Shown piece by piece: positions 1 to 64,000 of a DNA stretch of 64,000 nucleotides. The position numbers and the translations under genes are program-made. Numbering within the stretch: position 1 is the first letter of the stretch; each line of letters starts with the position of its first letter. This DNA comes from a virus: IMG/VR virus record IMGVR_UViG_3300012936_003490, positions 1-64,000 of that record; one strand, written 5' to 3'. Below the pieces are notes generated by a model. That model searched no databases, was not told the DNA's origin, and saw only the letters and a program-made list of their open reading frames with translations.

Positions 1-1
1 T

Positions 2-1300
2 AAACTTAAGAATTGGTCTCCGGACCCAAATATCACTCCCGAACAACTTGAAGAAATGCGAGTAGAAGTACTCGATAGAATTATTGTAGCAAGAGTAGGC
101 TTGTTACTTAGACATCCATTCTTTGGTAATATGGCAACACGTTTACGTATTGTTGCCGCTGATGATTGGTTACCTACTGCGGCTGTAGATGGTCGTAATT
201 TATATTTTAACACACAATTCTTTAATGCAATGTCAAACAAAGAAATTGAGTTTGTTATTGCACACGAAATACTACATTGTGTATTTGATCATTTAGGTAG
301 ACGTTTAGACCGTAACCCTATGATTTACAATATTGCCGCTGACTATATTGTAAATAATTTGTTAGTACGTGACCGCATTGGTGAGAAGCCAAAAATTGTA
401 GATTGCTTCCAAGACTTCAAATATGATGGCTGGACTTCAGAAGAAGTATATGACGACATTTATGAAACTGCTAAAAAGAACGGTGAAGAATATCTCAAAC
501 AGTTAGGCGAAATGCTTGACGAACATCTTGAAGGCTTAGGAGATGAAGAAGGTGAAGGCGACGGTGATGCAGGTGAAGAGCAAGATGCAAACGGCAACAA
601 TGTAAGCAAAAAGAAGCCTAAGTATTCAAAAGAAGAAATGCGTAAGATCAAAGACGAGATCAAAGAAGGCATGCTTAGTGCGGCACAGGCAGCTGGTGCA
701 GGTAATACTCCTGCAGAAATCCAACGTATGATCAAAGAGCTTACAGAACCTAAAATGAACTGGCGTGAAATACTACGTCAACAAATTCAATCAACAATCA
801 AATCAGATTACACTTACATGCGTCCTAATAGAAAAGGCTGGCACACAGGTGCAATATTGCCTGGAATGAACTTTGATGAAACAATTGATATTTGTATTGG
901 GCTCGATATGTCAGGTTCAATTGGTGATTCGCAAGCACAAGACTTTTTAAGTGAAGTCAAAGGCATTATGGACGAATACAAAGATTACAATATTAAAATA
1001 TGGTGTTTCGATACTAAGGTTTACAATGAACAAGACTTTAGTGCAGATGGCGGTGATGACCTTACTGACTATGAAATAATGGGAGGCGGCGGCACCGACT
1101 TTGATGTAAACTGGACCTACATGAAAGACAACGACATTCAACCTAAGAAATTTATTATGTTTACAGATGGTTATCCATGGAATAGTTGGGGAGATGAAGA
1201 CTATTGTGAAACTGTATTTGTAATTCATTCTAACAGAGACAAAGATCTACAAGCACCTTTTGGTATTACTACACACTATGAAGAACATGTTGCGGCATAA
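2..1300 (+). CDS. Putative metallopeptidase / VWA-like protein (5' end outside window)
   Basis: The reading frame is open from base 2 with no stop before the first ATG at 56, and the upstream codons look coding, so the gene very probably begins left of the window. Counting from that ATG, a zinc-protease-type HEILH motif lies at residues 70-74. A strongly acidic, low-complexity linker follows at about 150-185, then a C-terminal von Willebrand A-like fold with the MIDAS-type DMSGS at about 283 and a GGGGTDFD segment near 343. This order matches the DUF2201 (metallopeptidase-like plus VWA-like) family, which is usually found near MoxR-type ATPases in bacteria and is also seen in marine T4-like phages. 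A role in protein remodelling or maturation is inference. The 3' end overlaps the next small gene. Confidence 0.75.
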   Translation, partial: KLKNWSPDPNITPEQLEEMRVEVLDRIIVARVGLLLRHPFFGNMATRLRIVAADDWLPTAAVDGRNLYFNTQFFNAMSNKEIEFVIAHEILHCVFDHLGRRLDRNPMIYNIAADYIVNNLLVRDRIGEKPKIVDCFQDFKYDGWTSEEVYDDIYETAKKNGEEYLKQLGEMLDEHLEGLGDEEGEGDGDAGEEQDANGNNVSKKKPKYSKEEMRKIKDEIKEGMLSAAQAAGAGNTPAEIQRMIKELTEPKMNWREILRQQIQSTIKSDYTYMRPNRKGWHTGAILPGMNFDETIDICIGLDMSGSIGDSQAQDFLSEVKGIMDEYKDYNIKIWCFDTKVYNEQDFSADGGDDLTDYEIMGGGGTDFDVNWTYMKDNDIQPKKFIMFTDGYPWNSWGDEDYCETVFVIHSNRDKDLQAPFGITTHYEEHVAA

Positions 1301-1565
1301 AGAGCCGAATGCTTATAATTTATTTGAGATTAGGCGCCTAAAAGTGCCTAGTCCTCATTGCGAATACATAAATTTACCATTGAAATATAATCTAGAACAA
1401 AGCCTTGTAAACTGGATTACAACTAATCTAAAGGGTAGATTTTATGTTGGAAAGTCTGTTGCATTAAGAGAGCAAGGGACAGAAACAGTATGTAAAGTAG
1501 GATTTGAAGACGCAAAAGAACTTTCTTATTTCACTTTGGCATGCCCACTTTTAAAATACAAGTAA
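1278..1565 (+). CDS. Small conserved phage protein, unknown function
   Basis: A protein of about 95 residues whose start overlaps the 3' end of the VWA gene. ATGs at 1278 and 1287 are both possible; an upstream ATG at 1260 would lengthen the overlap and is less likely. No catalytic motif, signal peptide or membrane segment is visible. The C-terminal half has a compact, mixed alpha/beta composition ending in CPLLKYK. Its place in a run of small conserved genes suggests a phage-specific role, but the function cannot be read from the sequence. Confidence 0.6.
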   Translation: MKNMLRHKEPNAYNLFEIRRLKVPSPHCEYINLPLKYNLEQSLVNWITTNLKGRFYVGKSVALREQGTETVCKVGFEDAKELSYFTLACPLLKYK

Positions 1566-1568
1566 ATA
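1561..1568 (+). promoter_or_regulatory. Possible late-type promoter box (AGTAAATA)
   Basis: AGTAAATA differs from the T4 late box TATAAATA at its first two bases. It ends 34 bases before the ATG at 1603, close to the spacing of the better boxes in this window. A weaker TATAAATT at 1580-1587 is only 15 bases from the ATG and less likely to work. The call rests on position and similarity alone. Confidence 0.3.
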
Positions 1569-1602
1569 AGTACGTAGTTTATAAATTACACAGGAGATAC
1601 GA

Positions 1603-1881
1603 ATGACTGAAAAAACTAACACTGCTGTATCACAGGATACTTCTACAGCCGCACCTTCAGATGCGCCTGCTCCACAAGCACCTAATACAGCAAATGAAGC
1701 ACCTACAGAGCTTACAATTAGTGACCTTAGTGCATTGAAACAAATTATCGATGTAGCAAGTCAACGAGGTGCATTTAGACCAAACGAAATGATGACTGTT
1801 GGGTCTACATATAACAAACTAGAAACATTCCTAAACGCTGTTGCGGCGCAAAGCAACACCGCTCAGGAAAAAGGAGAATAA
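1603..1881 (+). CDS. Small conserved marine T4-like phage protein
   Basis: A 92-residue protein with a Shine-Dalgarno-like AGGAGA 5-10 bases before its ATG. Residues 1-45 are rich in Thr, Ala, Pro and Ser and look disordered. Residues 45-85 are predicted helical and contain ALKQIIDVASQRGAFRPNE, a stretch I recognise from small conserved proteins of cyanophages and related marine T4-like phages whose function is unknown. It lies just upstream of another conserved gene, with only one base between this stop and the next ATG, so the two are probably translationally coupled. No enzyme motif is visible. Confidence 0.7.
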   Translation: MTEKTNTAVSQDTSTAAPSDAPAPQAPNTANEAPTELTISDLSALKQIIDVASQRGAFRPNEMMTVGSTYNKLETFLNAVAAQSNTAQEKGE

Positions 1882-1882
1882 C

Positions 1883-2494
1883 ATGGCATTTAAACATGTT
1901 GGACGTGTGATCAAAACTAAGAAAAAGTGTGCAGTTGCATACAGAGTTGTTCCGGGTGATCCGAACAATTGTTTAGTAGTGATGACTGAAAGTCTAGATG
2001 CTGGTGAGCATGATACACTAATGAATCTTATCGAGTCGCAGACTGGACAAGACGCATATGAGCTTGGCGAAGCAATGGCAAGAACTCAACTTCCAGATGG
2101 CAGAAATATGTTAGCTGGATTTCATACAACTGGAAAGTTCCAAAAGGTTGCATCAAACCTAATTGAAATGACACCTAATAATGTAACTTCAATTCCGTTA
2201 GATGAACTTAACAAAAACATCGCGGAACAAAAAGGTGTTACTATTGCTGATTTAGCATTAAAAGGTGAAGATGGTAAAACAGTGCAACCTAATGCAGAAA
2301 CTACAGATACACCAGTTGATCCTACAGCTACATATACAACAGGAAATACAGATGATGTGTTGACTGACGAAGCACTTGCGGCTCAATATCGTTCGCAAGC
2401 AGACTCTTTGTTTAAAGAAGCAAAGCGTCTAAGAGAACAAGCAGAAGAACTTGTTCCGACTAAGCGCAAGTCAAAGTCAACAGTAGATGGCTAA
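1883..2494 (+). CDS. Conserved marine T4-like phage protein, unknown function
   Basis: The ATG at 1883 is chosen because AAGGAGAATAAC lies just before it; an in-frame ATG at 1841 lies inside the preceding gene. The product is 203 residues. The N-terminal 110 residues (segments such as MARTQLPDGRNMLAGFH) are of a type conserved in marine T4-like phages. The C-terminal part is a Thr/Asp-rich linker followed by a charged helix (about 165-200) ending in basic residues. No known catalytic motif is seen. Its last 8 bases overlap the next gene, which suggests coupled translation. A structural or assembly role is possible but not shown. Confidence 0.7.
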   Translation: MAFKHVGRVIKTKKKCAVAYRVVPGDPNNCLVVMTESLDAGEHDTLMNLIESQTGQDAYELGEAMARTQLPDGRNMLAGFHTTGKFQKVASNLIEMTPNNVTSIPLDELNKNIAEQKGVTIADLALKGEDGKTVQPNAETTDTPVDPTATYTTGNTDDVLTDEALAAQYRSQADSLFKEAKRLREQAEELVPTKRKSKSTVDG

Positions 2495-2798
2495 AAAAGG
2501 TCGTCTACCTCCAGATATTGTAAAGGCTTGGCCAGATGTATTTAAGGACATACAAATTGATGTAGTTCCTATTGAGTACTTACATAGTGTAAAAGTATAC
2601 TTTACAGACGGAAAAATCTGGGAAATTGATGTAAAGAAATCTTTATCTAAACCGGATTTAGATATTGAAACTGCCCTGACTGATTTATTTGATTCTTACG
2701 AAGACAGTATTGCTAATATTGATTTTCGTTTAGACACACAAAAAGTAAAGCGAGACATCAAAAAACGCACAGAAATATTTATGAAGAAAAGAAAGTAA
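2487..2798 (+). CDS. Small conserved phage protein, unknown function
   Basis: A 103-residue protein overlapping the preceding gene by 8 bases. It has a compact N-terminal half (LPPDIVKAWPDVF; VVPIEYLHSVKVYFTDGK) and a basic, lysine-rich C-terminus. Similar small proteins beginning with an LPPE/D and EYLHSV pattern occur in marine T4-like phages without an assigned function. The basic tail could contact nucleic acid or an acidic partner, but this is a guess. It is the last gene of the small-gene run before a late promoter box. Confidence 0.65.
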   Translation: MAKKGRLPPDIVKAWPDVFKDIQIDVVPIEYLHSVKVYFTDGKIWEIDVKKSLSKPDLDIETALTDLFDSYEDSIANIDFRLDTQKVKRDIKKRTEIFMKKRK

Positions 2799-2802
2799 AA
2801 GG

Positions 2803-2810
2803 CATAAATA
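2803..2810 (+). promoter_or_regulatory. T4-type late promoter box (CATAAATA)
   Basis: CATAAATA matches the NATAAATA late promoter consensus of T4-like phages and lies 30 bases before the ATG at 2841, in the only sizeable gap of this cassette. It would serve the fibre-like gene that follows. Confidence 0.7.
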
Positions 2811-2840
2811 CATGTAACAATTACTATTAGGAGTTAGTAG

Positions 2841-4109
2841 ATGGCTTTACAAGTTAGACGTGGCACAAATGCAGAAAGATTAACAATAACGCCCGCAGAA
2901 GGCGAACTTATATATGTAACTGATACAAAGCAGTTATACGTCGGAGACGGCACCACACAGGGCGGCACGGCATCTATTGCTAACACCATTGATTCACTTC
3001 TTGCTGACACTACTCCTCAACTAGGCGGAAACCTTGATCTTAATAATTTTGAAATTACCGGTACAGGTAATATCAATATAACAGGAACAATTAATGCTAC
3101 TGGCAACATCAATTTAGGCGATGGTGCAGGTGGAGATGTAATTACCATTGGTGGTACTATTTCTGGTAATTTAGAGCCAGACACAACACTTACAAGAAAT
3201 TTAGGTAGTAATATTCTTCAATGGAAAGAAGCATGGATATCTCAGCTAAATGTGGATAGCCAAATTACAGCTGAGAGAATACAAGCAGATCTTATTGCAG
3301 ATGATAGTACACTAGTATTCAATGCCGCTACTGGTCAAATAGCCGCGGAACAAGTAAGTGGTGTGTTCACAGGGAATGTTGTAGGTAATTTAACTGGAAC
3401 TGTTGCAGGGACTTTAGATGGTGATGTGACTGGTTCTATATTTGCAGATGATTCTACCTTGATGGTAGATGGAGTAGGCAATGCTGTTACCGTAACTACA
3501 GTTACAGCATCCGACCGAATGACAAGCGGCTCATTAACAGTACAAGATTTTACACCTATAGGACAAGGAACAATACAATTTTATAGAAAAGTTTCTGGCA
3601 CTATTAACACCAATGACAACAGACCACATGGTTTAATTTACTTCGGTAAAGATGATGACGCAGGACGAGCAGAAAAACCAAGTGCAATAGTTGGCGGACA
3701 AGAATACTTGAGATTTCATGTTGATCCTGTAAATGAAGATCTCAGTGGTCTTGGTGATACTACAACACAAATGACATGGCAAAGTGATAACGGTTACAAT
3801 AAATTAGGAATTGGATATCGTAACCCTCCGGGCACTGAAAGATTACAAGTTAAAGGCGATCTTAGAACTGAAGGCTATATTGCTACAGATCAAATTAAGA
3901 TTCAGGGTAATCAAATTGCTACGACAGATAGTAACGCTAACTTAGAATTAAATGCAAATGGTAGTGGAACTATAGAATTGACTGTGCCTGTACAAGCTAC
4001 AGTCGGTGCTGCCGGTGCTGCCGCGGCTTTACCTGCACAACCATCTACATACTTCAAAATTAATGTAGCAGGAACAGAATATGTAGTGCCTGCATATGCA
4101 GTCAGCTAA
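2841..4109 (+). CDS. Tail-fibre-like structural protein
   Basis: A 422-residue protein. Residues 1-45 match the short N-terminal fibre module of many phages (an R-x-G-T start, then GELIYVTDTKQLYVGDG). The middle is beta-rich with Gly, Thr and Asn-rich repeats of the type NITGTINATGNI and VTGSIFADDSTL, as in elongated fibres. The C-terminus is Ala-rich and ends PAYAVS. An AGGAG sequence and a late promoter box lie upstream. The protein is probably part of a tail fibre or another virion surface structure. It stands alone on the + strand; the other fibre genes are at the far right of the window on the - strand. Confidence 0.75.
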   Translation: MALQVRRGTNAERLTITPAEGELIYVTDTKQLYVGDGTTQGGTASIANTIDSLLADTTPQLGGNLDLNNFEITGTGNINITGTINATGNINLGDGAGGDVITIGGTISGNLEPDTTLTRNLGSNILQWKEAWISQLNVDSQITAERIQADLIADDSTLVFNAATGQIAAEQVSGVFTGNVVGNLTGTVAGTLDGDVTGSIFADDSTLMVDGVGNAVTVTTVTASDRMTSGSLTVQDFTPIGQGTIQFYRKVSGTINTNDNRPHGLIYFGKDDDAGRAEKPSAIVGGQEYLRFHVDPVNEDLSGLGDTTTQMTWQSDNGYNKLGIGYRNPPGTERLQVKGDLRTEGYIATDQIKIQGNQIATTDSNANLELNANGSGTIELTVPVQATVGAAGAAAALPAQPSTYFKINVAGTEYVVPAYAVS

Positions 4110-4163
4110 TTTATAATTTTCAATATCATTCATAGTGTAACATTTGCCTAGGTAAATATTTCC

Positions 4164-4943
4164 ATGGAAGTTAATTTAACGAAATTAAAAAAGCCAAAAC
4201 GTCTGTTCAAAGAACCAAACTCATCTAATAAATTTTACGAAAAAGACAAAGAAGGTTCATTTATTAAAGATGATCCAGGATCCGATATTTTCACCATAGA
4301 TGTAAAACAAACTACAGATTGGAATACAATTGAGTTTGAGTACAAATGGAACAGCTTAGGTTTACGTGGGCCTGAGCCTGATTATACAAAATCTAATAGA
4401 ATATTATTTGCAGGAGGAAGCCTATGTGTTGGCACTGGTGTTCCTGTAGAAAATAGTTTTCCTTTTTTAGTGTCAAAAATGCTAGATGCATCATATATAA
4501 ATGTTGCTGATGTTGATACCATGTCAGATCTTATACAACCATTGAAAAAATTTGTTGACTTTGATCCTCAATATGTGATTATTAACGATACAAGATTTAT
4601 ACAGATGTATGGCTGGGCTCTTGTAGATATCTATAGAGTAAAGAATTTTGAAAGTAAGGAATTCTATAAAAACGTATTCGTAGAATGCGATAAGAACTTT
4701 CTACTAATGTTCGAAGCATATCTAAAAGATCTATTTCCAAATGCTACATTAATACTAGCGCATTGTGTGAGAAGAGCATTCAAAATAGAAATGCCCTCAT
4801 TTAAATATTTTAAAATAGTACAGCTAGAAAAGAAACAAGTGGTTGATCTTGCAAGAGATAATGCCCACCCGGGAATGTTATCTCATGAATTATTTGCAAA
4901 AAAAATAGTTAAAGCTATTAATGTTCAAACATCTATCACATAA
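4164..4943 (+). CDS. SGNH/GDSL-like hydrolase
   Basis: A 259-residue protein with SGNH-hydrolase hallmarks: a block I-like FAGGSLCVGTG at about 82-92 holding the nucleophile Ser86, and a C-terminal DNAHPG near 232-237 supplying the Asp/His pair. The segment NSLGLRGPE before block I is also typical of the family. Family members remove acyl groups from sugars or lipids, and O-deacetylation of surface glycans is a common role in phages. There is no signal peptide or membrane segment. Its end overlaps the convergent oxygenase gene by 19 bases. A TAGGTAAATA sequence just before the ATG is too close to act as a late promoter for this start. Substrate unknown. Confidence 0.65.
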   Translation: MEVNLTKLKKPKRLFKEPNSSNKFYEKDKEGSFIKDDPGSDIFTIDVKQTTDWNTIEFEYKWNSLGLRGPEPDYTKSNRILFAGGSLCVGTGVPVENSFPFLVSKMLDASYINVADVDTMSDLIQPLKKFVDFDPQYVIINDTRFIQMYGWALVDIYRVKNFESKEFYKNVFVECDKNFLLMFEAYLKDLFPNATLILAHCVRRAFKIEMPSFKYFKIVQLEKKQVVDLARDNAHPGMLSHELFAKKIVKAINVQTSIT

Positions 4944-5932
4944 TCTTTTGAACCGTTTTCTAACAACCATTCAAATCGTTCGTTCATAAATCCTGTAGCT
5001 TGCAAGGTAATTCGTGGAGTGTATCCCATGTTTGAAGCCGCATGTGGCATATTAGTCCAGTCATAGACAACACATTCTCCGGCATCATATCCTTGATAAT
5101 AGGTATTTCCAAACTGCCAGACATGTCCATAATCCCATGGAGTCAATGAAATTAGAACTCTTCTAAGTTTCAATGGATTTTTGTCAGCACCTGCATCTAA
5201 CCATCTTTTCCTCCAATGACTTCGAGCATATCTCATTTGTTGATCGATATGGAATGGAGTTACTTGGCCTAATCGTTGTATATGTACCCGTGACATATGT
5301 ACATCGTACATGCCTATTTCTTTAAACATATTAAAGAATGGTTTATATGCAGGATGATCATCAATTTTCCAATCTTCATTACCGTCTTTGTCAAATCCCT
5401 TTAGATTACAAATGGTGTCATAGTACATGCAAGATACATCATCTCGACCTGACGCTCGTTGAATATCTAATAATTCTCCGTCGTGTAAACTTTTATCTTG
5501 CAGAGATTGTGTTCTTTTTCTGTAATTTCCTATAGTATGCTCTTTAGATCTTGATAATGCTCTCTTTATACCTTCATCCCAATCTCCTTTAAACTTACAA
5601 ATTACATTAAATGTTTGTTCTTGACTGTCTCCTTTAGGATCAAAATGCCAGGTTGATCTAAGTTTATTGTGATACCAACGACTAGGTATACCATCAACTG
5701 TAAACGGATTCATTTCAGCATCGGCATGTCTTTTTAATTGATCATCTGAATACATATCATCTTGATAATTAGTATCGTTAATGTTAACTCCTTGTGCATA
5801 TTCTGGAATCTCTTTTGGGATTAAATCGCTTACAAGTTCTCCAGAATCATAATTTTTATTATTAGATTGACTTTCGATTATATTATCTAACTTAGCCATT
5901 TCATCTGCATAATGTTTTGCATCTTTATTCAT
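4925..5932 (-). CDS. Putative 2-oxoglutarate/Fe(II)-dependent oxygenase
   Basis: A 335-residue protein. The C-terminal 120 residues hold an iron-binding facial triad pattern: HID near residue 227, a distal His in NMPHAASN near 295, and an Arg in TPRITLQ near 307 suited to binding the 2-oxoglutarate carboxylate. Its closest relative in this window is the protein at 7538-8203, which shares the HID, (Y/H)TGY- or YQGY-type glycine/acidic stretch and the (M/V)PH motif. The first 100 residues are charged and look disordered. It is the last gene of the TctA-TctC operon and overlaps the convergent SGNH gene. Substrate unknown; hydroxylation of a protein side chain or small molecule is expected for the family. 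Confidence 0.65.
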   Translation of the reverse strand: MNKDAKHYADEMAKLDNIIESQSNNKNYDSGELVSDLIPKEIPEYAQGVNINDTNYQDDMYSDDQLKRHADAEMNPFTVDGIPSRWYHNKLRSTWHFDPKGDSQEQTFNVICKFKGDWDEGIKRALSRSKEHTIGNYRKRTQSLQDKSLHDGELLDIQRASGRDDVSCMYYDTICNLKGFDKDGNEDWKIDDHPAYKPFFNMFKEIGMYDVHMSRVHIQRLGQVTPFHIDQQMRYARSHWRKRWLDAGADKNPLKLRRVLISLTPWDYGHVWQFGNTYYQGYDAGECVVYDWTNMPHAASNMGYTPRITLQATGFMNERFEWLLENGSKDYVIDV

Positions 5933-5948
5933 GATAAATCCTTTAAAT

Positions 5949-6470
5949 TCATTTATAACCTTCTACGCCAATAGGTCGTTGGCAGTGTTCTATTGTGCTC
6001 AAAAACCAGTTAAGAGTAGTTTGATCGCCTATATCAATGTCAACGATATAGTGAACAGTATTGTCTTTGAAACAAAAACTGTAATGCACTACACTTGTGT
6101 TAACACATACCCATTGCCCCGGACGAAAGTTTTGTATTTGTCCATCTATTACATATGTACATTCTTCTGGATGACTGTTATTAGCAAAACAATTTAGTCT
6201 AAGCCATTTTGGCTCCATGTTATTGAAAAAATCTCTGTGAGGTGAGAAAAAACTGCCAGCGTTTAAGTTAACATGTACAGCTTTTTGATGCTTACCTTTG
6301 ATACCCCAACTATCTGGAGCATTAAGGTAACGATATACAGTTTTATTACCTAACATTCCTGTATATCTTTCAGACTCAACTAAATCTGTATGTAATGGTT
6401 CTAAAGGAGCATATAGATCTAATGCAATTACATTGCCAAATTTAGCATGGATATCTGTAGCATTGGTCAT
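5949..6470 (-). CDS. Putative Fe(II)/2OG oxygenase (aspartyl/asparaginyl hydroxylase-like cupin)
   Basis: A 173-residue protein with a cupin-type core. The motif FFSPHRD at 74-80 gives His78 and Asp80, and SVVHYS around His129 gives the distal His. This spacing and the segment before it (HVNLNAGSFFSPHRD) resemble aspartyl/asparaginyl beta-hydroxylase-like proteins. The ATG overlaps the stop of the upstream gene as TAATG, so translation is probably coupled. It is shorter than typical hydroxylases, as is usual for phage versions. Substrate unknown. Confidence 0.6.
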   Translation of the reverse strand: MTNATDIHAKFGNVIALDLYAPLEPLHTDLVESERYTGMLGNKTVYRYLNAPDSWGIKGKHQKAVHVNLNAGSFFSPHRDFFNNMEPKWLRLNCFANNSHPEECTYVIDGQIQNFRPGQWVCVNTSVVHYSFCFKDNTVHYIVDIDIGDQTTLNWFLSTIEHCQRPIGVEGYK

Positions 6471-7054
6471 TAATTTTCCTCGCAGTCCGGTAATATCTTT
6501 GCAATTTGTCTTAGATTTTGTTCATTTAAATACACACTCATTAAAATATGATAGATGTCGTCTGCCATAGCAAAACTTCCATGTGTTTTTCTAGTGTTAA
6601 GTATGTATGGAACACCTGCTTCAAATCTCTCAATTTTACCATCATAGAAAAACATCCAATCGCTATCTTTAGTTTTATTAAGAGGTATAAAAATTCTAAA
6701 TTGGTCGTTTAGTCTATATGCATCTCTATGGGGCCTAAAAAAACTTCCCTTCTGCATAGTCACTGCTCTGCATCTTGCAAGTTCAGTCCATTTATCAAAA
6801 AATAATTTTATACTAGGGCACATTTCTAGATTAGCATTATAAGGTTGATTTCTTGCGTGTTTAATCTCAGGTGGTGCATCTAATCCTAGATCCTCTATAG
6901 GTCCAGTGAGGTTAATAGCAGTTTTGTTATTAGGACCTGGTAGCCAGTTTGAAACAGATTTTAGTTCGTCAATGGTTTGTTGTTTGAATTTATAATCTAA
7001 TTTTATTATATCACCGTACGATGAAAGAATACTGTGCAAACTCATGGCTTCCAT
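6470..7054 (-). CDS. Putative Fe(II)/2OG oxygenase (aspartyl/asparaginyl hydroxylase-like)
   Basis: A 194-residue protein with the motif GSFFRPHRD at 103-111 (His109, Asp111) and a distal His158 in NTRKTHGS. It shares this pattern with the neighbour at 5949-6470 and with the protein at 17038-17799 (GGWFPPHKD and DTRKTHRT), so these three form a sub-family within the window. The start ATG overlaps the stop of the upstream small gene as TAATG. It sits in the late operon with TctA and TctC. The family hydroxylates Asp or Asn side chains or small molecules; the target here is unknown. Confidence 0.65.
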   Translation of the reverse strand: MEAMSLHSILSSYGDIIKLDYKFKQQTIDELKSVSNWLPGPNNKTAINLTGPIEDLGLDAPPEIKHARNQPYNANLEMCPSIKLFFDKWTELARCRAVTMQKGSFFRPHRDAYRLNDQFRIFIPLNKTKDSDWMFFYDGKIERFEAGVPYILNTRKTHGSFAMADDIYHILMSVYLNEQNLRQIAKILPDCEEN

Positions 7055-7299
7055 TATACGTCACCTCTATCCTTCATATCTTTATTCATCTTCCAGATAT
7101 GATGTATTTTCATAATTTGGTGATACATTTTAATAATAGTAACAGGACCATCTGATTTGTACCAAGCTGGAACTATACCATGTATGTAACTCTTAAATGC
7201 AACAGAAATTAATTTATTACTTTGTTTGAAACTATGGCGCAGGTGTTTCCAGTACGACCATTGTGTTTCTTCTAGATGTTCTTTGCTTTTACTAAACAT
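7054..7299 (-). CDS. Small DUF6356-like membrane-associated protein
   Basis: An 81-residue protein with an N-terminal HLEETQWSYWKHLRHSF segment and a hydrophobic stretch containing YIHGIVPAW at about 39-47, then a basic helical tail. This layout resembles the short DUF6356-type proteins. It also resembles a second protein in this window at 14356-14613 that carries the segment LIHAIFPW. The two are probably distant paralogues. The family function is unknown; membrane association is inferred from the hydrophobic segment. It lies between a small membrane protein gene and an oxygenase gene in the TctA-TctC operon. Confidence 0.5.
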   Translation of the reverse strand: MFSKSKEHLEETQWSYWKHLRHSFKQSNKLISVAFKSYIHGIVPAWYKSDGPVTIIKMYHQIMKIHHIWKMNKDMKDRGDV

Positions 7300-7319
7300 A
7301 AACTATTTACCAAACCATT

Positions 7320-7490
7320 TTATGGCCAATATAGTATTATGAGCATAGGAATGATAATTGCAAACTGTGGAAGAAAATTAAGTATAATTGCTTTCTCTTT
7401 CCAACGCCAGCCTACGTATATCCAACCTGCGGCTCCTATCATTTGTAGTATGCTGTTCCATGGAGTTATACCAGCAACATGCAGAACCAT
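7320..7490 (-). CDS. Small membrane protein (start uncertain, may reach about 7547)
   Basis: The frame fills the gap between two minus-strand genes. From the ATG at 7490 it gives 56 residues with two hydrophobic helices. The first surrounds LHVAGITPWN and the second is the C-terminal FAIIIPMLIILY, with GWIYVGWRWKEKA between them. The frame stays open and hydrophobic upstream (YIKYCSAVTILLA), adding most of a first transmembrane segment. No ATG, GTG or TTG exists there before the stop, so a full-length product would need an ATT (7547) or ATA start close to an AGGA. The WK/WR-rich loop between helices is like that of small membrane proteins of marine phages. Function unknown. Confidence 0.5.
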   Translation of the reverse strand: MVLHVAGITPWNSILQMIGAAGWIYVGWRWKEKAIILNFLPQFAIIIPMLIILYWP

Positions 7491-7537
7491 CGCTAATAGG
7501 ATGGTTACTGCACTACAATATTTAATATACGTAACTA

Positions 7538-8203
7538 TTATATTAATATCCTGTTGTTATATGTGCTAAAAAGTTTTAGTGTTTTTTCTGTAGCTACGCC
7601 CGTAACTAACAAAGTACAGCGTGGACCGTGTCCAGCATTTGCTGTACAATGTGGAACATTGTACCAATCAAAACTATAAATTTCTCCTGCACGATAACCA
7701 GTGTGTACAAAGTTTCCGTACTGTATGAAATGCCCAGGTTCCCAGTCATTAAGCATTACCATAAAACGATAAACACTATGCGGATCTTTTTTGTTCCATT
7801 TTTCAAGTTTGTCTATGTGTAAGTTCCACACTTGACCTGGAAACTGTACATGCACACGACTTTGTATTGGTTTTTCAGTGTCAGTCTTTAGACATAATGC
7901 ATCAGTCATTCTTTGAAAAATTGGTAGTAAATCATATTCTAAATTAGTTAAAATCAAACTAGGATCAGATCCACTACGAATTAAATCGTATTCTTCAAGA
8001 TCTATTTCAGGACTTGTACCATCATTAGGGTTACGATTGCGCCAGGTAATCGCATGGCTATTTGAAATAGTTTCTGCAAGTTCCTGGCTCCAATCACCTT
8101 CAAAACGCCCAGCGTAGCGCATTGCGTCATATGCTGGGTCATTCTTGAAAGGATCAAAATGATAACTGGTTCTTGGTTTTAATTTATCCCAGTTACTTTC
8201 CAT
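7538..8203 (-). CDS. Putative 2-oxoglutarate/Fe(II)-dependent oxygenase
   Basis: A 221-residue protein with a clear facial triad: HID at 129-131, His185 in NVPHCTAN, and Arg195 in GPRCTLL. It aligns by eye with the C-terminal half of the protein at 4925-5932: both have a gene-specific insertion, a G-x-F/W-Q-(F/Y)-GN stretch and the (M/V)PH motif. They look like diverged duplicates. The ATG follows the TctC stop codon directly with no gap, so expression is tied to the transporter genes. Substrate unknown. Confidence 0.7.
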   Translation of the reverse strand: MESNWDKLKPRTSYHFDPFKNDPAYDAMRYAGRFEGDWSQELAETISNSHAITWRNRNPNDGTSPEIDLEEYDLIRSGSDPSLILTNLEYDLLPIFQRMTDALCLKTDTEKPIQSRVHVQFPGQVWNLHIDKLEKWNKKDPHSVYRFMVMLNDWEPGHFIQYGNFVHTGYRAGEIYSFDWYNVPHCTANAGHGPRCTLLVTGVATEKTLKLFSTYNNRILI

Positions 8204-9247
8204 TTACTTGACCAAGTCTTCTTTGTATATGCTCTTTAGTCCAAGTGCTTCGCTGTTGAACTTAACAAGGTCCTGTAATGCATCTTGTGTAACAAAGGTT
8301 AGAAGTTTGTCACGCTGAGCATCGCCTGCTTTTCCAATGTACCAATCGTACTTACCATTCTTCTTAATAAGTGCCGCGATTGCTTTAGGATCTTTGCTCA
8401 TTGCTGTCAATGCCGCCGCTAATTTATCACGATTTGGATTTCCTTTGTTTACCCACAAAGCCTTTTGTAATCCATCACGGAAACTTTTAACTAGTTTGTA
8501 TGCATTGTAAAAATCTCCACTAGGTGCTTTACCCCAACGCTCTTCAAATAGGATTTCTAATTGCAAGCCTGGAAAATTAGGGTCATCTGCATGTGATCCA
8601 TCTGGCTGTAACAATCCATGGTGGAACCAAAGTTCTGCGTTAGTATCTGGCTCAACGTGCTTTTTGTATGTTGCAGGATTTTCTCTTGTACCTGAAAGTT
8701 CTCCACGCTTGAATGCAAGTCTACGTTCTGCTGTACTCATACCTTTCACCCAAGTTACATGCTTGTCAAAACATGAAATGTATTCGTCTACACTCTTGTC
8801 TGGTCCACAGATAAGAAGTGCGATAGCAAATGCTTCTGGTACCATTCCTGAACCTGCAGGAAATCTTGGATTATCCATGTCTTCGCCTTTGCGCTTGCCA
8901 GCAATAATGTTTAGGTTCATCATGCCTACACTGTCATATTCACGATAGTCATAGTCGACTGCTTCTTGTAGGAAACTTACACCATTTCCACCGTGTGATA
9001 CCATAACAGTCTTATCATCAAAACGTAAGTTATTATGATATTCATTAAAGCCAGGAATATCTCTTGCGCCTGGCAACATTTTAATTTTAATTTTTTCACC
9101 TAGAAATGGTTCTAGTTCTTTAGCAACAATTTCTGCCCACACTGTAGTTCCTTGTCCTGCTTTTTGGGGAACAACAAAAGTATAGTCAGCTAATGCTGGT
9201 GTAGCAATACCAAGTGCTACAATTATTGATGTGAGTAAGCGTTTCAT
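8204..9247 (-). CDS. tctC: TctC-like periplasmic substrate-binding protein
   Basis: The start at 9247 is chosen because TAGGAGAAAATTT precedes it and a clean signal peptide begins there (MKRLLTSIIVALGIATPALA, cleavage after residue 20). The mature part of 347 residues opens with YTFVVPQKAGQGTTVWAEIVA, the pattern of tripartite tricarboxylate transporter receptors, which bind citrate, other di- and tricarboxylates or aromatic acids in the periplasm and pass them to TctA. The adjacency of TctA, 17 bases upstream, supports the assignment. The C-terminal half is more divergent than in usual bacterial TctC. The ligand cannot be told from the sequence. It is unusual cargo for a phage. Confidence 0.75.
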   Translation of the reverse strand: MKRLLTSIIVALGIATPALADYTFVVPQKAGQGTTVWAEIVAKELEPFLGEKIKIKMLPGARDIPGFNEYHNNLRFDDKTVMVSHGGNGVSFLQEAVDYDYREYDSVGMMNLNIIAGKRKGEDMDNPRFPAGSGMVPEAFAIALLICGPDKSVDEYISCFDKHVTWVKGMSTAERRLAFKRGELSGTRENPATYKKHVEPDTNAELWFHHGLLQPDGSHADDPNFPGLQLEILFEERWGKAPSGDFYNAYKLVKSFRDGLQKALWVNKGNPNRDKLAAALTAMSKDPKAIAALIKKNGKYDWYIGKAGDAQRDKLLTFVTQDALQDLVKFNSEALGLKSIYKEDLVK

Positions 9248-9264
9248 AAATTTTCTCCTATATA

Positions 9265-10701
9265 TTACGCATATTCTAATTTGTTTCGCTTGGTTAATCC
9301 CCAAACTAACACTACGACAGTGGTAACTACCAGTGTCCAAAAAATAGGTCGTGTTAACAACCTATCAATATCATACAGAGTAATCATCTGTATGCTTAAG
9401 GCTTCAATACGGTCTGCTAGAATAAATCCAAACAGCAGTGCTGGTCTTGAAAACTTAAATTCTTTTGCTAATAAGCCAACAACTGATGCTATGGCTAATA
9501 TAGCATAATCTTCCCATCCGCCGGTATATTGCACACATGCAAGCGTTATAAAGCCCAACAGCAGGGGAAAGTAGTATTTGTAGGGTATATGAGCAATCTT
9601 TGCTATATACCGTGTTAAAAGCAAGCATAGAGCGCCTACAAGCACTGTAGCAAGCATAAATCCGTATAACAAACTGTCAAAGAAACGTTGGTCCATTGCT
9701 AAATCAACAGTACCTAATTCAAAATCTAAATAAGCAAAAAGTCCTATAATAATAGCCGCAAATGGTGCTCCTGGTATTCCAAACAATACTGTAGGAATCA
9801 TTGATGTTGCCTTTTGTGCATTATTAGCACCTTCAGGACCTATCACGCCTCTAATGTTTCCTTTGCCCATTTTAGGATTGGCCTTTGGAGTAGTTGCAAC
9901 TGCTTGTCCGTATGCAATCCAATCTGCCATAGCGCCGCCCAATCCTGGTAAAACTCCAATAAACGCACCAATGAATCCTCCTCTTAATGCTAACCATTTG
10001 TTTTGCCAAACTGCAAGAATACCTTCTTTTGTTTGCTTGCCATTTGCTACAGGCTGTGCTGTATTTTTTCTTGTTCTTAATCCCTCTACTAGTTCTGGTA
10101 TTGCAAATAGGCCGGCAATCATAGGAAGTATTTGTATTCCTGCACCTAAATATTCCCAGCCTCCTGTCCATCTATCAGCATTAGTATTAGGATCAACACC
10201 TATCATTCCTAAAAATATACCAACAGCAAGTGCTATTAAAGCTCTAAACCACCATTTACTGCTTACAAATGTAACTGTCGCTAGTGCTAACATTGTAAAT
10301 GCCCATAGCTCAGGTACACCAAATACCAATATCAAGTTGGTATACCACGGTAATAAAAAGAATACTAAAGCACCCCATATCAAACCATTTATTGTTGATG
10401 TAGTTACAGCGGCACTGATAGCATAAGTTGCTTTACCTTGTAGTGCTAGAGGAAACCCATCTACCATTGTTGCCGCGGCACTATTAGCACCAGGTATACC
10501 CAACAAAACACCTGTGTACGTGTCTCCTGTAGTGCTTGCGGCCACTACTGCCATTACAAAAATAACTGCTAGATACGGGTCTGGAAAAGTTGTCATAAGC
10601 GGAAATAAAAATATAAGAGCTGTTGTGGCGCCGGCTCCGGGAATAATTCCCATTAGTAATCCGTATAAAGTTCCTGTTAGTAATGCTATAATTTCCGCCA
10701 T
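9265..10701 (-). CDS. tctA: TctA-like tripartite tricarboxylate transporter large membrane subunit
   Basis: A 478-residue polytopic membrane protein close to the usual TctA length of about 500. Near the N-terminus it has GLLMGIIPGAGATTALI, and near residue 248 GVLPGLGGAMADW; these glycine/proline-rich motifs are the two family signatures. Further family segments are GVLLGIPGANSAAA and GVIGPEGANNAQKA. About eleven hydrophobic segments are visible. It would act in the inner membrane with TctC as the cation-coupled importer. The small subunit TctB (about 150 residues, four helices) is not present in the window; it may be supplied by the host or be dispensable. A T4-type late promoter lies 33 bases upstream, so expression is expected late. 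Confidence 0.85.
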   Translation of the reverse strand: MAEIIALLTGTLYGLLMGIIPGAGATTALIFLFPLMTTFPDPYLAVIFVMAVVAASTTGDTYTGVLLGIPGANSAAATMVDGFPLALQGKATYAISAAVTTSTINGLIWGALVFFLLPWYTNLILVFGVPELWAFTMLALATVTFVSSKWWFRALIALAVGIFLGMIGVDPNTNADRWTGGWEYLGAGIQILPMIAGLFAIPELVEGLRTRKNTAQPVANGKQTKEGILAVWQNKWLALRGGFIGAFIGVLPGLGGAMADWIAYGQAVATTPKANPKMGKGNIRGVIGPEGANNAQKATSMIPTVLFGIPGAPFAAIIIGLFAYLDFELGTVDLAMDQRFFDSLLYGFMLATVLVGALCLLLTRYIAKIAHIPYKYYFPLLLGFITLACVQYTGGWEDYAILAIASVVGLLAKEFKFSRPALLFGFILADRIEALSIQMITLYDIDRLLTRPIFWTLVVTTVVVLVWGLTKRNKLEYA

Positions 10702-10727
10702 ATTTAAAATACCTTCTACTTGCTTGG

Positions 10728-10735
10728 AATAAATA
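10728..10735 (+). promoter_or_regulatory. T4-type late promoter box (AATAAATA), rightward
   Basis: AATAAATA matches NATAAATA and is 45 bases before the ATG at 10781. It overlaps the leftward box at 10734-10741 by two bases, so this 79-base gap carries two back-to-back late boxes. Confidence 0.5.
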
Positions 10736-10741
10736 TTTATA
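10734..10741 (-). promoter_or_regulatory. T4-type late promoter box (TATAAATA), leftward
   Basis: Read on the minus strand this is the exact T4 late consensus TATAAATA, ending 32 bases before the tctA ATG. It probably starts the operon tctA, tctC and the oxygenase genes down to 4925. Confidence 0.75.
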
Positions 10742-10780
10742 TCAAAACAAAAAATTTTTTTAAAAAGTGGATAAAAAATT

Positions 10781-11521
10781 ATGAATACAAGAATTTTTAA
10801 TTTAATAGAAGAAAATTTACAAAATTCCTTTCATTTAGACAAATATGCAAAAATTAGAGAGGAAATTGGAAAAAATACTATTATATATGATTTGCCATGG
10901 ACGCCTGCAAGATTGAGAAAATTCGAAGAATCAATCGGTGATGCTTTACAATTTGAAGAAGTAGACATGGGTGGAACTATTGAACAAGCGACTAAGAGAT
11001 TAGATGAAAGATATATGAGCAGATTCTTTGGAGAAATATGGCAACCTACTACAGACAAGTATCAATACAGTGGATGGGCCCTTGTTGATTTAATCAACAA
11101 CGAAAATCCTACTGCGGTACTAGACTTTGGTTGCGGATACAATCCTTTCAAAGATAGAATCCAAAATCTAATCGGCATAGATCCATATAACAATCAAGCG
11201 GACTACATGGTAGACATCTTAGAATTTGCAGTTGAGCCGGAAACATATGATCATATTATAGTTTTTGGCAGTTTAAATTTTGGTGATAGAGGCGATATTG
11301 AAACACGCTTTAAAAAATTAAATGATTTGCTTATGCCAGGTGGTAGAATGTACTTTAGAGCTAATCCTGGCTATTTGTGGCCTAAAGGTCCATATGTAGA
11401 TATTTTTCCTTGGACGTTTGAAATTGCATATGAACTCTCTAAAACATATGGGCTTACATTAGAGAAATTTAAGAAAGACAACGGTGACCGTTTGTACTTT
11501 GAGATGTATAAAAATGGATGA
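10781..11521 (+). CDS. Class I SAM-dependent methyltransferase-like protein
   Basis: A 246-residue protein. Residues 113-119 (VLDFGCG) are a SAM-binding motif I, followed by GIDPY at 132-136 (motif II-like acidic residue) and a later FKKLNDLLMPGGRMYFRANPG segment typical of methyltransferase strand 5 and its preceding helix. The N-terminal 100 residues have no recognised domain. The substrate is unknown; family members in phage gene clusters often act on sugars, lipids or proteins. It is divergent from tctA, and its stop overlaps the start of the next gene, so these two form a short + strand unit. Confidence 0.65.
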   Translation: MNTRIFNLIEENLQNSFHLDKYAKIREEIGKNTIIYDLPWTPARLRKFEESIGDALQFEEVDMGGTIEQATKRLDERYMSRFFGEIWQPTTDKYQYSGWALVDLINNENPTAVLDFGCGYNPFKDRIQNLIGIDPYNNQADYMVDILEFAVEPETYDHIIVFGSLNFGDRGDIETRFKKLNDLLMPGGRMYFRANPGYLWPKGPYVDIFPWTFEIAYELSKTYGLTLEKFKKDNGDRLYFEMYKNG

Positions 11522-12188
11522 ATCAAAACTAATTTTCTTTACAGGTGCTCCTGGATCCAAATGGAGTGCTACTGCACACACACTTTCGCATAATAAAATT
11601 ATGCCTATTAACACAAGTGACTATGCCGAAGATAGAATATATACACACCCTGCTCCAAAAGTAAGCCACCTAGGTGCATATTGGGGTCCTGGATTTAGAT
11701 GGGGTGAAACTTTTCATAAGATTAATAAAATGTCCAAAGAAGACATCCTTGCTGAAATAGATAAACCTTACGCAGACAAAAATTGGGATCAGTACAGAAT
11801 TATTAAATGCCATCAATTTGCATATAATTTAGATTGGATCAAAGAAAACTTTCCTACTTCAAAGATTATGATTGTATTACGTCCTAACAGAGTTTGCTCA
11901 GAAGGTTGGCTTACTGCTGGAGGATGGTCTATTACCTACCCTACCTATCGTCCTTACTATAAAGACGATGCTACATTTAAAAAATTAGCATTACAGGAGT
12001 TACAAGCGGCTAAAACATGGATTGATAAACATGATATCGAGATGCAAGTAGTAACACATCATTACTGGCGCAAACGCTGGGGCATAAAACGAGACACTGA
12101 AGAACTTGAATTATATATGAATAGTTTAGAAAAAACACACGACGGTAGATGGCACTATGATGTAACTATTGCTGAATATAATTTTTGA
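11514..12188 (+). CDS. P-loop sulfotransferase-like protein
   Basis: The ATG at 11514, overlapping the stop of the upstream gene, is chosen; an in-frame ATG at 11484 would lie deeper in the methyltransferase gene. The 224-residue product begins with a strand and phosphate-binding loop, FFTGAPGSKWSAT at 8-20, as in sulfotransferase and nucleoside-kinase-like folds. IMIVLRPNRVCSEGW near residue 120-135 resembles the second PAPS-binding segment (an Arg and Ser after a strand). Transfer of sulfate to a sugar or small molecule is a reasonable guess, but the homology is weak. It ends 8 bases from the convergent P-loop gene. Confidence 0.45.
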   Translation: MDESKLIFFTGAPGSKWSATAHTLSHNKIMPINTSDYAEDRIYTHPAPKVSHLGAYWGPGFRWGETFHKINKMSKEDILAEIDKPYADKNWDQYRIIKCHQFAYNLDWIKENFPTSKIMIVLRPNRVCSEGWLTAGGWSITYPTYRPYYKDDATFKKLALQELQAAKTWIDKHDIEMQVVTHHYWRKRWGIKRDTEELELYMNSLEKTHDGRWHYDVTIAEYNF

Positions 12189-12195
12189 TACATAG

Positions 12196-12888
12196 TTATT
12201 TTGTAACAAAACTTTTAACTTTTTTATAATTATCACAATTTATCTGTAAATCTAGTTTACTACAGATATCTTCAAAAAAGTTATAATCAAACAATTCATC
12301 TACATAATTAATTACAACATCAGTTTCCAAAATATTATCTTTGAAATTTTGTATTTTATTTTCCAATGCAGTTTTTACATTATCAGCATTACCGTAATGA
12401 TCTAAAAACGTGTATGTTTTGTTCTTAGAATTTACAAAATAATTTGCACTTGTTTGCATCCATCTATCCACTAATGCATCAACATCTGTCGGTAATACAA
12501 CTAAAAATTTTGAATTAATAAAAAAATCATGTGCTTTGTCTAGATCAGAATGTAACGGATAAAGTAAATTATTTGGAAATAGTTTTTGTTTCCAATCTAC
12601 AATATCTTGATAACTCTGATTTTTGTAACTATTCTTTTCTGCCATGTCAAGCACAGGCGGAACTGTCTTGTCGCAAATTCCTTTACCTACTGCACCAGCA
12701 AATCTTCTGTTAAAATGAAACAATGTAAAATTAGGCCTATCATCATTGTAAGGTTCCCAAGGATAGTTTCCATTGTTTTTGTAATCATACCAAGCAACAT
12801 TGTCACAACTAGCTAATAATCTGCCAGCAATGTGTCCTTTTGCTCCCATAGGAAAACAAATTGCAATAGAATTATTTGCGTCTGTCAT
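12196..12888 (-). CDS. P-loop protein, possible sulfotransferase-like
   Basis: A 230-residue protein. AICFPMGAKGHIAGRLL at 9-25 has the strand-loop-helix form of a phosphate-binding loop. FLVVLPTDVDALVDRWM farther on could be the second nucleotide-binding segment. The last third is helical and acidic, ending in Lys-rich residues. It resembles the convergent neighbour at 11514-12188 in layout but not closely in residues. Its ATG lies inside the 3' end of the AMP-binding gene, a 17-base overlap. It is the last gene of the long minus-strand accessory operon. Function not certain. Confidence 0.4.
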   Translation of the reverse strand: MTDANNSIAICFPMGAKGHIAGRLLASCDNVAWYDYKNNGNYPWEPYNDDRPNFTLFHFNRRFAGAVGKGICDKTVPPVLDMAEKNSYKNQSYQDIVDWKQKLFPNNLLYPLHSDLDKAHDFFINSKFLVVLPTDVDALVDRWMQTSANYFVNSKNKTYTFLDHYGNADNVKTALENKIQNFKDNILETDVVINYVDELFDYNFFEDICSKLDLQINCDNYKKVKSFVTK

Positions 12889-13543
12889 AAAATAAACTTT
12901 CCATTTTAATTTGTACTATATCGCCTGTAGCTAACCAGTCATTATATACGCACATTGGACCTTTCACATACAATTCATTTTGTATTACTTTGTAGTCAGT
13001 CCAAAATGTATCGCCTATGATATTATGATCGACTCTATCGCCCGGCGTGTATAATTTATTAATTACACAAGGTCCAATTTCGCTCATGCCCCAATTTGCT
13101 AATACTGTTGCACCTTTATCAATAAATGCTTGAATATGATGTGCAGGTATAGGATCACTGCCCATTGCTACAAATTTACCCGTTAGATCCGCTCTTTTAA
13201 AGTCCTTAGTTTTAATAACTGCTTCACACATAGCAGGAGCAATAAACGTGTGTGTATGATGCTTAAAACGCTTTAAAAAGGTATATGCGTTAAATTTTTC
13301 AATAGTTATATCGCATCCTAATGTGTATGCAGGTAGACTCTGAAGAAGTAGCCCTCCAGCATGTGTCATTCTTGTGCAGGTATAAATGCTACTGCTTGTA
13401 GTTATTTTTTGTGCTTCAATAGCAACTTCATTACAGGCTTTTAGATTATCAGGATCTCTATAAATTTTCTTAGGTGTACCTGTAGTACCGCTAGAAGTTA
13501 TTATACAACCTTCTTCTAATATTACATCAAAGTTCGGTTCCAT
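12872..13543 (-). CDS. Minimal AMP-binding (ANL superfamily) protein
   Basis: A 223-residue protein with the core signatures of adenylate-forming enzymes: the Ser/Thr/Gly-rich ATP loop SSGTTGTPKK at 17-26, NWGMSEIGP at 150-158 (motif A5) and LATGDIV at 204-210 (motif A7). Normal ANL enzymes have 500 or more residues. Here the first 150 residues and the mobile C-terminal domain with its catalytic Lys (A10) are missing. It therefore may bind ATP and a carboxylate with little or no adenylation activity, or use another protein for the missing parts. The ATG lies inside the end of the aminotransferase gene, so the two are translated together. A truncated remnant of a longer gene is the alternative. 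Confidence 0.7.
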   Translation of the reverse strand: MEPNFDVILEEGCIITSSGTTGTPKKIYRDPDNLKACNEVAIEAQKITTSSSIYTCTRMTHAGGLLLQSLPAYTLGCDITIEKFNAYTFLKRFKHHTHTFIAPAMCEAVIKTKDFKRADLTGKFVAMGSDPIPAHHIQAFIDKGATVLANWGMSEIGPCVINKLYTPGDRVDHNIIGDTFWTDYKVIQNELYVKGPMCVYNDWLATGDIVQIKMESLFYDRRK

Positions 13544-14363
13544 AAGTTACCTTTTTATCTTTATACTTAGATACTAATATGTTTGTAATTTCTCCAGTAA
13601 CAGTAGTAGGTGTAACTCCGCCGCTTGAACTTGTAATAAAAATCTCGTCAGCAGAGGCAAACATAGACTGTGTTATAGGCATCCTTTTAAATGTAATATT
13701 ATTTTCATTAGCAATATCTTCAACCACACTCATAGTAATACCTTTTAGAACATTTTTGTCTGCTGTTTTGATCACGCCGTCTTTAATAATTCCAACATTA
13801 AATCCTGGACCTTCTGTTACAAATCCGTCGACGTCAACTAGAACTGTAGTATCAAATCCAGCAGGTGTATTACGTTGGCTAAGTGTAAGATCTATCCAGG
13901 CCATGTTCTTGTATTCTTGTCCATAGTAATCATCATTGACCCTGTTTGTATTTTTATCTAAGTATAATTTTACTATTGGTGTTTTTGCTATAGGATAACT
14001 TGGTTTAATATACATAGCAAAATTTACAGGACAATTTTCCAAGTCTCTTGGATTACCACTAGGCGGAAATCCTCTCCAGATTATAAACCATACAAATGCA
14101 TTATCAATTGGATTACGTTTTGCTAGTTCTTTTATAATTTCTAAAGGATCGACGTCTGGAATAATTAACCCATATCGTCCTGCACTATTCTTAAATCTTT
14201 GCAAGTGTCTTTCATAACAAAATGCTTTGCCGTTGTATACTGGCATAACATCATATGTAGCATCACAGTGAATGAAGCCAAAGTCAAGTATACTTGGTCC
14301 GATTTCACCTAACGGCTTGTATTCACCGTTTTTATATGCTATTAAGTCTAATACGTTAGTCAT
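13527..14363 (-). CDS. Fold-type IV PLP aminotransferase (BCAT / D-amino acid transaminase-like)
   Basis: The ATG at 14363 is chosen because it lies inside the overlap with the upstream stop (GATGACTAA). The 278-residue protein has the class IV aminotransferase layout: an N-terminal domain with DFGFIHCDATYD, the catalytic Lys152 in GQEYKNMAWIDL, DVDGFVTEGPGFNVGIIKDG at 177-196 holding Glu184, and GIT at 208-210 at the phosphate-binding turn. Length is normal for the family (270-310). It would move amino groups between 2-oxoglutarate or pyruvate and amino or keto acids; substrate class cannot be set by eye. It could supply an amino acid or amino-sugar precursor to the neighbouring ANL, GNAT and SDR proteins. 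Confidence 0.85.
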   Translation of the reverse strand: MTNVLDLIAYKNGEYKPLGEIGPSILDFGFIHCDATYDVMPVYNGKAFCYERHLQRFKNSAGRYGLIIPDVDPLEIIKELAKRNPIDNAFVWFIIWRGFPPSGNPRDLENCPVNFAMYIKPSYPIAKTPIVKLYLDKNTNRVNDDYYGQEYKNMAWIDLTLSQRNTPAGFDTTVLVDVDGFVTEGPGFNVGIIKDGVIKTADKNVLKGITMSVVEDIANENNITFKRMPITQSMFASADEIFITSSSGGVTPTTVTGEITNILVSKYKDKKVTYGTEL

Positions 14364-14613
14364 CAAAATGTACCTTCTTCAACTGTGGATCATCAGGCAA
14401 TTTTTGCTTAAGAGTTTTTAACCGATTTATTCTCCATTCAAGAAGTTTAAAATCTAACACCCAAGGAAAAATTGCGTGAATTAAACTGCCAATAGTTACA
14501 CCTAATAAAAAGAAAAATTCACCTATTGCAAGTTTAAAATGCCACCAATATCCTGCATTAGGCTTTCCGGCTTTTTGCTTTGCTTCTTGTAAATGTTTAA
14601 AATTATACCACAT
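14356..14613 (-). CDS. Small DUF6356-like membrane-associated protein
   Basis: An 85-residue protein. A hydrophobic segment runs from about residue 30 to 52 (FFFLLGVTIGSLIHAIFPWV) and is followed by a basic, leucine-rich helix (residues 55-75) ending in an acidic HFDD. The IHAIFPW part and the flanking layout match DUF6356-type proteins and the gene at 7054-7299. It lies between the GNAT-like gene and the aminotransferase gene; both junctions overlap by 8-11 bases. A membrane anchor role for the enzymes of this block is possible but not shown. Confidence 0.55.
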   Translation of the reverse strand: MWYNFKHLQEAKQKAGKPNAGYWWHFKLAIGEFFFLLGVTIGSLIHAIFPWVLDFKLLEWRINRLKTLKQKLPDDPQLKKVHFDD

Positions 14614-15154
14614 AGCGTCCTTTCAATTTGTTTCTGCGTCTTGTGTATTCTTCAATATTTAATTTCCAGACGGTCTGTTCTGTATAGTATAACATCATTT
14701 CACTATGCTTGTCAAGTATTCCCTGTCTATCAAGCAGACCCATTAGTTTGTGATTACGAGCCGCTTTGCCATTTGAATGCTCGTGGTAGGTATTTGTGGT
14801 AATATATAGTTCATCTGTAGGACAGTATTCAATAAACTTGGGTATCATTTCTCGTTGTGTGATACTGTTCCAATCTCCTTTTCCTAATCCTCTAAATGTA
14901 TCTTGCATAGGTAATTCGCAACCTCTAAATAATATACGCCAAGCATTGGAATTTACTTCCGGTAAAGGATGACAACCTGCTACTGCTACAATTTCATTAT
15001 CTTTGATAGCACAAAAATATTCACCCTGTTCTTTGCACCAATCAAACTTCATTGCTTTTAGACTACTGTTATTTTCATATTTCAATTGTTTTGCCTTTTT
15101 GCAAAACAGTTCTAAAGCAGGAACAAGCTCGTCTGTAATGATTTTTATTTGCAT
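14603..15154 (-). CDS. GNAT-like acyltransferase
   Basis: A 183-residue protein. The segment GEYFCAIKDNEIVAVAGCHPLPE followed by WRILFRG is the paired strand pattern of the GNAT fold, and a central helix follows an apparent acyl-CoA-binding region around NGKAARNHKLMG. The C-terminal 40 residues are basic. No other domain is seen. N-acylation of an amino group (sugar, amino acid or polyamine) is the family reaction. Being next to an aminotransferase gene makes an amine made in the same pathway a plausible substrate. Overlaps the SDR gene by 10 bases. Confidence 0.5.
   Translation of the reverse strand: MQIKIITDELVPALELFCKKAKQLKYENNSSLKAMKFDWCKEQGEYFCAIKDNEIVAVAGCHPLPEVNSNAWRILFRGCELPMQDTFRGLGKGDWNSITQREMIPKFIEYCPTDELYITTNTYHEHSNGKAARNHKLMGLLDRQGILDKHSEMMLYYTEQTVWKLNIEEYTRRRNKLKGRYVV
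14686..14715 (-). promoter_or_regulatory. Candidate sigma70-type promoter
   Basis: Read leftwards: TTGACA (14715-14710), an 18-base spacer, then TATACT (14691-14686). The -35 hexamer is a perfect match and the -10 has five of six bases. It lies inside the GNAT-like gene and would start a transcript about 65 bases before the ATG at 14613, serving the DUF6356-like, aminotransferase, ANL and P-loop genes. In AT-rich DNA such matches also arise by chance. Confidence 0.4.
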
Positions 15155-15729
15155 TTTCCATTTACACCTGTATGTGTATCCTGCATTATTGTTGTAGATG
15201 TAATTCTCATTTCATTGCTCATTTCTACAATTTTTAAAATATTTTCTGCTAATTTATAAATATCAATTAGCGGTTTTGTCAATCCTATATTGTGGTTAGA
15301 ATTTGTCGGTCCTGGACGAATAAGTATAATTTGACAAGGATCATTTAAGTAATTTAATCTTTTAGCAAGATGATCTAAAGCAATTTTACTTGAATCATAT
15401 AGGTGTTTGTTTAATCTTTTTTCATTTTTATTCCTACTTTCAGGACTATTTCCTCCTATAATAACTATTTTTTTATATTGATACTGGTACTCGTCAAACA
15501 GTTCGGCTAACATATCGCACTGGCTAAATCTATTTTCTTTGCCATATGCTACAACAAATATTATATCGCAATCTTTTGATGCTGACACAACTCGTTTACG
15601 CTGTTCTTGGTTGTTAATATCTACTCCGTCTTCTCGCCCTATTCCGACAACGTCAAGTTTGTTTTCCTTACAAGTGTCATAAATTGCCTTGCCGATTCCT
15701 GAAGAATATCCAAATACTATAGCTTTCAT
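15145..15729 (-). CDS. Short-chain dehydrogenase/reductase (SDR)
   Basis: A 194-residue protein with the Rossmann dinucleotide-binding motif GYSSGIG at 7-13 and the catalytic pair Tyr111 and Lys115 (YDSSK), followed by an Arg-Pro-Gly segment (IRPGPTN) typical of SDRs. It is a little shorter than the usual 230-250 residues. It would carry out an NAD(P)-dependent oxidation or reduction of an alcohol or keto group, possibly on a sugar or amino acid derivative made by this operon. The ATG lies inside the stop of the upstream oxygenase gene. Substrate unknown. Confidence 0.75.
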   Translation of the reverse strand: MKAIVFGYSSGIGKAIYDTCKENKLDVVGIGREDGVDINNQEQRKRVVSASKDCDIIFVVAYGKENRFSQCDMLAELFDEYQYQYKKIVIIGGNSPESRNKNEKRLNKHLYDSSKIALDHLAKRLNYLNDPCQIILIRPGPTNSNHNIGLTKPLIDIYKLAENILKIVEMSNEMRITSTTIMQDTHTGVNGKCK

Positions 15730-16346
15730 ATATTCAAAAATTCTCCTGCTTTGTACCTCTTTACCATATCTGCATAACTTTCGTGCGTAATTTTTATTCT
15801 AAGCACAGCACGTTCAGTACTAATAGGATTGACACTATGTAATACTTTGCCATTAAAAATAGTAGGATGCTTAAAACTATACTCTAATTCATACAATTTT
15901 TTATTTGTAGTATGCCTTTCTGCATCTGTGCCTTCCCAAAAGATAAGGTTGTTAAAGTTTTCTCTCGGCAACAATGGACACATCATAGTGTAATCTAAAT
16001 TTCTATCAGTATGTTTTCTAAATTCGTACCCAGGTTCATTAATTTGAAAGCTAATATCTGCATTACCTAGGGGTTTTAGGAAATTAAACTGGTTAACAAA
16101 ATTTTGTATTACAGAATAATCTATCATTTGCTTACCTTCATACATAGGACTATATATTGCTAGTAATCTACCATCAAATCCATCTACAAGTTTTTGTCTT
16201 TTATGAGTCAAATTTTTTTCAGCGGCTATTGCAGTTTTCCATTCGTTCCATTCTAAAGCACAATGTCGCATTTTCAAATACAGTTCAGTCAATGCTTCAA
16301 TATCATAATAGATTTCTTCAAATATTATATGGTGGTCATATATCAT
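15726..16346 (-). CDS. Putative 2-oxoglutarate/Fe(II)-dependent oxygenase
   Basis: A 206-residue protein. The iron-binding residues are visible as FRKHTDRN (His112, Asp114) and KVLHSVNP (His170), with Arg179 in STERAVLRIKI as the likely 2OG carboxylate ligand. The spacing (about 56 residues between the HxD and the distal His) fits prolyl-4-hydroxylase-like or phytanoyl-type folds. Its ATG follows the stop of the upstream gene without a gap. It is the first of three oxygenase genes in a row (15726-17799) downstream of the radical SAM array. Substrate unknown. Confidence 0.65.
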   Translation of the reverse strand: MIYDHHIIFEEIYYDIEALTELYLKMRHCALEWNEWKTAIAAEKNLTHKRQKLVDGFDGRLLAIYSPMYEGKQMIDYSVIQNFVNQFNFLKPLGNADISFQINEPGYEFRKHTDRNLDYTMMCPLLPRENFNNLIFWEGTDAERHTTNKKLYELEYSFKHPTIFNGKVLHSVNPISTERAVLRIKITHESYADMVKRYKAGEFLNI

Positions 16347-17036
16347 CTAATCTCTCATTGTAAATATACTTAATCCAATTTTTCGTTTTACACCTTGGTC
16401 AAGAAAATTACTAGCACAGTGTATTTGAAGGCTATCAAAAATTATTCCACTTCCTATGGTCCAAGGAAAATAACTTTGGATAGACAATCCTTTTAGCCAT
16501 TCATCTTTGAGATGACTAAGCAATTCTGATTTTAGATTTTGTGGAATATCAGTTTCACTTAGGTTATCAACATTTGTGTATTCAGTCAATGGTTTGTTGT
16601 AATAAACTCTAGGGTCTTTTCTCCTGCCATTAAATAATTTTACTGGACCGTGATAATAATACTGATCAAAGAATACCAGCTTTGGTATTCCGTTTCCTTC
16701 AATATGCAAAGGTATTGTTATTGCTTTATACGTGTCAGGATAATCTGAATCATCGTCATTATGAAGAACGTGCGGCGTAGTAACATCAAAAATCTGTGCG
16801 GATCTTACCTTAAAGTCGCCGATTATATTTTTTAAACTTTCAACAATATCATCTATAACGCCTTGACCGTGTTTGACATTTAGAGTTTTAGGTCCTGTAT
16901 TTTTTTCTATAACTTCATCACTGTTATAGTAATGTGACAGCAAAAATTTTACTTTGTCATCACTTATCAAGTTCCAGGCTTGTACTGGACGTGAATGTGT
17001 TTCACGTAGTTTTGCTATTTGCTCCTTGGTTCTCAT
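16347..17036 (-). CDS. Putative 2-oxoglutarate/Fe(II)-dependent oxygenase
   Basis: A 229-residue protein. HND at 92-94 (in VLHNDDDSD) and His206 in DSLQIHCASN form a possible iron triad, followed by a basic pair (KRK, 217-219) that could hold 2-oxoglutarate. The first half is less typical of the family, and the long insertion between the HxD and the distal His (about 110 residues) is larger than usual, so the assignment is weaker than for its neighbours. It sits between two other oxygenase genes with gaps of zero and one base. Confidence 0.5.
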   Translation of the reverse strand: MRTKEQIAKLRETHSRPVQAWNLISDDKVKFLLSHYYNSDEVIEKNTGPKTLNVKHGQGVIDDIVESLKNIIGDFKVRSAQIFDVTTPHVLHNDDDSDYPDTYKAITIPLHIEGNGIPKLVFFDQYYYHGPVKLFNGRRKDPRVYYNKPLTEYTNVDNLSETDIPQNLKSELLSHLKDEWLKGLSIQSYFPWTIGSGIIFDSLQIHCASNFLDQGVKRKIGLSIFTMRD

Positions 17037-17037
17037 T

Positions 17038-17799
17038 TTAATAATACTGTGTACAGCTCATTAATTTCATGACGTTTTCCCAAGTCTTAGGAACGTTTAC
17101 AACTAAATGCACACTGTTATCTACCCATGCATGTGTTCTATGTGTTTTCCTAGTGTCAACATAATATGCACGACCTGGCACTATTGGCCATGTTTTTCCA
17201 CCCATTTCCCATTCATAAGAATCTGTACCTGTTGCATTTGAAAGAAAAGCAACTATTCTAAATGTTTCTCTAGTCAATTGCGGGTCATCTTTGTGAGGTG
17301 GAAACCAACCTCCTGCATTTACTTTTACAAGCATAGTACGCCCCAAAGGCATAAAATATTCTAGCATAGGGTGCAATACAGGTAAGTCTTTGTACAGTTG
17401 GTTAGGTGTATTAAAATCAGTTTCTCTTAATCTCCGGCCATGTCTTTTTCTTGCCTCAGGCATACTTAGTCCGTCATTATAATCATCGCCAGCAATGCCA
17501 ATTAATGATAATCCTTCCCTGTTATTAACAACTCCTTCTCGCCTTAGATAAGGAACCCATTTATCGTTATATGGTTCAATCTGTTTCTTAAAATTATATA
17601 AGTCAAAGGTAAAATTTAATGGTTCCCAAATATCTAGTGCTTGTAGTTGTAATTCACATTTTATATCTTCTTCGGTGGGTTCAAAGTTTTTTTTGTTAGA
17701 ATGTAACCATTTTTGGTAGTAGTTTCCTTGAATTCTTTGATTTGCTTTTGGTTGTAATTCTATAGGTTTTCCGTTTTTATCTACTAAATTTTCTTCCAT
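17038..17799 (-). CDS. Putative Fe(II)/2OG oxygenase (aspartyl/asparaginyl hydroxylase-like)
   Basis: A 253-residue protein with NAGGWFPPHKDD at 161-172 (His169, Asp171) and DTRKTHRTHAW at 215-225 (His220). This is the same pattern as the protein at 6470-7054. The N-terminal 130 residues are charged, without a known domain. A possible late-type box (AGTAAATA) lies 29 bases before the ATG, so this gene and those after it may be started separately from the radical SAM array. Confidence 0.65.
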   Translation of the reverse strand: MEENLVDKNGKPIELQPKANQRIQGNYYQKWLHSNKKNFEPTEEDIKCELQLQALDIWEPLNFTFDLYNFKKQIEPYNDKWVPYLRREGVVNNREGLSLIGIAGDDYNDGLSMPEARKRHGRRLRETDFNTPNQLYKDLPVLHPMLEYFMPLGRTMLVKVNAGGWFPPHKDDPQLTRETFRIVAFLSNATGTDSYEWEMGGKTWPIVPGRAYYVDTRKTHRTHAWVDNSVHLVVNVPKTWENVMKLMSCTQYY

Positions 17800-17877
17800 T
17801 TTTTTTCCTTAGTCATATAGCGTGTGTATATTTACTTTATATATACAGCCCTGTAAAATAATTTGATGTGAGTCAAA
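17800..17877 (-). other. Intergenic gap between radical SAM array and oxygenase genes
   Basis: This 78-base gap is one of the few in the operon. It is AT-rich, has the late-type box at 17829-17836, and has a weak sigma70-like pair read leftwards (TTTACA, 17 bases, TAAATA). No hairpin terminator is obvious. It is the likeliest place for a new transcription start within the operon. Confidence 0.4.
17829..17836 (-). promoter_or_regulatory. Possible late-type promoter box (AGTAAATA)
   Basis: Read leftwards, AGTAAATA has six of eight bases of the T4 late box and ends 29 bases before the ATG at 17799, matching the spacing of the better boxes in the window. The same variant occurs at 1561 before a + strand gene. 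Confidence 0.3.
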
Positions 17878-19014
17878 TTAAGTCTCAATTATATCTACAA
17901 TACAATTGTCTAATATCTTGTAATTTTGATTTCTTTGCTTATCATAAAGTTTGGTCTTTCTTGCAAACTCTTTAAGCAAAAAACTATCTTTATATTCTTG
18001 TTTACATTTAGTAAGGTATTGTAATATTTGCTTATTGCTGTTTTTTTCAATTGCTATATTAATAATGTCATCTGGTAAATTTTTTACATTCAATTCACTT
18101 TTTGCATATGGTTTTATATAGCAATCAATATGTAATTCTTTATCATATCCTATGCTTTTCAAGTACTTTTCAATATTGGGTATATCAAATATGTTGTAAA
18201 TATTAAGCAACGTAGAAATATTTAAAGTAAAACTAGGACTAGTATGTTTCATTAAATTACGTAAATTAATGTCCAAGTCTTTCCATTTGCCAGGATATCT
18301 GATATATTCATAAACTTTATCAAATCCATCAATACTAACATTTATTGTACATTGTTCAAAACTAAGTAACTTATCTATAACATTTTGATTAATTTGCAAT
18401 CCATTAGTAGTAATTTTCATACCAAGTCTTTTGTTATAATTATTTTCAATACACCAGTCTAACAATTTTATAAAATGTTTTTGATAAAAAGGTTCACCTC
18501 CAGTTGTCTTAAATTCTTTAAGTCCCTTTTTTATAAGTTCTTTACAATATTCTAATTTTTCATCTTCTTTATATTTTTGATTTTTAGTTGGAACATTGTG
18601 TATACGATCTTGTTGCGGAATATTTTTTAGTAAAGAATTTATTAAACTGCTACTTAAAGGACTGCACATTCTACATGCAAGGTTGCATGTATTATTAAAT
18701 TTTACATCAGCTGTTAAAACTGTCGTAGGTTCTAAATTATAGTTGACGTCAGTATATTTTTTAACAAACTTCTGCCTACTACTTTCTATACCTACATCTT
18801 CTTGCCGATAACAAACTTCGCAGACTTTTGGTCTTTTGTTGTCACGCATATATTGACGAGTAAGAATATGATCTTTAGAAAAAATTCCGTTTTTTATATC
18901 GTTGCCAGACCAATTACCTATATCACTTCTAAGATCAGTTCTACAACAAGGTACAACTTTAGAACTAACTTTTACACAAAAATGATTCCACAACAACGGA
19001 CATGCTGTTTCCAT
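17878..19014 (-). CDS. Radical SAM protein, N-terminal twitch type
   Basis: A 378-residue protein. The N-terminal auxiliary-cluster region has CPLLWNHF at 5-12, VVPCCRTD near 20-27 and VCEVC at 64-68. The radical SAM cluster-binding motif follows as CNLACRMC (Cys110, 114, 117), then TGGEPF at 171-176 and NVSIDG farther on. This order (cysteine-rich twitch first, radical SAM core second) matches the family of twitch domain-containing radical SAM proteins. The substrate is unknown; such proteins usually modify peptides, proteins or sugars by hydrogen abstraction. The ATG at 19014 is preferred; a GTG one codon earlier is possible. It is the last gene (3' end) of the thirteen-gene radical SAM array. 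Confidence 0.85.
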   Translation of the reverse strand: METACPLLWNHFCVKVSSKVVPCCRTDLRSDIGNWSGNDIKNGIFSKDHILTRQYMRDNKRPKVCEVCYRQEDVGIESSRQKFVKKYTDVNYNLEPTTVLTADVKFNNTCNLACRMCSPLSSSLINSLLKNIPQQDRIHNVPTKNQKYKEDEKLEYCKELIKKGLKEFKTTGGEPFYQKHFIKLLDWCIENNYNKRLGMKITTNGLQINQNVIDKLLSFEQCTINVSIDGFDKVYEYIRYPGKWKDLDINLRNLMKHTSPSFTLNISTLLNIYNIFDIPNIEKYLKSIGYDKELHIDCYIKPYAKSELNVKNLPDDIINIAIEKNSNKQILQYLTKCKQEYKDSFLLKEFARKTKLYDKQRNQNYKILDNCIVDIIET

Positions 19015-20126
19015 CACATTTTCCTTTTTGGAATTTTGCTATCTGCTGAACTTACACAACTTTGCGTGATACACATTTTTGGCTCTTTAAATAGATTAAA
19101 GCCTGTTTCGATGTTACCAAGGGGTGCATCATGACAAGAATAACTCCTTTTTACCGAACCGTCAGGCTCCCGTATTATTATTCCGCTAAAACCGGCGTTA
19201 CATGCCCATCCTTCAAATTTATTGAAATTAAAGGCGTTAAAGCGTTCTGCTTGGTCCATATACCATTTGTTACCTTTGGAGTCTTGCATTTCTACTTGCA
19301 TGTGCCAAGGAACACTGGCATCATTTGTACCATTTATTCCTTTAGGTATTTCAAATGTTGGTTTAGGGCGACCCTCCCATTTTCTTTTAAATTCTGTGTA
19401 TGCTCTTTGTGGCATACCGTTCCAGAGTCGTTCAAGTTGATCCTTAGTGTATCCATCAACCACCCTTGACGCAGTCGGATCCGATTGAGGCTTGAGTGTG
19501 ACATTAATTCCTTGTTCGTGGAAGAAGAGAGCGTTTTCCCAATCTCTTTCAAACCATTCAGGAACCATAACTTGATTGATTGTAATTTGTACATCGTATT
19601 CTTGACACAGGATTAATTTGTCTGCAAACTCCTGCATCCTCTCCTTTGTGTTTACATGTTCTGTGTGCAGACTTGCTGTAATACTTGCTCTATGGAACGG
19701 CTTTGCATACTCTACATAAGTTTCAAACCACTTCATTGGACGACTACAGTTGCTCGTCATGTGTATACTTGTATAGTTTGTATTTGCTACATCATCTGCT
19801 AGATGTTTTAGTATGTCCAAGTATCCAGGATGGAAAGTAGGTTCTCCTCCTGACAAGGAGAAGTGGAAAGAATTGAAGCCGTTGAGTCTAGCTTGACGTT
19901 TGATTTCATCCACTGTAAGCAAGCAGAGCTCGGTAGGACGGTGGTCTTTACGATCGCTTCTTGCGTAAGGCCAGCAGTAGGAGCATCTGTAGTTACAGAA
20001 TCTTCCGAGTAACCAGGATACAGTAAATAGATCGCGATAAAGCAGAGTACGTTGACCAACAGAGACAATGTCATCAAAAGGGATCTTAGTAAAGTCATAA
20101 TTACTCCATTTTAAATCTTCACTCAT
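19014..20126 (-). CDS. Radical SAM protein with C-terminal cysteines
   Basis: A 370-residue protein with the radical SAM motif CNYRCSYC (Cys44, 48, 51) and LSGGEPTFHP at 91-100. Four well-spaced C-terminal cysteines (GWACNAG, SYSCHDAP, MCITQSCVSS) suggest a second iron-sulfur cluster of the SPASM or twitch kind. It differs from its array neighbours in having a SWLLGRF lead to the cluster motif and a longer core. Its best partner in the window is 23735-24940. A near-perfect sigma70 promoter overlaps its start region, so it may begin a separate transcript. Substrate unknown. Confidence 0.85.
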   Translation of the reverse strand: MSEDLKWSNYDFTKIPFDDIVSVGQRTLLYRDLFTVSWLLGRFCNYRCSYCWPYARSDRKDHRPTELCLLTVDEIKRQARLNGFNSFHFSLSGGEPTFHPGYLDILKHLADDVANTNYTSIHMTSNCSRPMKWFETYVEYAKPFHRASITASLHTEHVNTKERMQEFADKLILCQEYDVQITINQVMVPEWFERDWENALFFHEQGINVTLKPQSDPTASRVVDGYTKDQLERLWNGMPQRAYTEFKRKWEGRPKPTFEIPKGINGTNDASVPWHMQVEMQDSKGNKWYMDQAERFNAFNFNKFEGWACNAGFSGIIIREPDGSVKRSYSCHDAPLGNIETGFNLFKEPKMCITQSCVSSADSKIPKRKM

Positions 20127-20131
20127 GAATT

Positions 20132-20160
20132 ATTGTAGCACCTTTACATAAACTTGTCAA
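20132..20160 (-). promoter_or_regulatory. Sigma70-type promoter inside the radical SAM array
   Basis: Read leftwards: TTGACA (20160-20155), a 17-base spacer, then TACAAT (20137-20132). It lies in the 34-base gap between two radical SAM genes. The -10 box ends 5 bases before the ATG at 20126, so transcription would begin at or within the start codon, giving a leaderless mRNA. A chance match is less likely because it falls in one of the few gaps. Confidence 0.55.
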
Positions 20161-21102
20161 CTATAGTTTATCTTTAATAAATGTATCTCTTTTATTTTGT
20201 TTACATACTTTTTCGCAACGTGGAATTCTATTATCAGATGTCCAACTATTTTGTATGTCTGTCCAAACTTTTCCATTTAGTGCTTGTTCTACACTTACAT
20301 TTTTTAGATTTATGTCAAACATGTAATCATTATCAATTAAAATTTCTTCAAACCTGTCTTTTGTTTTTCCGCTTACTGGATATTCTAACATTTTTGCATT
20401 AAGATGACAACAGGGTATAACATTGCCCATGTGATTGACAAATATACGTTTTTGATTTGCATATTTACAACTTATGCAAGTAGATTCTTCTACTTCTATT
20501 TTTTTATGTTTTACACCGCCGGTATCTTTTCTATGGCTAATTATAGTTTTGAATGCTTTAAATCCTTCATCTTTGGCCATTTGCCTTGCTATTTCAAGTT
20601 GGTGTTCGTTATGCTCAAAACTTATAAACTGCCAATTTGCTTTGCCGCCGGCGGCAATAAATGCTCTAAAGTTTTGCTGTACTTTTTTGAATTTAGAACC
20701 TTCTCTATATACTTCAGATAATTCGTCGCTTCCGTCTATGCCCCAAGTAACTCTATGACTCTTAGGCAATATTCCTGCAAGTTCAGTCCACCATTTTGTA
20801 GTACGCAAACTACCATTTGTTGCAACATTTATATGTACGTCCCAATCAGCAAAGTGTTTCACAATATCAAAAAATTGAGGATGACTACAAGGTTCGTCAA
20901 CACTACCGCAAAAATTTATAATTTTCATATTAGGAAACATCTGCTTTTGAAACTTTTCTTTAATAGTTTCTATATCAAGATATGTTTTATTTAATATTTG
21001 ATCGGCATATTTAGATTCAACACGAAAACATCCTTTGCATTTTATATTGCAAAAACTTGTAAGTTCTATGTCGATCCATTCTAAGGTATCAGCTGTCCAC
21101 AT
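20161..21102 (-). CDS. Radical SAM protein, short SPASM type
   Basis: A 313-residue protein. CNIKCKGC at residues 18-25 binds the SAM cluster, set close to the N-terminus as in three other array members (22516, 31775, 32830), each with Cys18, 22 and 25. A C-terminal cysteine group (CISCKYAN, VIPCCHLN and RCEKVC) should bind an auxiliary cluster. The usual GGEP motif is replaced by CGSVDEP near residue 64, which the sister at 31775 also has as CGTVDEP, so these may form a sub-family with a different SAM pocket. It overlaps its upstream neighbour by 14 bases. Substrate unknown. Confidence 0.85.
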   Translation of the reverse strand: MWTADTLEWIDIELTSFCNIKCKGCFRVESKYADQILNKTYLDIETIKEKFQKQMFPNMKIINFCGSVDEPCSHPQFFDIVKHFADWDVHINVATNGSLRTTKWWTELAGILPKSHRVTWGIDGSDELSEVYREGSKFKKVQQNFRAFIAAGGKANWQFISFEHNEHQLEIARQMAKDEGFKAFKTIISHRKDTGGVKHKKIEVEESTCISCKYANQKRIFVNHMGNVIPCCHLNAKMLEYPVSGKTKDRFEEILIDNDYMFDINLKNVSVEQALNGKVWTDIQNSWTSDNRIPRCEKVCKQNKRDTFIKDKL

Positions 21103-22501
21103 CTTTAAAAATATCTCTCATTTCCGGAAATGTATCTGCAAATTTTATTCCTCTTTGTTTGTCGCAAAGTTCTAAAAATTCTTTCATTTCAGGCAAACGT
21201 ACACTCCAATCTTCGCTGTCCATAAAACTTAGAATACCTTCTAGTCGTTTTATACCATATTCTGCTGTTCGCCATTTGTTGTAATCAACTTTACCTTTGT
21301 GCCATGTTGGAACACCTAACTGCCGATTCTTTTCCCACCACGGATACCATGACTCATATTTTTTATGACATTCTTCTTTGAACCATTTAGGTAAAACTTT
21401 TACATTTAAATGGCCTGGCCAATATACAAAGTGTTGACTAATACCACCTGCACCAAACGGCCACATGTTAACTTTACGAAAACCTTGTTCTAGTTTCCAT
21501 TGTATTAGGTCTGGAAGATAATAAACGTTAAGAGCTTGAACAGCGCAAGCAATGGTTATTTCTACATTGTTTGTTGTTTCTTTATCCAGTCTATGAAATG
21601 TGTTTACTTGATTAGCCCATTCGCTAGGATAACGTATATAACTGTTCATTTCTTTGATGCTGTCAATGCTGTAGTGAAATCTTACCAATTTAAAATGACT
21701 CCAAAGTTCAAATAAATCTTCACGCCATTCTACACCATTTGAATTGTAGCGTAGTTCTAGATCTTTCGCATATCCCATCTTAATAGCATGTTCGAGTATT
21801 TCGTAGTGTTCTTCAATAATAAGACTTTCACCGCCAGCAAAATAAATTTGTTGCATACTTGGCATCTGCTCATAAAACTGTTTCCAAAATGTTGGATTTT
21901 GTTTATGCCAATTGTAACTACTACCGTTAGTGCTACCTTTGTCTTTCCATTGCATAATCTCTTTTAGTGATTCATTTTTTACAGCAGGAAAAATTGCTTT
22001 GTAATCTTTGATCCAACCAGAGCTGTCATGCGGACTACACATAACACATGCTAATTGACACTTAGTTCCAAAACGTAAATCAATGTATGCTAGATTAGGA
22101 GGAACGCTTCCGTCCGGATTTGTTTCTTCTAATATCTTGTTAATATCAACACGCTTACTCCAATATCTAGTTTCCCATTGTCTTTTACTTTTATGGCCAG
22201 CCGCTTCTTCTTTGTAACACTTTAAACAACTTGGTGGTTGTTCGCCATTAAGCATTTGCAGACGAACATTCTTCATATATGTGCTATTCCATGCTGTTTC
22301 AAAATCACTTACATTTAAATTGTTGGGTTTGCCGTCATCAGTTTTCAGAATACCTACTTGGCCGCCATGTTCTTTATCATTTGTAGGACCAACACTACTA
22401 GCATTTGCTGTACAGCATACACGCATACTGCCGTCTGGTCTTGTGCTAAGATGTACCCAGGGTAATAAGCAAAAAGTGTCTGAGGGATATTTATCGTTCA
22501 T
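21089..22501 (-). CDS. Radical SAM protein, N-terminal twitch type
   Basis: A 470-residue protein, the longest of the array. The N-terminal set is CLLPWVHLS at 11-19, RVCCTAN at 28-34 and SCLKCYKEEA at 91-100. The radical SAM motif is CQLACVMC (Cys148, 152, 155), and FAGGESL appears later in place of GGEP. A 100-residue C-terminal extension holds Trp-rich segments (WYPWWEKN) and is not present in the shorter relatives. The protein resembles 27531-28778 most in its first 150 residues. Function unknown beyond radical SAM chemistry. Confidence 0.85.
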   Translation of the reverse strand: MNDKYPSDTFCLLPWVHLSTRPDGSMRVCCTANASSVGPTNDKEHGGQVGILKTDDGKPNNLNVSDFETAWNSTYMKNVRLQMLNGEQPPSCLKCYKEEAAGHKSKRQWETRYWSKRVDINKILEETNPDGSVPPNLAYIDLRFGTKCQLACVMCSPHDSSGWIKDYKAIFPAVKNESLKEIMQWKDKGSTNGSSYNWHKQNPTFWKQFYEQMPSMQQIYFAGGESLIIEEHYEILEHAIKMGYAKDLELRYNSNGVEWREDLFELWSHFKLVRFHYSIDSIKEMNSYIRYPSEWANQVNTFHRLDKETTNNVEITIACAVQALNVYYLPDLIQWKLEQGFRKVNMWPFGAGGISQHFVYWPGHLNVKVLPKWFKEECHKKYESWYPWWEKNRQLGVPTWHKGKVDYNKWRTAEYGIKRLEGILSFMDSEDWSVRLPEMKEFLELCDKQRGIKFADTFPEMRDIFKDVDS

Positions 22502-22515
22502 ATTGTACTTATTTC

Positions 22516-23745
22516 TTAAGATATGCTCTCTAATTGTTTATTGACTTGCATTAATTTTTCATCACGACTTCTTGTTTCCGATCCGCAATGCTTGCCACAT
22601 CTTACTATTCGAGGAAATTTTTTATCAAAAGTTGTGTTGTCAAAACTTTTGTTTAGATCATTCGTAAAAAACCTATGATCCATAATTGCAGATAAAGTAT
22701 GGAACTTTACATTATTCCAATCATCTGCATACTGATTCTCATAGTGAGACAAACGTTCATAATCACGTCTATCGCTTATCCAATCGTATTCTTTTGATTC
22801 ATGAGGTTGAATAGGATAATGATAAAATGTGCTAAAATAACAACACTGCCAAACTCTGCCTGTATAGTCTATACTTATTTGACGTTTGTTAAACCATTCG
22901 CACTCGATCTCAGTGCTGTTAATATTTTCTTTTACTGAACGTTTATACCAAGGTTTATTAGGATATTCGCTTCCTATTTGTTTATCTTCTGGTATTACTA
23001 GTTCTGCATACTGAGAAATTGTTTTGATATCTTCTTTGTTTATATTTTTCTTTTTTTGACTCAAATTATCTATTTTTATTTTATTTGTGTTATGGCGCAA
23101 TCTAGATCTTCTAATTTTAAATTTATGAAATCCTAGCTGTTTAGCCATTGCTTTTGCTTTTTCTATTTGATGTTCGTTATGCTCAAAGGCAATGAAACTC
23201 CATACACATCTGACGCCACTTGCTATACATGTTTTAGCATTTTCTATAACTTTATCAAAATTAACTCCTCGTCTATACAGTTGGTGTGTATCATCGTCTA
23301 CACCATCTAGAGCAAAAACAATTACACTAGTTTTATCATATTTTTGTTTAATAATTTTGCACAGAGACGTCCACCATTTTTCGTCATGTAATCCTCCGTT
23401 TGTTTCACACATAAAACGTAATTTTTCTGTAAGTTTATTTTTTAATCTATATTGAGAAAACTTGTTTACATTATCAGCAATTTTATCTACTATTGTATGA
23501 CAATCAGGATGAAGTATAAAATCTCCGTATGTTCCTGTAAAGTTTATGTAACGTGCATTTTGTGATACAGTTGTATCAAAGATATTGTCTATAAACATTT
23601 TATCTAACAAACCTGCTGATCCAACTTCTATAAAAGGATTAATTTCATCTGTTCCCTGCACAAATCTTTGGCAGTCTAAACATCTGCTGTTACAATTGCT
23701 TGTAATTTCTAGATGTATTCCTTGGTCGTGCATATCAAATTGCAT
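22516..23745 (-). CDS. Radical SAM protein, short SPASM type
   Basis: The start at 23745 (MQFDMHDQG) is preferred because it overlaps the upstream stop; an ATG 18 bases earlier is possible. The 409-residue protein has CNSRCLDC with Cys18, 22 and 25, the same positions as in the genes at 20161, 31775 and 32830. FTGTYGD replaces the GGEP motif. Later come ECEWFNKRQISIDYTGRVW followed by QCC, and CGKHCGSETR, as an auxiliary-cluster set. It is longer than the other members of this type because of an insertion near 220-260 with many Lys and Glu. Substrate unknown. Confidence 0.8.
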   Translation of the reverse strand: MQFDMHDQGIHLEITSNCNSRCLDCQRFVQGTDEINPFIEVGSAGLLDKMFIDNIFDTTVSQNARYINFTGTYGDFILHPDCHTIVDKIADNVNKFSQYRLKNKLTEKLRFMCETNGGLHDEKWWTSLCKIIKQKYDKTSVIVFALDGVDDDTHQLYRRGVNFDKVIENAKTCIASGVRCVWSFIAFEHNEHQIEKAKAMAKQLGFHKFKIRRSRLRHNTNKIKIDNLSQKKKNINKEDIKTISQYAELVIPEDKQIGSEYPNKPWYKRSVKENINSTEIECEWFNKRQISIDYTGRVWQCCYFSTFYHYPIQPHESKEYDWISDRRDYERLSHYENQYADDWNNVKFHTLSAIMDHRFFTNDLNKSFDNTTFDKKFPRIVRCGKHCGSETRSRDEKLMQVNKQLESIS

Positions 23746-24940
23746 ACTCAACACCAGTAACATGATTAGACATTAAAGATTTAAAAGTTTGTGCATCACT
23801 GCTTTTTGTTGCACACAGGCCGCATCTACAAATCATATTAGGACAAATTATAGGTTCTAATGTTCCTGATGCAAGTTGCTTTTCTACACTGTCTGTAAAT
23901 TTTTTGTAATCTGTAATAGATCCAACTGCTCCTCTTTGTTTTCCAATTTTAGCTTGACATGTTTGATGATGAAAAATTTGATCAGTTTGACTTTCAAGAT
24001 GTAAGAAAAACCAATTCACTCCACAATACCAATCTAAAAATCGTGTATCTGAAACATATCTTTGTTGTTCTGTTGTGCCGCATTTCAAACCGCAACTAAG
24101 TTGATGGTTACTACAACAATGTCTACCTTCTATAGTATATGTTTTAGTTTTATCTGCCTGTAATTTTTTAAATGTTTCTCCTACATCTTTTTTCATTTTA
24201 CGATGAAGTTTGACCTCTTTGTTAACATTTTCAACTTTTTTAGTTGTGGTTGTAGCAATTTTTGTTTTACTGCTTTTACTGTTCTTATTTTGCCAGTAGT
24301 TTTTTATCCAACTACTCTGCTCATAACTGTAGGGTAAACCGTTTATTACCCTCGGCATATACTTGACATCATGTTCTTCCATTACATCTATAAAATCTAA
24401 ACACTCTTTCCAATAATTATCATATGGATGCATCATTAAATTAACTTTAAAACTTTTTAATTCTTGCTTTAATAGAAGAGTATTTTCTCTCACTTTTTGT
24501 TTGATTTTTTCTTTGCTATCACAGTGGTAACTTAATGTTATACCTCTAAAATTTTTTGCAAGTAGCGGAATATGTTTTTGTGCAAAACTACCGTTAGTTG
24601 TAAGTATAGTGTACACATCATAATCAAAGTCTTGAAAACTTTCTTTGAGATAAGAACTAAAGTCAACAAAACAAGGATTTGCTGTTGGCTCTCCACCTGT
24701 AAGACTTAAACTTGCTGTCTTTTCTGTTCTATATGGCATGATAATTTTTAAGTAATCTTTAACTAAGTCCACACCCTTAACTAGTTCGTTAAAACTAGGA
24801 AAAGGACTTACAAGGTCGTGTCTATCATCTCCGCAGTAAGCACAATCAAAATTACACCGTTTTCCTGTATCCCAAGTGATAATAAACTGATTTGTTTTTA
24901 CAGGATCAATGCTGTTATATGTTCCGTTTTCTCTATCCAT
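23735..24940 (-). CDS. Radical SAM protein with extended C-terminal cysteine region
   Basis: A 401-residue protein. The radical SAM motif CNFDCAYC (Cys29, 33, 36) is followed by LTGGEPTANP near 100-109. After residue 265 it is cysteine-rich (HCCSNHQLSCGLKC, WYCGVNW, TCQAK, CPNMICRCGLC), enough for two extra clusters. The layout resembles 19014-20126. It overlaps the start of 22516 by 11 bases and has its own start just after the stop of the upstream twitch gene. Substrate unknown. Confidence 0.85.
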   Translation of the reverse strand: MDRENGTYNSIDPVKTNQFIITWDTGKRCNFDCAYCGDDRHDLVSPFPSFNELVKGVDLVKDYLKIIMPYRTEKTASLSLTGGEPTANPCFVDFSSYLKESFQDFDYDVYTILTTNGSFAQKHIPLLAKNFRGITLSYHCDSKEKIKQKVRENTLLLKQELKSFKVNLMMHPYDNYWKECLDFIDVMEEHDVKYMPRVINGLPYSYEQSSWIKNYWQNKNSKSSKTKIATTTTKKVENVNKEVKLHRKMKKDVGETFKKLQADKTKTYTIEGRHCCSNHQLSCGLKCGTTEQQRYVSDTRFLDWYCGVNWFFLHLESQTDQIFHHQTCQAKIGKQRGAVGSITDYKKFTDSVEKQLASGTLEPIICPNMICRCGLCATKSSDAQTFKSLMSNHVTGVEYAI

Positions 24941-26174
24941 CTAAATATTTCCGATATCTCTTGTTTAATTTATTCAAGTCTGTATTACGTAGTTTGTCTT
25001 GAAGTTTTGTATAACTTTTAAAATATTCAAATTCACCTGTGCGTAACTTTCTGTTTTTATCAAAACTTAAAATATTTTCAATCTCTTTGAGTACAAAAGG
25101 ACTAGATGATAGAGTTTTTTTGACATACTTTCTATCTTTGTCTGTCAAAAACGCTGTAGACAGCCAGGATTGTTCTACCTGTGCATATAAAACTTTAATT
25201 CCTCCACATGATCTAAACCAGGCATCAAACTCTGCAATTTTTTTGACATTTAAAATATTATACATTTGCATTACAAAACTTGTTTGTATTTTAACATTTT
25301 CAAAACGTTCAGCTAAATGCAGAAACTTTTCAATGTTATTTTTTACAATATTCCAGTTGCCGTTAGATCTTACATATTCATAATCTTTTTCTGTACCATC
25401 TAAACTTATCATAATAATGCATTTTTTAAATTTAGATACAATTTTATCAAAATCTTTAGGATAAATCGTTCCATTGGTTGTAAAAACTAGTTCGCACTCT
25501 TGTACATTTACACTATTAGAAAATTTATCTATAGCCAACCAAGATTCATCATGTAATAAAGGTTCTCCTCCTAATAACTTCATACGTTTAACATTTTCAA
25601 AAGGAACTTGTTCTACAAAATTATTTGTGTCTTTGTTTTTTTTGTAAAGATGTTGATTAGCATCTTTGACTATTCTATCGCTTATTTTATCAGGATCGGC
25701 ATCAATATATTCATTTTGATGTTTAACCATTTCTTTTGCAATTTGAGAACTGCTTCCAGGTTTACACATTCTACATTGTAAGTTACATAGATTACTTGCT
25801 CTAATATCAAGACCTAAAGGTGCATTAAATTCATTTCCTGTTTCAACTGATAGTTTAAGGCCTTTTCCTTTTGTTAACCGTCTGGCCATATGATAATAAA
25901 TGCGTCTTGCATTATAGCCTAATTTTTTTTCAATGTTTAAACAACTCTTACAAAACTCTGGAACTACACCATCAAGCATTTGTTGCCGCACATTTTTCAT
26001 ATAATCACTTGTCCAATAATCTTTATAATCTTTAAAAGTAAGATCTATTGTTTCTTTTGTATTGCGAGTCTCGCAACAGGGACGTAGTAAGGATTTTTTT
26101 GCATCTCCTTTATAAAATAAATGCATAAAAGGAGCGTAGCACAGGGGCTCAGACTGTTGGTTTTGGTTTTCCAT
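24933..26174 (-). CDS. Radical SAM protein, N-terminal twitch type
   Basis: The ATG at 26174 is chosen over a TTG one codon earlier. The 413-residue protein has CYAPFMHLF at 12-20, RPCCETR at 31-37, FCKSC at 74-78, and the radical SAM motif CNLQCRMC (Cys130, 134, 137) with LLGGEPL later. The pattern of a short cysteine set, a basic helical spacer and the core is the same as in 26149, 27531 and 28775, which look like serial duplicates. It overlaps its upstream and downstream neighbours. Substrate unknown. Confidence 0.85.
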   Translation of the reverse strand: MENQNQQSEPLCYAPFMHLFYKGDAKKSLLRPCCETRNTKETIDLTFKDYKDYWTSDYMKNVRQQMLDGVVPEFCKSCLNIEKKLGYNARRIYYHMARRLTKGKGLKLSVETGNEFNAPLGLDIRASNLCNLQCRMCKPGSSSQIAKEMVKHQNEYIDADPDKISDRIVKDANQHLYKKNKDTNNFVEQVPFENVKRMKLLGGEPLLHDESWLAIDKFSNSVNVQECELVFTTNGTIYPKDFDKIVSKFKKCIIMISLDGTEKDYEYVRSNGNWNIVKNNIEKFLHLAERFENVKIQTSFVMQMYNILNVKKIAEFDAWFRSCGGIKVLYAQVEQSWLSTAFLTDKDRKYVKKTLSSSPFVLKEIENILSFDKNRKLRTGEFEYFKSYTKLQDKLRNTDLNKLNKRYRKYLDG

Positions 26175-27543
26175 CAAAGTGGGCTCCTGGTCTAGATCCT
26201 TCAGTTACATTTGTTGGATCATATCTGTCAAAATATCTTTGTAGCATTGGTTCAATAGTAAGCGTATCAGTTCCTCTGATTTTATTCAACGCTAATTCTG
26301 CCCTCACAAAATCATTTGTATATCTTACTTTGCGCTCATGTGTTTGTGTTTTATCAAGTTCACTGTGTAGCAAATCAAACCATTGTTGTTCGTCCTTGTT
26401 CATATCAAACTCAACAATACACTCTTGAACTTGCTGTCTAATATAATCCTTGTGGTCATCGTCTAACCAACTTACACTTAGGTACCAAGGATCAACTATA
26501 GGATTAAATGTTACACCATTATGCTTGTTTGAATACTTACGTGATCCTTTAAGGAACCATTCAACATTACGCTTTACTTGGAATGCACTTACAGGCTGGA
26601 ATACATGCATAATACCTGCCCACTTTAGGTTAGGCAATGTAAATATTTTGTCAAATACTTTTTGTTTTTTATCCCATTTAGTACCGTCACGTAAAAATTC
26701 GTCTGTGGCTCCTACGCCATCTACACTAATGTTAAAGCTCACTTCTTTAAACTGAGCAAGTAAGTCATAAATCCTACTTGGTAAACTTGTGCAGTTTGTT
26801 ATTTGATGCAGTCTTACATTGCGAGCTTCTCCGCTGTCTACAATCTTTTTCATAATATTGTAAACACGAGGATCAATAAGTGTTTCGCCTCCACTCATTT
26901 TCAAACGAAATACTTTACTAAAGTCTAAATTACTTACCACATCAAACTTAGGATCTGAATAATCTATTTGCTGTGCTTTACGCATTGCATTCTTACTTTG
27001 TGTAACCATATCCCAATGACTCCAACCCTGTATTTCTGGGTTAGCAAGCACTTCTTGCTCAATTTGGTTACTCCAAAGGCTATTACAACTGCGACATTTC
27101 AAGTTACACAGTTTACTAGGACGTAGATCAATATCCACAGGTTTTTCAAACTCAAGTGTACCCTTTTGAATATCCCAATGTATATCTGTAAAGCCTTCTT
27201 TAAGTTCTAGCTCGTAGCGTTTTATATAATCTAATCTGTCGCTTTTATGATAGATGCCTTCACTTTCCCAACGTCCGCACCACCATTCACAAGACTCTGG
27301 CATTTTACCATCAAGAAAACTTTGACGAATTTCTTGCATTGTCTCGCCTTTCCAAAATTCTTCATGCTGATCTTTAAGACTAGATTCAGTATCCCATCGT
27401 CCAATCACATGACTCATACAACAAAGTTTATATCCTCTGTTGTTTGCATTTATGTATGTGTGCATAAACGGTGCAGGACAGAATTTTTTGTTTGGAACGA
27501 TGCTTTCTAAACGTTCTGCTTCTTTTTTATCTATTTTAGCCAT
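26149..27543 (-). CDS. Radical SAM protein, N-terminal twitch type
   Basis: A 464-residue protein. N-terminal cysteines are CPAPFMHTY at 22-30, KLCCMSH at 39-45 and SCEWWCG near 84-90; the radical SAM motif is CNLKCRSC (Cys146, 150, 153), and MSGGETL stands where GGEP is usual. The C-terminal 60 residues are Arg/Lys-rich and end in a Pro-rich tail. It belongs to the same serial group as its neighbours, with the largest N-terminal spacer between the cysteine set and the core. Substrate unknown. Confidence 0.85.
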   Translation of the reverse strand: MAKIDKKEAERLESIVPNKKFCPAPFMHTYINANNRGYKLCCMSHVIGRWDTESSLKDQHEEFWKGETMQEIRQSFLDGKMPESCEWWCGRWESEGIYHKSDRLDYIKRYELELKEGFTDIHWDIQKGTLEFEKPVDIDLRPSKLCNLKCRSCNSLWSNQIEQEVLANPEIQGWSHWDMVTQSKNAMRKAQQIDYSDPKFDVVSNLDFSKVFRLKMSGGETLIDPRVYNIMKKIVDSGEARNVRLHQITNCTSLPSRIYDLLAQFKEVSFNISVDGVGATDEFLRDGTKWDKKQKVFDKIFTLPNLKWAGIMHVFQPVSAFQVKRNVEWFLKGSRKYSNKHNGVTFNPIVDPWYLSVSWLDDDHKDYIRQQVQECIVEFDMNKDEQQWFDLLHSELDKTQTHERKVRYTNDFVRAELALNKIRGTDTLTIEPMLQRYFDRYDPTNVTEGSRPGAHFDGKPKPTV

Positions 27544-28778
27544 TCAGTTAATTCCACACATGATAAATCATCGAAAGATTGACTTCGTTGTTCATCAAGT
27601 GTTGTTGACATATATTTAAGCTGATCACGTTTTTTATATTTTACGTCTGGTTCAATCTTTTTTGCCATCTCAACATAACGTTCAAATTCTTTAACTTGCC
27701 TACAGTCAGTATTTTGCCATTTTGTTAGAGTACATTCTAGTAAACTACTAGGTAAAAACTTTGCGGCAAGTTCACTGTCTTTAGGACGTAGATTTAAATT
27801 AAAGTCAATACGGGGTATGTAATTTTTCTTTAACAACCAAGGATACTTTTCTGTATAGGATTTTAATGTAGTATACAGTTCTGGATTATTATGCCAATTA
27901 TAGGCTGTTACTACTGTACTTGTTCTAACTCTAAAATGAGGATTTTCATACATTCTATGTTCATCTGCAAAAGCAAGAAACTCCATAAATCTTTCTTGCC
28001 ACTTACTCCACGTAAACGGATACCGAATATAGTCGTAGGTTTCATTGCATCCGTCAACACTTACATTTAGGTCGACACCCTTAAAATGTTTTAACCTTTC
28101 TAACACCGCACGAACAAACTTGGTTCCATTTGTAGTTATTAACAATCTAATATTTTTAGCAAAGTCATTGTCAATTGCATAATCAAGAACATCAAGAAAT
28201 TCTTTACTTATAAAAGGCTCACCACCTGTGACTTTTAGTACTTCAATTGTGTCTAACAATTCAATCACATATTCTTTACGTTTTTGGCTTACAGTTGCAG
28301 TGTCTTTCTGCTTGTAGTTTGTAAAAGATTTCCAATGCTCAGGCATAGGCTTTTCATTATCTCTGTACCAATCTATAGCTGAAACAAGTTGATTACTACT
28401 ACTTGGGTCACACATTCTACAAGCAAGATTACAAGTGTTATCAAAACGCAAATCTAAATATTTAATTTTTTCATCTGCGTCAGGATTAACAAACTCTTTA
28501 AATTTATCTACAGTGTAGGTGTGTCTAAAACTTAGTCCGTCGTTGCGCTCTCTTGCATAACAAACTTCGCAAGCAGGATGTTCTTTTCCTTGTTGCATGT
28601 ATGCCCGTATCTCGTCCATGCTTGTGCTTTCAAATGCTTGTTTTATACTGTTAGCATCATCTTTAAAATTAAAGTAACTTTCGCTGTTACAACAAGGACG
28701 ATAACCTCCGCCTACACTTCCGTTTACGTGTATCCAAGGAAGTATGCAAAATGTTTTACTATTTGTTGGTTGCTTCAT
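27531..28778 (-). CDS. Radical SAM protein, N-terminal twitch type
   Basis: A 415-residue protein with CILPWIHVNG at 11-20, RPCCNSE at 27-33, CEVCYARE at 70-77, then the radical SAM motif CNLACRMC (Cys116, 120, 123) and VTGGEPF later. Its ATG overlaps the upstream stop as ATGA, a 4-base overlap. This and the protein at 17878 have identical CNLACRMC motifs and similar spacing although they lie about 10 kb apart, which suggests duplication within the array. Substrate unknown. Confidence 0.85.
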   Translation of the reverse strand: MKQPTNSKTFCILPWIHVNGSVGGGYRPCCNSESYFNFKDDANSIKQAFESTSMDEIRAYMQQGKEHPACEVCYARERNDGLSFRHTYTVDKFKEFVNPDADEKIKYLDLRFDNTCNLACRMCDPSSSNQLVSAIDWYRDNEKPMPEHWKSFTNYKQKDTATVSQKRKEYVIELLDTIEVLKVTGGEPFISKEFLDVLDYAIDNDFAKNIRLLITTNGTKFVRAVLERLKHFKGVDLNVSVDGCNETYDYIRYPFTWSKWQERFMEFLAFADEHRMYENPHFRVRTSTVVTAYNWHNNPELYTTLKSYTEKYPWLLKKNYIPRIDFNLNLRPKDSELAAKFLPSSLLECTLTKWQNTDCRQVKEFERYVEMAKKIEPDVKYKKRDQLKYMSTTLDEQRSQSFDDLSCVELTEWLK

Positions 28779-29815
28779 CTTATCTTCTCTAATGTTTTTT
28801 TGTATTTTTTTAACATTTTAAGAGCAGATAGGTCTTCATGCTCTAAGTGAAGTTGCAAATATCTTGTTACAAATTGATTTTTTATTTTCTTAATAAACTT
28901 TTCTTTCTTGTTTTTTGGCAATATTTGTATATCTAAATAATAAGGCTGTTGTAAAATATCAAAACGTGTGGGAAAATACTTTCTACTAAATTCTAAATAA
29001 TTATTAATATTATGTATATTTAAATTATGAACTACAAAATGAAAAGATATTTCAATATTAGTGTGTTTTGCTTTAAAATCTTTCCACCATTTTATATTTT
29101 CGATTACTTTTTTCCAATTAGTTCCATACCTTACAAATTCTGCGGTTTTGCCTTCTCCATCTAAACTTATATCTACATTTAATTTTTTGCATTTGACAAA
29201 TATATTTTGCCATTCTTTATTAGGCTTTACACTACAATTTGTAACAATTTGTAAATTTATATTTTCTAATAATAAACTTTGTAAAAATTTGATATTCCTT
29301 GGCTCCATAAAAGGTTCTCCTCCAAGAATTTTTACCATCTCTACTTTCTTTAATTCTTGGGGAACAAAATCAAAGTCTGTATATACAACTTGCTTTTTTG
29401 GTTTGGCTTTATTTGCTCCTATTGAATTTACAGCATCAATATCTTTCCACCAAGTGGTGCTGTATGCCGCATCACATGTAACACAGGCAAAATTGCAACT
29501 ATTACTTAATCCAACTTCTATATATCTTATTTCAGGATTATTTTTGTTTATGTTACTAAAGTCTTGATTAGCTGTTTGTCTATAACTTTTCCTACCTAAC
29601 TTTTCATCTCTATAACATTTTTCACAACCTTTGATATATTCTCCTTTTAACATTTTATTCCTTAGCTCTGTCATCTTAGAACCATAAAAATAATCACGAG
29701 GAGATATCTTATCTATATATTCTTTATCAGAAAACCTACAGCAAGGTTTGTTCCTGCCACCTACATTTGTACAACTGTGGATAAAAGGTAACGGACAATA
29801 AGTTTTGTTTACCAT
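28775..29815 (-). CDS. Radical SAM protein, N-terminal twitch type
   Basis: A 346-residue protein. The N-terminus has CPLPFIHSC at 7-15, KPCCRFS at 23-29 and GCEKCYRDE at 63-71. The radical SAM motif is CNFACVTC (Cys107, 111, 114) and LGGEPFM follows later. It is the shortest of the twitch-first members. The C-terminus is Lys-rich. Its stop overlaps the next ATG as ATGA and its own start is within the stop of the gene at 29809, so the run from 31023 to 27531 is closely coupled. Substrate unknown. Confidence 0.85.
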   Translation of the reverse strand: MVNKTYCPLPFIHSCTNVGGRNKPCCRFSDKEYIDKISPRDYFYGSKMTELRNKMLKGEYIKGCEKCYRDEKLGRKSYRQTANQDFSNINKNNPEIRYIEVGLSNSCNFACVTCDAAYSTTWWKDIDAVNSIGANKAKPKKQVVYTDFDFVPQELKKVEMVKILGGEPFMEPRNIKFLQSLLLENINLQIVTNCSVKPNKEWQNIFVKCKKLNVDISLDGEGKTAEFVRYGTNWKKVIENIKWWKDFKAKHTNIEISFHFVVHNLNIHNINNYLEFSRKYFPTRFDILQQPYYLDIQILPKNKKEKFIKKIKNQFVTRYLQLHLEHEDLSALKMLKKYKKTLEKIR

Positions 29816-31023
29816 ACCATTTCCTCAACTGACTTTCCAAAGACTTTAGAAAAATTTTGATTTTTAATAGTGTCAATTCTATGTGTATAATATATAAATG
29901 CATCTACATCTTTTTTAGATTCTCTTGAATTTTGTAAAGCATGTATAATCATATCTGCCATTTTAATTGCACCTTGACGTTGTAAACTTTTCTCCTGCGA
30001 AAATAGTTTTTTCCTAATTTTTCCAACATGTTTTATAAGATTGTTTTTTTGATTGTATAAAACATCTATGCCTAAATATGTAGGATACTGAACAAAACTA
30101 TGATGCAGTCTGTCTACCGGTAATAATAACATATCGTTAATAATATTTTCTAAATCTAAAATTTGATAAGGTGTTATTGTGTTAGTAGCTTCTAAAATTG
30201 TTTTTTTGTTTTTTTTCTTAAACGTTTGAATATTTGTGATTATATTCTCATATATCCCGTTCCTAAAATAATTATAAAGATTACTACCTCCATCTACACT
30301 AATTTTTATTTGTGATCTACCAAAGTTATTCATATATTCGCTTAGTTTTTCATAATCAACAGGAGTGTTAAAATTGCTAACAATATTCACCCAAATTTTA
30401 TTTCTATTTGGGTGTGCTTGTATGCCTTCTAAAAATTGCCAAAATTGTTTTTGATATAAAGGTTCGCCACCTCCAACATCTATTCTTTTAAGGTTAGGAC
30501 AGTTTTGTATCAAATCAGTTACAAGATCATTTACTTGTTCTTTAGTCCATGATTGATTAGGCCACTGCCTTACCAAATTCTTTATGTCATGTGTGTAATC
30601 ATCTGGCACACGTTCTACTCGTTTTAAAATACTGTTCCATTTACTTGAATAATCAGGAGCACAGTGTCTACAACTAAGGTTACATGCATTACTAAATCTT
30701 ATCTCTATGTATTCAATATTACGTTGTTTAATTTTATTTTGACGATTCAACTTCGTAACCATTTTTTGATTTTGATTACTTTTTTGTCTATAACTTTCTT
30801 GTCCCCTTGATTCTTGATCTTGACAACTTTTACAATGCTCTGGCCAGACACCTTTTGCAAGTGATTGTCTTATTGCTCTAAAATTATCATTATTGATAAA
30901 TTTGCTAGGAGCTACACCTTCAGATATGTTTGCTAGAGAGCCTGTGCCTCTAGGACACATTGTAATTCTATCGTCAGGTTTAAAGTTTACGGCATGAAGT
31001 GCAAAATAACAAGGCAATTTCAT
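29809..31023 (-). CDS. Radical SAM protein, twitch-like N-terminus
   Basis: A 404-residue protein. The first cysteine set is reduced: CYFALHAVNF at 5-14, a single TMCPRG in place of the usual CC at about 21-26, then HCKSCQDQE at 63-71. The radical SAM motif is CNLSCRHC (Cys114, 118, 121) with VGGGEPLYQ later. With one cysteine missing, the auxiliary cluster may have a free site or a non-Cys ligand, so the enzyme may act differently from its neighbours. The ATG overlaps the stop of the SGNH gene by 4 bases. Substrate unknown. Confidence 0.8.
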   Translation of the reverse strand: MKLPCYFALHAVNFKPDDRITMCPRGTGSLANISEGVAPSKFINNDNFRAIRQSLAKGVWPEHCKSCQDQESRGQESYRQKSNQNQKMVTKLNRQNKIKQRNIEYIEIRFSNACNLSCRHCAPDYSSKWNSILKRVERVPDDYTHDIKNLVRQWPNQSWTKEQVNDLVTDLIQNCPNLKRIDVGGGEPLYQKQFWQFLEGIQAHPNRNKIWVNIVSNFNTPVDYEKLSEYMNNFGRSQIKISVDGGSNLYNYFRNGIYENIITNIQTFKKKNKKTILEATNTITPYQILDLENIINDMLLLPVDRLHHSFVQYPTYLGIDVLYNQKNNLIKHVGKIRKKLFSQEKSLQRQGAIKMADMIIHALQNSRESKKDVDAFIYYTHRIDTIKNQNFSKVFGKSVEEMVW

Positions 31024-31775
31024 TTTATATTACCTATGTGATTATATAAAAATCTTGCTAGTTCAGTATGTCCTTCTTCTAACGGGTGGTTATCAGGGCC
31101 AATTGAGTAATTCTTATCTTGGCACCATTCTAAGATTCCTTGTTCTCCTAGTGGCCATATATTTTTATTCAGATCAATACATCCGTATGTGTCTATTATT
31201 TCTTTTGTAATATGATTTGGATACCTTTTGTTCCTGCATTTTTCTATCGTGCGATTAATATCATCAAATGTATGATGGTTCATTGTTAACATAACGTAAG
31301 GAATATTGTAACTTTTCAATAACATTTGTGTATCTAATATATTATTCATAGTATAAAATGCACTGCAATGTTGAGAGAAATAAATTTGATGTTTGGCAAG
31401 ATGTTTGGTACTATCATTAGGAAGTTCACTCATCCTTATATCTACCCATTTCGCCATAGATTTTTCCTTCATAAACCTGGATGGCATAAGCGGAATATAG
31501 CCGGTATTATATTCGTTTGCTGGCCAATCTTTATTATATAATTCCCATCTACTAGTCGAACTCCATTGAATAACAGCTATCTTGACTTTGTCTTTATTTT
31601 TTATTATACTTCTAAGTGTAGTTCTTGCTATTCTTGCATTACTTGAACCTCCCATAGCATCGTTAAGATGACTAGGATATCCTAGAAGTTGTGTAAGGAT
31701 ATTACTATATCTACTCTGTCTTTTTTGTTGTAATTCATGTCCATCAGTATAACTGCATCCGTTTGCGTATAACAT
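31020..31775 (-). CDS. SGNH-hydrolase-like protein
   Basis: The start at 31775 (MLYANG) is chosen because its ATG overlaps the upstream stop as TAATG; in-frame ATGs farther upstream lie inside the upstream gene. The 251-residue protein has block I GCSYTDG at 6-12 with Ser8 as nucleophile, a GGSSNARI at 42-49 as block II, and a C-terminal DNHPLEEGH at 228-236 giving the Asp/His pair. It belongs to a family of SGNH proteins seen in marine phages. Its position inside the radical SAM array, between the twitch-first and SPASM types, suggests a step in the same pathway, for example removing an acyl group. Substrate unknown. Confidence 0.75.
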   Translation of the reverse strand: MLYANGCSYTDGHELQQKRQSRYSNILTQLLGYPSHLNDAMGGSSNARIARTTLRSIIKNKDKVKIAVIQWSSTSRWELYNKDWPANEYNTGYIPLMPSRFMKEKSMAKWVDIRMSELPNDSTKHLAKHQIYFSQHCSAFYTMNNILDTQMLLKSYNIPYVMLTMNHHTFDDINRTIEKCRNKRYPNHITKEIIDTYGCIDLNKNIWPLGEQGILEWCQDKNYSIGPDNHPLEEGHTELARFLYNHIGNIK

Positions 31776-32833
31776 TATAATTCCTGCATTCCTATGTGCT
31801 TGCCTATAGGTATACTTTTCTTTGAGCATTGTTTTATACATGTAGACAAGCACCCATTCTCAAAAGAATATTTTTCACTCCAACTATTGACTAAGGCATC
31901 TGAATAATATTCACCTGCTATTATATCATCTAAGTTGTATTTGTGAAGACTGTTAAAACCTACTCCGTATTTTAAAAAAACTTTATTTTGCATCTCAGTA
32001 TAATAGGTGTATCCTCTTGTCAAAGGATTTGATACAAAGCAACACGGCCAAATTGCACCGTTGTAATCTAAAAACATTTTCTTTTCTTGTCGGAAGTGAC
32101 AATCTATATCAATTTCGTTACCGTAGCTTGCAACCAAATTATCAACACTAGATATATCTAATCTTTTACTAGCTCTATTTGGTACAGTTTTAATTCTGTT
32201 ACGAAAAGCCATTGCATTTACTATACCATTTTCACTGTATGTAGATCTATCTCTTCTAAGTACAAAACGTTTCATGCCTATTTTTTTTGCAATTTTTTTA
32301 CAACGCTTAACATCTTTTTTGTTCCAAGGAAATTCTAACATTTGCCATAATGCAGATCCTCCTGCTTTTATAAAAATTTCTGCATGACTTATTATATCAT
32401 CCCAATTTTCTACACCACGATACAAAAAATGATTTTCTTGCATTCCGTCAATGCTAAATCTAACCATATGTTGCGGATGCCTACATAATTTCTCGGCAAG
32501 CTCAACGTAAAATTTATTACTACGCAAACTTCCGTTCGTGTGTATGCTTACAGTGCATTGAGGATTGTATGTATAGATAGTGTCTAGTATATCTAAGAAA
32601 TATTTATGAGCCAAGGGTTCATCTACTGTACCGCAAAATTCAATTTCTTTAATTTGTCTTCCTACATCTGTATCAAATATGTTTTTGAAAACGTCTGTAG
32701 GCAAAAATTTAGTTCCTTCTTGCTTGAATAAAAATTTTGCATTAGGTGCAACCCTTACACAACCTTGACAATCTGCATTGCAAAAATTAGATATCTCTAC
32801 CTGTAATACATCTATCTGTGTCAAATACTTCAT
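31775..32833 (-). CDS. Radical SAM protein, short SPASM type
   Basis: A 352-residue protein with CNADCQGC at 18-25 (Cys18, 22, 25) and CGTVDEPLAH near residue 65 in place of GGEP. C-terminal cysteines include IDCHFRQEK, WPCCFVSN, and CLSTCIKQC. The C(G)(T/S)VDEP segment is shared with 20161-21102, so these two form a clear pair. Its stop overlaps the SGNH start and its start overlaps the next gene's stop, all within a few bases. Substrate unknown. Confidence 0.85.
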   Translation of the reverse strand: MKYLTQIDVLQVEISNFCNADCQGCVRVAPNAKFLFKQEGTKFLPTDVFKNIFDTDVGRQIKEIEFCGTVDEPLAHKYFLDILDTIYTYNPQCTVSIHTNGSLRSNKFYVELAEKLCRHPQHMVRFSIDGMQENHFLYRGVENWDDIISHAEIFIKAGGSALWQMLEFPWNKKDVKRCKKIAKKIGMKRFVLRRDRSTYSENGIVNAMAFRNRIKTVPNRASKRLDISSVDNLVASYGNEIDIDCHFRQEKKMFLDYNGAIWPCCFVSNPLTRGYTYYTEMQNKVFLKYGVGFNSLHKYNLDDIIAGEYYSDALVNSWSEKYSFENGCLSTCIKQCSKKSIPIGKHIGMQEL

Positions 32834-33912
32834 GTAAATTGTTCTGCATATGGATCAAATTCGCTTCCGCATTTTTGAGCGCAAACTCCTAATTTTCCTT
32901 GGGCAATACTTTCTTTTTTCCAACTATCTGATATGCTGTTAATTAATTTTCCATTAACAACTGTTTTAATATCATTATTGATAATATTTATACCCTGTTT
33001 TCCTCCTGCAAAATCTATATGATCCCAAATTTGTTCAACACGAGGATCATTATGCCACCATTTATACATTCGTCCAGCTGTCCAACAACATGGCATCAAA
33101 AGTCCTTCGGCAGTTACAAAAATACTACCTTGTTTTGCTACCTTACAAGTTACACTACATTTGTCTAGATAATTGGCCATACTACCGTAAGATTTTTCAA
33201 TCTCTTTTTGTTTAAGCAATGCAAGATTTTGATTTTGTTCTTGTGTTGGTTTTTGTAGTTTTTGTGTATCTGACCCTTTGCGATTTACAGCTTGATGTTC
33301 ATTTTTTGGTTTTATATCAGTTGTAATAAATCTGCCTGATTTCTTCTTTACAAACTTTTCACATCCCCATACTTTTGCAAGTGCTTCTGCTTGTTCAACT
33401 TGATGTTCGTTGTGCTGAAATATTAAATAATCCCATCGAGCTCTACCTCCGGCATCAATAAATGCTCGCATGTTGCGTTCTACATTGTCCCATACAACAT
33501 TCTGCCTGTACAAATGATTAGTGTCCCTAAGGCCGTCCACGCTGAAAATAACAGCACCCATCCTGCCAAAAACTTTGGCCAGTTCACGCCACCATGCTTC
33601 ATCTTTTGCTCCTGCATTTGTATTCATACTAAGCCACATGTTAGGGTTATGTGTTCTAAAATAACGAAAAACTTCAAGTGTATCTCGCGCTATTATAGGG
33701 TCTCCTAGGTTACCACACATATACATTGTTTTTAATTGTTTTATAAAAGAAGGTTTAAATATCTTAACGCAATCTTCGTGAGACAATTCTGCATTTGTAA
33801 TATGAGGGTTGTCTGCACCTCCATTCATATTGCGATCACACATAGGACATGCGGCTTGACAACGTTGGGTAATTTCTAAATGTACTTCTTTAATATCTTC
33901 GTATCTATACAT
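32830..33912 (-). CDS. Radical SAM protein, short SPASM type
   Basis: A 360-residue protein with CQAACPMC at 18-25 and MCGNLGDP near residue 65 where GGEP usually stands. This CGNLGDP differs from the CG(T/S)VDEP of its sisters, but the position is the same. A SPASM-like C-terminus is present: CSVTCKVAKQ, LLMPCCWTA, and VCAQKCGSE. It is the first radical SAM gene read in the array, directly after an SGNH gene and the large glycosyltransferase gene. Substrate unknown. Confidence 0.85.
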   Translation of the reverse strand: MYRYEDIKEVHLEITQRCQAACPMCDRNMNGGADNPHITNAELSHEDCVKIFKPSFIKQLKTMYMCGNLGDPIIARDTLEVFRYFRTHNPNMWLSMNTNAGAKDEAWWRELAKVFGRMGAVIFSVDGLRDTNHLYRQNVVWDNVERNMRAFIDAGGRARWDYLIFQHNEHQVEQAEALAKVWGCEKFVKKKSGRFITTDIKPKNEHQAVNRKGSDTQKLQKPTQEQNQNLALLKQKEIEKSYGSMANYLDKCSVTCKVAKQGSIFVTAEGLLMPCCWTAGRMYKWWHNDPRVEQIWDHIDFAGGKQGINIINNDIKTVVNGKLINSISDSWKKESIAQGKLGVCAQKCGSEFDPYAEQFT

Positions 33913-34612
33913 ATTTCATATCTCTAAGAATAACTGGCCACAATTCCTTCCAAGTTTCTTTAGTAAAATGAGATCCATCCATGCAAAGACTTTCGTGATG
34001 TTCTAAACCATGTTTTTTACATATATAATTTCGTAAATCAACCTTTAAAACAAATGACATAGGTTTAGTCAACTTTTTGAAGTAAGGATAATTAAATACA
34101 TTTCTGAAGCCGTTTACTGACACCCAATTTACTACATGCCCTTGGTTTTTTAAATAACCGTCTATTATCGAGCACTTACATAGTATATCATCAAATTCTA
34201 ATCTTTCATTTGAAAAAACTTTAACTTTGCTAAGTGTACGAATTGCATTAGCTCCTCCAATAACTTTCTTTTTTCCGCTCCTTAATTGATCATCTATTGC
34301 TAACCAGTTGCCCATATCCTGTGTTTTGCTGTAAAAAAAAGAATAATCTTTTAAATCAAATTCTTTTTTGACAAAGTCTCCGTAATGATAATTATCTTCA
34401 TTTATCCATTCATGATATCTACCATTGCAAGGTATTTCGATAAGCCAAGTGTATTTGGATTGTTTATGCCTACTTATAAATTTGGCTATTCTTAAAAAAT
34501 ATGTATCTATACCATATCCGCTTATTGAAATATTATGTTTAAAATATAAATGTGCTTGTGGGTTATATTTAGGGGTAAAATGACTTGTCCCTATAAGTAC
34601 GTTAGTGTTCAT
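33905..34612 (-). CDS. Possible SGNH-hydrolase-like protein
   Basis: A 235-residue protein. The N-terminal strand and turn VLIGTSHFTP at 5-14 could be a block I with Ser10, and the C-terminal CMDGSHFTKETWKEL (Asp212, His215) is the Asp-x-x-His ending typical of SGNH proteins. The middle is divergent, so the family call is less certain than for the other two SGNH genes here. It overlaps its upstream and downstream neighbours by 4 and 8 bases. It stands between the small gene and the first radical SAM gene. Confidence 0.5.
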   Translation of the reverse strand: MNTNVLIGTSHFTPKYNPQAHLYFKHNISISGYGIDTYFLRIAKFISRHKQSKYTWLIEIPCNGRYHEWINEDNYHYGDFVKKEFDLKDYSFFYSKTQDMGNWLAIDDQLRSGKKKVIGGANAIRTLSKVKVFSNERLEFDDILCKCSIIDGYLKNQGHVVNWVSVNGFRNVFNYPYFKKLTKPMSFVLKVDLRNYICKKHGLEHHESLCMDGSHFTKETWKELWPVILRDMKYV

Positions 34613-34830
34613 GGTAAAATCAACCTCACATCTTTTCCTGGGCCAGTTTTACTAGGCAAGTCACCGTATTTTCCCACATACCAGTCTATAACAGCAACAT
34701 ACCAGTTTTGACTGTTGTGATGTGCTTGTTTGTTAAATTGATATATGTTGTTATTAGTAGCTTGCATAGTGCTTAGAGCTCTAGCACTTTCTTGCTGTAA
34801 CTGTCTTAGTGATAATTTATTTGTGTCCAA
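34609..34830 (-). CDS. Small protein of unknown function
   Basis: A 73-residue protein, Gln- and Asn-rich over residues 10-45 (QLQQESARALSTMQ; NNNIYQFNKQAHHNSQ), then WYVAVIDWYVGKYGDLPSK and a hydrophobic end. It has no cysteine. It overlaps the large glycosyltransferase gene by 14 bases and the SGNH gene by 4. Because it is small and lies at the head of the radical SAM array, a substrate or carrier peptide for those enzymes is conceivable, but it has no leader-core shape I can recognise. Function unknown. Confidence 0.6.
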   Translation of the reverse strand: MDTNKLSLRQLQQESARALSTMQATNNNIYQFNKQAHHNSQNWYVAVIDWYVGKYGDLPSKTGPGKDVRLILP

Positions 34831-37438
34831 TTCTCATATACCTCGTATATTTTTCTAAAGGCAACTCACCTGCAAATTTAACTTCGCTTAATGGTGCCAT
34901 TTGTTCAAAATGCGAACTATCTTTGACACAATTTACATGCTCTGGCAAATCAAAATAATCATTACTTTGCAAAATTACTAATTTACCTTGTGGAATTTTT
35001 GCATACCACTCCTCAAAGTTTTCTATATGTTCGCAACTTGTGTTTATAATAGTATCCGGAACATCCTTTAATTCTTCTATTTGGCCGTTATTTTTTACTG
35101 TTTCATACACATGACGTTTATAATCAATATCTAATATGTTCTTTGTCTGTGCTTTAAATTTCCAATTGTCAAGCACTAGATCTTTGTTGAATATTTCTGC
35201 AATTTTCCACACATTTGGGTCAACATCAAAACTTCTAATTTTATCAAACTGAATATTGCGTTCTTGGAATAGTTGCACAATAGTAGAATACCAACCTGCA
35301 CAGATATATACAGTGCCTAAATGCCAGCCAGTTATGTTATCTGCTAGCCATAATTTACTTTTTATCTGTCCTCTACTAAAACTATCTTTGTCGAAATCAA
35401 TGTTTTCTTGTGCAATAGTTTTCAAAGCCTTAACATAAGGGCTTCCTGTGTATTCCTCTAACACTTTATACAATGAATGGATATCGTTTTCCAATATCTT
35501 AAATACATTTTCTAAATTAGGACACAGTCTTCTTAGGCTATACAAGTTTTTTTCTAAAACAGCTTTGCGTAGATCATCATCGCAGTTAACAAGTCTAAAA
35601 ATGCTGTGTAGATTTTTTTCAACCACTGCTTTGCGTAGTTCTTCATTAGGATCTAACTTAAATACACTACTAGGATCTCTGTCATTATAAAATCTGCGAA
35701 CATGTTCTATCTTTCCTTGATATAATAATTCGAATCTATCAAGTAAATCTACAATTTCGTTATCAAGTGTAACTTGTGTTTCTTCTATAGGCACTAGTTC
35801 AGATGGCTTTAATGTTTTATTTTCATTAAATTGTTCTTTCAACCAATCAAAGTCGTTAATTAGCCGAAGATCAGACCCCCTAGAAAGGCCAAACTCCATA
35901 CCAGCCCTAGCACCTCTAATGGCATGTTCACCAAACTTTCTATCGTGTCCCACGGTTGTCCAAGTTTCGAGTCTTTCATTTGTTTCTCCTGTTTTTTGTC
36001 TATCAATTACTTTACTACTTAATTTTGCACATTCTCTAAACGCACTTCTCCAAGTGCTGAATGGATCAGTATTAAATGCAGTAACATTACTTACAACCTT
36101 TATCGGTTTGAAATGCCTGCTAATACTTGTTGTCATATCTGGCTTTGTAGTGTCCATATTTAAGGTTAGTGTCCGAGGGAACAATTTTACTCCGCCATAT
36201 CCGTATTCTAAATCATTTACAGGATTTTTACTGCGCCAAACTTTTACATAATCCTTTTCATCATCTGGAGATATGTAATCAAAATTAAAATCATCTACAA
36301 TTTTAGCGTCACCGTCAACTATCCATATCATTTCTGTTGTGCATAACTTAGCGGCTTCTATATGAGCTTGATGTATGCCCTTTACCCCATGAACACGTTT
36401 TGCTCTTGGAAATCTACTTTTTAAATCATTGTAATTTTGTTCAGCTTCTAATTCGTCATAGGTGATCATTACAATATCATACAATTCTTTTTCTTGAAAA
36501 TTTTCTAACAAGAAATCTTGTCCGGTACGCACAGGCGGCGTATACATACTTTTGAAGAATTTACTTTGTTCTTGTTCGTAAGGATCTATAGGAATATCAA
36601 GTTCTAGTTGTTCTTTTAGTGTAATTCCCAATGCTTGAATTGCTTCTAATAACATTTCTTTAGGATCTGTATCTGCAAGTAGATTCATTTTATTCTTCCA
36701 GAGCTCATTCAAATATTCAAAATCTCTTACATTTACAAAATCCCAATCTGTGCAATTTGTTAGATAACAACCTTCTCTTGCTCCATAAATGGCCCATAAT
36801 CCGTTTTCAGTGTCAGCACCTACAGTCTGCCAGATTTTCAATCTTTGTAAATTTTTCTTGTGTACAGTTTTTTCGAATTTAGAAATACCGGAAATTTTTT
36901 CACCTTCATATAAACTCATCTTTACACCTTCGCGAAAACCTGCTCTCCAGGCTTGCCAAGGTGTTGCATTGTTATACACGTAACTATAGACTTTGTTAAT
37001 TTGCAAATATTGTAAATCCCAGCAAAAATCTACCTGTGCTTGCGGATTATTAGGATCGGCATTTTCATGTGTTTTCATATCTAACACAACTTGTTTAGGC
37101 CAGCATTTGATGCCTCCATTACCGTACGTCAACCCATTTACAATGTTGTATCCACTCCAGCTTATCACACACTTATCAAGATCAACATCATCTTTGAATA
37201 CTAGTTCTTCTTCTACAAACTTAGCGTCTATTATGTTATCTCCATCTATTGTAATAAAACGTTCAGTTTCGCTAAGTTCAGCACATGCTTTATGTGCGGC
37301 ATCTGACCCTTCTACACCATGAATGCGTTTTGCCCAAGGTACTTTTGTAAGAAGGTCAGCGTAATTTTTTTCAGCATTAGGTTCGTCATATGACAAATAT
37401 ATAATATCGTAATCCCGTACTTTAATAATTTGACCCAT
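34817..37438 (-). CDS. Fusion of two glycosyltransferase-like domains and a methyltransferase-like domain
   Basis: An 873-residue protein with an internal duplication. Residues about 9-290 and 319-533 share YDI-x-x-(L/I)(S/T)YDE, (A/P)WAKR(I/V)HGV-type and DGD (near 66 and 373) segments. These are of the GT-A kind, where DGD would bind the metal and nucleotide sugar. Residues about 540-660 contain short repeats (LRKAVVEKNLHSIFRL and LRKAVLEKNLYSLRRL). The last 200 residues have TVYICAGWYSTIV, RSFDVDP and IINTSCEHIENFEEW, fitting a Rossmann methyltransferase fold. Similar composite genes occur in marine T4-like phages. Addition of sugars to a phage or host surface glycan is a reasonable inference. 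Confidence 0.65.
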   Translation of the reverse strand: MGQIIKVRDYDIIYLSYDEPNAEKNYADLLTKVPWAKRIHGVEGSDAAHKACAELSETERFITIDGDNIIDAKFVEEELVFKDDVDLDKCVISWSGYNIVNGLTYGNGGIKCWPKQVVLDMKTHENADPNNPQAQVDFCWDLQYLQINKVYSYVYNNATPWQAWRAGFREGVKMSLYEGEKISGISKFEKTVHKKNLQRLKIWQTVGADTENGLWAIYGAREGCYLTNCTDWDFVNVRDFEYLNELWKNKMNLLADTDPKEMLLEAIQALGITLKEQLELDIPIDPYEQEQSKFFKSMYTPPVRTGQDFLLENFQEKELYDIVMITYDELEAEQNYNDLKSRFPRAKRVHGVKGIHQAHIEAAKLCTTEMIWIVDGDAKIVDDFNFDYISPDDEKDYVKVWRSKNPVNDLEYGYGGVKLFPRTLTLNMDTTKPDMTTSISRHFKPIKVVSNVTAFNTDPFSTWRSAFRECAKLSSKVIDRQKTGETNERLETWTTVGHDRKFGEHAIRGARAGMEFGLSRGSDLRLINDFDWLKEQFNENKTLKPSELVPIEETQVTLDNEIVDLLDRFELLYQGKIEHVRRFYNDRDPSSVFKLDPNEELRKAVVEKNLHSIFRLVNCDDDLRKAVLEKNLYSLRRLCPNLENVFKILENDIHSLYKVLEEYTGSPYVKALKTIAQENIDFDKDSFSRGQIKSKLWLADNITGWHLGTVYICAGWYSTIVQLFQERNIQFDKIRSFDVDPNVWKIAEIFNKDLVLDNWKFKAQTKNILDIDYKRHVYETVKNNGQIEELKDVPDTIINTSCEHIENFEEWYAKIPQGKLVILQSNDYFDLPEHVNCVKDSSHFEQMAPLSEVKFAGELPLEKYTRYMRIGHK

Positions 37439-37440
37439 AA

Positions 37441-37941
37441 CTACTCCTGTATATGTATGTATTCTTCAAAGCTAGATCTGCAAGTTAACCTGACATGTGT
37501 GCTATTTGTATTTTTTGTGATACACAGATCATTGTCTAAACACTCTTTTACTGGAATTGCAATTGTTTCATGTAATATATTGTGGTTTCCTTTATCTACA
37601 ACATGTATTAATTTTGTATAACTTTCCATCGACTTTAGTGTTAACTTTGTGGTATCATCTAGATTGTGGCTGATTTTCCAGCAGTCTTTTTTCTGTATAA
37701 TATGTATAGTATTTGGTTTTTTACTGTTTGATAAAAATATTTTACCTGCTTCTTCTTGATCAAGTTGGACTTGTTTTTTTATAAGTTTATTTTCAACAAC
37801 AATAAAATCATTAAAATTTAATTTGCCTTCATTAAGGTCAGTAAAGATTTCATAAGATATTTCTATGTAGGCACCTACATCATTGTTGCTGTTAGTTACA
37901 GTTAATACAGATCCTGTCTCATCATAATATAGATAATACAT
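37441..37941 (-). CDS. Protein of unknown function
   Basis: A 166-residue protein with mixed beta composition (MYYLYYDETGSVLTVTNSNN; YIEISYEIFTDLNEG) and no signal, membrane segment or catalytic motif. It lies between the large fusion gene and the two GT8-like genes, with overlap of about 20 bases at its start. The beta-rich, Asn-rich make-up is compatible with a small phage structural or binding protein. No family is recognised. Confidence 0.55.
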   Translation of the reverse strand: MYYLYYDETGSVLTVTNSNNDVGAYIEISYEIFTDLNEGKLNFNDFIVVENKLIKKQVQLDQEEAGKIFLSNSKKPNTIHIIQKKDCWKISHNLDDTTKLTLKSMESYTKLIHVVDKGNHNILHETIAIPVKECLDNDLCITKNTNSTHVRLTCRSSFEEYIHIQE

Positions 37942-38656
37942 CAGAAAATTCCTCCTCTACATAATGAAATAATCCTTTTTGGATAAAATTACCTATGTAT
38001 AAATTTTTATCATAACTAAAACTAAGTTTATTAGTCCATTTTTCTGGAATATATTGCCATTCTTGAATAGCCGGCTTCATATGAACAAATTCAAAATTAT
38101 TATCATTTGTTAAACCTAATATTTTACAGGCGATCGCTGCCGCTACATCAATGCTGAACCATTTTTGTTTTTTATAAGGAGTATACATATCCCAGAAATA
38201 TTGCCAATTTTTACAAATCGTTTCAAATAATTCAAAAAATTTTTTAGATTTGTCAGTTTTTGTAAAATAATAACAAGCAGAATATACATTAGGCAAATTA
38301 TTTGCTACAAATGTTTTTCTATAATAATTATTTTTTACTAAATTGTTTCTATAGGTTTTTACTTTCGTGGTAAAACTAATGTCTTCAATACAATGAAAAA
38401 ATTTGTCAATATTTGACACACATAACATGTCAGCATCTAACACAATTGTTTGATCAAACGGCGATAGTTCAAATGCTTTGTATCTATTTTCAATCTTCCA
38501 TTTAGAATCTTTAGCTAAATCTTGGTCAAATTCACTCAATATAACAACATCTTTATTTTCGCAATATTTTTCTATTGATTTTTTCAACAATTCTGCTTGT
38601 TTTACGTAATCAGTTTTGCTGTTGTTTTGAGCAAATATTACAAATCCTTTAGACAT
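37922..38656 (-). CDS. GT8-like glycosyltransferase
   Basis: The start at 38656 (MSKGF) is chosen because it overlaps the upstream stop, whereas the longer frame needs a TTG start. The 244-residue protein has SPFDQTIVLDADMLCV at 65-80, with the metal-binding Asp74-Ala-Asp76, the DxD of GT-A enzymes. The N-terminal strand GFVIFAQNNSKTDYVKQAE matches its neighbour at 38649 closely, so they are a recent pair. It would transfer a sugar from a nucleotide sugar; donor and acceptor unknown. Confidence 0.7.
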   Translation of the reverse strand: MSKGFVIFAQNNSKTDYVKQAELLKKSIEKYCENKDVVILSEFDQDLAKDSKWKIENRYKAFELSPFDQTIVLDADMLCVSNIDKFFHCIEDISFTTKVKTYRNNLVKNNYYRKTFVANNLPNVYSACYYFTKTDKSKKFFELFETICKNWQYFWDMYTPYKKQKWFSIDVAAAIACKILGLTNDNNFEFVHMKPAIQEWQYIPEKWTNKLSFSYDKNLYIGNFIQKGLFHYVEEEFSDVLSIL

Positions 38657-39434
38657 TATCAATTATCCTGTCTAAACTATATTTGTTCATTACATGTACA
38701 TTACTATTTTTAAATTTGCATAGAGTATTATTTTCTAATAAAAATTTTAAATTATTGTTATTGTTTTCTAACAAAGTATCTCTATCTAATGTATAAAAAA
38801 TTGTAGTAGGTAATTCACTTATATAACTTTTTGAAAAATTAGACATAGTATGAATAGCTATACTGAAAGCAAAATCATTTCTATAATTCTTATCTACTAT
38901 ATCATAATTAAATCTATAAAACTCCCAATTTTCTTTAATATGTTTTACTAGGTCAAAAAACTTTTTTGTTGCGGCTGTTTTATTAAAATAAAATACAGTA
39001 GCCCAGTACATATTAAGGCCAGTGTCACTTATTTTATGCATCGGTGTTCTTGTTGATAATGCGTCAACATGATTTTTACTAATTTGTAAATCTTGTAGGT
39101 CGAAACATTTTAACAAATCGTTGTTTCCTAGTATTACATCTGTATCCATTACAATAGTTTTATCAAAAGGAGACAGATCATAGCAATCTGATCTACTGGC
39201 GTTGTTCCAATTCAAACGTTTTTTACGATAAGGTCCATCGTAAAAGGTTTTGCTTTGTTGTATATTCTGATTATCATGTATTACAATATCTATGAACCTA
39301 TTATTTACATCTTGATTTGTAACCAATGCAACCGGAAGGTTAAGATGTTTTTTGATATGTTTAGCACAATAAACTGCTTGTTTCACATAATCTACTTCAT
39401 TGTTATATGCAAAAAGTAATACGCCTTTAACCAT
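38649..39434 (-). CDS. GT8-like glycosyltransferase
   Basis: The start at 39434 (MVKGV) overlaps the upstream stop; the longer frame would need a TTG. The 261-residue protein has YDLSPFDKTIVMDTDVIL with Asp97-Thr-Asp99 as the DxD, and an N-terminal GVLLFAYNNEVDYVKQA that pairs it with the neighbour at 37922. A variable middle holds many Asn and Lys. It would transfer a sugar from a nucleotide sugar. Overlaps the next gene by 8 bases. Confidence 0.7.
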   Translation of the reverse strand: MVKGVLLFAYNNEVDYVKQAVYCAKHIKKHLNLPVALVTNQDVNNRFIDIVIHDNQNIQQSKTFYDGPYRKKRLNWNNASRSDCYDLSPFDKTIVMDTDVILGNNDLLKCFDLQDLQISKNHVDALSTRTPMHKISDTGLNMYWATVFYFNKTAATKKFFDLVKHIKENWEFYRFNYDIVDKNYRNDFAFSIAIHTMSNFSKSYISELPTTIFYTLDRDTLLENNNNNLKFLLENNTLCKFKNSNVHVMNKYSLDRIIDNV

Positions 39435-39759
39435 CAATTAATCCTGCCACATCTTTCTTAGATGATAAATCTTTCAACTGTTTGTGGTAATTTACAACAG
39501 CATTATCGTACTGAGATTGAATAGTTTGATAAAAAGACTTTGTATCTTCTATTTCAATAGGCACATTATTATCATCCATAATTACATCTGCATTACCTAT
39601 ATATGCATAAATGATCAAACTTCTATCAATAGTAAATTTGCCGCCGTTAAAGTAAATTACACAAGCATCTAAGAATTGTGTTTTTAGGATTTGTTTTTGA
39701 TTATTGTATGTTTCTAGATACTTAGAAAATTCTAGTGCTTTCTCAAGTCTTTCATCCAT
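39427..39759 (-). CDS. Small conserved marine T4-like phage protein
   Basis: A 110-residue, mainly helical protein (LEKALEFSKYLETYNNQKQILKTQF at the start is mostly charged helix), with YFNGGKFTIDRSLIIYAYIG in the middle and a Lys-rich end. I recognise the N-terminal EKALEFSKY and NGG-F-TI(D/N)R patterns from small conserved genes of marine T4-like phages, with no known function. It is the first gene after a perfect sigma70 promoter, so it is probably expressed early and leads the accessory operon. A GAGGT Shine-Dalgarno-like sequence lies about 6 bases before the ATG. Confidence 0.65.
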   Translation of the reverse strand: MDERLEKALEFSKYLETYNNQKQILKTQFLDACVIYFNGGKFTIDRSLIIYAYIGNADVIMDDNNVPIEIEDTKSFYQTIQSQYDNAVVNYHKQLKDLSSKKDVAGLIDG

Positions 39760-39783
39760 ATGAATACCTCATTTATAGAGTTA

Positions 39784-39812
39784 ATTATACTATAAAATCA
39801 ACAAATTGTCAA
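39784..39812 (-). promoter_or_regulatory. Perfect sigma70-type promoter at the head of the accessory operon
   Basis: Read leftwards: TTGACA (39812-39807), a 17-base spacer (39806-39790), TATAAT (39789-39784). Both hexamers are exact consensus and the spacing is ideal. The expected start site is near 39777, giving a leader of about 18 bases before the ATG at 39759. The host RNA polymerase could use it early in infection. It probably drives much or all of the minus-strand block down to 12196. Confidence 0.85.
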
Positions 39813-39815
39813 GAA

Positions 39816-40748
39816 TTAAAAGGTATTTGTTGAACCTAATGCAACCGATGGTGCAGTAACTTCTACGTTTACACCTGTTGCCCTACGATGATAAAGCGTA
39901 GTTGTTAGTGTACCTTGGACAGGTTCGTCTACTAATGGCCCAAATGGTGCTGGTGGACTCGGATTTGGTCTGTCACCTTCATCGTCATCTCTAAAAAATA
40001 TTCTTACTCTAATACCATTTGCAATATAACGTATGAAAATTTGATAATCGTTTTCTGAGTAAGGAGTTGCTCCTCCTCTTTGATAAATTTGTACCTCAGA
40101 TCCATTAGTGTTTAGGTCATACATTCCTGTGTCTGTTATGGTGCCTCCAGAACCACCGCCATCTGCAAAAGCACTTGTATAGTTAATTACAACATTCGGT
40201 GCATTGTCTATCATGTTTTTCCAGTCAAGAGTTTTTGCTTCACTTCCAGTATATGCTAAAGATGTTACAACTTTTAAAGATCCTCCTGCATTCCAAAATG
40301 CTTTGAAATCATTTGCACTTGCCCATGATAATTCAATATCATGTATTTGTACTCCGTTCCAATTAGTTTTTGTTTTATTAGATGCAGTTGCCAACGTGCT
40401 TTGGTCAGTAGCCAAAAGAAATCTATTTGTTGTCACTGTGCTTAGTGCAGATTCGTATTCATCATGGATTACTTTTGTAATTCCAGTATCAGCATCTGTC
40501 AATGTAAGCGCAACTGCGTTACTACCACCTGCTTGGTGTGCAGACGCTTTTCTAATATCAGTTCTTAGTGCATTCCATTGGGTTGATGTGATAGTATCAC
40601 CAACAGACACACTTGGAGCAGATATTGTTTGATTATATCCTGTTGAAGAATCTCCTGAACCTGCAGGAGTTCCCATTATAGTGTTTATTCCACTACGTAG
40701 TGCAGTATATTCTGCTTCTCCAATTGTTTGTCCTACATTGACCGGCAT
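39816..40748 (-). CDS. Tail-fibre-like / structural protein
   Basis: A 310-residue protein. Its N-terminus has two repeats of a short module: VGQTIGEAEYTALRSGIN and VGDTITSTQWNALRTDI, each followed by Ser/Thr/Gly-rich loops. The middle is beta-rich with many Thr and Asn, and a Gly-rich hinge (GGGSGGTIT) lies near 200. Proteins of this look are common among structural genes of marine phages. A late promoter box (TATAAATA) lies upstream of its ATG, overlapping the end of the next fibre gene. An adhesion or fibre role is inferred. Confidence 0.65.
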   Translation of the reverse strand: MPVNVGQTIGEAEYTALRSGINTIMGTPAGSGDSSTGYNQTISAPSVSVGDTITSTQWNALRTDIRKASAHQAGGSNAVALTLTDADTGITKVIHDEYESALSTVTTNRFLLATDQSTLATASNKTKTNWNGVQIHDIELSWASANDFKAFWNAGGSLKVVTSLAYTGSEAKTLDWKNMIDNAPNVVINYTSAFADGGGSGGTITDTGMYDLNTNGSEVQIYQRGGATPYSENDYQIFIRYIANGIRVRIFFRDDDEGDRPNPSPPAPFGPLVDEPVQGTLTTTLYHRRATGVNVEVTAPSVALGSTNTF

Positions 40749-40772
40749 ACTATCTCCTTTTAACTACGCAGT

Positions 40773-40780
40773 TATTTATA
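40773..40780 (-). promoter_or_regulatory. T4-type late promoter box (TATAAATA)
   Basis: Read leftwards, the exact T4 late consensus TATAAATA ends 24 bases before the ATG at 40748. It lies across the 3' end of the gene at 40776. Confidence 0.7.
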
Positions 40781-42308
40781 CCTTCAAAACACACTCTATC
40801 AATTTTTCGTCTTCTGAATCGCTTGCTTCTAAAGCAATGCCTACTAGTCCGCTTGTTGCAACAGTAGAACACACACCATCTGCCCATGCATAAACTGGAT
40901 CTCCTTTTTTAACCATTCCTTTAACCCTTACAGGAACACGGCCTTTTAATCCAATTGCCTGGCCTTCTGATCCACTGTTCATTAGATAAGCAGGTTCAGC
41001 TGATATCACACCTATACACATGCAACTAGAAGCACATGCTGTAGTTTCAGCATCTCCTCCTACACACATTGCTGTGCCTACTGGATATTCTTTATCTGTT
41101 GTATACTTCTCAGCTAAGTCAGCATATCTTGCACTTGTAGCTAATCCTTGGAAAAGGACCGCATTTAGATTTCCTGCCGCATCTCTTACTGCAACTGTGT
41201 TTCCGCCTGCGGCGCTGTCTGATCCTACATCTGGATTTCTTGCTGTGCCGCTTACTATTAATTGTTCTGCCTTTTGGGAAGTACCATAAAAATTATTTGC
41301 ATATATGCTATTAAATCTTATAAAATCATCTGCACCTGGTGATGTTTCATCTTTACCAATGTTAATTGATTTATAAACTGTTGGCCCTGTGCTTTGAATA
41401 CCTGGTAAAATTTCTCCTGGACGAATATCTATTACATTGACACTTGCTCCACCAGTTTCTTTTACTCTAAATTTAATTTCGTCACCTTGCGAATTTTGAA
41501 TCACACCTTCGTTGTCATTTTCAATAAACAATTTAAGATCAAGTCCTGCACCAATAGCAATACCTGCATCTGTCTGAAAGTTTGTTATTTCTGTGAATAC
41601 TGTGGGTGCACCTGGATTAGCAGTGACATAATTACTTGCATCAACTCCATTAAGTTTCAATGCATTAGATGCAGTACCGTGGAATTGATGATCTGTGCTA
41701 GTGACACCGGCAGTTGCACTCTGTGTATTTTTAAGTGTAACACCTTGTCTTACAACGTCAAATCCTGAAATGGCGTTTTCAGCATCTGCGCTGTCAATTG
41801 TAAACTCTACAGGGCTTATTATAAAAATTACTTCATCATTTACTGTAGCGGCAATAACGCTTCTTGATATAGAACCAGTGTCTCTAACAGTTTTACTTTG
41901 CATTTGTGTGATGCCTGAACCAGCATCTTGGGGTCCTACTAATACAAAGTCTGTTCCGTTGTATGCATATAATTGTTGGTTAGTTGTATCCCACCAAAAA
42001 TCACCAGTTGATAAACCTGCAGGAGCAGTAGCACTTATTTCTGCACCGCCTGTTGTACGCCATTTACCACCGTCATAAAACTTTAATTTGCTGTTTGCAC
42101 TATCAAACCAGATTTGACCTCTTATAGCCCTCGGTGGTTGATTAGCACCTGCAAAATTTTCTAGTAAAAATACAAAGTTTTCGTTTTGTATTTCGCCATA
42201 CCCTGCATAATTTTTACCAACAAGTTTTATGTCGGTAGTTTGGTCAATAGTACCGTCTTGAACTACTGTAAGCTGGGTAGTATCATATTTGTTAATTGTA
42301 TACGCCAT
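40776..42308 (-). CDS. Tail-fibre-like protein with conserved C-terminal domain
   Basis: A 510-residue protein, one of three tandem paralogues sharing residues 1-115 (VQDGTIDQTTDIKLVGKNY, ENFVFLLENFAG, RGQIWFDSANSKLKFYDG, GDFWWDTTNQQLYAYNGTDF). These short blocks repeat as GxLW/IWFD and LYxYNGT motifs. The middle is beta-rich. The last 100 residues (EYPVGTAMCVGG, ACASSCMCIGVISAEPAYLMN, GRVPVRVKGMVKKGD) form a compact domain found at the ends of marine phage fibres, similar in pattern to self-cleaving fibre chaperone (peptidase G2-like) domains. The cluster of four cysteines here is unusual. A late promoter box precedes it. Confidence 0.7.
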   Translation of the reverse strand: MAYTINKYDTTQLTVVQDGTIDQTTDIKLVGKNYAGYGEIQNENFVFLLENFAGANQPPRAIRGQIWFDSANSKLKFYDGGKWRTTGGAEISATAPAGLSTGDFWWDTTNQQLYAYNGTDFVLVGPQDAGSGITQMQSKTVRDTGSISRSVIAATVNDEVIFIISPVEFTIDSADAENAISGFDVVRQGVTLKNTQSATAGVTSTDHQFHGTASNALKLNGVDASNYVTANPGAPTVFTEITNFQTDAGIAIGAGLDLKLFIENDNEGVIQNSQGDEIKFRVKETGGASVNVIDIRPGEILPGIQSTGPTVYKSINIGKDETSPGADDFIRFNSIYANNFYGTSQKAEQLIVSGTARNPDVGSDSAAGGNTVAVRDAAGNLNAVLFQGLATSARYADLAEKYTTDKEYPVGTAMCVGGDAETTACASSCMCIGVISAEPAYLMNSGSEGQAIGLKGRVPVRVKGMVKKGDPVYAWADGVCSTVATSGLVGIALEASDSEDEKLIECVLKV

Positions 42309-42329
42309 TTATAAACCCCTTGTTGCAAG

Positions 42330-42337
42330 TATTTATC
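42330..42337 (-). promoter_or_regulatory. T4-type late promoter box (GATAAATA)
   Basis: Read leftwards, GATAAATA matches NATAAATA and ends 21 bases before the ATG at 42308, in the gap between two fibre paralogues. Confidence 0.65.
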
Positions 42338-42343
42338 ATATCC

Positions 42344-44266
42344 TTACGGATATGTTACTGTGCTATTGTGCGTCCACACGCCCCCTGTTATTGTAAATGT
42401 CATTGTATACCTTGCTGGTGTCAATGACACAGTTCCTGATGCAGTATTTGTAGCAGTAATATCTTGTATCACTGTTTGGTTTTGCGTTCCTGCACTATCT
42501 ACTGCAATGCTTGATTTTTGTAGTGTCTTTGTTGCATCTGGTGATGTTCCTACAGACACATTTATTCCACTAACTGTAGCAGAAGCATATGATGTACAAT
42601 GTATTTTTGCAACTTTACCGTTGGATGCTCCGGATGCAGTGTATATGCTGTTCAACACACTTCTTACATCAGTAATCGGTCCACTTGCTGTTCCTGCTGG
42701 ATCAGGTGTTGAAAAACCTGTAATATCAAGAGAAAACGCAATATTTTCTGTTGTAACAGTATTATCAACATATCCTTTGTTTGCAACATCAACAGCAACA
42801 GTAGGATCAGCTACGCCTGTTATTTTTTGTGAATTAATTGTAATATCGCCAGTTGAAGTAATATTCAACGCACCTGGGGAACTTATACTTCCCACCGCGG
42901 CATTTCCTGAAACAGTCAAACTGCTTAATGTACCAACACTTGTAAGTGAACTATTTACAACCCCGCTTCCAAGTGTTGTTGCCGTCAAAACATTATTGTT
43001 GTTGATTCTAAAAGACTTACCTAATTCAAGATCAATATTCTGATTGCTTGTAAAGTTTCCTGTTGCATTACGCCATACAAAATCTTTACTACCGTTTAAA
43101 CTATTAACAACAAAGCCGCCGCCATCAACTTGTGCGTCTGTCAATTCAGTAGAATCTTCAGATACACCTAAATTAATTTGCGGATCTTGGATACGCATTT
43201 GTTCTGTATCAACTGCAAAAGTAGTACCAGTAATAATTAGGTTTCCTGCAACTGTAAGATCTCCTGTAAATCTGCCACTGCCGGTAATGTCTAATTCAAC
43301 TGTAGGTGTTGTTTGAAAAAGTCCAAATCTACTATTACTTGCATCAAAATGTAAAGCAGGAATCTGATCGTTTCCGACTAATCTTCGTAATTGGAAGTCT
43401 TGGTTTTGCTCTAATAAATCAATCACTGTAGTTGTATCATTATCAAGCACTTTGAAAACACCGTATTGTGTGTCCCCTACACCAACTTTAAGTCCGGTGA
43501 TTCCTTTTACAAACAGTCCACCTTCCATAGTCTGGTCAACAATTAAATTTTGATTATCACGTTCATTTGTTCTAACAAAATCTGTAGAACTATAATTTAC
43601 ACCATTTGAATCAACAAGGTTTTCAGCTGTTGATGCTATACCATTCCAACGATATGCAACATTATCTCCATTGTCAATTTCATATAAAGGATTGAATCCT
43701 ACCTTTATCAATCTACCGCTTGCATACGGTAATAATGTATCATCTGCTCTAGGTGTAAATTGCACATGGCTGTGTATACCTACAAGATTACCTTGTATAT
43801 ACTGTGCAAGCACCGCTCTAATCCTACCAGCAGTGTCAATCATTGTAATCGCTTCTAAAGAAGTTTTTCCTTGTGCAGAGCTATATGGCGGACCTACTAG
43901 AACTAAATCTGTACCATCATAAAAATAAAGTTTGTTTTCTTCATTGTTTATCCACAAATCACCTGCTATCATATTTGGTTGAGTTGCGCTTACAATCGGC
44001 CCACCCGCAATTCTAAAAGTATCTCCGTTATATACTTTTAAGCGTTCAGTGCTTTTGTCATACCATAGTTGTCCTGCTAATGGATTTGACGGCGTAGATG
44101 TAGAAGCAAAATTTTCTAAAAGTTTTATGTAATTTTCATTAAGGAATTCTCCAAAACCTTTGTAATTTCGTCCAACTAGTATTAAATCTGAGCTAGTATT
44201 ATCAATTATACCGTCTTGTAATTCAACAAGTAAAGTGCCGTCTGTTTTATTAAGTTTATAACTCAT
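42344..44266 (-). CDS. Tail-fibre-like protein
   Basis: A 640-residue paralogue of the proteins at 40776 and 44263. Shared N-terminal blocks are VELQDGIIDNTSSDLILVGRNY, ENYIKLLENFAS and AGQLWYDKSTERLKVYNG. The centre has phage-fibre repeats (SGRFTGDLTVAGNLIITG; VSGNAAVGSISSPGAL). The C-terminal 140 residues are Thr/Ser-rich beta (TNTASGTVSLTPARYT) with no recognised domain. Its ATG overlaps the stop of the upstream gene as ATGA, so the two are expressed together. Probably part of the tail fibre complex. Confidence 0.7.
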   Translation of the reverse strand: MSYKLNKTDGTLLVELQDGIIDNTSSDLILVGRNYKGFGEFLNENYIKLLENFASTSTPSNPLAGQLWYDKSTERLKVYNGDTFRIAGGPIVSATQPNMIAGDLWINNEENKLYFYDGTDLVLVGPPYSSAQGKTSLEAITMIDTAGRIRAVLAQYIQGNLVGIHSHVQFTPRADDTLLPYASGRLIKVGFNPLYEIDNGDNVAYRWNGIASTAENLVDSNGVNYSSTDFVRTNERDNQNLIVDQTMEGGLFVKGITGLKVGVGDTQYGVFKVLDNDTTTVIDLLEQNQDFQLRRLVGNDQIPALHFDASNSRFGLFQTTPTVELDITGSGRFTGDLTVAGNLIITGTTFAVDTEQMRIQDPQINLGVSEDSTELTDAQVDGGGFVVNSLNGSKDFVWRNATGNFTSNQNIDLELGKSFRINNNNVLTATTLGSGVVNSSLTSVGTLSSLTVSGNAAVGSISSPGALNITSTGDITINSQKITGVADPTVAVDVANKGYVDNTVTTENIAFSLDITGFSTPDPAGTASGPITDVRSVLNSIYTASGASNGKVAKIHCTSYASATVSGINVSVGTSPDATKTLQKSSIAVDSAGTQNQTVIQDITATNTASGTVSLTPARYTMTFTITGGVWTHNSTVTYP

Positions 44267-46374
44267 GCTACTACTCCAGTATAAATCAAGTAATTAATTG
44301 TTTGGTAGGGATTCATAACATTTAACGGATCACTTGCTGAGTTAGTCCTATCAACACCACCACTCTTTTCAATAGTTTGTGATGGAGTATCATTAGGAGT
44401 CTCAGTGACTTCAATCCTGCTAAGATCAGCATCTCCTGGTTTATCTCCTTGTGTTCCATCAATCGCTCTAACAAGATTGAACTGTGTTCCGTTTTCACTA
44501 GTCAAATCATGTTCGTGTTCTGGTAAATTTTCTAATTCAATTGAACGTGTAGGTAATCCGTCTACAGATCCTATTGTTTGAGCATTAAGTTCTCTATTCC
44601 TGTTATCAGGATCTGGATCTGGTGGTATAGGTGGATTAGTTCCGCCCATGTACACATTACCTAATGGAAATCTACCTCTCAAATCAGGCAATATAAAGTT
44701 TCCTGTTGTAGGCTCAGCACCGTAACTAAATCCAATTAACTGGAAAAGGCTGTTGTATGTGCCTTGACTTAATTCTTGTCCATTGCAAAATTTCCAACCC
44801 GGTGGTTCAATATTTCCTGCATATGGCATAACACTACCTACAGGCGCTAGTCCAGCAATATTAGAAAACAAAGTTTGTCGTGATATTCTTCTTAAGCCTG
44901 TGCTTTGACCGCTTATCCTATCTATTAAAAATTCATCATTTGATAAACTGTCGTTTACTTGATCTTTACTTGAAATAATTGTATTTTTAATTGAAAGATC
45001 AAAGGTTTTTAGTGTACCACCAGTGGTGCCGTCAAACACCTGTTCTGAGGTTTCTACATCTCCTGTAATTCTAAATGTTGTAGGAGTATTAAGTTTTTCT
45101 GCACTTCCTGCTGTTCCAGAAGCATTACCTAATAATGTTCCTTCAAGAGTTCCGAAGAATGTTGTTGCATGTATTTCGCGCCATTTGTTAGAATCACTAC
45201 CTATGTTACGCGAATTGTTAATATCAGGCATTATAAGTTCACTTTCAGGTGTATCAACAATTAAGTTGTTGTTACCTAATGTAATGCCTTTTTGTATAAT
45301 AATATTTTCACCTACATTTAAAGTTTTAGCAATACCAGCGCCACCTTTGACTACAAGACTGCCTGTACTAATATTTGTACTTTCAGTCACATCATTCAAT
45401 TTTATTTTTCCGCTAGTTTGTAAATTTCCTGTAATATCAAGTGCTTCGTCAGGCGCTTCATTATTGATGCCTACTCGCAGACTACTATCTACACGCAATA
45501 CTGTATTGCTAGATCCTGAATTACGAACACGCATATCAATATTAGATCCTTCGATATTGTGTTGTATAACTCCTGCACTACCTTCAATACCTATACCTAA
45601 TTCACCGTTTATACCGTAAGATATACCTGCGTTGTTTTGAATATTTAATGGGACTGTTGCTGTAGATTCAACATCTCCACGTAAAAAGTTAGAAGATGGA
45701 ACTGCAAGATCATTAACAATTAAGTTTTCAGCTCTTTCTGCAATTCCATAAAATTTAACATTATTGATACCGTCACCGTCTGTATCTCTGCTTGCTAAAT
45801 TAATTCCAGGTTTAACTACTGTAAACCCAGGAATAGTTGCTTTAGGTGTAAATTCATCAAATGCAATAAGTGCAACAATGTTTGCATTTACTTCAACTTG
45901 TATTACTTTATGATCAATATTATCTTGTCCAACAATAGTTGCTGGTGATGTTCCTGTCGTTAATCCGTCACTAAATTCTGGACCTACAAGTATCCAACCC
46001 GATCCACTAAACAAATATAACTGTTGCGTTTCGGAATTTGCCCATAAATCGCCTGCTGTGGCTTCGGTTCCGTCTGGTTGGCTAGCACTTTTGATTAGTC
46101 CTCCTGCTGGCTTAAAGCGTGTGCCATCATATACTAACAATTCATTTCTTGTAGCCGAATCATTAAACCATAGTTGTCCTTTAGTTGGGTTGTCTGGTTC
46201 TGTTGCATTTGAAAAATTTTCAAGTAAGTGAAGTAAAGATTCTGCAATAACTTGTCCGTATCCTGAACTGCCCTTGCCAGGAATACCTATACTTGTGCTA
46301 CGGTTAATAGTACCGTCTTCAACTATAACAGGGTCTTTGTCAGCACTATTTGTAAATTGTATTGTATATGCCAT
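44263..46374 (-). CDS. Tail-fibre-like protein with tail collar domain
   Basis: A 703-residue protein, the longest of the three paralogues. It shares the N-terminal blocks (VEDGTINRSTSIGIPGKG; ESLLHLLENFSN; KGQLWFNDSATRNELLVYDG) and fibre-type repeats in the middle. From about residue 515 it has the phage tail collar domain: APVGSVMPYAG, PPGWKFCNGQ, GAEPTTGNFILPDLRGRF. The C-terminal part has HEHDLTSENG, a metal-binding histidine pattern seen in collar-type fibre tips. It is probably a receptor-binding or fibre tip protein. Confidence 0.8.
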   Translation of the reverse strand: MAYTIQFTNSADKDPVIVEDGTINRSTSIGIPGKGSSGYGQVIAESLLHLLENFSNATEPDNPTKGQLWFNDSATRNELLVYDGTRFKPAGGLIKSASQPDGTEATAGDLWANSETQQLYLFSGSGWILVGPEFSDGLTTGTSPATIVGQDNIDHKVIQVEVNANIVALIAFDEFTPKATIPGFTVVKPGINLASRDTDGDGINNVKFYGIAERAENLIVNDLAVPSSNFLRGDVESTATVPLNIQNNAGISYGINGELGIGIEGSAGVIQHNIEGSNIDMRVRNSGSSNTVLRVDSSLRVGINNEAPDEALDITGNLQTSGKIKLNDVTESTNISTGSLVVKGGAGIAKTLNVGENIIIQKGITLGNNNLIVDTPESELIMPDINNSRNIGSDSNKWREIHATTFFGTLEGTLLGNASGTAGSAEKLNTPTTFRITGDVETSEQVFDGTTGGTLKTFDLSIKNTIISSKDQVNDSLSNDEFLIDRISGQSTGLRRISRQTLFSNIAGLAPVGSVMPYAGNIEPPGWKFCNGQELSQGTYNSLFQLIGFSYGAEPTTGNFILPDLRGRFPLGNVYMGGTNPPIPPDPDPDNRNRELNAQTIGSVDGLPTRSIELENLPEHEHDLTSENGTQFNLVRAIDGTQGDKPGDADLSRIEVTETPNDTPSQTIEKSGGVDRTNSASDPLNVMNPYQTINYLIYTGVVA

Positions 46375-46378
46375 CTAC

Positions 46379-46993
46379 TTACCCCTCGTTAAATCCAGTT
46401 AAACTTTGTACTCTTACTGTGTAATCTATTTGAATCAATCTATTCAAGGATTTTTGTACAGGATGAAAAATGACATGTGTAAGTAATCTTCCACTACCTG
46501 ATGCGCTGTATGCCTTCAATCCTAATTCGTCAAAAACATATAAACTATTATTATCTGTTGCTGTATCAAAGGCATCTTGTCCTGACGGCTCACCGTAGTC
46601 TAAAAGACAAGTTACAATTATATCAGTATAATTAGTTCCACTTACATGACGTGTTTCAATTTTATTTCTAGCAGGATCTAAATTGTTAACACTTCTGTCA
46701 TCTACAACTTTTGTAAACGTTTCATTATACAAACTTGCATTTGTACCAGTAGAGTTTGGCGTAAGGTATGTTATAATTCCTGTAGGGTCAACACTTGTAC
46801 CACCGTTTCCAAATCCCATTTCATAAATCCAACCTGTTCCACCGTTTCCTAAACTTTCTGCAAGGCTTATACTCATATTTTCATAATGAATAGCATTGCG
46901 TTTATCGACTAGAACTTCGCCAGATTCTGGATTATGTATCTTAATGTGTCCTTGTATTAACACACCACTTTTTTCGTTTATTTTATCTGTCAT
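46379..46993 (-). CDS. Small virion structural protein
   Basis: A 204-residue protein between the giant protein gene and the fibre paralogues. The N-terminus (GHIKIHNPESGEVLVDKRNAI) and Gly-rich YEMGFGNGGTSVDPTG are typical of small structural proteins in marine T4-like phages; the C-terminus is beta-rich (LLTHVIFHPVQKSLNRLIQIDYTV). Function unknown; a connector or fibre-base role is possible. A late box lies 22 bases upstream of the ATG. Confidence 0.65.
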   Translation of the reverse strand: MTDKINEKSGVLIQGHIKIHNPESGEVLVDKRNAIHYENMSISLAESLGNGGTGWIYEMGFGNGGTSVDPTGIITYLTPNSTGTNASLYNETFTKVVDDRSVNNLDPARNKIETRHVSGTNYTDIIVTCLLDYGEPSGQDAFDTATDNNSLYVFDELGLKAYSASGSGRLLTHVIFHPVQKSLNRLIQIDYTVRVQSLTGFNEG

Positions 46994-47015
46994 AGTTTAT
47001 ACCATCCTGCTGTTG

Positions 47016-47023
47016 TATTTATC
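47016..47023 (-). promoter_or_regulatory. T4-type late promoter box (GATAAATA)
   Basis: Read leftwards, GATAAATA ends 22 bases before the ATG at 46993, overlapping the stop of the giant gene. It matches NATAAATA. Confidence 0.65.
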
Positions 47024-50000
47024 GCGGTAAGTCAACTGTTGCGGCACGTAAGAATTTAGCAATGTTAGAATCACTATCTCCTAACGATATTCCGGGATCT
47101 GTCCATAATTTTCCTTGTCGTCTTACAACTATTATTTTTGTGTTTAAAATAGGAGGAGTAGATAACACTAAATCATTGCCATTTATAGTAAATTCTGGCG
47201 CTAATGTTTCATCTCCTTCTGGACTATCTTGTGCTATAGGATCTCCCCCAAACACATAACTGCTTATACTATTTTTCCTCAAACGTTTTCCTGCAACAAA
47301 TACTTCAAATTCGTTGACATTGTTGGGTGTAAAATCTAATGGATATTGTGTAGATGTACCATCAGCTGTAAGTATAGTTGTTAATGTTTCATCTTTGTAT
47401 GGCATCACAGAATCTGGTCCTGAATCAAATACTTTTGTACCTTTGGCATACACATCTGCAACACCAGTACCTAATGTTCCTCTTCTAAACTGACTAATAA
47501 CATTTCCGTTTCTTACAAAATATTCAATACGTTCTTTGTCAATAAAGATTACTGCTGGAATTCTAGCGCCTGCCTCTGGTGCAGGTAAATTGTCTCCGTT
47601 TATTACAGTTATACTCTGATCATATTGATGAAGATCTACAGCAAGAGTAACGTTGTCTTCATCTGAAATACGCTTGTATGCAGTTTTATTCATCATATCT
47701 TTAAATTGTGACCATCCATATCTATTTCTTGTTAAGGGTGCCGCAAAATGTATTACTTGAACTACATCATTTTGATTAATTTCTGACTCTATTTTGACAT
47801 ATAACTTGTTATCTGTAACATAGTAATTTACACTCGGAGTAAGTAATTCGCCGTTGATTGTTACCCATACATACTGAGCATCAACTGCTGGTTTATTAAG
47901 TTTTATTAATCCGTTTTGCAGATGTAAATATTTTTGATATGCATCTGTTCCTGGCGTCAATGTAATCCTATCAATAACATCGTATTCTATACGCTGAATA
48001 TCTTGGTAATCATGATTTGTAAATTGATATATTTTGATATCTGTATTTTCTGCAAACGTTGTATCAAAATGTATTTGGCTAGGAGTTTCTATAAAATCAT
48101 TATTGTTTGGATCAAAATATCCAAATCTGTATTCTCCGGTATCCATAACAAATATATCTAAATTATCTCCATCTTTTTGATCTACATCTGTTCTTAAGCG
48201 TAGTAATGTTTTACTTCCAACAGTCAAACTGTATTGATCACTGGTAAGTCTGTTTCCGTTTAGGTATACCTGCATCTTCTTTGCGCTAAGTGTACCTGGA
48301 GGGAACTGCCAAGTCTCCATTTCATATTCAATTTTTGTTTCTATTGCAGAAATGCGTAGTGAATATCCTGCATTTAATATCTGATTGCCAGCTTTCACAA
48401 TTGTTTTGTATGATCCTGGTTGTTGTGTCCCTGGTGTTTGTGTTAAACTGTAAATAGTTGTACTTCCGTCAGCAATAATATTTTGTATGTTAACTTCACT
48501 GTAATTTTTTATATCTTCATCTGCATCAAATATTGCAAAGCGTATCACATCACCAACCACAGGAGGTTGAGCAAAACGTATTACAACGTTTCCGGCAATA
48601 CCATCTTTATCAATAGTACTTTCTTCAAACGAATTATCTATTGTATTTCCATTTAGACTTACTATATTTTGTAGTTCGTCTTTATATCTTACATTTGTAA
48701 CAAATCTTGCTGTACTGCCATCTGCAATTATAGTATCTATGTCTAATATTTCTGCGCCACTTACATCTAGTGTTACAATGTTTAATATTTTATTTGCAGT
48801 AGGTGCGGTAGAAAACACTATTTCATTTGTAGAGTAATCTACAGTATAATTAGTAACTATGATATTATCTATTTTTACAAATACATTTATATTTGCTATT
48901 GGTGTTGTGCCGATTGCAAAATTAGTTGTTGTACCATCTGTCTCATAAACACAAGACACTATATTGCTTGCACCTCCTCTAGGCTTTTCATAAACTTTTA
49001 TATCCACTGTATCAAGAACTTGGCCTGGTATTTGTTCTTCTGGTCCGGCACTTGTTGTAGGCGTTACAAATCCGTCGCCGTCAATAGTAATATCCCCACT
49101 TGCAATACCTGTTGCTGTTGAATAATTTAAGTTTCCACCTTGTAGAATACTATCATAAGTTTGTTCGTTTGGTAAGAATGTACCATCACTTGTAGACTTA
49201 CGAATAATTAGTACATCACCATCACCAACCTGTATTACTGCACCAGTATTGTTACCTAAAGGATCGTAAGTTTGTACTTTAAAATCATCTAAGAACATTG
49301 TTTGTGTTATGCCGTCACCTATAAGGCTTGTCATAATAGCATTTGGATTAGTAGTAACAGTGCTACCATCGTAATTAGGATCATCCAATCTTACATTATT
49401 TTTATATACGTGATATTCTACACCTTGTTCCAAAGGTTTATTTAATTGTATTTCGACAGTGCTTCCATCAAATTCAAATATTTCATCCTCAAATGTATTA
49501 TCATAAGTGTCCCAAGTTGATTCAAAGTAATTATCTGTGTCCCAACCTTGTGATTGTTCAAAACCAAAACTCTTAACCTCAACTCCACCATAGTCTATAC
49601 CGGTCATAAGTTGACCTAGTGATTTACCTAATTGTCCTTTTTGAGGATTATATAGTTTTTCGATCCTGTCAGGTGCATGGAACAGCTCTGCAGATATCTT
49701 ATATGTTATTACAATAGTTTCTTCTTTGTTAGGTTTTTCAACAAATTCTATTCTACCAAAATATCTCTCATATGTAGCGTCTTTATCTAATATATTTTCG
49801 TATGTGTATTCGTTACTTAATAGTTCAATATTATTTTTTGTTACGATAACATTAGTGATATCTAAATCTATAGGCCATTTAAGATCAAACTGGAATTCGC
49901 TTCCAGATGCTGTAAATGTCTCAGTTTTATCAATATTTGTATAAACATAAGTTCCTGAGGTTCTATCAAATTTTACTGTTGTTTTGATTCCTCTGACAGG

Positions 50001-53000
50001 ACTATTTCCTATCTGTACACTAAATGTTGCCGGACGTCCGCCATCTAAAATATTTCCATTCACAACAACTCTTGGAACACTATAGTATCCAGAACCAGGA
50101 GCCAAAACATCAACACCTGTGACATTACCTTTAGTTCCAATGTAACTTTTTAGAACAGTACCAGATCCGCCGCCGCCTTCTAATGTAATTTGCGGTGGAT
50201 TTGTATAACCTGCTCCTTGATCTACTGGTGTAACCTTGACAACATTGTATGTGCTATTATCTAACCAGTTTTTATTAGGATATGTTTCTAAATCTGTGTT
50301 TGTTCCAACAAGTGTATCTTGGATTACTTTTACATCTTGTGGTATTATTTTACCTGCTATTTCATTATAAGACGCAGGTAAATCAAAATCAGTTGTAACT
50401 GTTTGTGTAGGATCCAAGCCTTCATATGCACTCAAATATTCTCTAATTTTAGTGCTAAAAGGTTTTACTTCTTTTACATATGCTTCGTAACTAGGTAAAT
50501 TGTCATTATTAAAAGTAATATCTTCTCTAAGTTGTCCAACATTATGCTTGGCCTTAATGAAACTAGTTTTAAATGCCCAATCAACGTATGTCTGTTCTGC
50601 AAACACATATCTTATGCCTGCAAAAAATGCTTTGTTAAATTCTACAAGTAATTCGTCTACAAATAAATCATCTCGTATAGCTTCTAAAATAATTCTAAGC
50701 TCTGTTGTAGGCTCACTATCAAATATTTTCGTATCAAAACTAATGCTGTCGTATCCTGTAAAGCCTGCTGTAACATCATATAAATTATTTTTAAATTTTA
50801 CAGTTCCGTTTTGTCTACCTATTGTTTTATAATTAATGCTGTAATCTTCTGTATCGAAATCAAATTCTTTTTCTATTAATAGCCAACCGCCTGTGCCAAT
50901 ATTAGCAATCTTAACAACTGAACCAATAGGATTATCTAGTGCAGTAAGCTCATAACTAAAATCAATAAGATAATCTATATCTGTGCTTTCATTGTAGCCT
51001 TTTGCATACCAGTCAATATAATCCCAATACAGTGTTGTATTAAATGCTTGACTTTGCAATCTATTCCATTTTTTATCTTCAATTAAGCGTTCATAAAGGC
51101 TCCATTTACCTTGTAAAGTCTCATCATTAGTTACAAGAACTGCAAAGTTTCTCGCTGTAGCGATAGACGAATCACTGTAATTACTACCTGATTCTAAAAT
51201 TTCCACTTCTATTATTTTTCCTTGCGAGTCAATCACTGCTTGCAATTCTGCGCCGCTACCTGTACCGGATACAGTAATTTTAGGTGCATATCTATAACCA
51301 TAACCTTGATTGATTACTTCAACTCTGATTATTTTTCCGTTTTCAATAATAGGTTGCAAGATAGGTTTTTGTAATAAGTTAGTACCAATTGTTTCAATAT
51401 CTGATAATGTAGCAATTTCAACATCGTACAATCCGCTTGTTGTTGTAGGTATAGGTTGCTTGCGGTTCAATTCACTTATGTTTTTGTCGTCAACAATAAT
51501 ATTATCTTTAAGAACTAGATTTACCCTTTCAATAAATTGTTTTAACGCTTCATTTTTATTTTTGAACCATCCTTGTCTTGGTCTATACAATGTTCCGTAT
51601 TTTTCTTTTTCGCTGAGTGTAGGATCAGGAACAATTCTGCCTTGTGCGTCATATCCTATCAAACTATCAAACCATTTTTTTACAATGTCTGGATTTGGTT
51701 GACTTGTTTCTAAACCTTCACTAACAATTTGATACTGATTATGAATATTTTGCTGTTGATTTTCTATAGTCCAAAATTGCACGTTTAGCGCAACATCTGT
51801 GCCTTTAATAAGATTATCACAATTGTTAATTACAAATTTTTCTGGACTTATGAAAGAAATAAATTTATGTCCTTTTATAAACGGATCTTCTATATATTCT
51901 CTGACTTCTTTAATACTAATATTTCTAAATTCTAAATCAGGTGCTATAGTCTTTTCTGTTACCCAGAAATAATAATTAGTTTTGAAAGTCTTAGCTACTT
52001 CATCGTACACTTTTCTAGTCGAATATGCATTGTCACCATAAAGACTCTGGCCACTATAACCTTTGTTGAATCCTGCTTCTGTATCTGCTTGAGCGTCCCA
52101 TTCACTAGGCACAACATCAGACTCTACCCATTCATAAATGTCAATAGTGTTTCCTTGAAATACCCTATTCCAATTGTTTGTTGCATATTCAATAGTCCCT
52201 TGATAAGGATTATAAAATTTTGCATTTGTAAGGTTCCACCAAACTTCGCCAACTCTTTCTGGCCCCCAAGATGCACTGGTATCTCTTGTAGCTCTTGAGT
52301 CACGACTCGCTGTATACACAGCAGGATCATAATAGGTTTTGTAGGTTAGTTCTTGTTCGGCAGGGCCTGCAACTTTTCCTTGGATAGGATCAATATAGTC
52401 TAGATATGTAAGTAGCTCATTATTTTCTGTATCATATAAAAATACTTTTTTAATCTTTTCTATGTTAACAGTTTCATTTGACTTTCTATGTGTAATCCAC
52501 ATATCTGTGTTTTCCAACATGCTAAAATCAATTAATTGACCTTCTTTGCCTGAAATTATTTTATTAGGTAAGCCTACATATAAATGGTTATTGTTGGCAT
52601 ATATGTTTCTTCCAAAAGTGTTTACATCACTGTCAGGAATTTGAATAGTTTGAGCATACAACATACCCTGTGCAGTCTTTTCGTAAACGTAAATTACACC
52701 TGTATCGTTTTGGTATTCTACAAATTCTGTAAATGATCCGTCAAAAACTGTTTGTGGAATAGTGTTACCTGCTTCGGTGCCGTCAAATGTTGTTTTTTGT
52801 ATACTATCTGCATTTCTTGATGTAATATGTAGTTTATTATCGCTGTATTGTAAGCGCCAGCCGAATTTTTCTGCTCTCTCATCATTAGGACTACGTAGTT
52901 CTTGTAACAAAGTAAATACGCCAGCTACTTGGCTGTAAATAAACACTTTACCTTGATCTTGTTTATAATCATCATTAAATGGCGCACTAATTGCAATATA

Positions 53001-56000
53001 CATACCGTCATCTGAAATAGCAATGTCATGTCCAAATCCGCTTGTACTATCCGGTGCTTGAATTTCTTGGCTTCTCTCGTAGAATCCGTTATTCAATCTA
53101 TATACTACAATTTGGTTAGGTTTAGTATTATCATAAATTGCGCTGGCAATTAATACTTCGCCGTTTTTATTTTTATCAAATTGCTCACCAAAAGCAGATA
53201 ATAATTGTTGATCTAAAACAGTGCTTCCATCAGTACTATCGTTAACTACACTTGTGCCTGAATCGTTAGGAATATATCCTACATAATCTATTAAATCATC
53301 TGTGCTAGTCCAGTCATTAAAATCAAAAATGCCTGGCGCAAGATTAGTTTTTGCTGTATATAAAACACCAGTGCCGACTGCCGCTGGATTCTCTCTATAA
53401 ACAATATCACCTGTCAAATAGGTAATTGTTTCATCAAAAGATCCTTTGAATTTTTTATTTTTTGCGTATTCCCATGTATACGTAATACCATTCTCTTCGC
53501 CATTTTTTATAAAGTAAATTCTTCCAGGATTTGACTGCGTTTGTGTGCCTTTGGCATGTACAAATAATCTATACAAATTATTATTTTTTGTAAAGTTTAC
53601 GTCATTGCCTAATAAGAAATTACTTTGCTTTTCAGGTACAGTATATGAACCTATAGGGTCATATCTTCCTGGCGCTGATCTACTGTAAATATTGTACAAT
53701 CCTTCATTAGTAAGTCCACTAGGAGTACCAGTTACGTCTGTTGGAATTTTGTAAACACCTTCCCATTCATTATTTGAACTACTAGGTATATTTGCAGTTC
53801 TAGGAATACCTAAAACGTTTCCTTCTTGATACATCCAATATTCAATATCAATTAATTCTTCTTCAGCAGACAATGAAATATTTGCTGGTGCTTCAAACAC
53901 TAATAATTTACCTATGTCTCCTGGTGCATATCCCAAAGAAACTGATTGTATATCACCCATCACACGATCAACTTGGTAGGTTACGTCTGGATCTGACGGA
54001 GTGCCTATAAATTCAATTTGAGCATTTTGTCCGTATACGTTACCAACACTAAAATCACCAACAAGATTTTTTACAAAAATGGTTGCATCTAAAGAATTAC
54101 GTTGATAGAATATAACCGATGCTGTTGCACCTGTGTTAACATCTCTTACAGTATCTCCAACCCTAGGTTCAAATGGTTCTCCGTTTACATCAAATGCAGT
54201 AAATTGGAAATTAATATATCCATCCCACAAATCGTAAACTTGTCTTGAAGTATTTGTAACTGCTGTTGTCAATCCTATAGTAGTCAGATCTAAAAAGTTG
54301 CCAGTTGTGTATTGAGGTAATTGATTTACATACACACTTACAGTATCTCCAGGAGATAATGTGTCTGATAACGTTTTTGGTGCTCTCATAACGTATAGGT
54401 TGCTAGAGAATGTATCATTACTACCCCCTGCACCTGGAAGACCTCTATACGTAAGTGTTCTTATTATGCTATTTTGGACATTCAAACTACTGATGTCAGT
54501 TGTTGCAGTATCTAAACTATTAAAGTAGTATCTACCGGTAGGAGTGCTATCACTAATAACATCATAGTAAACAATGCCTAAACCTTTATCTAAATTTTGA
54601 GTCAAATCTGTAGGAGTATATGACGGTGTGTCAATGTACCAAAATCCTCCCCAAACATCGTTTGTGTCTACAGTATCTATAGGTGCTTGTTTTATAAAAG
54701 ATCCTATAAAGTCTCCGTCTGACCTAAAAATACTATCAGTAGTATTGAAAGATCCATTTACGTTGCTCATGTATAAAACTGCTTTTGCTCCTGATGATCC
54801 AACATAGTCAACAGTACCTGTAGCAGTTCCTGTTGATAATTGGTCTCCTACATTTGGGGTGTTCACAATCTCAGGTAAAAACAATACAACATCAACTTTC
54901 TTTTGTATGGTATGTTCTAAAGTTAAAAATGCGTCTGTTATAGGAGTATGATCGCCTCCAAATGGAGCTCTTGCTTCGAGTGCATTTAGATCTTGGTTTG
55001 CGTATGTCTTTGTATTCCAGGCAATTTTGATTTGATCATTAATACCACTACCTTCGTATTGTACTTTTGGAGCACGTATTAATATATGATCCGTTGCCAC
55101 ACCATTGAACGCATATTGATTTGATACCGTGTCAATTGAATAATTACCTACCAGAACAACAGGTATATTATAAGTACCAGTTGTTGCATTTTCTAGTCCT
55201 AGTTCAAATATGGTTTGAGTAACAGAATTAAAACTACTAAATTGAATGTTGTCTACAGCACCTGATATGTCAACTACTGCCCTCCATAACTGTCCGTCTT
55301 TTTGAACTATACTGCTTTTACTGTAATTTACAGTATCTACAAATGCTCCAGCATATTTTGTTTTAACATTACTTGCATTAGGAGAACCAATTACAGCATA
55401 AGCTCCATCAGGACTAATTGCAACACTTTTTCCAAATTTTTCGCCTGCATCTCCCCAACCACTTGGTTCTAATACTTGACTTAGTGTGTATGATAGTCTA
55501 TTTGTAGGCCTAAAGTAAACATATACTTTACCATCTCCTTGGTCCGGGGCACCTATCATCAGTGTTGTATTTCTGTCATCGGACGAAATTGATGTTCCAA
55601 AATTTATTTCAGTGCCGCTTTCAAGATTTGCTATACGCATTTGTTCTGAGAAGTTATTCTTATTCTTTAATACTCCCCATTCTTTATTATCATTAAGTTC
55701 GTCAATCCAAATTAAATCTTCGCCTACAAGATTATTCTGTGCAATACTATTTGCTTCATCTACATTAAGGGCTCTTACTTGTAAAAATTCTGTCAAGCTA
55801 CCTAGACATTTTTCAATATCATCTTCAATAGGAGCAGAAGTAGCAAGTGTTAGTATATTTCTTGAAATATCTAAAATTTTATAAAAGTCACTGAACGGAT
55901 ACTTATTTGTTACTACACCTTCAACAGTGCTGTCTTCAAATCCTTCTATTACATCATACACACTATGCATGCCAATTATTTGTCCTTTAGACAAGGTATT

Positions 56001-59000
56001 AGCATTTGTGTTCAAATGTATTTTAAATTGTGTTTCACCTTTTTCAATTTTTTCAACAGTGTATACTGAATCAACGTGTTTGTATACGTTCCAATTTTTA
56101 TCTTCGTTACCTACCCATATATAACTATTTTTATCTATATCTGAAAAATTAAAATCTAATATATTATCATAATTAGTTACTATACCTCTAACGTCTTGTT
56201 GATTGACATAACCTGCATTTTTTGTGTAAGAGTCAAAGACATATTTGCCTGGAAAAGGTGAATGATCATAATCTTTTGATTTTTGATATACTTCAAATGG
56301 TCTAATTCTATATATTAAATCAGTTTCTTCACCAGTAATAGTATTAACAAGTTCGACAGGTTGTGGTGTTAATTTAAATTTAGATTCATCTAACTTAAAG
56401 ATGACATCGTCAAATCCTTCACTTGCACCGTACTGGCCATCCTTGATTGCCCATTCTTCGTAAAATTCTAAACTGTCTTTGTCGTCACTTGCAAGTGCAT
56501 CAAATAATTTAGTCAATGCATTTTTAGATCCTTTATCTTGGATCATACCTTGATAAAACTTATATTGACTTACATCGTCATTTACAATATTTTCTAAGTA
56601 TTGACGTTTTTGATATCCTATTAAATGTTGAGCCAGGCGCTGTTGTTCAACATCAAAGTTATCTGAATCTAAATCATAAAAGTCTGCAAATTGATTTGTT
56701 TTATATTCAAAATTAGCAAATAATCCACCTTCGGGTTTTCCTGAAAGTATATTCCAGTCCTTGGCATCAAATATTTCAGTACCTGGTATCTTTACAGGAG
56801 CACTGTAATAAAATTCTTTGTTTTTAACAACAGTGCCAATGTCATAATCAGTGTAAGATTCCCAATCTCTTACATCTGCATCATCATATATAAAACCAGG
56901 AATATTTAAACTTCCATCCCATTCGGTGGTTCTATATCCTAAAACTTTTATACGTTCTTGTCTATAACCAGGTTGTTGATCAAAAATTACATCATTAAAC
57001 ACAGTATTGTTGTCAATAATCACCACATGCTCTTTTTGAACCAAAGGTAAACTTATATAGTAAACGCCATCTGCTGTGTTTTTTGGACGTAAAACAAACT
57101 CATTAGAATCTCTACCTAAACCTGTAAACTCCTCATTTAATTTTTGTCCATCTGCTTTGTATAATCCATATCCATAAAAGCCGTCAAATATGTTGTCTAC
57201 CATAGTATATTCTGAATTAAATCTTATTTCTTGTGCAGAAGGACTTAAAGTAATGACGCTTCCTTCTGCCCATTTTTGTGTTGTCCAGAATAAAAATTCG
57301 TTGACTGCATGACGCCAATTAAGAACTGTTTTTTGCTGGCCTTCAAAATAATTAAATGTAAATCCTTGTGTTTCTAAATATGCACCATAACCTAATAAGA
57401 AATCAACAACATCCTGTATTTCAGTATACAATGTTCCGTATTCTATTTCATCAGTAAAAGCACTGTTAAATTGCTTTCTTATAAAAGCAGATCGTCCACC
57501 AATTAATGGTAACGCTGGTAACTTACTAAATTTAGAGTCATCAAAACTTTCAGTGCTTTGATGTTGTGTTTTAGTTCTATAGTAAGCACCTTGATACTGA
57601 ACATTTTGTCCAGCAATATAAGTTTTACCGCTGTCCCATTCTACATAAGGTTCACTCACTCCACCTATGTTAATACTCGGATCAGTCTGACTTGGTACTG
57701 CTCTCAAATATTTGAATGTTGTAGAACTAGGACTGTATCCTTTTACAACATATCCATCTGTACGTCTTTCTACAATTACACCACTATAGTCTATAGTTTT
57801 TACAGGTGAACTTGTGTTTAGAAAGATCTTATAATTTTCGTCTGGTACAAATACGTTTCCTTCGTTTAAAGGAGTTCTGCTGTCTAATATTAATTTAAAT
57901 TTTTCTTTGTCGGTATAACCAGCTAATTTAAATCCTAATTGATTATCTATTGTCCTTAAATTATTTTTATATTCATTATAATTTTTTGCAACGTCACTTG
58001 CCATATAAGAGGCTACGTAATTCACAAGACCGCTTGTAAAAGTTTGTGTATCTTCTTCAATTGTACTAGGAAAAACAATGTCATTTAATGTAATTCTTTT
58101 ACTGGTTGGCTTATATACAATGCTACCTGCACTATTTCTAATTTGATTGATTCTATCAAAACCAGTACTAAACATCAAAGAAGGTTTATTTATTGTAAAT
58201 GATTTAATTAACGAGAACGGATAATCAGAACTATTTCTCCAAGCACTTTCTACCGGAGCTCCGTCTCCAAATCTAAAACTAAAATCTATAGTATCTGGTT
58301 GAAAGTTTTTTACAATACCTGCATCTAATGGCGGTAATAGGTGACCTGCACTGTCAACTGGTATATAATTAAGCAGGCCAGGACGTTTATAATTATTAAG
58401 TATTTGATATTTTTTGTTTGGTTCTCTGACAATACCGTTTTGAATGTCAGTCCACATTAAAAGATTATCTCTTGTATAGGGTGCTGACCCGTATTGATCA
58501 TCCCACCATTTAGGTTTAATTGTAAATCCTAAAATTTCCCAAGGATGTGTATGAGGCCTATCTGTGTCAAATAGTCGTATGTAAATTTGACGCCAAAAGC
58601 CAGGCATATCATTATTACTATCAAAATTTGAATTATTATAGTTAAACGTAAATCTATTGGTTCTTTCAAAGAAATTATGTAATGTATAATCTTGATTTAT
58701 AAATTTTGTCCACTCAATAAATCCACTCAACATAGATCTGTTAATATCTTTGATGGCTAAACCTGTTGATCTAAATTCGCCAGGCATAAAATTATGTATA
58801 TCGAACATATTTTTATCATAATTTACTTTTATATTATTGTAGATTCTTTTTTCTAATTCTAAAAGCAAATCATCTCTATAATCACCAAACGCTACAAATC
58901 TACTTCCGTCATGCCCTTGTATTATATTTTGCGCTGTTATATATGTGTCATCTAAATAGGCTTGTGGTTCATATTTTGGATACAGACCTAATTTTGTAGG

Positions 59001-61964
59001 TGTAGGTGGAATATAACTTCCGTTAGTTGTTTCGTATTCATAAATATCAATCCTATCATCAACTGCTTTGCTTGCAGTAATCACAGCAAACCCATCTTCA
59101 TTAAAAGTATAATCTTTACCATACACCAATTGAACATCATTATTATAAACATAAATTGCTTTTTTGCTTGGTTGGGAAATATCAAACACTGCTGACAATG
59201 CAAAGAATTGTTCATCACTATCAATTACAATATGTTCTATCTTTTTAAATGCGCCTAATCCTGCCATATCACTAAAGTAGAATGCACCGGTTTTTTGTTT
59301 GTCAATGTTTATGCTTCTTAAAATTTCATCAACTCTATCTCTTACAGAACCTTGAAATTCTGTTTCTTCTGCTTTTTGTAAAAATACACGTTTGAAACGA
59401 TTGTATTCTTTTCTTGCATAGTCAATACTTTTTATTATGTTTGAATCTTTATCTGTAATATGGTACAAACTTAAATTTAAAGGCGCACTATGCTGAAGGA
59501 ATCTTCTACCTTTTTCAGACAACGAACTTATATCGCGTAAATTACTTACTCCTGGATATATGCCTTCAAAGTTGTCTAGATTTTCTACAATAGTTGCGAC
59601 ATGATCATTAACTTCGCCTAATGTAAATTCAAATAGATTTTCATTTTTTGGATTACGTTCAAGGTTAGTTGGTAGTTCATAATACCCATTTTCATTTTTT
59701 GTTTTTTGAGACTTTGTTTTTATAATAATCACATCGCCTAAAGTCAAGTCATTAACAAATGTTATGATTGCATTATTATTCACATCATTACTAATAGTAA
59801 AATCTTTATTTTCCATTTGTAACTTATTGTTAAGATACACTCTGGTCCATAAATCAACTAATAAGCCACTTTGGTCATATACATCTATTGCAAAATTTGT
59901 TTGAGTATTGTCAAAAACGTATTGTCTTATTACAGGTTGATCACTATATGTGTCAACTTTTTTCCACCCACTTACAACCTCATAATCACTTAGACTTGAA
60001 AACTTGTGCAAAAATCCTATATCTGTGTTAAGGCTAATTAATTCGTTTTCAATAGTGTATGTCATAGAACCTTGTTGGATATCATAAGTAAACACAATAT
60101 CACCTACGTTATTGATACTCCTATAACTTAATGGGAATCCTAATTCAGTATCATTTGTACCTTGACCCATTTTATAACTGAAAATTTTGTTTCCGGTAAA
60201 ATTAGTTGCTTCATATTTTATGCTATCTGAATAACTTGTTCCTGTATCATCAAAAATGTCAAATAACGGTTGTTGGTTTCTTTGTGTTTTTTCTTGTGTT
60301 AAACTCCAAGAACCATTTTGATAATAAAACATTTTGCCTTTGAATTCGTTACCATTCAAAACAAGTAATACTTCGTTTTCTTGAGGTATTCCATCTGTAA
60401 CTTCTTTGAGTGTTATTTGATTTTGTACACCTCCACCTCTTGCAAATTTTATAATATCAACTTCAAAAATCCTACCCTTTACAAGTATATCTTTATCGGC
60501 GGTAAAAAGTATACGCATGCCTTTAACAATATCAATACCATCAATATTATAACCTATGCTACCTTCAATTGTGCTAAAGACATCTGTTGTAAAATTATCA
60601 ACTAGATCTACATCTAATTTTGATTTTGTGCCAAAGTTGTGCAATTTAATATTAGGTTCGAACTCAATTATAGGACGCTTTGCTCTCTGTTCCTGATCAA
60701 GTTCTACAGGTTGATTATTTTGAACTGCACTTTGAGTGATTACATCTTTATGAAACCATCTATTATACCTTGACCACAAATTGCCGTCTTGTGATGCACG
60801 ATTGATCACAATGTAATCTTTTTCTTTTGGAAAACCAATTGCTTTTCCGTAAGGCAACCTGTCAAAGCCGTTAGCATCAAATTCTACTTCTACGTCATCA
60901 GTAAACTCGGTAGGTACATTAAGCTCTGTCTCAGCAATGAGTTTAATTTTATCTCCTACTCCTTCTACATAAAACGCACCTTCTGCATACTTTGCAGGTT
61001 CAACTTCTCCTGTAAAATAAATTTTCATACCGTTTGATAGTTCAACGCCATTGCTTGCTTTATAGTTTTTCTTTCCGATAATTTCTTTTTCAACATCTAT
61101 AAATGTTGCTTCTGTAATATCTTTTACAACAATTGTGCCGCTGGCTTGTAAATCGTTTGATGCAGTGTAATATAACACGTCTGGCGTATCTGTTCCAAGT
61201 TGGAGTGTGCTAACTCCTTTTTCTAAACCTTGTACATCAACTCCTTCTAGCACAATTATACTAGAACTATCTAAATCAAATCCTTCATCTAATGTTCTTT
61301 TTGTTTTAATAGTAAAAGGAAGATTAGGGGTGTCGATATCAAATCGATATGTTATACCTCTATAAAGTGTTATTGTCGGATTGTTAGTTAAACCGTCTGG
61401 TGAGAAAATATAAGTGTTATTGTCTACATTGTCGCCAATACGAACAGTATACGTGCTTTCAACTTCTATCGTATTTCCAGGTAAACCAAAACTTTGAGGT
61501 CCATTAGGCAACCAATAATATTCTCTAAAATTAGTGATTTTATCCCAATCAATATGCGGATCCCAGGCATAGTATTCTTGCTGGTTGAACACACTGTGAT
61601 CCATAATGCCTTTGTTAAAATAATCTAACTGATTTACATAATCATTATAGTCTTTATAAAAAGTTATATTTCCTAAATTATCTTTGACTATTGATGCAGG
61701 TTCTAATTGATAATTTTCTCTAGATGGTGATACATCGTTAACATAATTATCACTAGCCGAAAATGCTTTTGCAGACTTTCTTCCTATGTAACCGTTTAAT
61801 TTTTCTACTACTCCTGGTTGTATAAGTTGGTCAACAGTAGAGGATAAAAACTTTTTATTTGCCGGTGTTCTAAAATATTTAGGAAGATGATTTTCACTTT
61901 TTCTTTTAGAGCTTCCATCGCTATTTGGAAGTGGCTGTTCTGCTTGATCATTAGTGTAAGCCAT
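47019..61964 (-). CDS. Giant virion structural protein (4981 residues)
   Basis: One open frame of 14.9 kb, nearly a quarter of the window. The N-terminal 200 residues (SRENYQLEPASIVKDN; WDPHIDWDKITNFREYYWLPNG) are of a kind shared with large baseplate-associated proteins of marine T4-like phages. FG-GAP/integrin-like repeats appear near residues 2150-2190 (EKFGKSVAISPDGAYAVIGS) and 2980-3010 (GFGHDIAISDDGMYIAIS). Two GYG-YxxxP modules stand near 3560 and 3925 (INQGYGYRYAPKITVSG; VDQGAGYTNPPQITLEG). Toward the end, ADGST-x-(R/Y/Q) modules recur several times. The gene is intact, so the length is not an assembly error. Its start overlaps the upstream stop. A long fibre, tape-like or baseplate-spanning protein is likely; the precise role is unknown. 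Confidence 0.8.
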   Translation of the reverse strand: MAYTNDQAEQPLPNSDGSSKRKSENHLPKYFRTPANKKFLSSTVDQLIQPGVVEKLNGYIGRKSAKAFSASDNYVNDVSPSRENYQLEPASIVKDNLGNITFYKDYNDYVNQLDYFNKGIMDHSVFNQQEYYAWDPHIDWDKITNFREYYWLPNGPQSFGLPGNTIEVESTYTVRIGDNVDNNTYIFSPDGLTNNPTITLYRGITYRFDIDTPNLPFTIKTKRTLDEGFDLDSSSIIVLEGVDVQGLEKGVSTLQLGTDTPDVLYYTASNDLQASGTIVVKDITEATFIDVEKEIIGKKNYKASNGVELSNGMKIYFTGEVEPAKYAEGAFYVEGVGDKIKLIAETELNVPTEFTDDVEVEFDANGFDRLPYGKAIGFPKEKDYIVINRASQDGNLWSRYNRWFHKDVITQSAVQNNQPVELDQEQRAKRPIIEFEPNIKLHNFGTKSKLDVDLVDNFTTDVFSTIEGSIGYNIDGIDIVKGMRILFTADKDILVKGRIFEVDIIKFARGGGVQNQITLKEVTDGIPQENEVLLVLNGNEFKGKMFYYQNGSWSLTQEKTQRNQQPLFDIFDDTGTSYSDSIKYEATNFTGNKIFSYKMGQGTNDTELGFPLSYRSINNVGDIVFTYDIQQGSMTYTIENELISLNTDIGFLHKFSSLSDYEVVSGWKKVDTYSDQPVIRQYVFDNTQTNFAIDVYDQSGLLVDLWTRVYLNNKLQMENKDFTISNDVNNNAIITFVNDLTLGDVIIIKTKSQKTKNENGYYELPTNLERNPKNENLFEFTLGEVNDHVATIVENLDNFEGIYPGVSNLRDISSLSEKGRRFLQHSAPLNLSLYHITDKDSNIIKSIDYARKEYNRFKRVFLQKAEETEFQGSVRDRVDEILRSINIDKQKTGAFYFSDMAGLGAFKKIEHIVIDSDEQFFALSAVFDISQPSKKAIYVYNNDVQLVYGKDYTFNEDGFAVITASKAVDDRIDIYEYETTNGSYIPPTPTKLGLYPKYEPQAYLDDTYITAQNIIQGHDGSRFVAFGDYRDDLLLELEKRIYNNIKVNYDKNMFDIHNFMPGEFRSTGLAIKDINRSMLSGFIEWTKFINQDYTLHNFFERTNRFTFNYNNSNFDSNNDMPGFWRQIYIRLFDTDRPHTHPWEILGFTIKPKWWDDQYGSAPYTRDNLLMWTDIQNGIVREPNKKYQILNNYKRPGLLNYIPVDSAGHLLPPLDAGIVKNFQPDTIDFSFRFGDGAPVESAWRNSSDYPFSLIKSFTINKPSLMFSTGFDRINQIRNSAGSIVYKPTSKRITLNDIVFPSTIEEDTQTFTSGLVNYVASYMASDVAKNYNEYKNNLRTIDNQLGFKLAGYTDKEKFKLILDSRTPLNEGNVFVPDENYKIFLNTSSPVKTIDYSGVIVERRTDGYVVKGYSPSSTTFKYLRAVPSQTDPSINIGGVSEPYVEWDSGKTYIAGQNVQYQGAYYRTKTQHQSTESFDDSKFSKLPALPLIGGRSAFIRKQFNSAFTDEIEYGTLYTEIQDVVDFLLGYGAYLETQGFTFNYFEGQQKTVLNWRHAVNEFLFWTTQKWAEGSVITLSPSAQEIRFNSEYTMVDNIFDGFYGYGLYKADGQKLNEEFTGLGRDSNEFVLRPKNTADGVYYISLPLVQKEHVVIIDNNTVFNDVIFDQQPGYRQERIKVLGYRTTEWDGSLNIPGFIYDDADVRDWESYTDYDIGTVVKNKEFYYSAPVKIPGTEIFDAKDWNILSGKPEGGLFANFEYKTNQFADFYDLDSDNFDVEQQRLAQHLIGYQKRQYLENIVNDDVSQYKFYQGMIQDKGSKNALTKLFDALASDDKDSLEFYEEWAIKDGQYGASEGFDDVIFKLDESKFKLTPQPVELVNTITGEETDLIYRIRPFEVYQKSKDYDHSPFPGKYVFDSYTKNAGYVNQQDVRGIVTNYDNILDFNFSDIDKNSYIWVGNEDKNWNVYKHVDSVYTVEKIEKGETQFKIHLNTNANTLSKGQIIGMHSVYDVIEGFEDSTVEGVVTNKYPFSDFYKILDISRNILTLATSAPIEDDIEKCLGSLTEFLQVRALNVDEANSIAQNNLVGEDLIWIDELNDNKEWGVLKNKNNFSEQMRIANLESGTEINFGTSISSDDRNTTLMIGAPDQGDGKVYVYFRPTNRLSYTLSQVLEPSGWGDAGEKFGKSVAISPDGAYAVIGSPNASNVKTKYAGAFVDTVNYSKSSIVQKDGQLWRAVVDISGAVDNIQFSSFNSVTQTIFELGLENATTGTYNIPVVLVGNYSIDTVSNQYAFNGVATDHILIRAPKVQYEGSGINDQIKIAWNTKTYANQDLNALEARAPFGGDHTPITDAFLTLEHTIQKKVDVVLFLPEIVNTPNVGDQLSTGTATGTVDYVGSSGAKAVLYMSNVNGSFNTTDSIFRSDGDFIGSFIKQAPIDTVDTNDVWGGFWYIDTPSYTPTDLTQNLDKGLGIVYYDVISDSTPTGRYYFNSLDTATTDISSLNVQNSIIRTLTYRGLPGAGGSNDTFSSNLYVMRAPKTLSDTLSPGDTVSVYVNQLPQYTTGNFLDLTTIGLTTAVTNTSRQVYDLWDGYINFQFTAFDVNGEPFEPRVGDTVRDVNTGATASVIFYQRNSLDATIFVKNLVGDFSVGNVYGQNAQIEFIGTPSDPDVTYQVDRVMGDIQSVSLGYAPGDIGKLLVFEAPANISLSAEEELIDIEYWMYQEGNVLGIPRTANIPSSSNNEWEGVYKIPTDVTGTPSGLTNEGLYNIYSRSAPGRYDPIGSYTVPEKQSNFLLGNDVNFTKNNNLYRLFVHAKGTQTQSNPGRIYFIKNGEENGITYTWEYAKNKKFKGSFDETITYLTGDIVYRENPAAVGTGVLYTAKTNLAPGIFDFNDWTSTDDLIDYVGYIPNDSGTSVVNDSTDGSTVLDQQLLSAFGEQFDKNKNGEVLIASAIYDNTKPNQIVVYRLNNGFYERSQEIQAPDSTSGFGHDIAISDDGMYIAISAPFNDDYKQDQGKVFIYSQVAGVFTLLQELRSPNDERAEKFGWRLQYSDNKLHITSRNADSIQKTTFDGTEAGNTIPQTVFDGSFTEFVEYQNDTGVIYVYEKTAQGMLYAQTIQIPDSDVNTFGRNIYANNNHLYVGLPNKIISGKEGQLIDFSMLENTDMWITHRKSNETVNIEKIKKVFLYDTENNELLTYLDYIDPIQGKVAGPAEQELTYKTYYDPAVYTASRDSRATRDTSASWGPERVGEVWWNLTNAKFYNPYQGTIEYATNNWNRVFQGNTIDIYEWVESDVVPSEWDAQADTEAGFNKGYSGQSLYGDNAYSTRKVYDEVAKTFKTNYYFWVTEKTIAPDLEFRNISIKEVREYIEDPFIKGHKFISFISPEKFVINNCDNLIKGTDVALNVQFWTIENQQQNIHNQYQIVSEGLETSQPNPDIVKKWFDSLIGYDAQGRIVPDPTLSEKEKYGTLYRPRQGWFKNKNEALKQFIERVNLVLKDNIIVDDKNISELNRKQPIPTTTSGLYDVEIATLSDIETIGTNLLQKPILQPIIENGKIIRVEVINQGYGYRYAPKITVSGTGSGAELQAVIDSQGKIIEVEILESGSNYSDSSIATARNFAVLVTNDETLQGKWSLYERLIEDKKWNRLQSQAFNTTLYWDYIDWYAKGYNESTDIDYLIDFSYELTALDNPIGSVVKIANIGTGGWLLIEKEFDFDTEDYSINYKTIGRQNGTVKFKNNLYDVTAGFTGYDSISFDTKIFDSEPTTELRIILEAIRDDLFVDELLVEFNKAFFAGIRYVFAEQTYVDWAFKTSFIKAKHNVGQLREDITFNNDNLPSYEAYVKEVKPFSTKIREYLSAYEGLDPTQTVTTDFDLPASYNEIAGKIIPQDVKVIQDTLVGTNTDLETYPNKNWLDNSTYNVVKVTPVDQGAGYTNPPQITLEGGGGSGTVLKSYIGTKGNVTGVDVLAPGSGYYSVPRVVVNGNILDGGRPATFSVQIGNSPVRGIKTTVKFDRTSGTYVYTNIDKTETFTASGSEFQFDLKWPIDLDITNVIVTKNNIELLSNEYTYENILDKDATYERYFGRIEFVEKPNKEETIVITYKISAELFHAPDRIEKLYNPQKGQLGKSLGQLMTGIDYGGVEVKSFGFEQSQGWDTDNYFESTWDTYDNTFEDEIFEFDGSTVEIQLNKPLEQGVEYHVYKNNVRLDDPNYDGSTVTTNPNAIMTSLIGDGITQTMFLDDFKVQTYDPLGNNTGAVIQVGDGDVLIIRKSTSDGTFLPNEQTYDSILQGGNLNYSTATGIASGDITIDGDGFVTPTTSAGPEEQIPGQVLDTVDIKVYEKPRGGASNIVSCVYETDGTTTNFAIGTTPIANINVFVKIDNIIVTNYTVDYSTNEIVFSTAPTANKILNIVTLDVSGAEILDIDTIIADGSTARFVTNVRYKDELQNIVSLNGNTIDNSFEESTIDKDGIAGNVVIRFAQPPVVGDVIRFAIFDADEDIKNYSEVNIQNIIADGSTTIYSLTQTPGTQQPGSYKTIVKAGNQILNAGYSLRISAIETKIEYEMETWQFPPGTLSAKKMQVYLNGNRLTSDQYSLTVGSKTLLRLRTDVDQKDGDNLDIFVMDTGEYRFGYFDPNNNDFIETPSQIHFDTTFAENTDIKIYQFTNHDYQDIQRIEYDVIDRITLTPGTDAYQKYLHLQNGLIKLNKPAVDAQYVWVTINGELLTPSVNYYVTDNKLYVKIESEINQNDVVQVIHFAAPLTRNRYGWSQFKDMMNKTAYKRISDEDNVTLAVDLHQYDQSITVINGDNLPAPEAGARIPAVIFIDKERIEYFVRNGNVISQFRRGTLGTGVADVYAKGTKVFDSGPDSVMPYKDETLTTILTADGTSTQYPLDFTPNNVNEFEVFVAGKRLRKNSISSYVFGGDPIAQDSPEGDETLAPEFTINGNDLVLSTPPILNTKIIVVRRQGKLWTDPGISLGDSDSNIAKFLRAATVDLPR

Positions 61965-64000
61965 TAGTAACTATATCCTCCGCCGCCTGATGAGCCGCCG
62001 CCTCCTGATGAGCCACCGCCTCCATTACTTGAACTAGATGAACTTGAAGTGCTTGAAGTTGAATTGTAAGTAGTAGTTGTGGCAGAACTTGTTGTTGTAG
62101 TGCTAGAACTACTTGTGCTTGTAATGCCAGTGTTAGTGCTTGCTACTGTAGTAGTGATTGCACCGTCTGCTTTTAGTCGTGACGCTGTAATATTATCAAT
62201 TATAGATATGTCTGCTACTGTAGCTCCAGATATAAAAATTTCGTCTGATTCGGATTTTACTTCAAACAAACTACCAAATGCTTGGTTTTGTTGTTTCGGT
62301 ACAACAACAAATGTAACAATGTTAGGTGCTAATTTTTGCATCACAAATGCACTTAACTCTGAGAAGTAAAATGTTTCACCAAATTCCCAATTATCTAAAG
62401 CAAAAAATTCATTCACTGCTGATATGACTTTTGATTTTACATCATTATCATTTATGACAATGTCCGGGTTTTTCACAATTTTAAAATTAGCTTGCAACTC
62501 TGCCTCTGCTTTATCACCAAATAATATTTTATACTTAACTGGATGATAAATTATTTCATCACTAAGCGATTTAATATTGTTTAAAGCTGTACCATAATTT
62601 AAAAATAATTGATCACTACTAGGAGATAACGGCTTAGTTGAGGTTGTGCCTTCAAGGTATTGTCTAAACGAATTATCATACGCCCTAGTCAACATGTAAG
62701 TGTCGATTACATTGCTTACACTTGGATCAATGCGTGTGCTTTCATCTGCCGCATGAACATAATGGAACTTAATTTTATCCCTACCAACTCTTGCTCTATA
62801 AATGTTACTAATATTTGTAGATCCAGTTGCTTTATCTAAGACTTCAAAAACATCTTCATCTGCAAAATAAAATATTTGTCCATCATCATAAGCAGATAAC
62901 GCACCTAGCACACTTTTATTTTGAAAAGTTAAAATATTTAGGATACTGTTAGGCTTATAATACCATTCTTCGACACCATCTATACTAGTTATTTTTTCAG
63001 AAAATACAAATTTTTGTAATGGGTTATTTGTTTCGTTTACAATTTCATTAAACAATTCAGGATCATCAACTACACCGTCATCGTCTTCATCAAAGAAACT
63101 AACTTGAACTTTTTTGCTATTAACATATCCTTCAGTATCTCTAAAATCTTCTGTGATTTCCCAATCATAATCAACTGTAAATGGAGAAGTATTATTTGTT
63201 GGATCTTTTACATTAATGCTTAAAACACTTATCTTGTCTTTAATAATTTTTCCTGTTCTATTATTATATACTTTGTCACTATTGTCAAAATAGAATCTTA
63301 CTTCTTGGTCGCTTTCAAATAGATATCTACCACCTCTATAAGTAATATTGTAAGTTTCTCCGTCTGTATTGAAAATTAAAAGCCAACTACTATCTAATTG
63401 TTGATTAGTATTGTCTCCTGTTTTACCAATACTAAATTCACTTGCACTATCAAGGTTTGTTGATGTAACGATTCGCCATTCGCCTATATTGACATCGAAA
63501 CGTAATCCAAAGGTCCTAAATGCAAATATTTGTTCTATCAATTGTGTTGATACTGCACTTTGTAATAATCCAGCTATTCTCGGAATAACTTGTGCTAATT
63601 TGCTTCCTGCAGGAATAATGTCATTTATAGATACAGGGCCATCGCCTGTATCTGCATTTACAACTGTACCATCACCTGTAACACTTATTACTTTTACCCA
63701 CTTGTATTCAACACTATTAGGATGATCAGCTGGGCCGTCCATAAGTCCATGTTCATTATTTTTCATGAAATGCTTACCTGTAGGAGGTATAAATTTAAGC
63801 AAGGTTCCTGGTTTGATAAGTTTCAATGTGCTTGCTGTAAATGTTCCTAATTGCGCTCTTACTCCTGAAGTATTTGTAAAGTATCCAGTATTTAAATTTG
63901 TATCTTTGGTACTACTATTCCATGTCAAGTTTAAATCGCCAACTAATGTTTTTGGAAATTTAGTAAGATAATAATTTTTTAGTTTTCTATCTTGTAATAT
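61964..64000 (-). CDS. Baseplate-like structural protein (5' end outside window)
   Basis: The frame stays open to base 64000, with coding-like residues before the TTG at 63928 (for example FPKTLVGDLNLTWN), so the visible 678 codons are the C-terminal part of a larger protein. Segments such as GTLLKFIPPTGKHFM, LIEQIFAFRTFGLRFDV and YLFESDQEVRFYFDN are of the type found in large baseplate wedge proteins of marine T4-like phages; a gp7-like role is suggested by position but not proved. The last 75 residues are Ser/Thr-rich and then Gly-rich, ending GGYSY. The stop overlaps the start of the giant gene. Confidence 0.65.
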   Translation of the reverse strand: MLQDRKLKNYYLTKFPKTLVGDLNLTWNSSTKDTNLNTGYFTNTSGVRAQLGTFTASTLKLIKPGTLLKFIPPTGKHFMKNNEHGLMDGPADHPNSVEYKWVKVISVTGDGTVVNADTGDGPVSINDIIPAGSKLAQVIPRIAGLLQSAVSTQLIEQIFAFRTFGLRFDVNIGEWRIVTSTNLDSASEFSIGKTGDNTNQQLDSSWLLIFNTDGETYNITYRGGRYLFESDQEVRFYFDNSDKVYNNRTGKIIKDKISVLSINVKDPTNNTSPFTVDYDWEITEDFRDTEGYVNSKKVQVSFFDEDDDGVVDDPELFNEIVNETNNPLQKFVFSEKITSIDGVEEWYYKPNSILNILTFQNKSVLGALSAYDDGQIFYFADEDVFEVLDKATGSTNISNIYRARVGRDKIKFHYVHAADESTRIDPSVSNVIDTYMLTRAYDNSFRQYLEGTTSTKPLSPSSDQLFLNYGTALNNIKSLSDEIIYHPVKYKILFGDKAEAELQANFKIVKNPDIVINDNDVKSKVISAVNEFFALDNWEFGETFYFSELSAFVMQKLAPNIVTFVVVPKQQNQAFGSLFEVKSESDEIFISGATVADISIIDNITASRLKADGAITTTVASTNTGITSTSSSSTTTTSSATTTTYNSTSSTSSSSSSSNGGGGSSGGGGSSGGGGYSY
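61971..62030 (-). repeat. Short tandem repeat encoding a Gly/Ser-rich tail
   Basis: Near-identical copies of a unit of about 18 bases (gccgcctcctgatgagcc and variants) lie in tandem at the 3' end of the baseplate-like gene. They encode GGGGSSGGGG-type residues. Such repeats may expand or shrink by replication slippage. The Ser/Thr-rich stretch just before it (62030-62140) is also low in complexity. Confidence 0.6.

Follow-up and report, generated by a model that had tools for sequence, protein, structure and literature searches.

Thirteen intact radical SAM genes stand in tandem on the minus strand (17878–33912) of a T4-like phage, and three of them, R13, R4 and R2, form a core that recurs in related marine viruses and on Bdellovibrionota chromosomes, whereas the other ten members vary from virus to virus. 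It is this structure that appears to be new. The stretch analysed, hereafter the window, comprises positions 1 to 64,000 of IMG/VR virus record IMGVR_UViG_3300012936_003490, and is T4-like by its PHROG matches to a baseplate wedge protein, SbcC/SbcD-like proteins and a late sigma factor. Radical SAM enzymes carry out reactions that rank among the hardest in biology, and a pathway usually has one or two of them; in these viruses up to about twenty of the genes are kept, under selection, beside genes of host recognition. The array may specify, within the host-recognition region, a modular pathway in which the three-enzyme core and exchangeable accessories tailor a sugar-linked product for the surface, a reading which we prefer while giving it slightly less than an even chance.

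The radical SAM array

All thirteen reading frames are open at the following coordinates, and a single gene of another type lies among them.

32830–33912, minus strand: R13, SPASM-type radical SAM, core member (cluster r0); Radical_SAM 33.5 bits
31775–32833, minus strand: R12, SPASM-type radical SAM, variable; Radical_SAM 35.3 bits
31020–31853, minus strand: SGNH-like/DUF6071 gene inside the array; DUF6071 E-value 1e-5, slightly below cut-off
29809–31023, minus strand: R11, N-terminal-twitch radical SAM; NF033640 233.6 bits
28775–29815, minus strand: R10, N-terminal-twitch radical SAM; NF033640 257.7 bits
27531–28778, minus strand: R9, N-terminal-twitch radical SAM; NF033640 261.7 bits
26149–27543, minus strand: R8, N-terminal-twitch radical SAM; NF033640 240.2 bits, Pfam below cut-off
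24933–26177, minus strand: R7, N-terminal-twitch radical SAM; NF033640 241.1 bits
23735–24940, minus strand: R6, radical SAM with another C-terminal cysteine set (type B); Radical_SAM 35.2 bits
22516–23763, minus strand: R5, SPASM-type radical SAM, variable; Radical_SAM 44.9 bits
21089–22501, minus strand: R4, N-terminal-twitch radical SAM, core member (cluster r1); NF033640 424.8 bits
20161–21102, minus strand: R3, SPASM-type radical SAM; Radical_SAM and SPASM both above cut-off
19014–20126, minus strand: R2, radical SAM type A, core member in cells (cluster r8); Radical_SAM 54.2 bits
17878–19017, minus strand: R1, N-terminal-twitch radical SAM; Radical_SAM 59.7 bits, NF033640 247.7 bits

The sequence-only reading of this DNA had described thirteen tandem radical SAM genes, and this description held. 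Each of the thirteen proteins contains exactly one CxxxCxxC motif, the SAM-cluster cysteines being retained on closer inspection, and the auxiliary cysteines are kept in all; from these motifs the enzymes would be predicted to cleave SAM via a [4Fe-4S] cluster. Twelve exceeded the curated cut-off of Pfam Radical_SAM in a protein search, R4 barely so (30.3 versus 29.5 bits), and R8 fell below it (18 bits); a six-frame DNA scan with the same profile placed 11 of the 13 above cut-off. R4 and R8, the weakest in Pfam, score 425 and 240 bits with NCBIfam NF033640 (cut-off 170). A scan of the whole virus record (76,956 bases) returned exactly the 13 array genes and no further radical SAM gene.

The auxiliary cysteines fall into several arrangements. 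An N-terminal twitch/SPASM-like set is present in the seven proteins whose genes begin at 17878, 21089, 24933, 26149, 27531, 28775 and 29809, and it is R1, R4 and R7 to R11 that exceed the NF033640 cut-off over the whole protein (234–425 bits). These seven thus belong to NF033640 (N_Twi_rSAM), a subfamily defined by sequence to which no reaction has been assigned; R2, R3, R5, R6, R12 and R13 stand outside it, scoring at most 54 bits. A C-terminal SPASM-like set occurs in four (20161, 22516, 31775 and 32830) and other C-terminal sets in two (19014 and 23735), the second of which, R6, has its CxxxCxxC at 29 and more cysteines at 275–376. With the SPASM profile (PF13186), R3 scored 24.3 bits (cut-off 21.5) and R12, at 20.0, just missed; R5 and R13 gave no reported match, though their cysteines align.

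The genes are closely packed, as had been noted earlier, but the range of overlaps first given (1–17 bases) was slightly low: junctions overlap by 4–29 bases, apart from two that leave gaps, of 34 and 14 bases, and one at the SGNH/DUF6071 gene that overlaps by 79 bases, a size which depends on the choice of start. The one interrupting gene had been called SGNH; its presence was confirmed and its identity is only weakly DUF6071. Genes of this type occur in other loci as well, one of them above cut-off.

The same array recurs on an independent viral contig, L010, with 95% of nucleotides identical, and an assembly artefact is thereby ruled out. With L010 as reference, dN/dS was 0.03–0.21 in all 13 genes, indicating purifying selection, so none of them is decaying.

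Neighbouring genes and viral relatives

The array lies between a group of mixed tailoring-type genes and the virion structural genes.

40776–46374, minus strand: tail-fibre and virion structural genes flanking the array; PHROG tail families
37922–39437, minus strand: glycosyltransferase-like pair (n4, n4); Mannosyl_trans3 match weak, below cut-off, first gene only
34817–37438, minus strand: n12, single protein with two GT-A-like domains and one methyltransferase-like domain (n1+n1+n0)
34609–34830, minus strand: n2, 73-amino-acid protein conserved along its whole length
33905–34612, minus strand: gene between R13 and the 73-amino-acid gene, without Pfam or PHROG match
4925–17799, minus strand: mixed tailoring-type genes beyond the array, with two plus-strand genes interposed
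15145–15729: SDR, weak Pfam match
13527–14366: Aminotran_4 (aminotransferase IV), Pfam
12872–13543: AMP-binding, Pfam
5949–6470: Asp_Arg_Hydrox (2OG-oxygenase type), Pfam

Other oxygenase-like genes within 4925–17799 were assigned by eye. The gene at 33905–34612 has a copy in L010 (89.8% amino acid identity), and the n4 family is kept in 27 viral loci, mostly paired.

The array is not unique to this phage: 22 related marine viral records in IMG/VR each gave 8–20 Radical_SAM matches. Relatives of R13 are encoded in at least 553 viral stretches, and the scans thus suggest a common marine lineage; the queries were the R13-family and R4 alignments, a seven-member alignment (A1) being too diverse for the viral scan. 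R13 is found in 80 viral loci at 65–97% identity, a ubiquity which is built in because the loci were chosen by R13 similarity. R4 is present in 57 of 82 viral loci (median identity 79%) and lies downstream of R13 in 37 of the 44 that have 8 kb of downstream sequence. R2 was recovered in just 8 of 82, in part since the slices end. GT-A-like and methyltransferase-like genes almost always precede R13: n0 or n12 occurs in 80/82 viral loci and n1 or n12 in 75/82, and of the 74 loci having 2.5 kb upstream, 66 have n0 or n12 at most four genes ahead of R13. The n2 protein, which is without a variable core region, is encoded in 53 of 82. NodU-type carbamoyltransferase, SIS domain and APS-kinase-like genes are among the partners.

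The variable radical SAM genes form 112 clusters at 50% identity over the 80 loci, and their order shifts. R3 is semi-conserved (cluster r7, 10 members); the cluster of R12 has two members, from the window and L010 only. Since the ten members other than R13, R4 and R2 differ between viruses, they look like exchangeable accessories. The core-plus-variable design also yields a short list for study, namely three enzymes (R13, R4 and R2) and two partners (n1 and n0).

Bacterial copies and known systems

A system confined to phages is not supported. Bdellovibrionota chromosomes bear the same R2, R4 and R13 core, often with the GT-A-like n1 (and n0), as well as arrays of their own, which suggests that cells too use the system. 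Reciprocal best hits were obtained in the 28 cellular loci for R4 (27), R2 (20, mostly at 56–68% identity) and R13 (20). Whole Bdellovibrionota genomes hold 10–42 relatives, and some of these stand densely arrayed, 10 or more together. The distribution is patchy: of 144 genomes sampled, 8 have R2-like genes and the same 8 have R4-like genes, though one of these has only a distant R4-like match and an R2 close to a contig edge. The chromosomal copies are surrounded by housekeeping genes, mostly without phage tail genes nearby, and their partners differ from those of the window, including glycosyltransferase family 2, B12-radical SAM proteins and membrane-protein pairs. In the R4 tree three cellular loci (L094, L108 and L109) are placed within the viral rows, with L112 and L116 beside them; all five have the appearance of phage contigs that were binned wrongly, and the case for a cellular system does not draw on them, yet they are inside the 28-locus count.

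An operon of common marine hosts from which the array could have been copied was sought among the class-mates of two marine MAGs, the classes being those given in the record titles, and was not found in these two classes (about 470 genomes): the core was present in 0 of 239 and 0 of 228, the MAGs themselves apart. Nor did a characterised host operon emerge as the source, the cellular relatives being likewise uncharacterised in the literature searched.

The number of radical SAM genes, which had seemed unprecedented, is no record. The Campylobacter phages CP220 and CPt10 have 11 and 12, respectively (Timms et al. 2010, PMC2853527), and IMG/VR records have up to 20. TARA_ERS488813_N000010, a T4-like marine viral genome, is cited for its 12 radical SAM genes as an Fe-S example by Nishimura et al. 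(2017, PMC5332604), in a passage that does not analyse the array itself; by that description alone it resembles the window in being marine, T4-like and similar in gene number.

CP220 and CPt10 are also T4-like, and their five-gene radical SAM modules have been interpreted as interchangeable (PMC2853527). The CPt10 members compared are, unlike those of the window, shorter and distant (best local-HMM score 30 bits); none exceeded the NF033640 cut-off, and no R13/R4/R2 core was found among them. The amidinotransferase-like partner of CPt10 has distant relatives in one viral locus and one Bdellovibrionota array. Family n139 was not accepted as an amidinotransferase, a name that comes from similarity to the so-annotated CPt10 protein and is without Pfam or NCBIfam support.

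Comparable in position is the host recognition cluster of pelagimyophages (PMC7029224), including Pelagibacter phage Mosig (MT647606), which lies between a VrlC-type protein and tail genes and likewise combines mixed glycan and tailoring genes with radical SAM cassettes, n0 homologues and carbamoyltransferase homologues. In Mosig the region contains annotated MoaA-like genes, a carbamoyltransferase, an ArnB-type aminotransferase and a homologue of n0 annotated as a methyltransferase. Mosig differs from the window in having just 2 Radical_SAM matches and no NF033640 member.

Candidate functions

The earlier proposal of a single pathway survives for R13, R4 and R2 with the GT-A-like and methyltransferase-like genes; it is weakened for the other ten, which change between viruses. 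The tailoring reading is drawn from thirteen intact enzymes under purifying selection, the r0/r1 core set against 112 clusters, the usual placing of n0/n12 upstream and R4 downstream of R13, the recurrence of the core in Bdellovibrionota and the gene content of the same region in Mosig. That the product is of glycan type is suggested by the GT-A-like n1, the NodU-type carbamoyltransferase, the SIS and APS-kinase-like genes and glycosyltransferase family 2. A role in host recognition is suggested by the tail-fibre genes, which adjoin the array both here and in numerous relatives, as in the pelagimyophage cluster (PMC7029224).

In such a pathway R13, R4 and R2, together with the GT-A-like transferase, the methyltransferase-like protein and n2, would make or transfer a sugar-linked unit, the chemistry of which would be altered virus by virus through the changing radical SAM set and changing partners (carbamoyltransferase, PP-loop enzyme, 2OG oxygenases, SDR and nitroreductase). 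Each enzyme would use SAM and its [4Fe-4S] cluster to generate a 5'-deoxyadenosyl radical that abstracts a hydrogen atom, and the twitch/SPASM cluster would aid electron transfer or substrate binding; radical chemistry of this kind and this role of the second cluster are established for the superfamily. The product would most likely be placed on the surface of the infected cell, where a receptor could be blocked or altered against rivals, or on the virion.

Besides the built-in ubiquity of R13 and the few viral loci with R2, two observations weigh against this reading. The model of an n1 homologue is good (pLDDT 93) and a DxD motif is conserved, but its assignment as a glycosyltransferase comes from weak GT-A fold matches (best PDB E-value 1.2e-3, TM about 0.3; also weak in BFVD), with no Pfam family. 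In addition, the best PDB match of the AlphaFold2 model of R4 (pLDDT 86) is the peptide maturase SkfB (6.6e-5), which may fit a peptide or protein substrate equally well. More tentatively still, the radical SAM core with n1 and n0, as new GT-A-like and methyltransferase-like families, could constitute a new biosynthetic system with a sugar-linked product, common to marine T4-like viruses and some Bdellovibrionota and drawing on up to fifteen or so swappable enzymes. Recurrence in related viruses and in some genomes of predatory bacteria points to unstudied tailoring chemistry, not a one-off; were the product a surface decoration, viruses would here drive a surface chemistry of a new kind.

SkfB also bears on a somewhat unlikely alternative, that the radical SAM enzymes and 2OG oxygenases mature virion proteins by modifying tail fibres or the adjoining 4981-amino-acid protein, with effects on receptor binding or stability. 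Twitch/SPASM enzymes are often peptide-acting, n1 has the peptide S-glycosyltransferase SunS and a polypeptide GalNAc-transferase among its best fold matches in PDB, and Asp/Asn beta-hydroxylase-type genes occur at 5949–6470 and in Bdellovibrionota arrays; the proximity of the tail-fibre genes is again consistent. Such maturation of phage proteins would be of a new kind. The alternative does not, however, account well for the same core on chromosomes that mostly lack phage tail genes, and the carbamoyltransferase and sugar-nucleotide-type partners would be unexpected.

It is improbable that only the core constitutes a common pathway, with the ten variable genes as independent cassettes gathered at a hypervariable site, each acting on a substrate of its own. 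The many clusters in changing order are what this reading would predict, and pelagimyophage relatives do differ by added radical SAM cassettes (PMC7029224), as the modules of CP220 and CPt10 were taken to be interchangeable (PMC2853527). Yet one type of enzyme has piled up repeatedly, both at this one site and in the Bdellovibrionota arrays, alongside the same families of partners, which a shared scaffold fits better than a random collection.

We strongly doubt that the phage makes a RiPP-like or other peptide natural product, such as a toxin or signal. Many SPASM/twitch enzymes are RiPP maturases, and a B12-binding radical SAM protein beside a Bdellovibrionota array is most similar to a RiPP C-methyltransferase subfamily, far below cut-off; but no gap in the array would fit a precursor gene (the largest is 34 bases), Pfam scans gave no RRE match, and n2, the sole recurrent small protein, is conserved over its whole length with no leader/core pattern, which excludes it as a RiPP precursor, is missing from most chromosomal modules and was found in no clearly chromosomal locus. 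Least credible of all is nucleotide or DNA modification, or a viperin-like antiviral chemistry of ddhNTP type: viperin is among the R4 fold matches and weak viperin-profile and QueC-like PP-loop matches were seen, but viperin scores (NF038283/TIGR04278) reach at most 39 versus 180 bits, QueE scores are far below cut-offs, the array sits with structural and not replication genes, and its partners are not of the nucleotide-modification type.

Viral frames of 889–1037 amino acids that resembled two-unit N_Twi_rSAM fusions proved to be adjacent, separate ORFs joined by read-through counting.

The radical-SAM gene array

Thirteen radical-SAM ORFs, numbered by position from R1 (17878) to R13 (32830), were located on the minus strand of the window, which takes in bases 1-64000 of a virus record of 76,956 bases. 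The principal features are:

17878-33912 (-), array of thirteen radical-SAM genes
19014-20126 (-), R2
21089-22501 (-), R4
32830-33912 (-), R13
34817-37438, n12, a single protein composed of n1+n1+n0 (from sequence reading and cluster relations), n1 being GT-A-like and n0 methyltransferase-like

A six-frame scan with Pfam Radical_SAM found all 13, 11 of them above cut-off, and the weakest two, R4 and the product of 26149-27543, scored 425 and 240 bits against NF033640 (N_Twi_rSAM, an NCBIfam twitch radical-SAM subfamily with a cut-off of 170 bits). Exactly one CxxxCxxC motif is present in each protein (13/13), which bears out the sequence-only reading of thirteen radical-SAM genes with a SAM-cluster motif. 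Seven are of the N-terminal-twitch type (NF033640 above cut-off), four have a SPASM-like C-terminus, and R2 and R6 (23735) carry C-terminal cysteine sets of other kinds. The close packing also described in that reading holds, overlaps being common, but its range of 1-17 bases is slightly low: the array junctions are overlaps of 4-29 bases or gaps of 14 and 34 bases, and the SGNH/DUF6071 gene has a 79-base overlap that varies with start choice. The PDB fold matches of the R4 model (pLDDT 86) were SkfB (best, 6.6e-5), then viperin, GDGT-MAS, MoaA, SuiB and BlsE; since these are assorted radical-SAM enzymes, each covering part of the protein, the predicted fold supports the superfamily without choosing a substrate.

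A viral contig from a different sample (L010, IMGVR_UViG_3300021368_001595) is collinear with the window for 21 kb, the two being 95% identical in nucleotide sequence. The dN/dS values between the two are 0.03-0.21 across all 13 genes, and the array is genuine and maintained. The virus is T4-like: matches to PHROG families identify genes for a baseplate wedge and a baseplate hub, along with SbcC/SbcD-like and late sigma genes.

Related arrays in other viruses

Arrays of this kind are not unique to this virus. When viral contigs were scanned with an alignment of the R13 family, a relative was encoded in at least 553 stretches, of which the best 80 were kept, and the R4 search gave at least 595; 22 of the related viral records have 8-20 Radical_SAM matches each. 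The notion that the number is unprecedented in a phage must be abandoned, since the literature lists 11/12 radical-SAM genes in Campylobacter phages CP220/CPt10 (PMC2853527; 11 matches in CPt10 as scanned here) and 12 in a T4-like marine viral genome (PMC5332604). In pelagimyophages, radical-SAM cassettes that vary between phages lie in the host recognition cluster (PMC7029224); the window array is likewise beside tail-fibre genes, identified by PHROG immediately upstream. The accessible parts of these three papers report no tested function for the radical-SAM genes. Vibrio phage K566 (L091:11989-21450; seawater and oysters) has several N_Twi_rSAM-type genes, including VPHK566_0308, annotated as hypothetical, and would be a possible laboratory model should a stock of it exist.

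The 80 fetched loci, L010 and the window (slices no longer than about 21 kb, picked by R13 similarity) contained 434 radical-SAM ORFs, forming 112 clusters at 50% identity. Two are large, r0 (R13; 82 members, a ubiquity built in by the R13-based search) and r1 (R4; 57 members with a median 79% identity to the window's own R4), and most others have fewer than 10 members. By neighbour statistics resting on longest-ORF gene calls, R4 is downstream of R13 in 37 of the 44 loci having 8 kb of downstream sequence, and n0 or n12 lies at most four genes upstream of R13 in 66 of the 74 with sufficient sequence. The proposal of one pathway is supported for the fixed core alone (R13, R4 and R2 with the GT-A-like and methyltransferase-like genes); the other ten members vary. 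n1 or n12 is present in 75/82 loci; n2, a protein of 73 aa, is present in 53/82. Partner genes are scattered among the arrays: a QueC-like PP-loop protein (31 loci), a NodU-type carbamoyltransferase (20 loci) and, among others, a nitroreductase and a protein resembling SDRs. n0 was read as methyltransferase-like from motifs seen by eye and the deposited annotation of its homolog in Pelagibacter phage Mosig; Pfam and NCBIfam gave no match to it. An n1 homolog (L075:164-1093; model pLDDT 93) matched mostly GT-A glycosyltransferases or sugar nucleotidyltransferases in the PDB, weakly (best E 1.2e-3, TM about 0.3), and, among viral folds, two uncharacterised phage proteins (1e-14) followed mostly by glycosyltransferases.

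Cellular relatives

One alignment scan of R4 against prokaryote genomes gave 28 loci, mostly from Bdellovibrionota; several are MAG contigs, and five that appear viral were excluded from interpretation, though they are still within the 28-locus counts. Reciprocal best matches to the window numbered 27 for R4, 20 for R2, 20 for R13 and at most 5 for each other gene. The smallest chromosomal form (L110, L111) consists of n1 and three radical-SAM genes. The cellular contigs bear housekeeping genes; in L201, which belongs to a 937-kb contig, about 11-12 kb separate the module from a MurA-like ORF (by sequence reading). NF033640 matches ranged from 10 to 42 per genome in 11 genomes reached via chromosomal Bdellovibrionota-type loci (16 scanned), about 13 falling within 29 kb in one dense array (G024); none of 14 control genomes had a match above cut-off. 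R2 was found in 8 of 144 sampled Bdellovibrionota genomes, with R4-like matches in the same 8, one of which (G133) has a distant R4-like match and R2 near a contig edge. R4 was in no other genome among about 470 from the classes of two marine MAGs. In the R4 tree, where the bootstrap had not settled, the window belongs to a block made up of 18 viral rows plus a single row labelled as cellular (98/98 support), and the Bdellovibrionota rows fall outside it. A search largely without subscription journals found no literature on the Bdellovibrionota version.

Paired small membrane-type proteins recur beside the Bdellovibrionota arrays (L202:6023-7385, L203:7042-8506, L204:15257-16607, L208:9917-11244), with no Pfam match in the one member scanned. 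Amidinotransferase-like proteins, distant kin (E about 1e-11), adjoin radical-SAM genes in a Bdellovibrionota array (L199:14266-15342), a marine viral locus (L073:14091-15149) and phage CPt10 (L211:5412-6383).

Possible roles and other genes of the virus

In this pattern the core is fixed and its partners are exchangeable, and the position is the one that host-recognition genes occupy in related phages. The partner set leans toward glycan or sugar-linked chemistry, a reading that we hold tentatively, at somewhat less than an even chance. Virion-protein maturation, the main rival, is doubtful, and that the ten variable genes are unrelated to the core seems improbable. A RiPP product is unlikely because the array has no space for a precursor gene, and a role in nucleotide modification, the least likely, is very improbable.

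Elsewhere in the window, a TctA gene of the tripartite tricarboxylate transporter (9265-10701 (-); PF01970, 6.7e-95) adjoins a TctC-like gene (8204-9340 (-)), named by sequence reading, to which Pfam gave no match; both clusters were found again in a few other viral loci. At 12872-14366 (-) an aminotransferase class IV lies next to a short AMP-binding protein, a pair unusual for a phage. A 4981-aa ORF (47019-61964 (-)) is placed where the pelagimyophage paper (PMC7029224) puts VrlC. Outside the window, directly after a gp46-like recombination gene, is a HemC-like (porphobilinogen deaminase) gene (75575-76318 of the full record, G000; L009:14576-15319), which had no PHROG match and shows about 37% identity to bacterial HemC.
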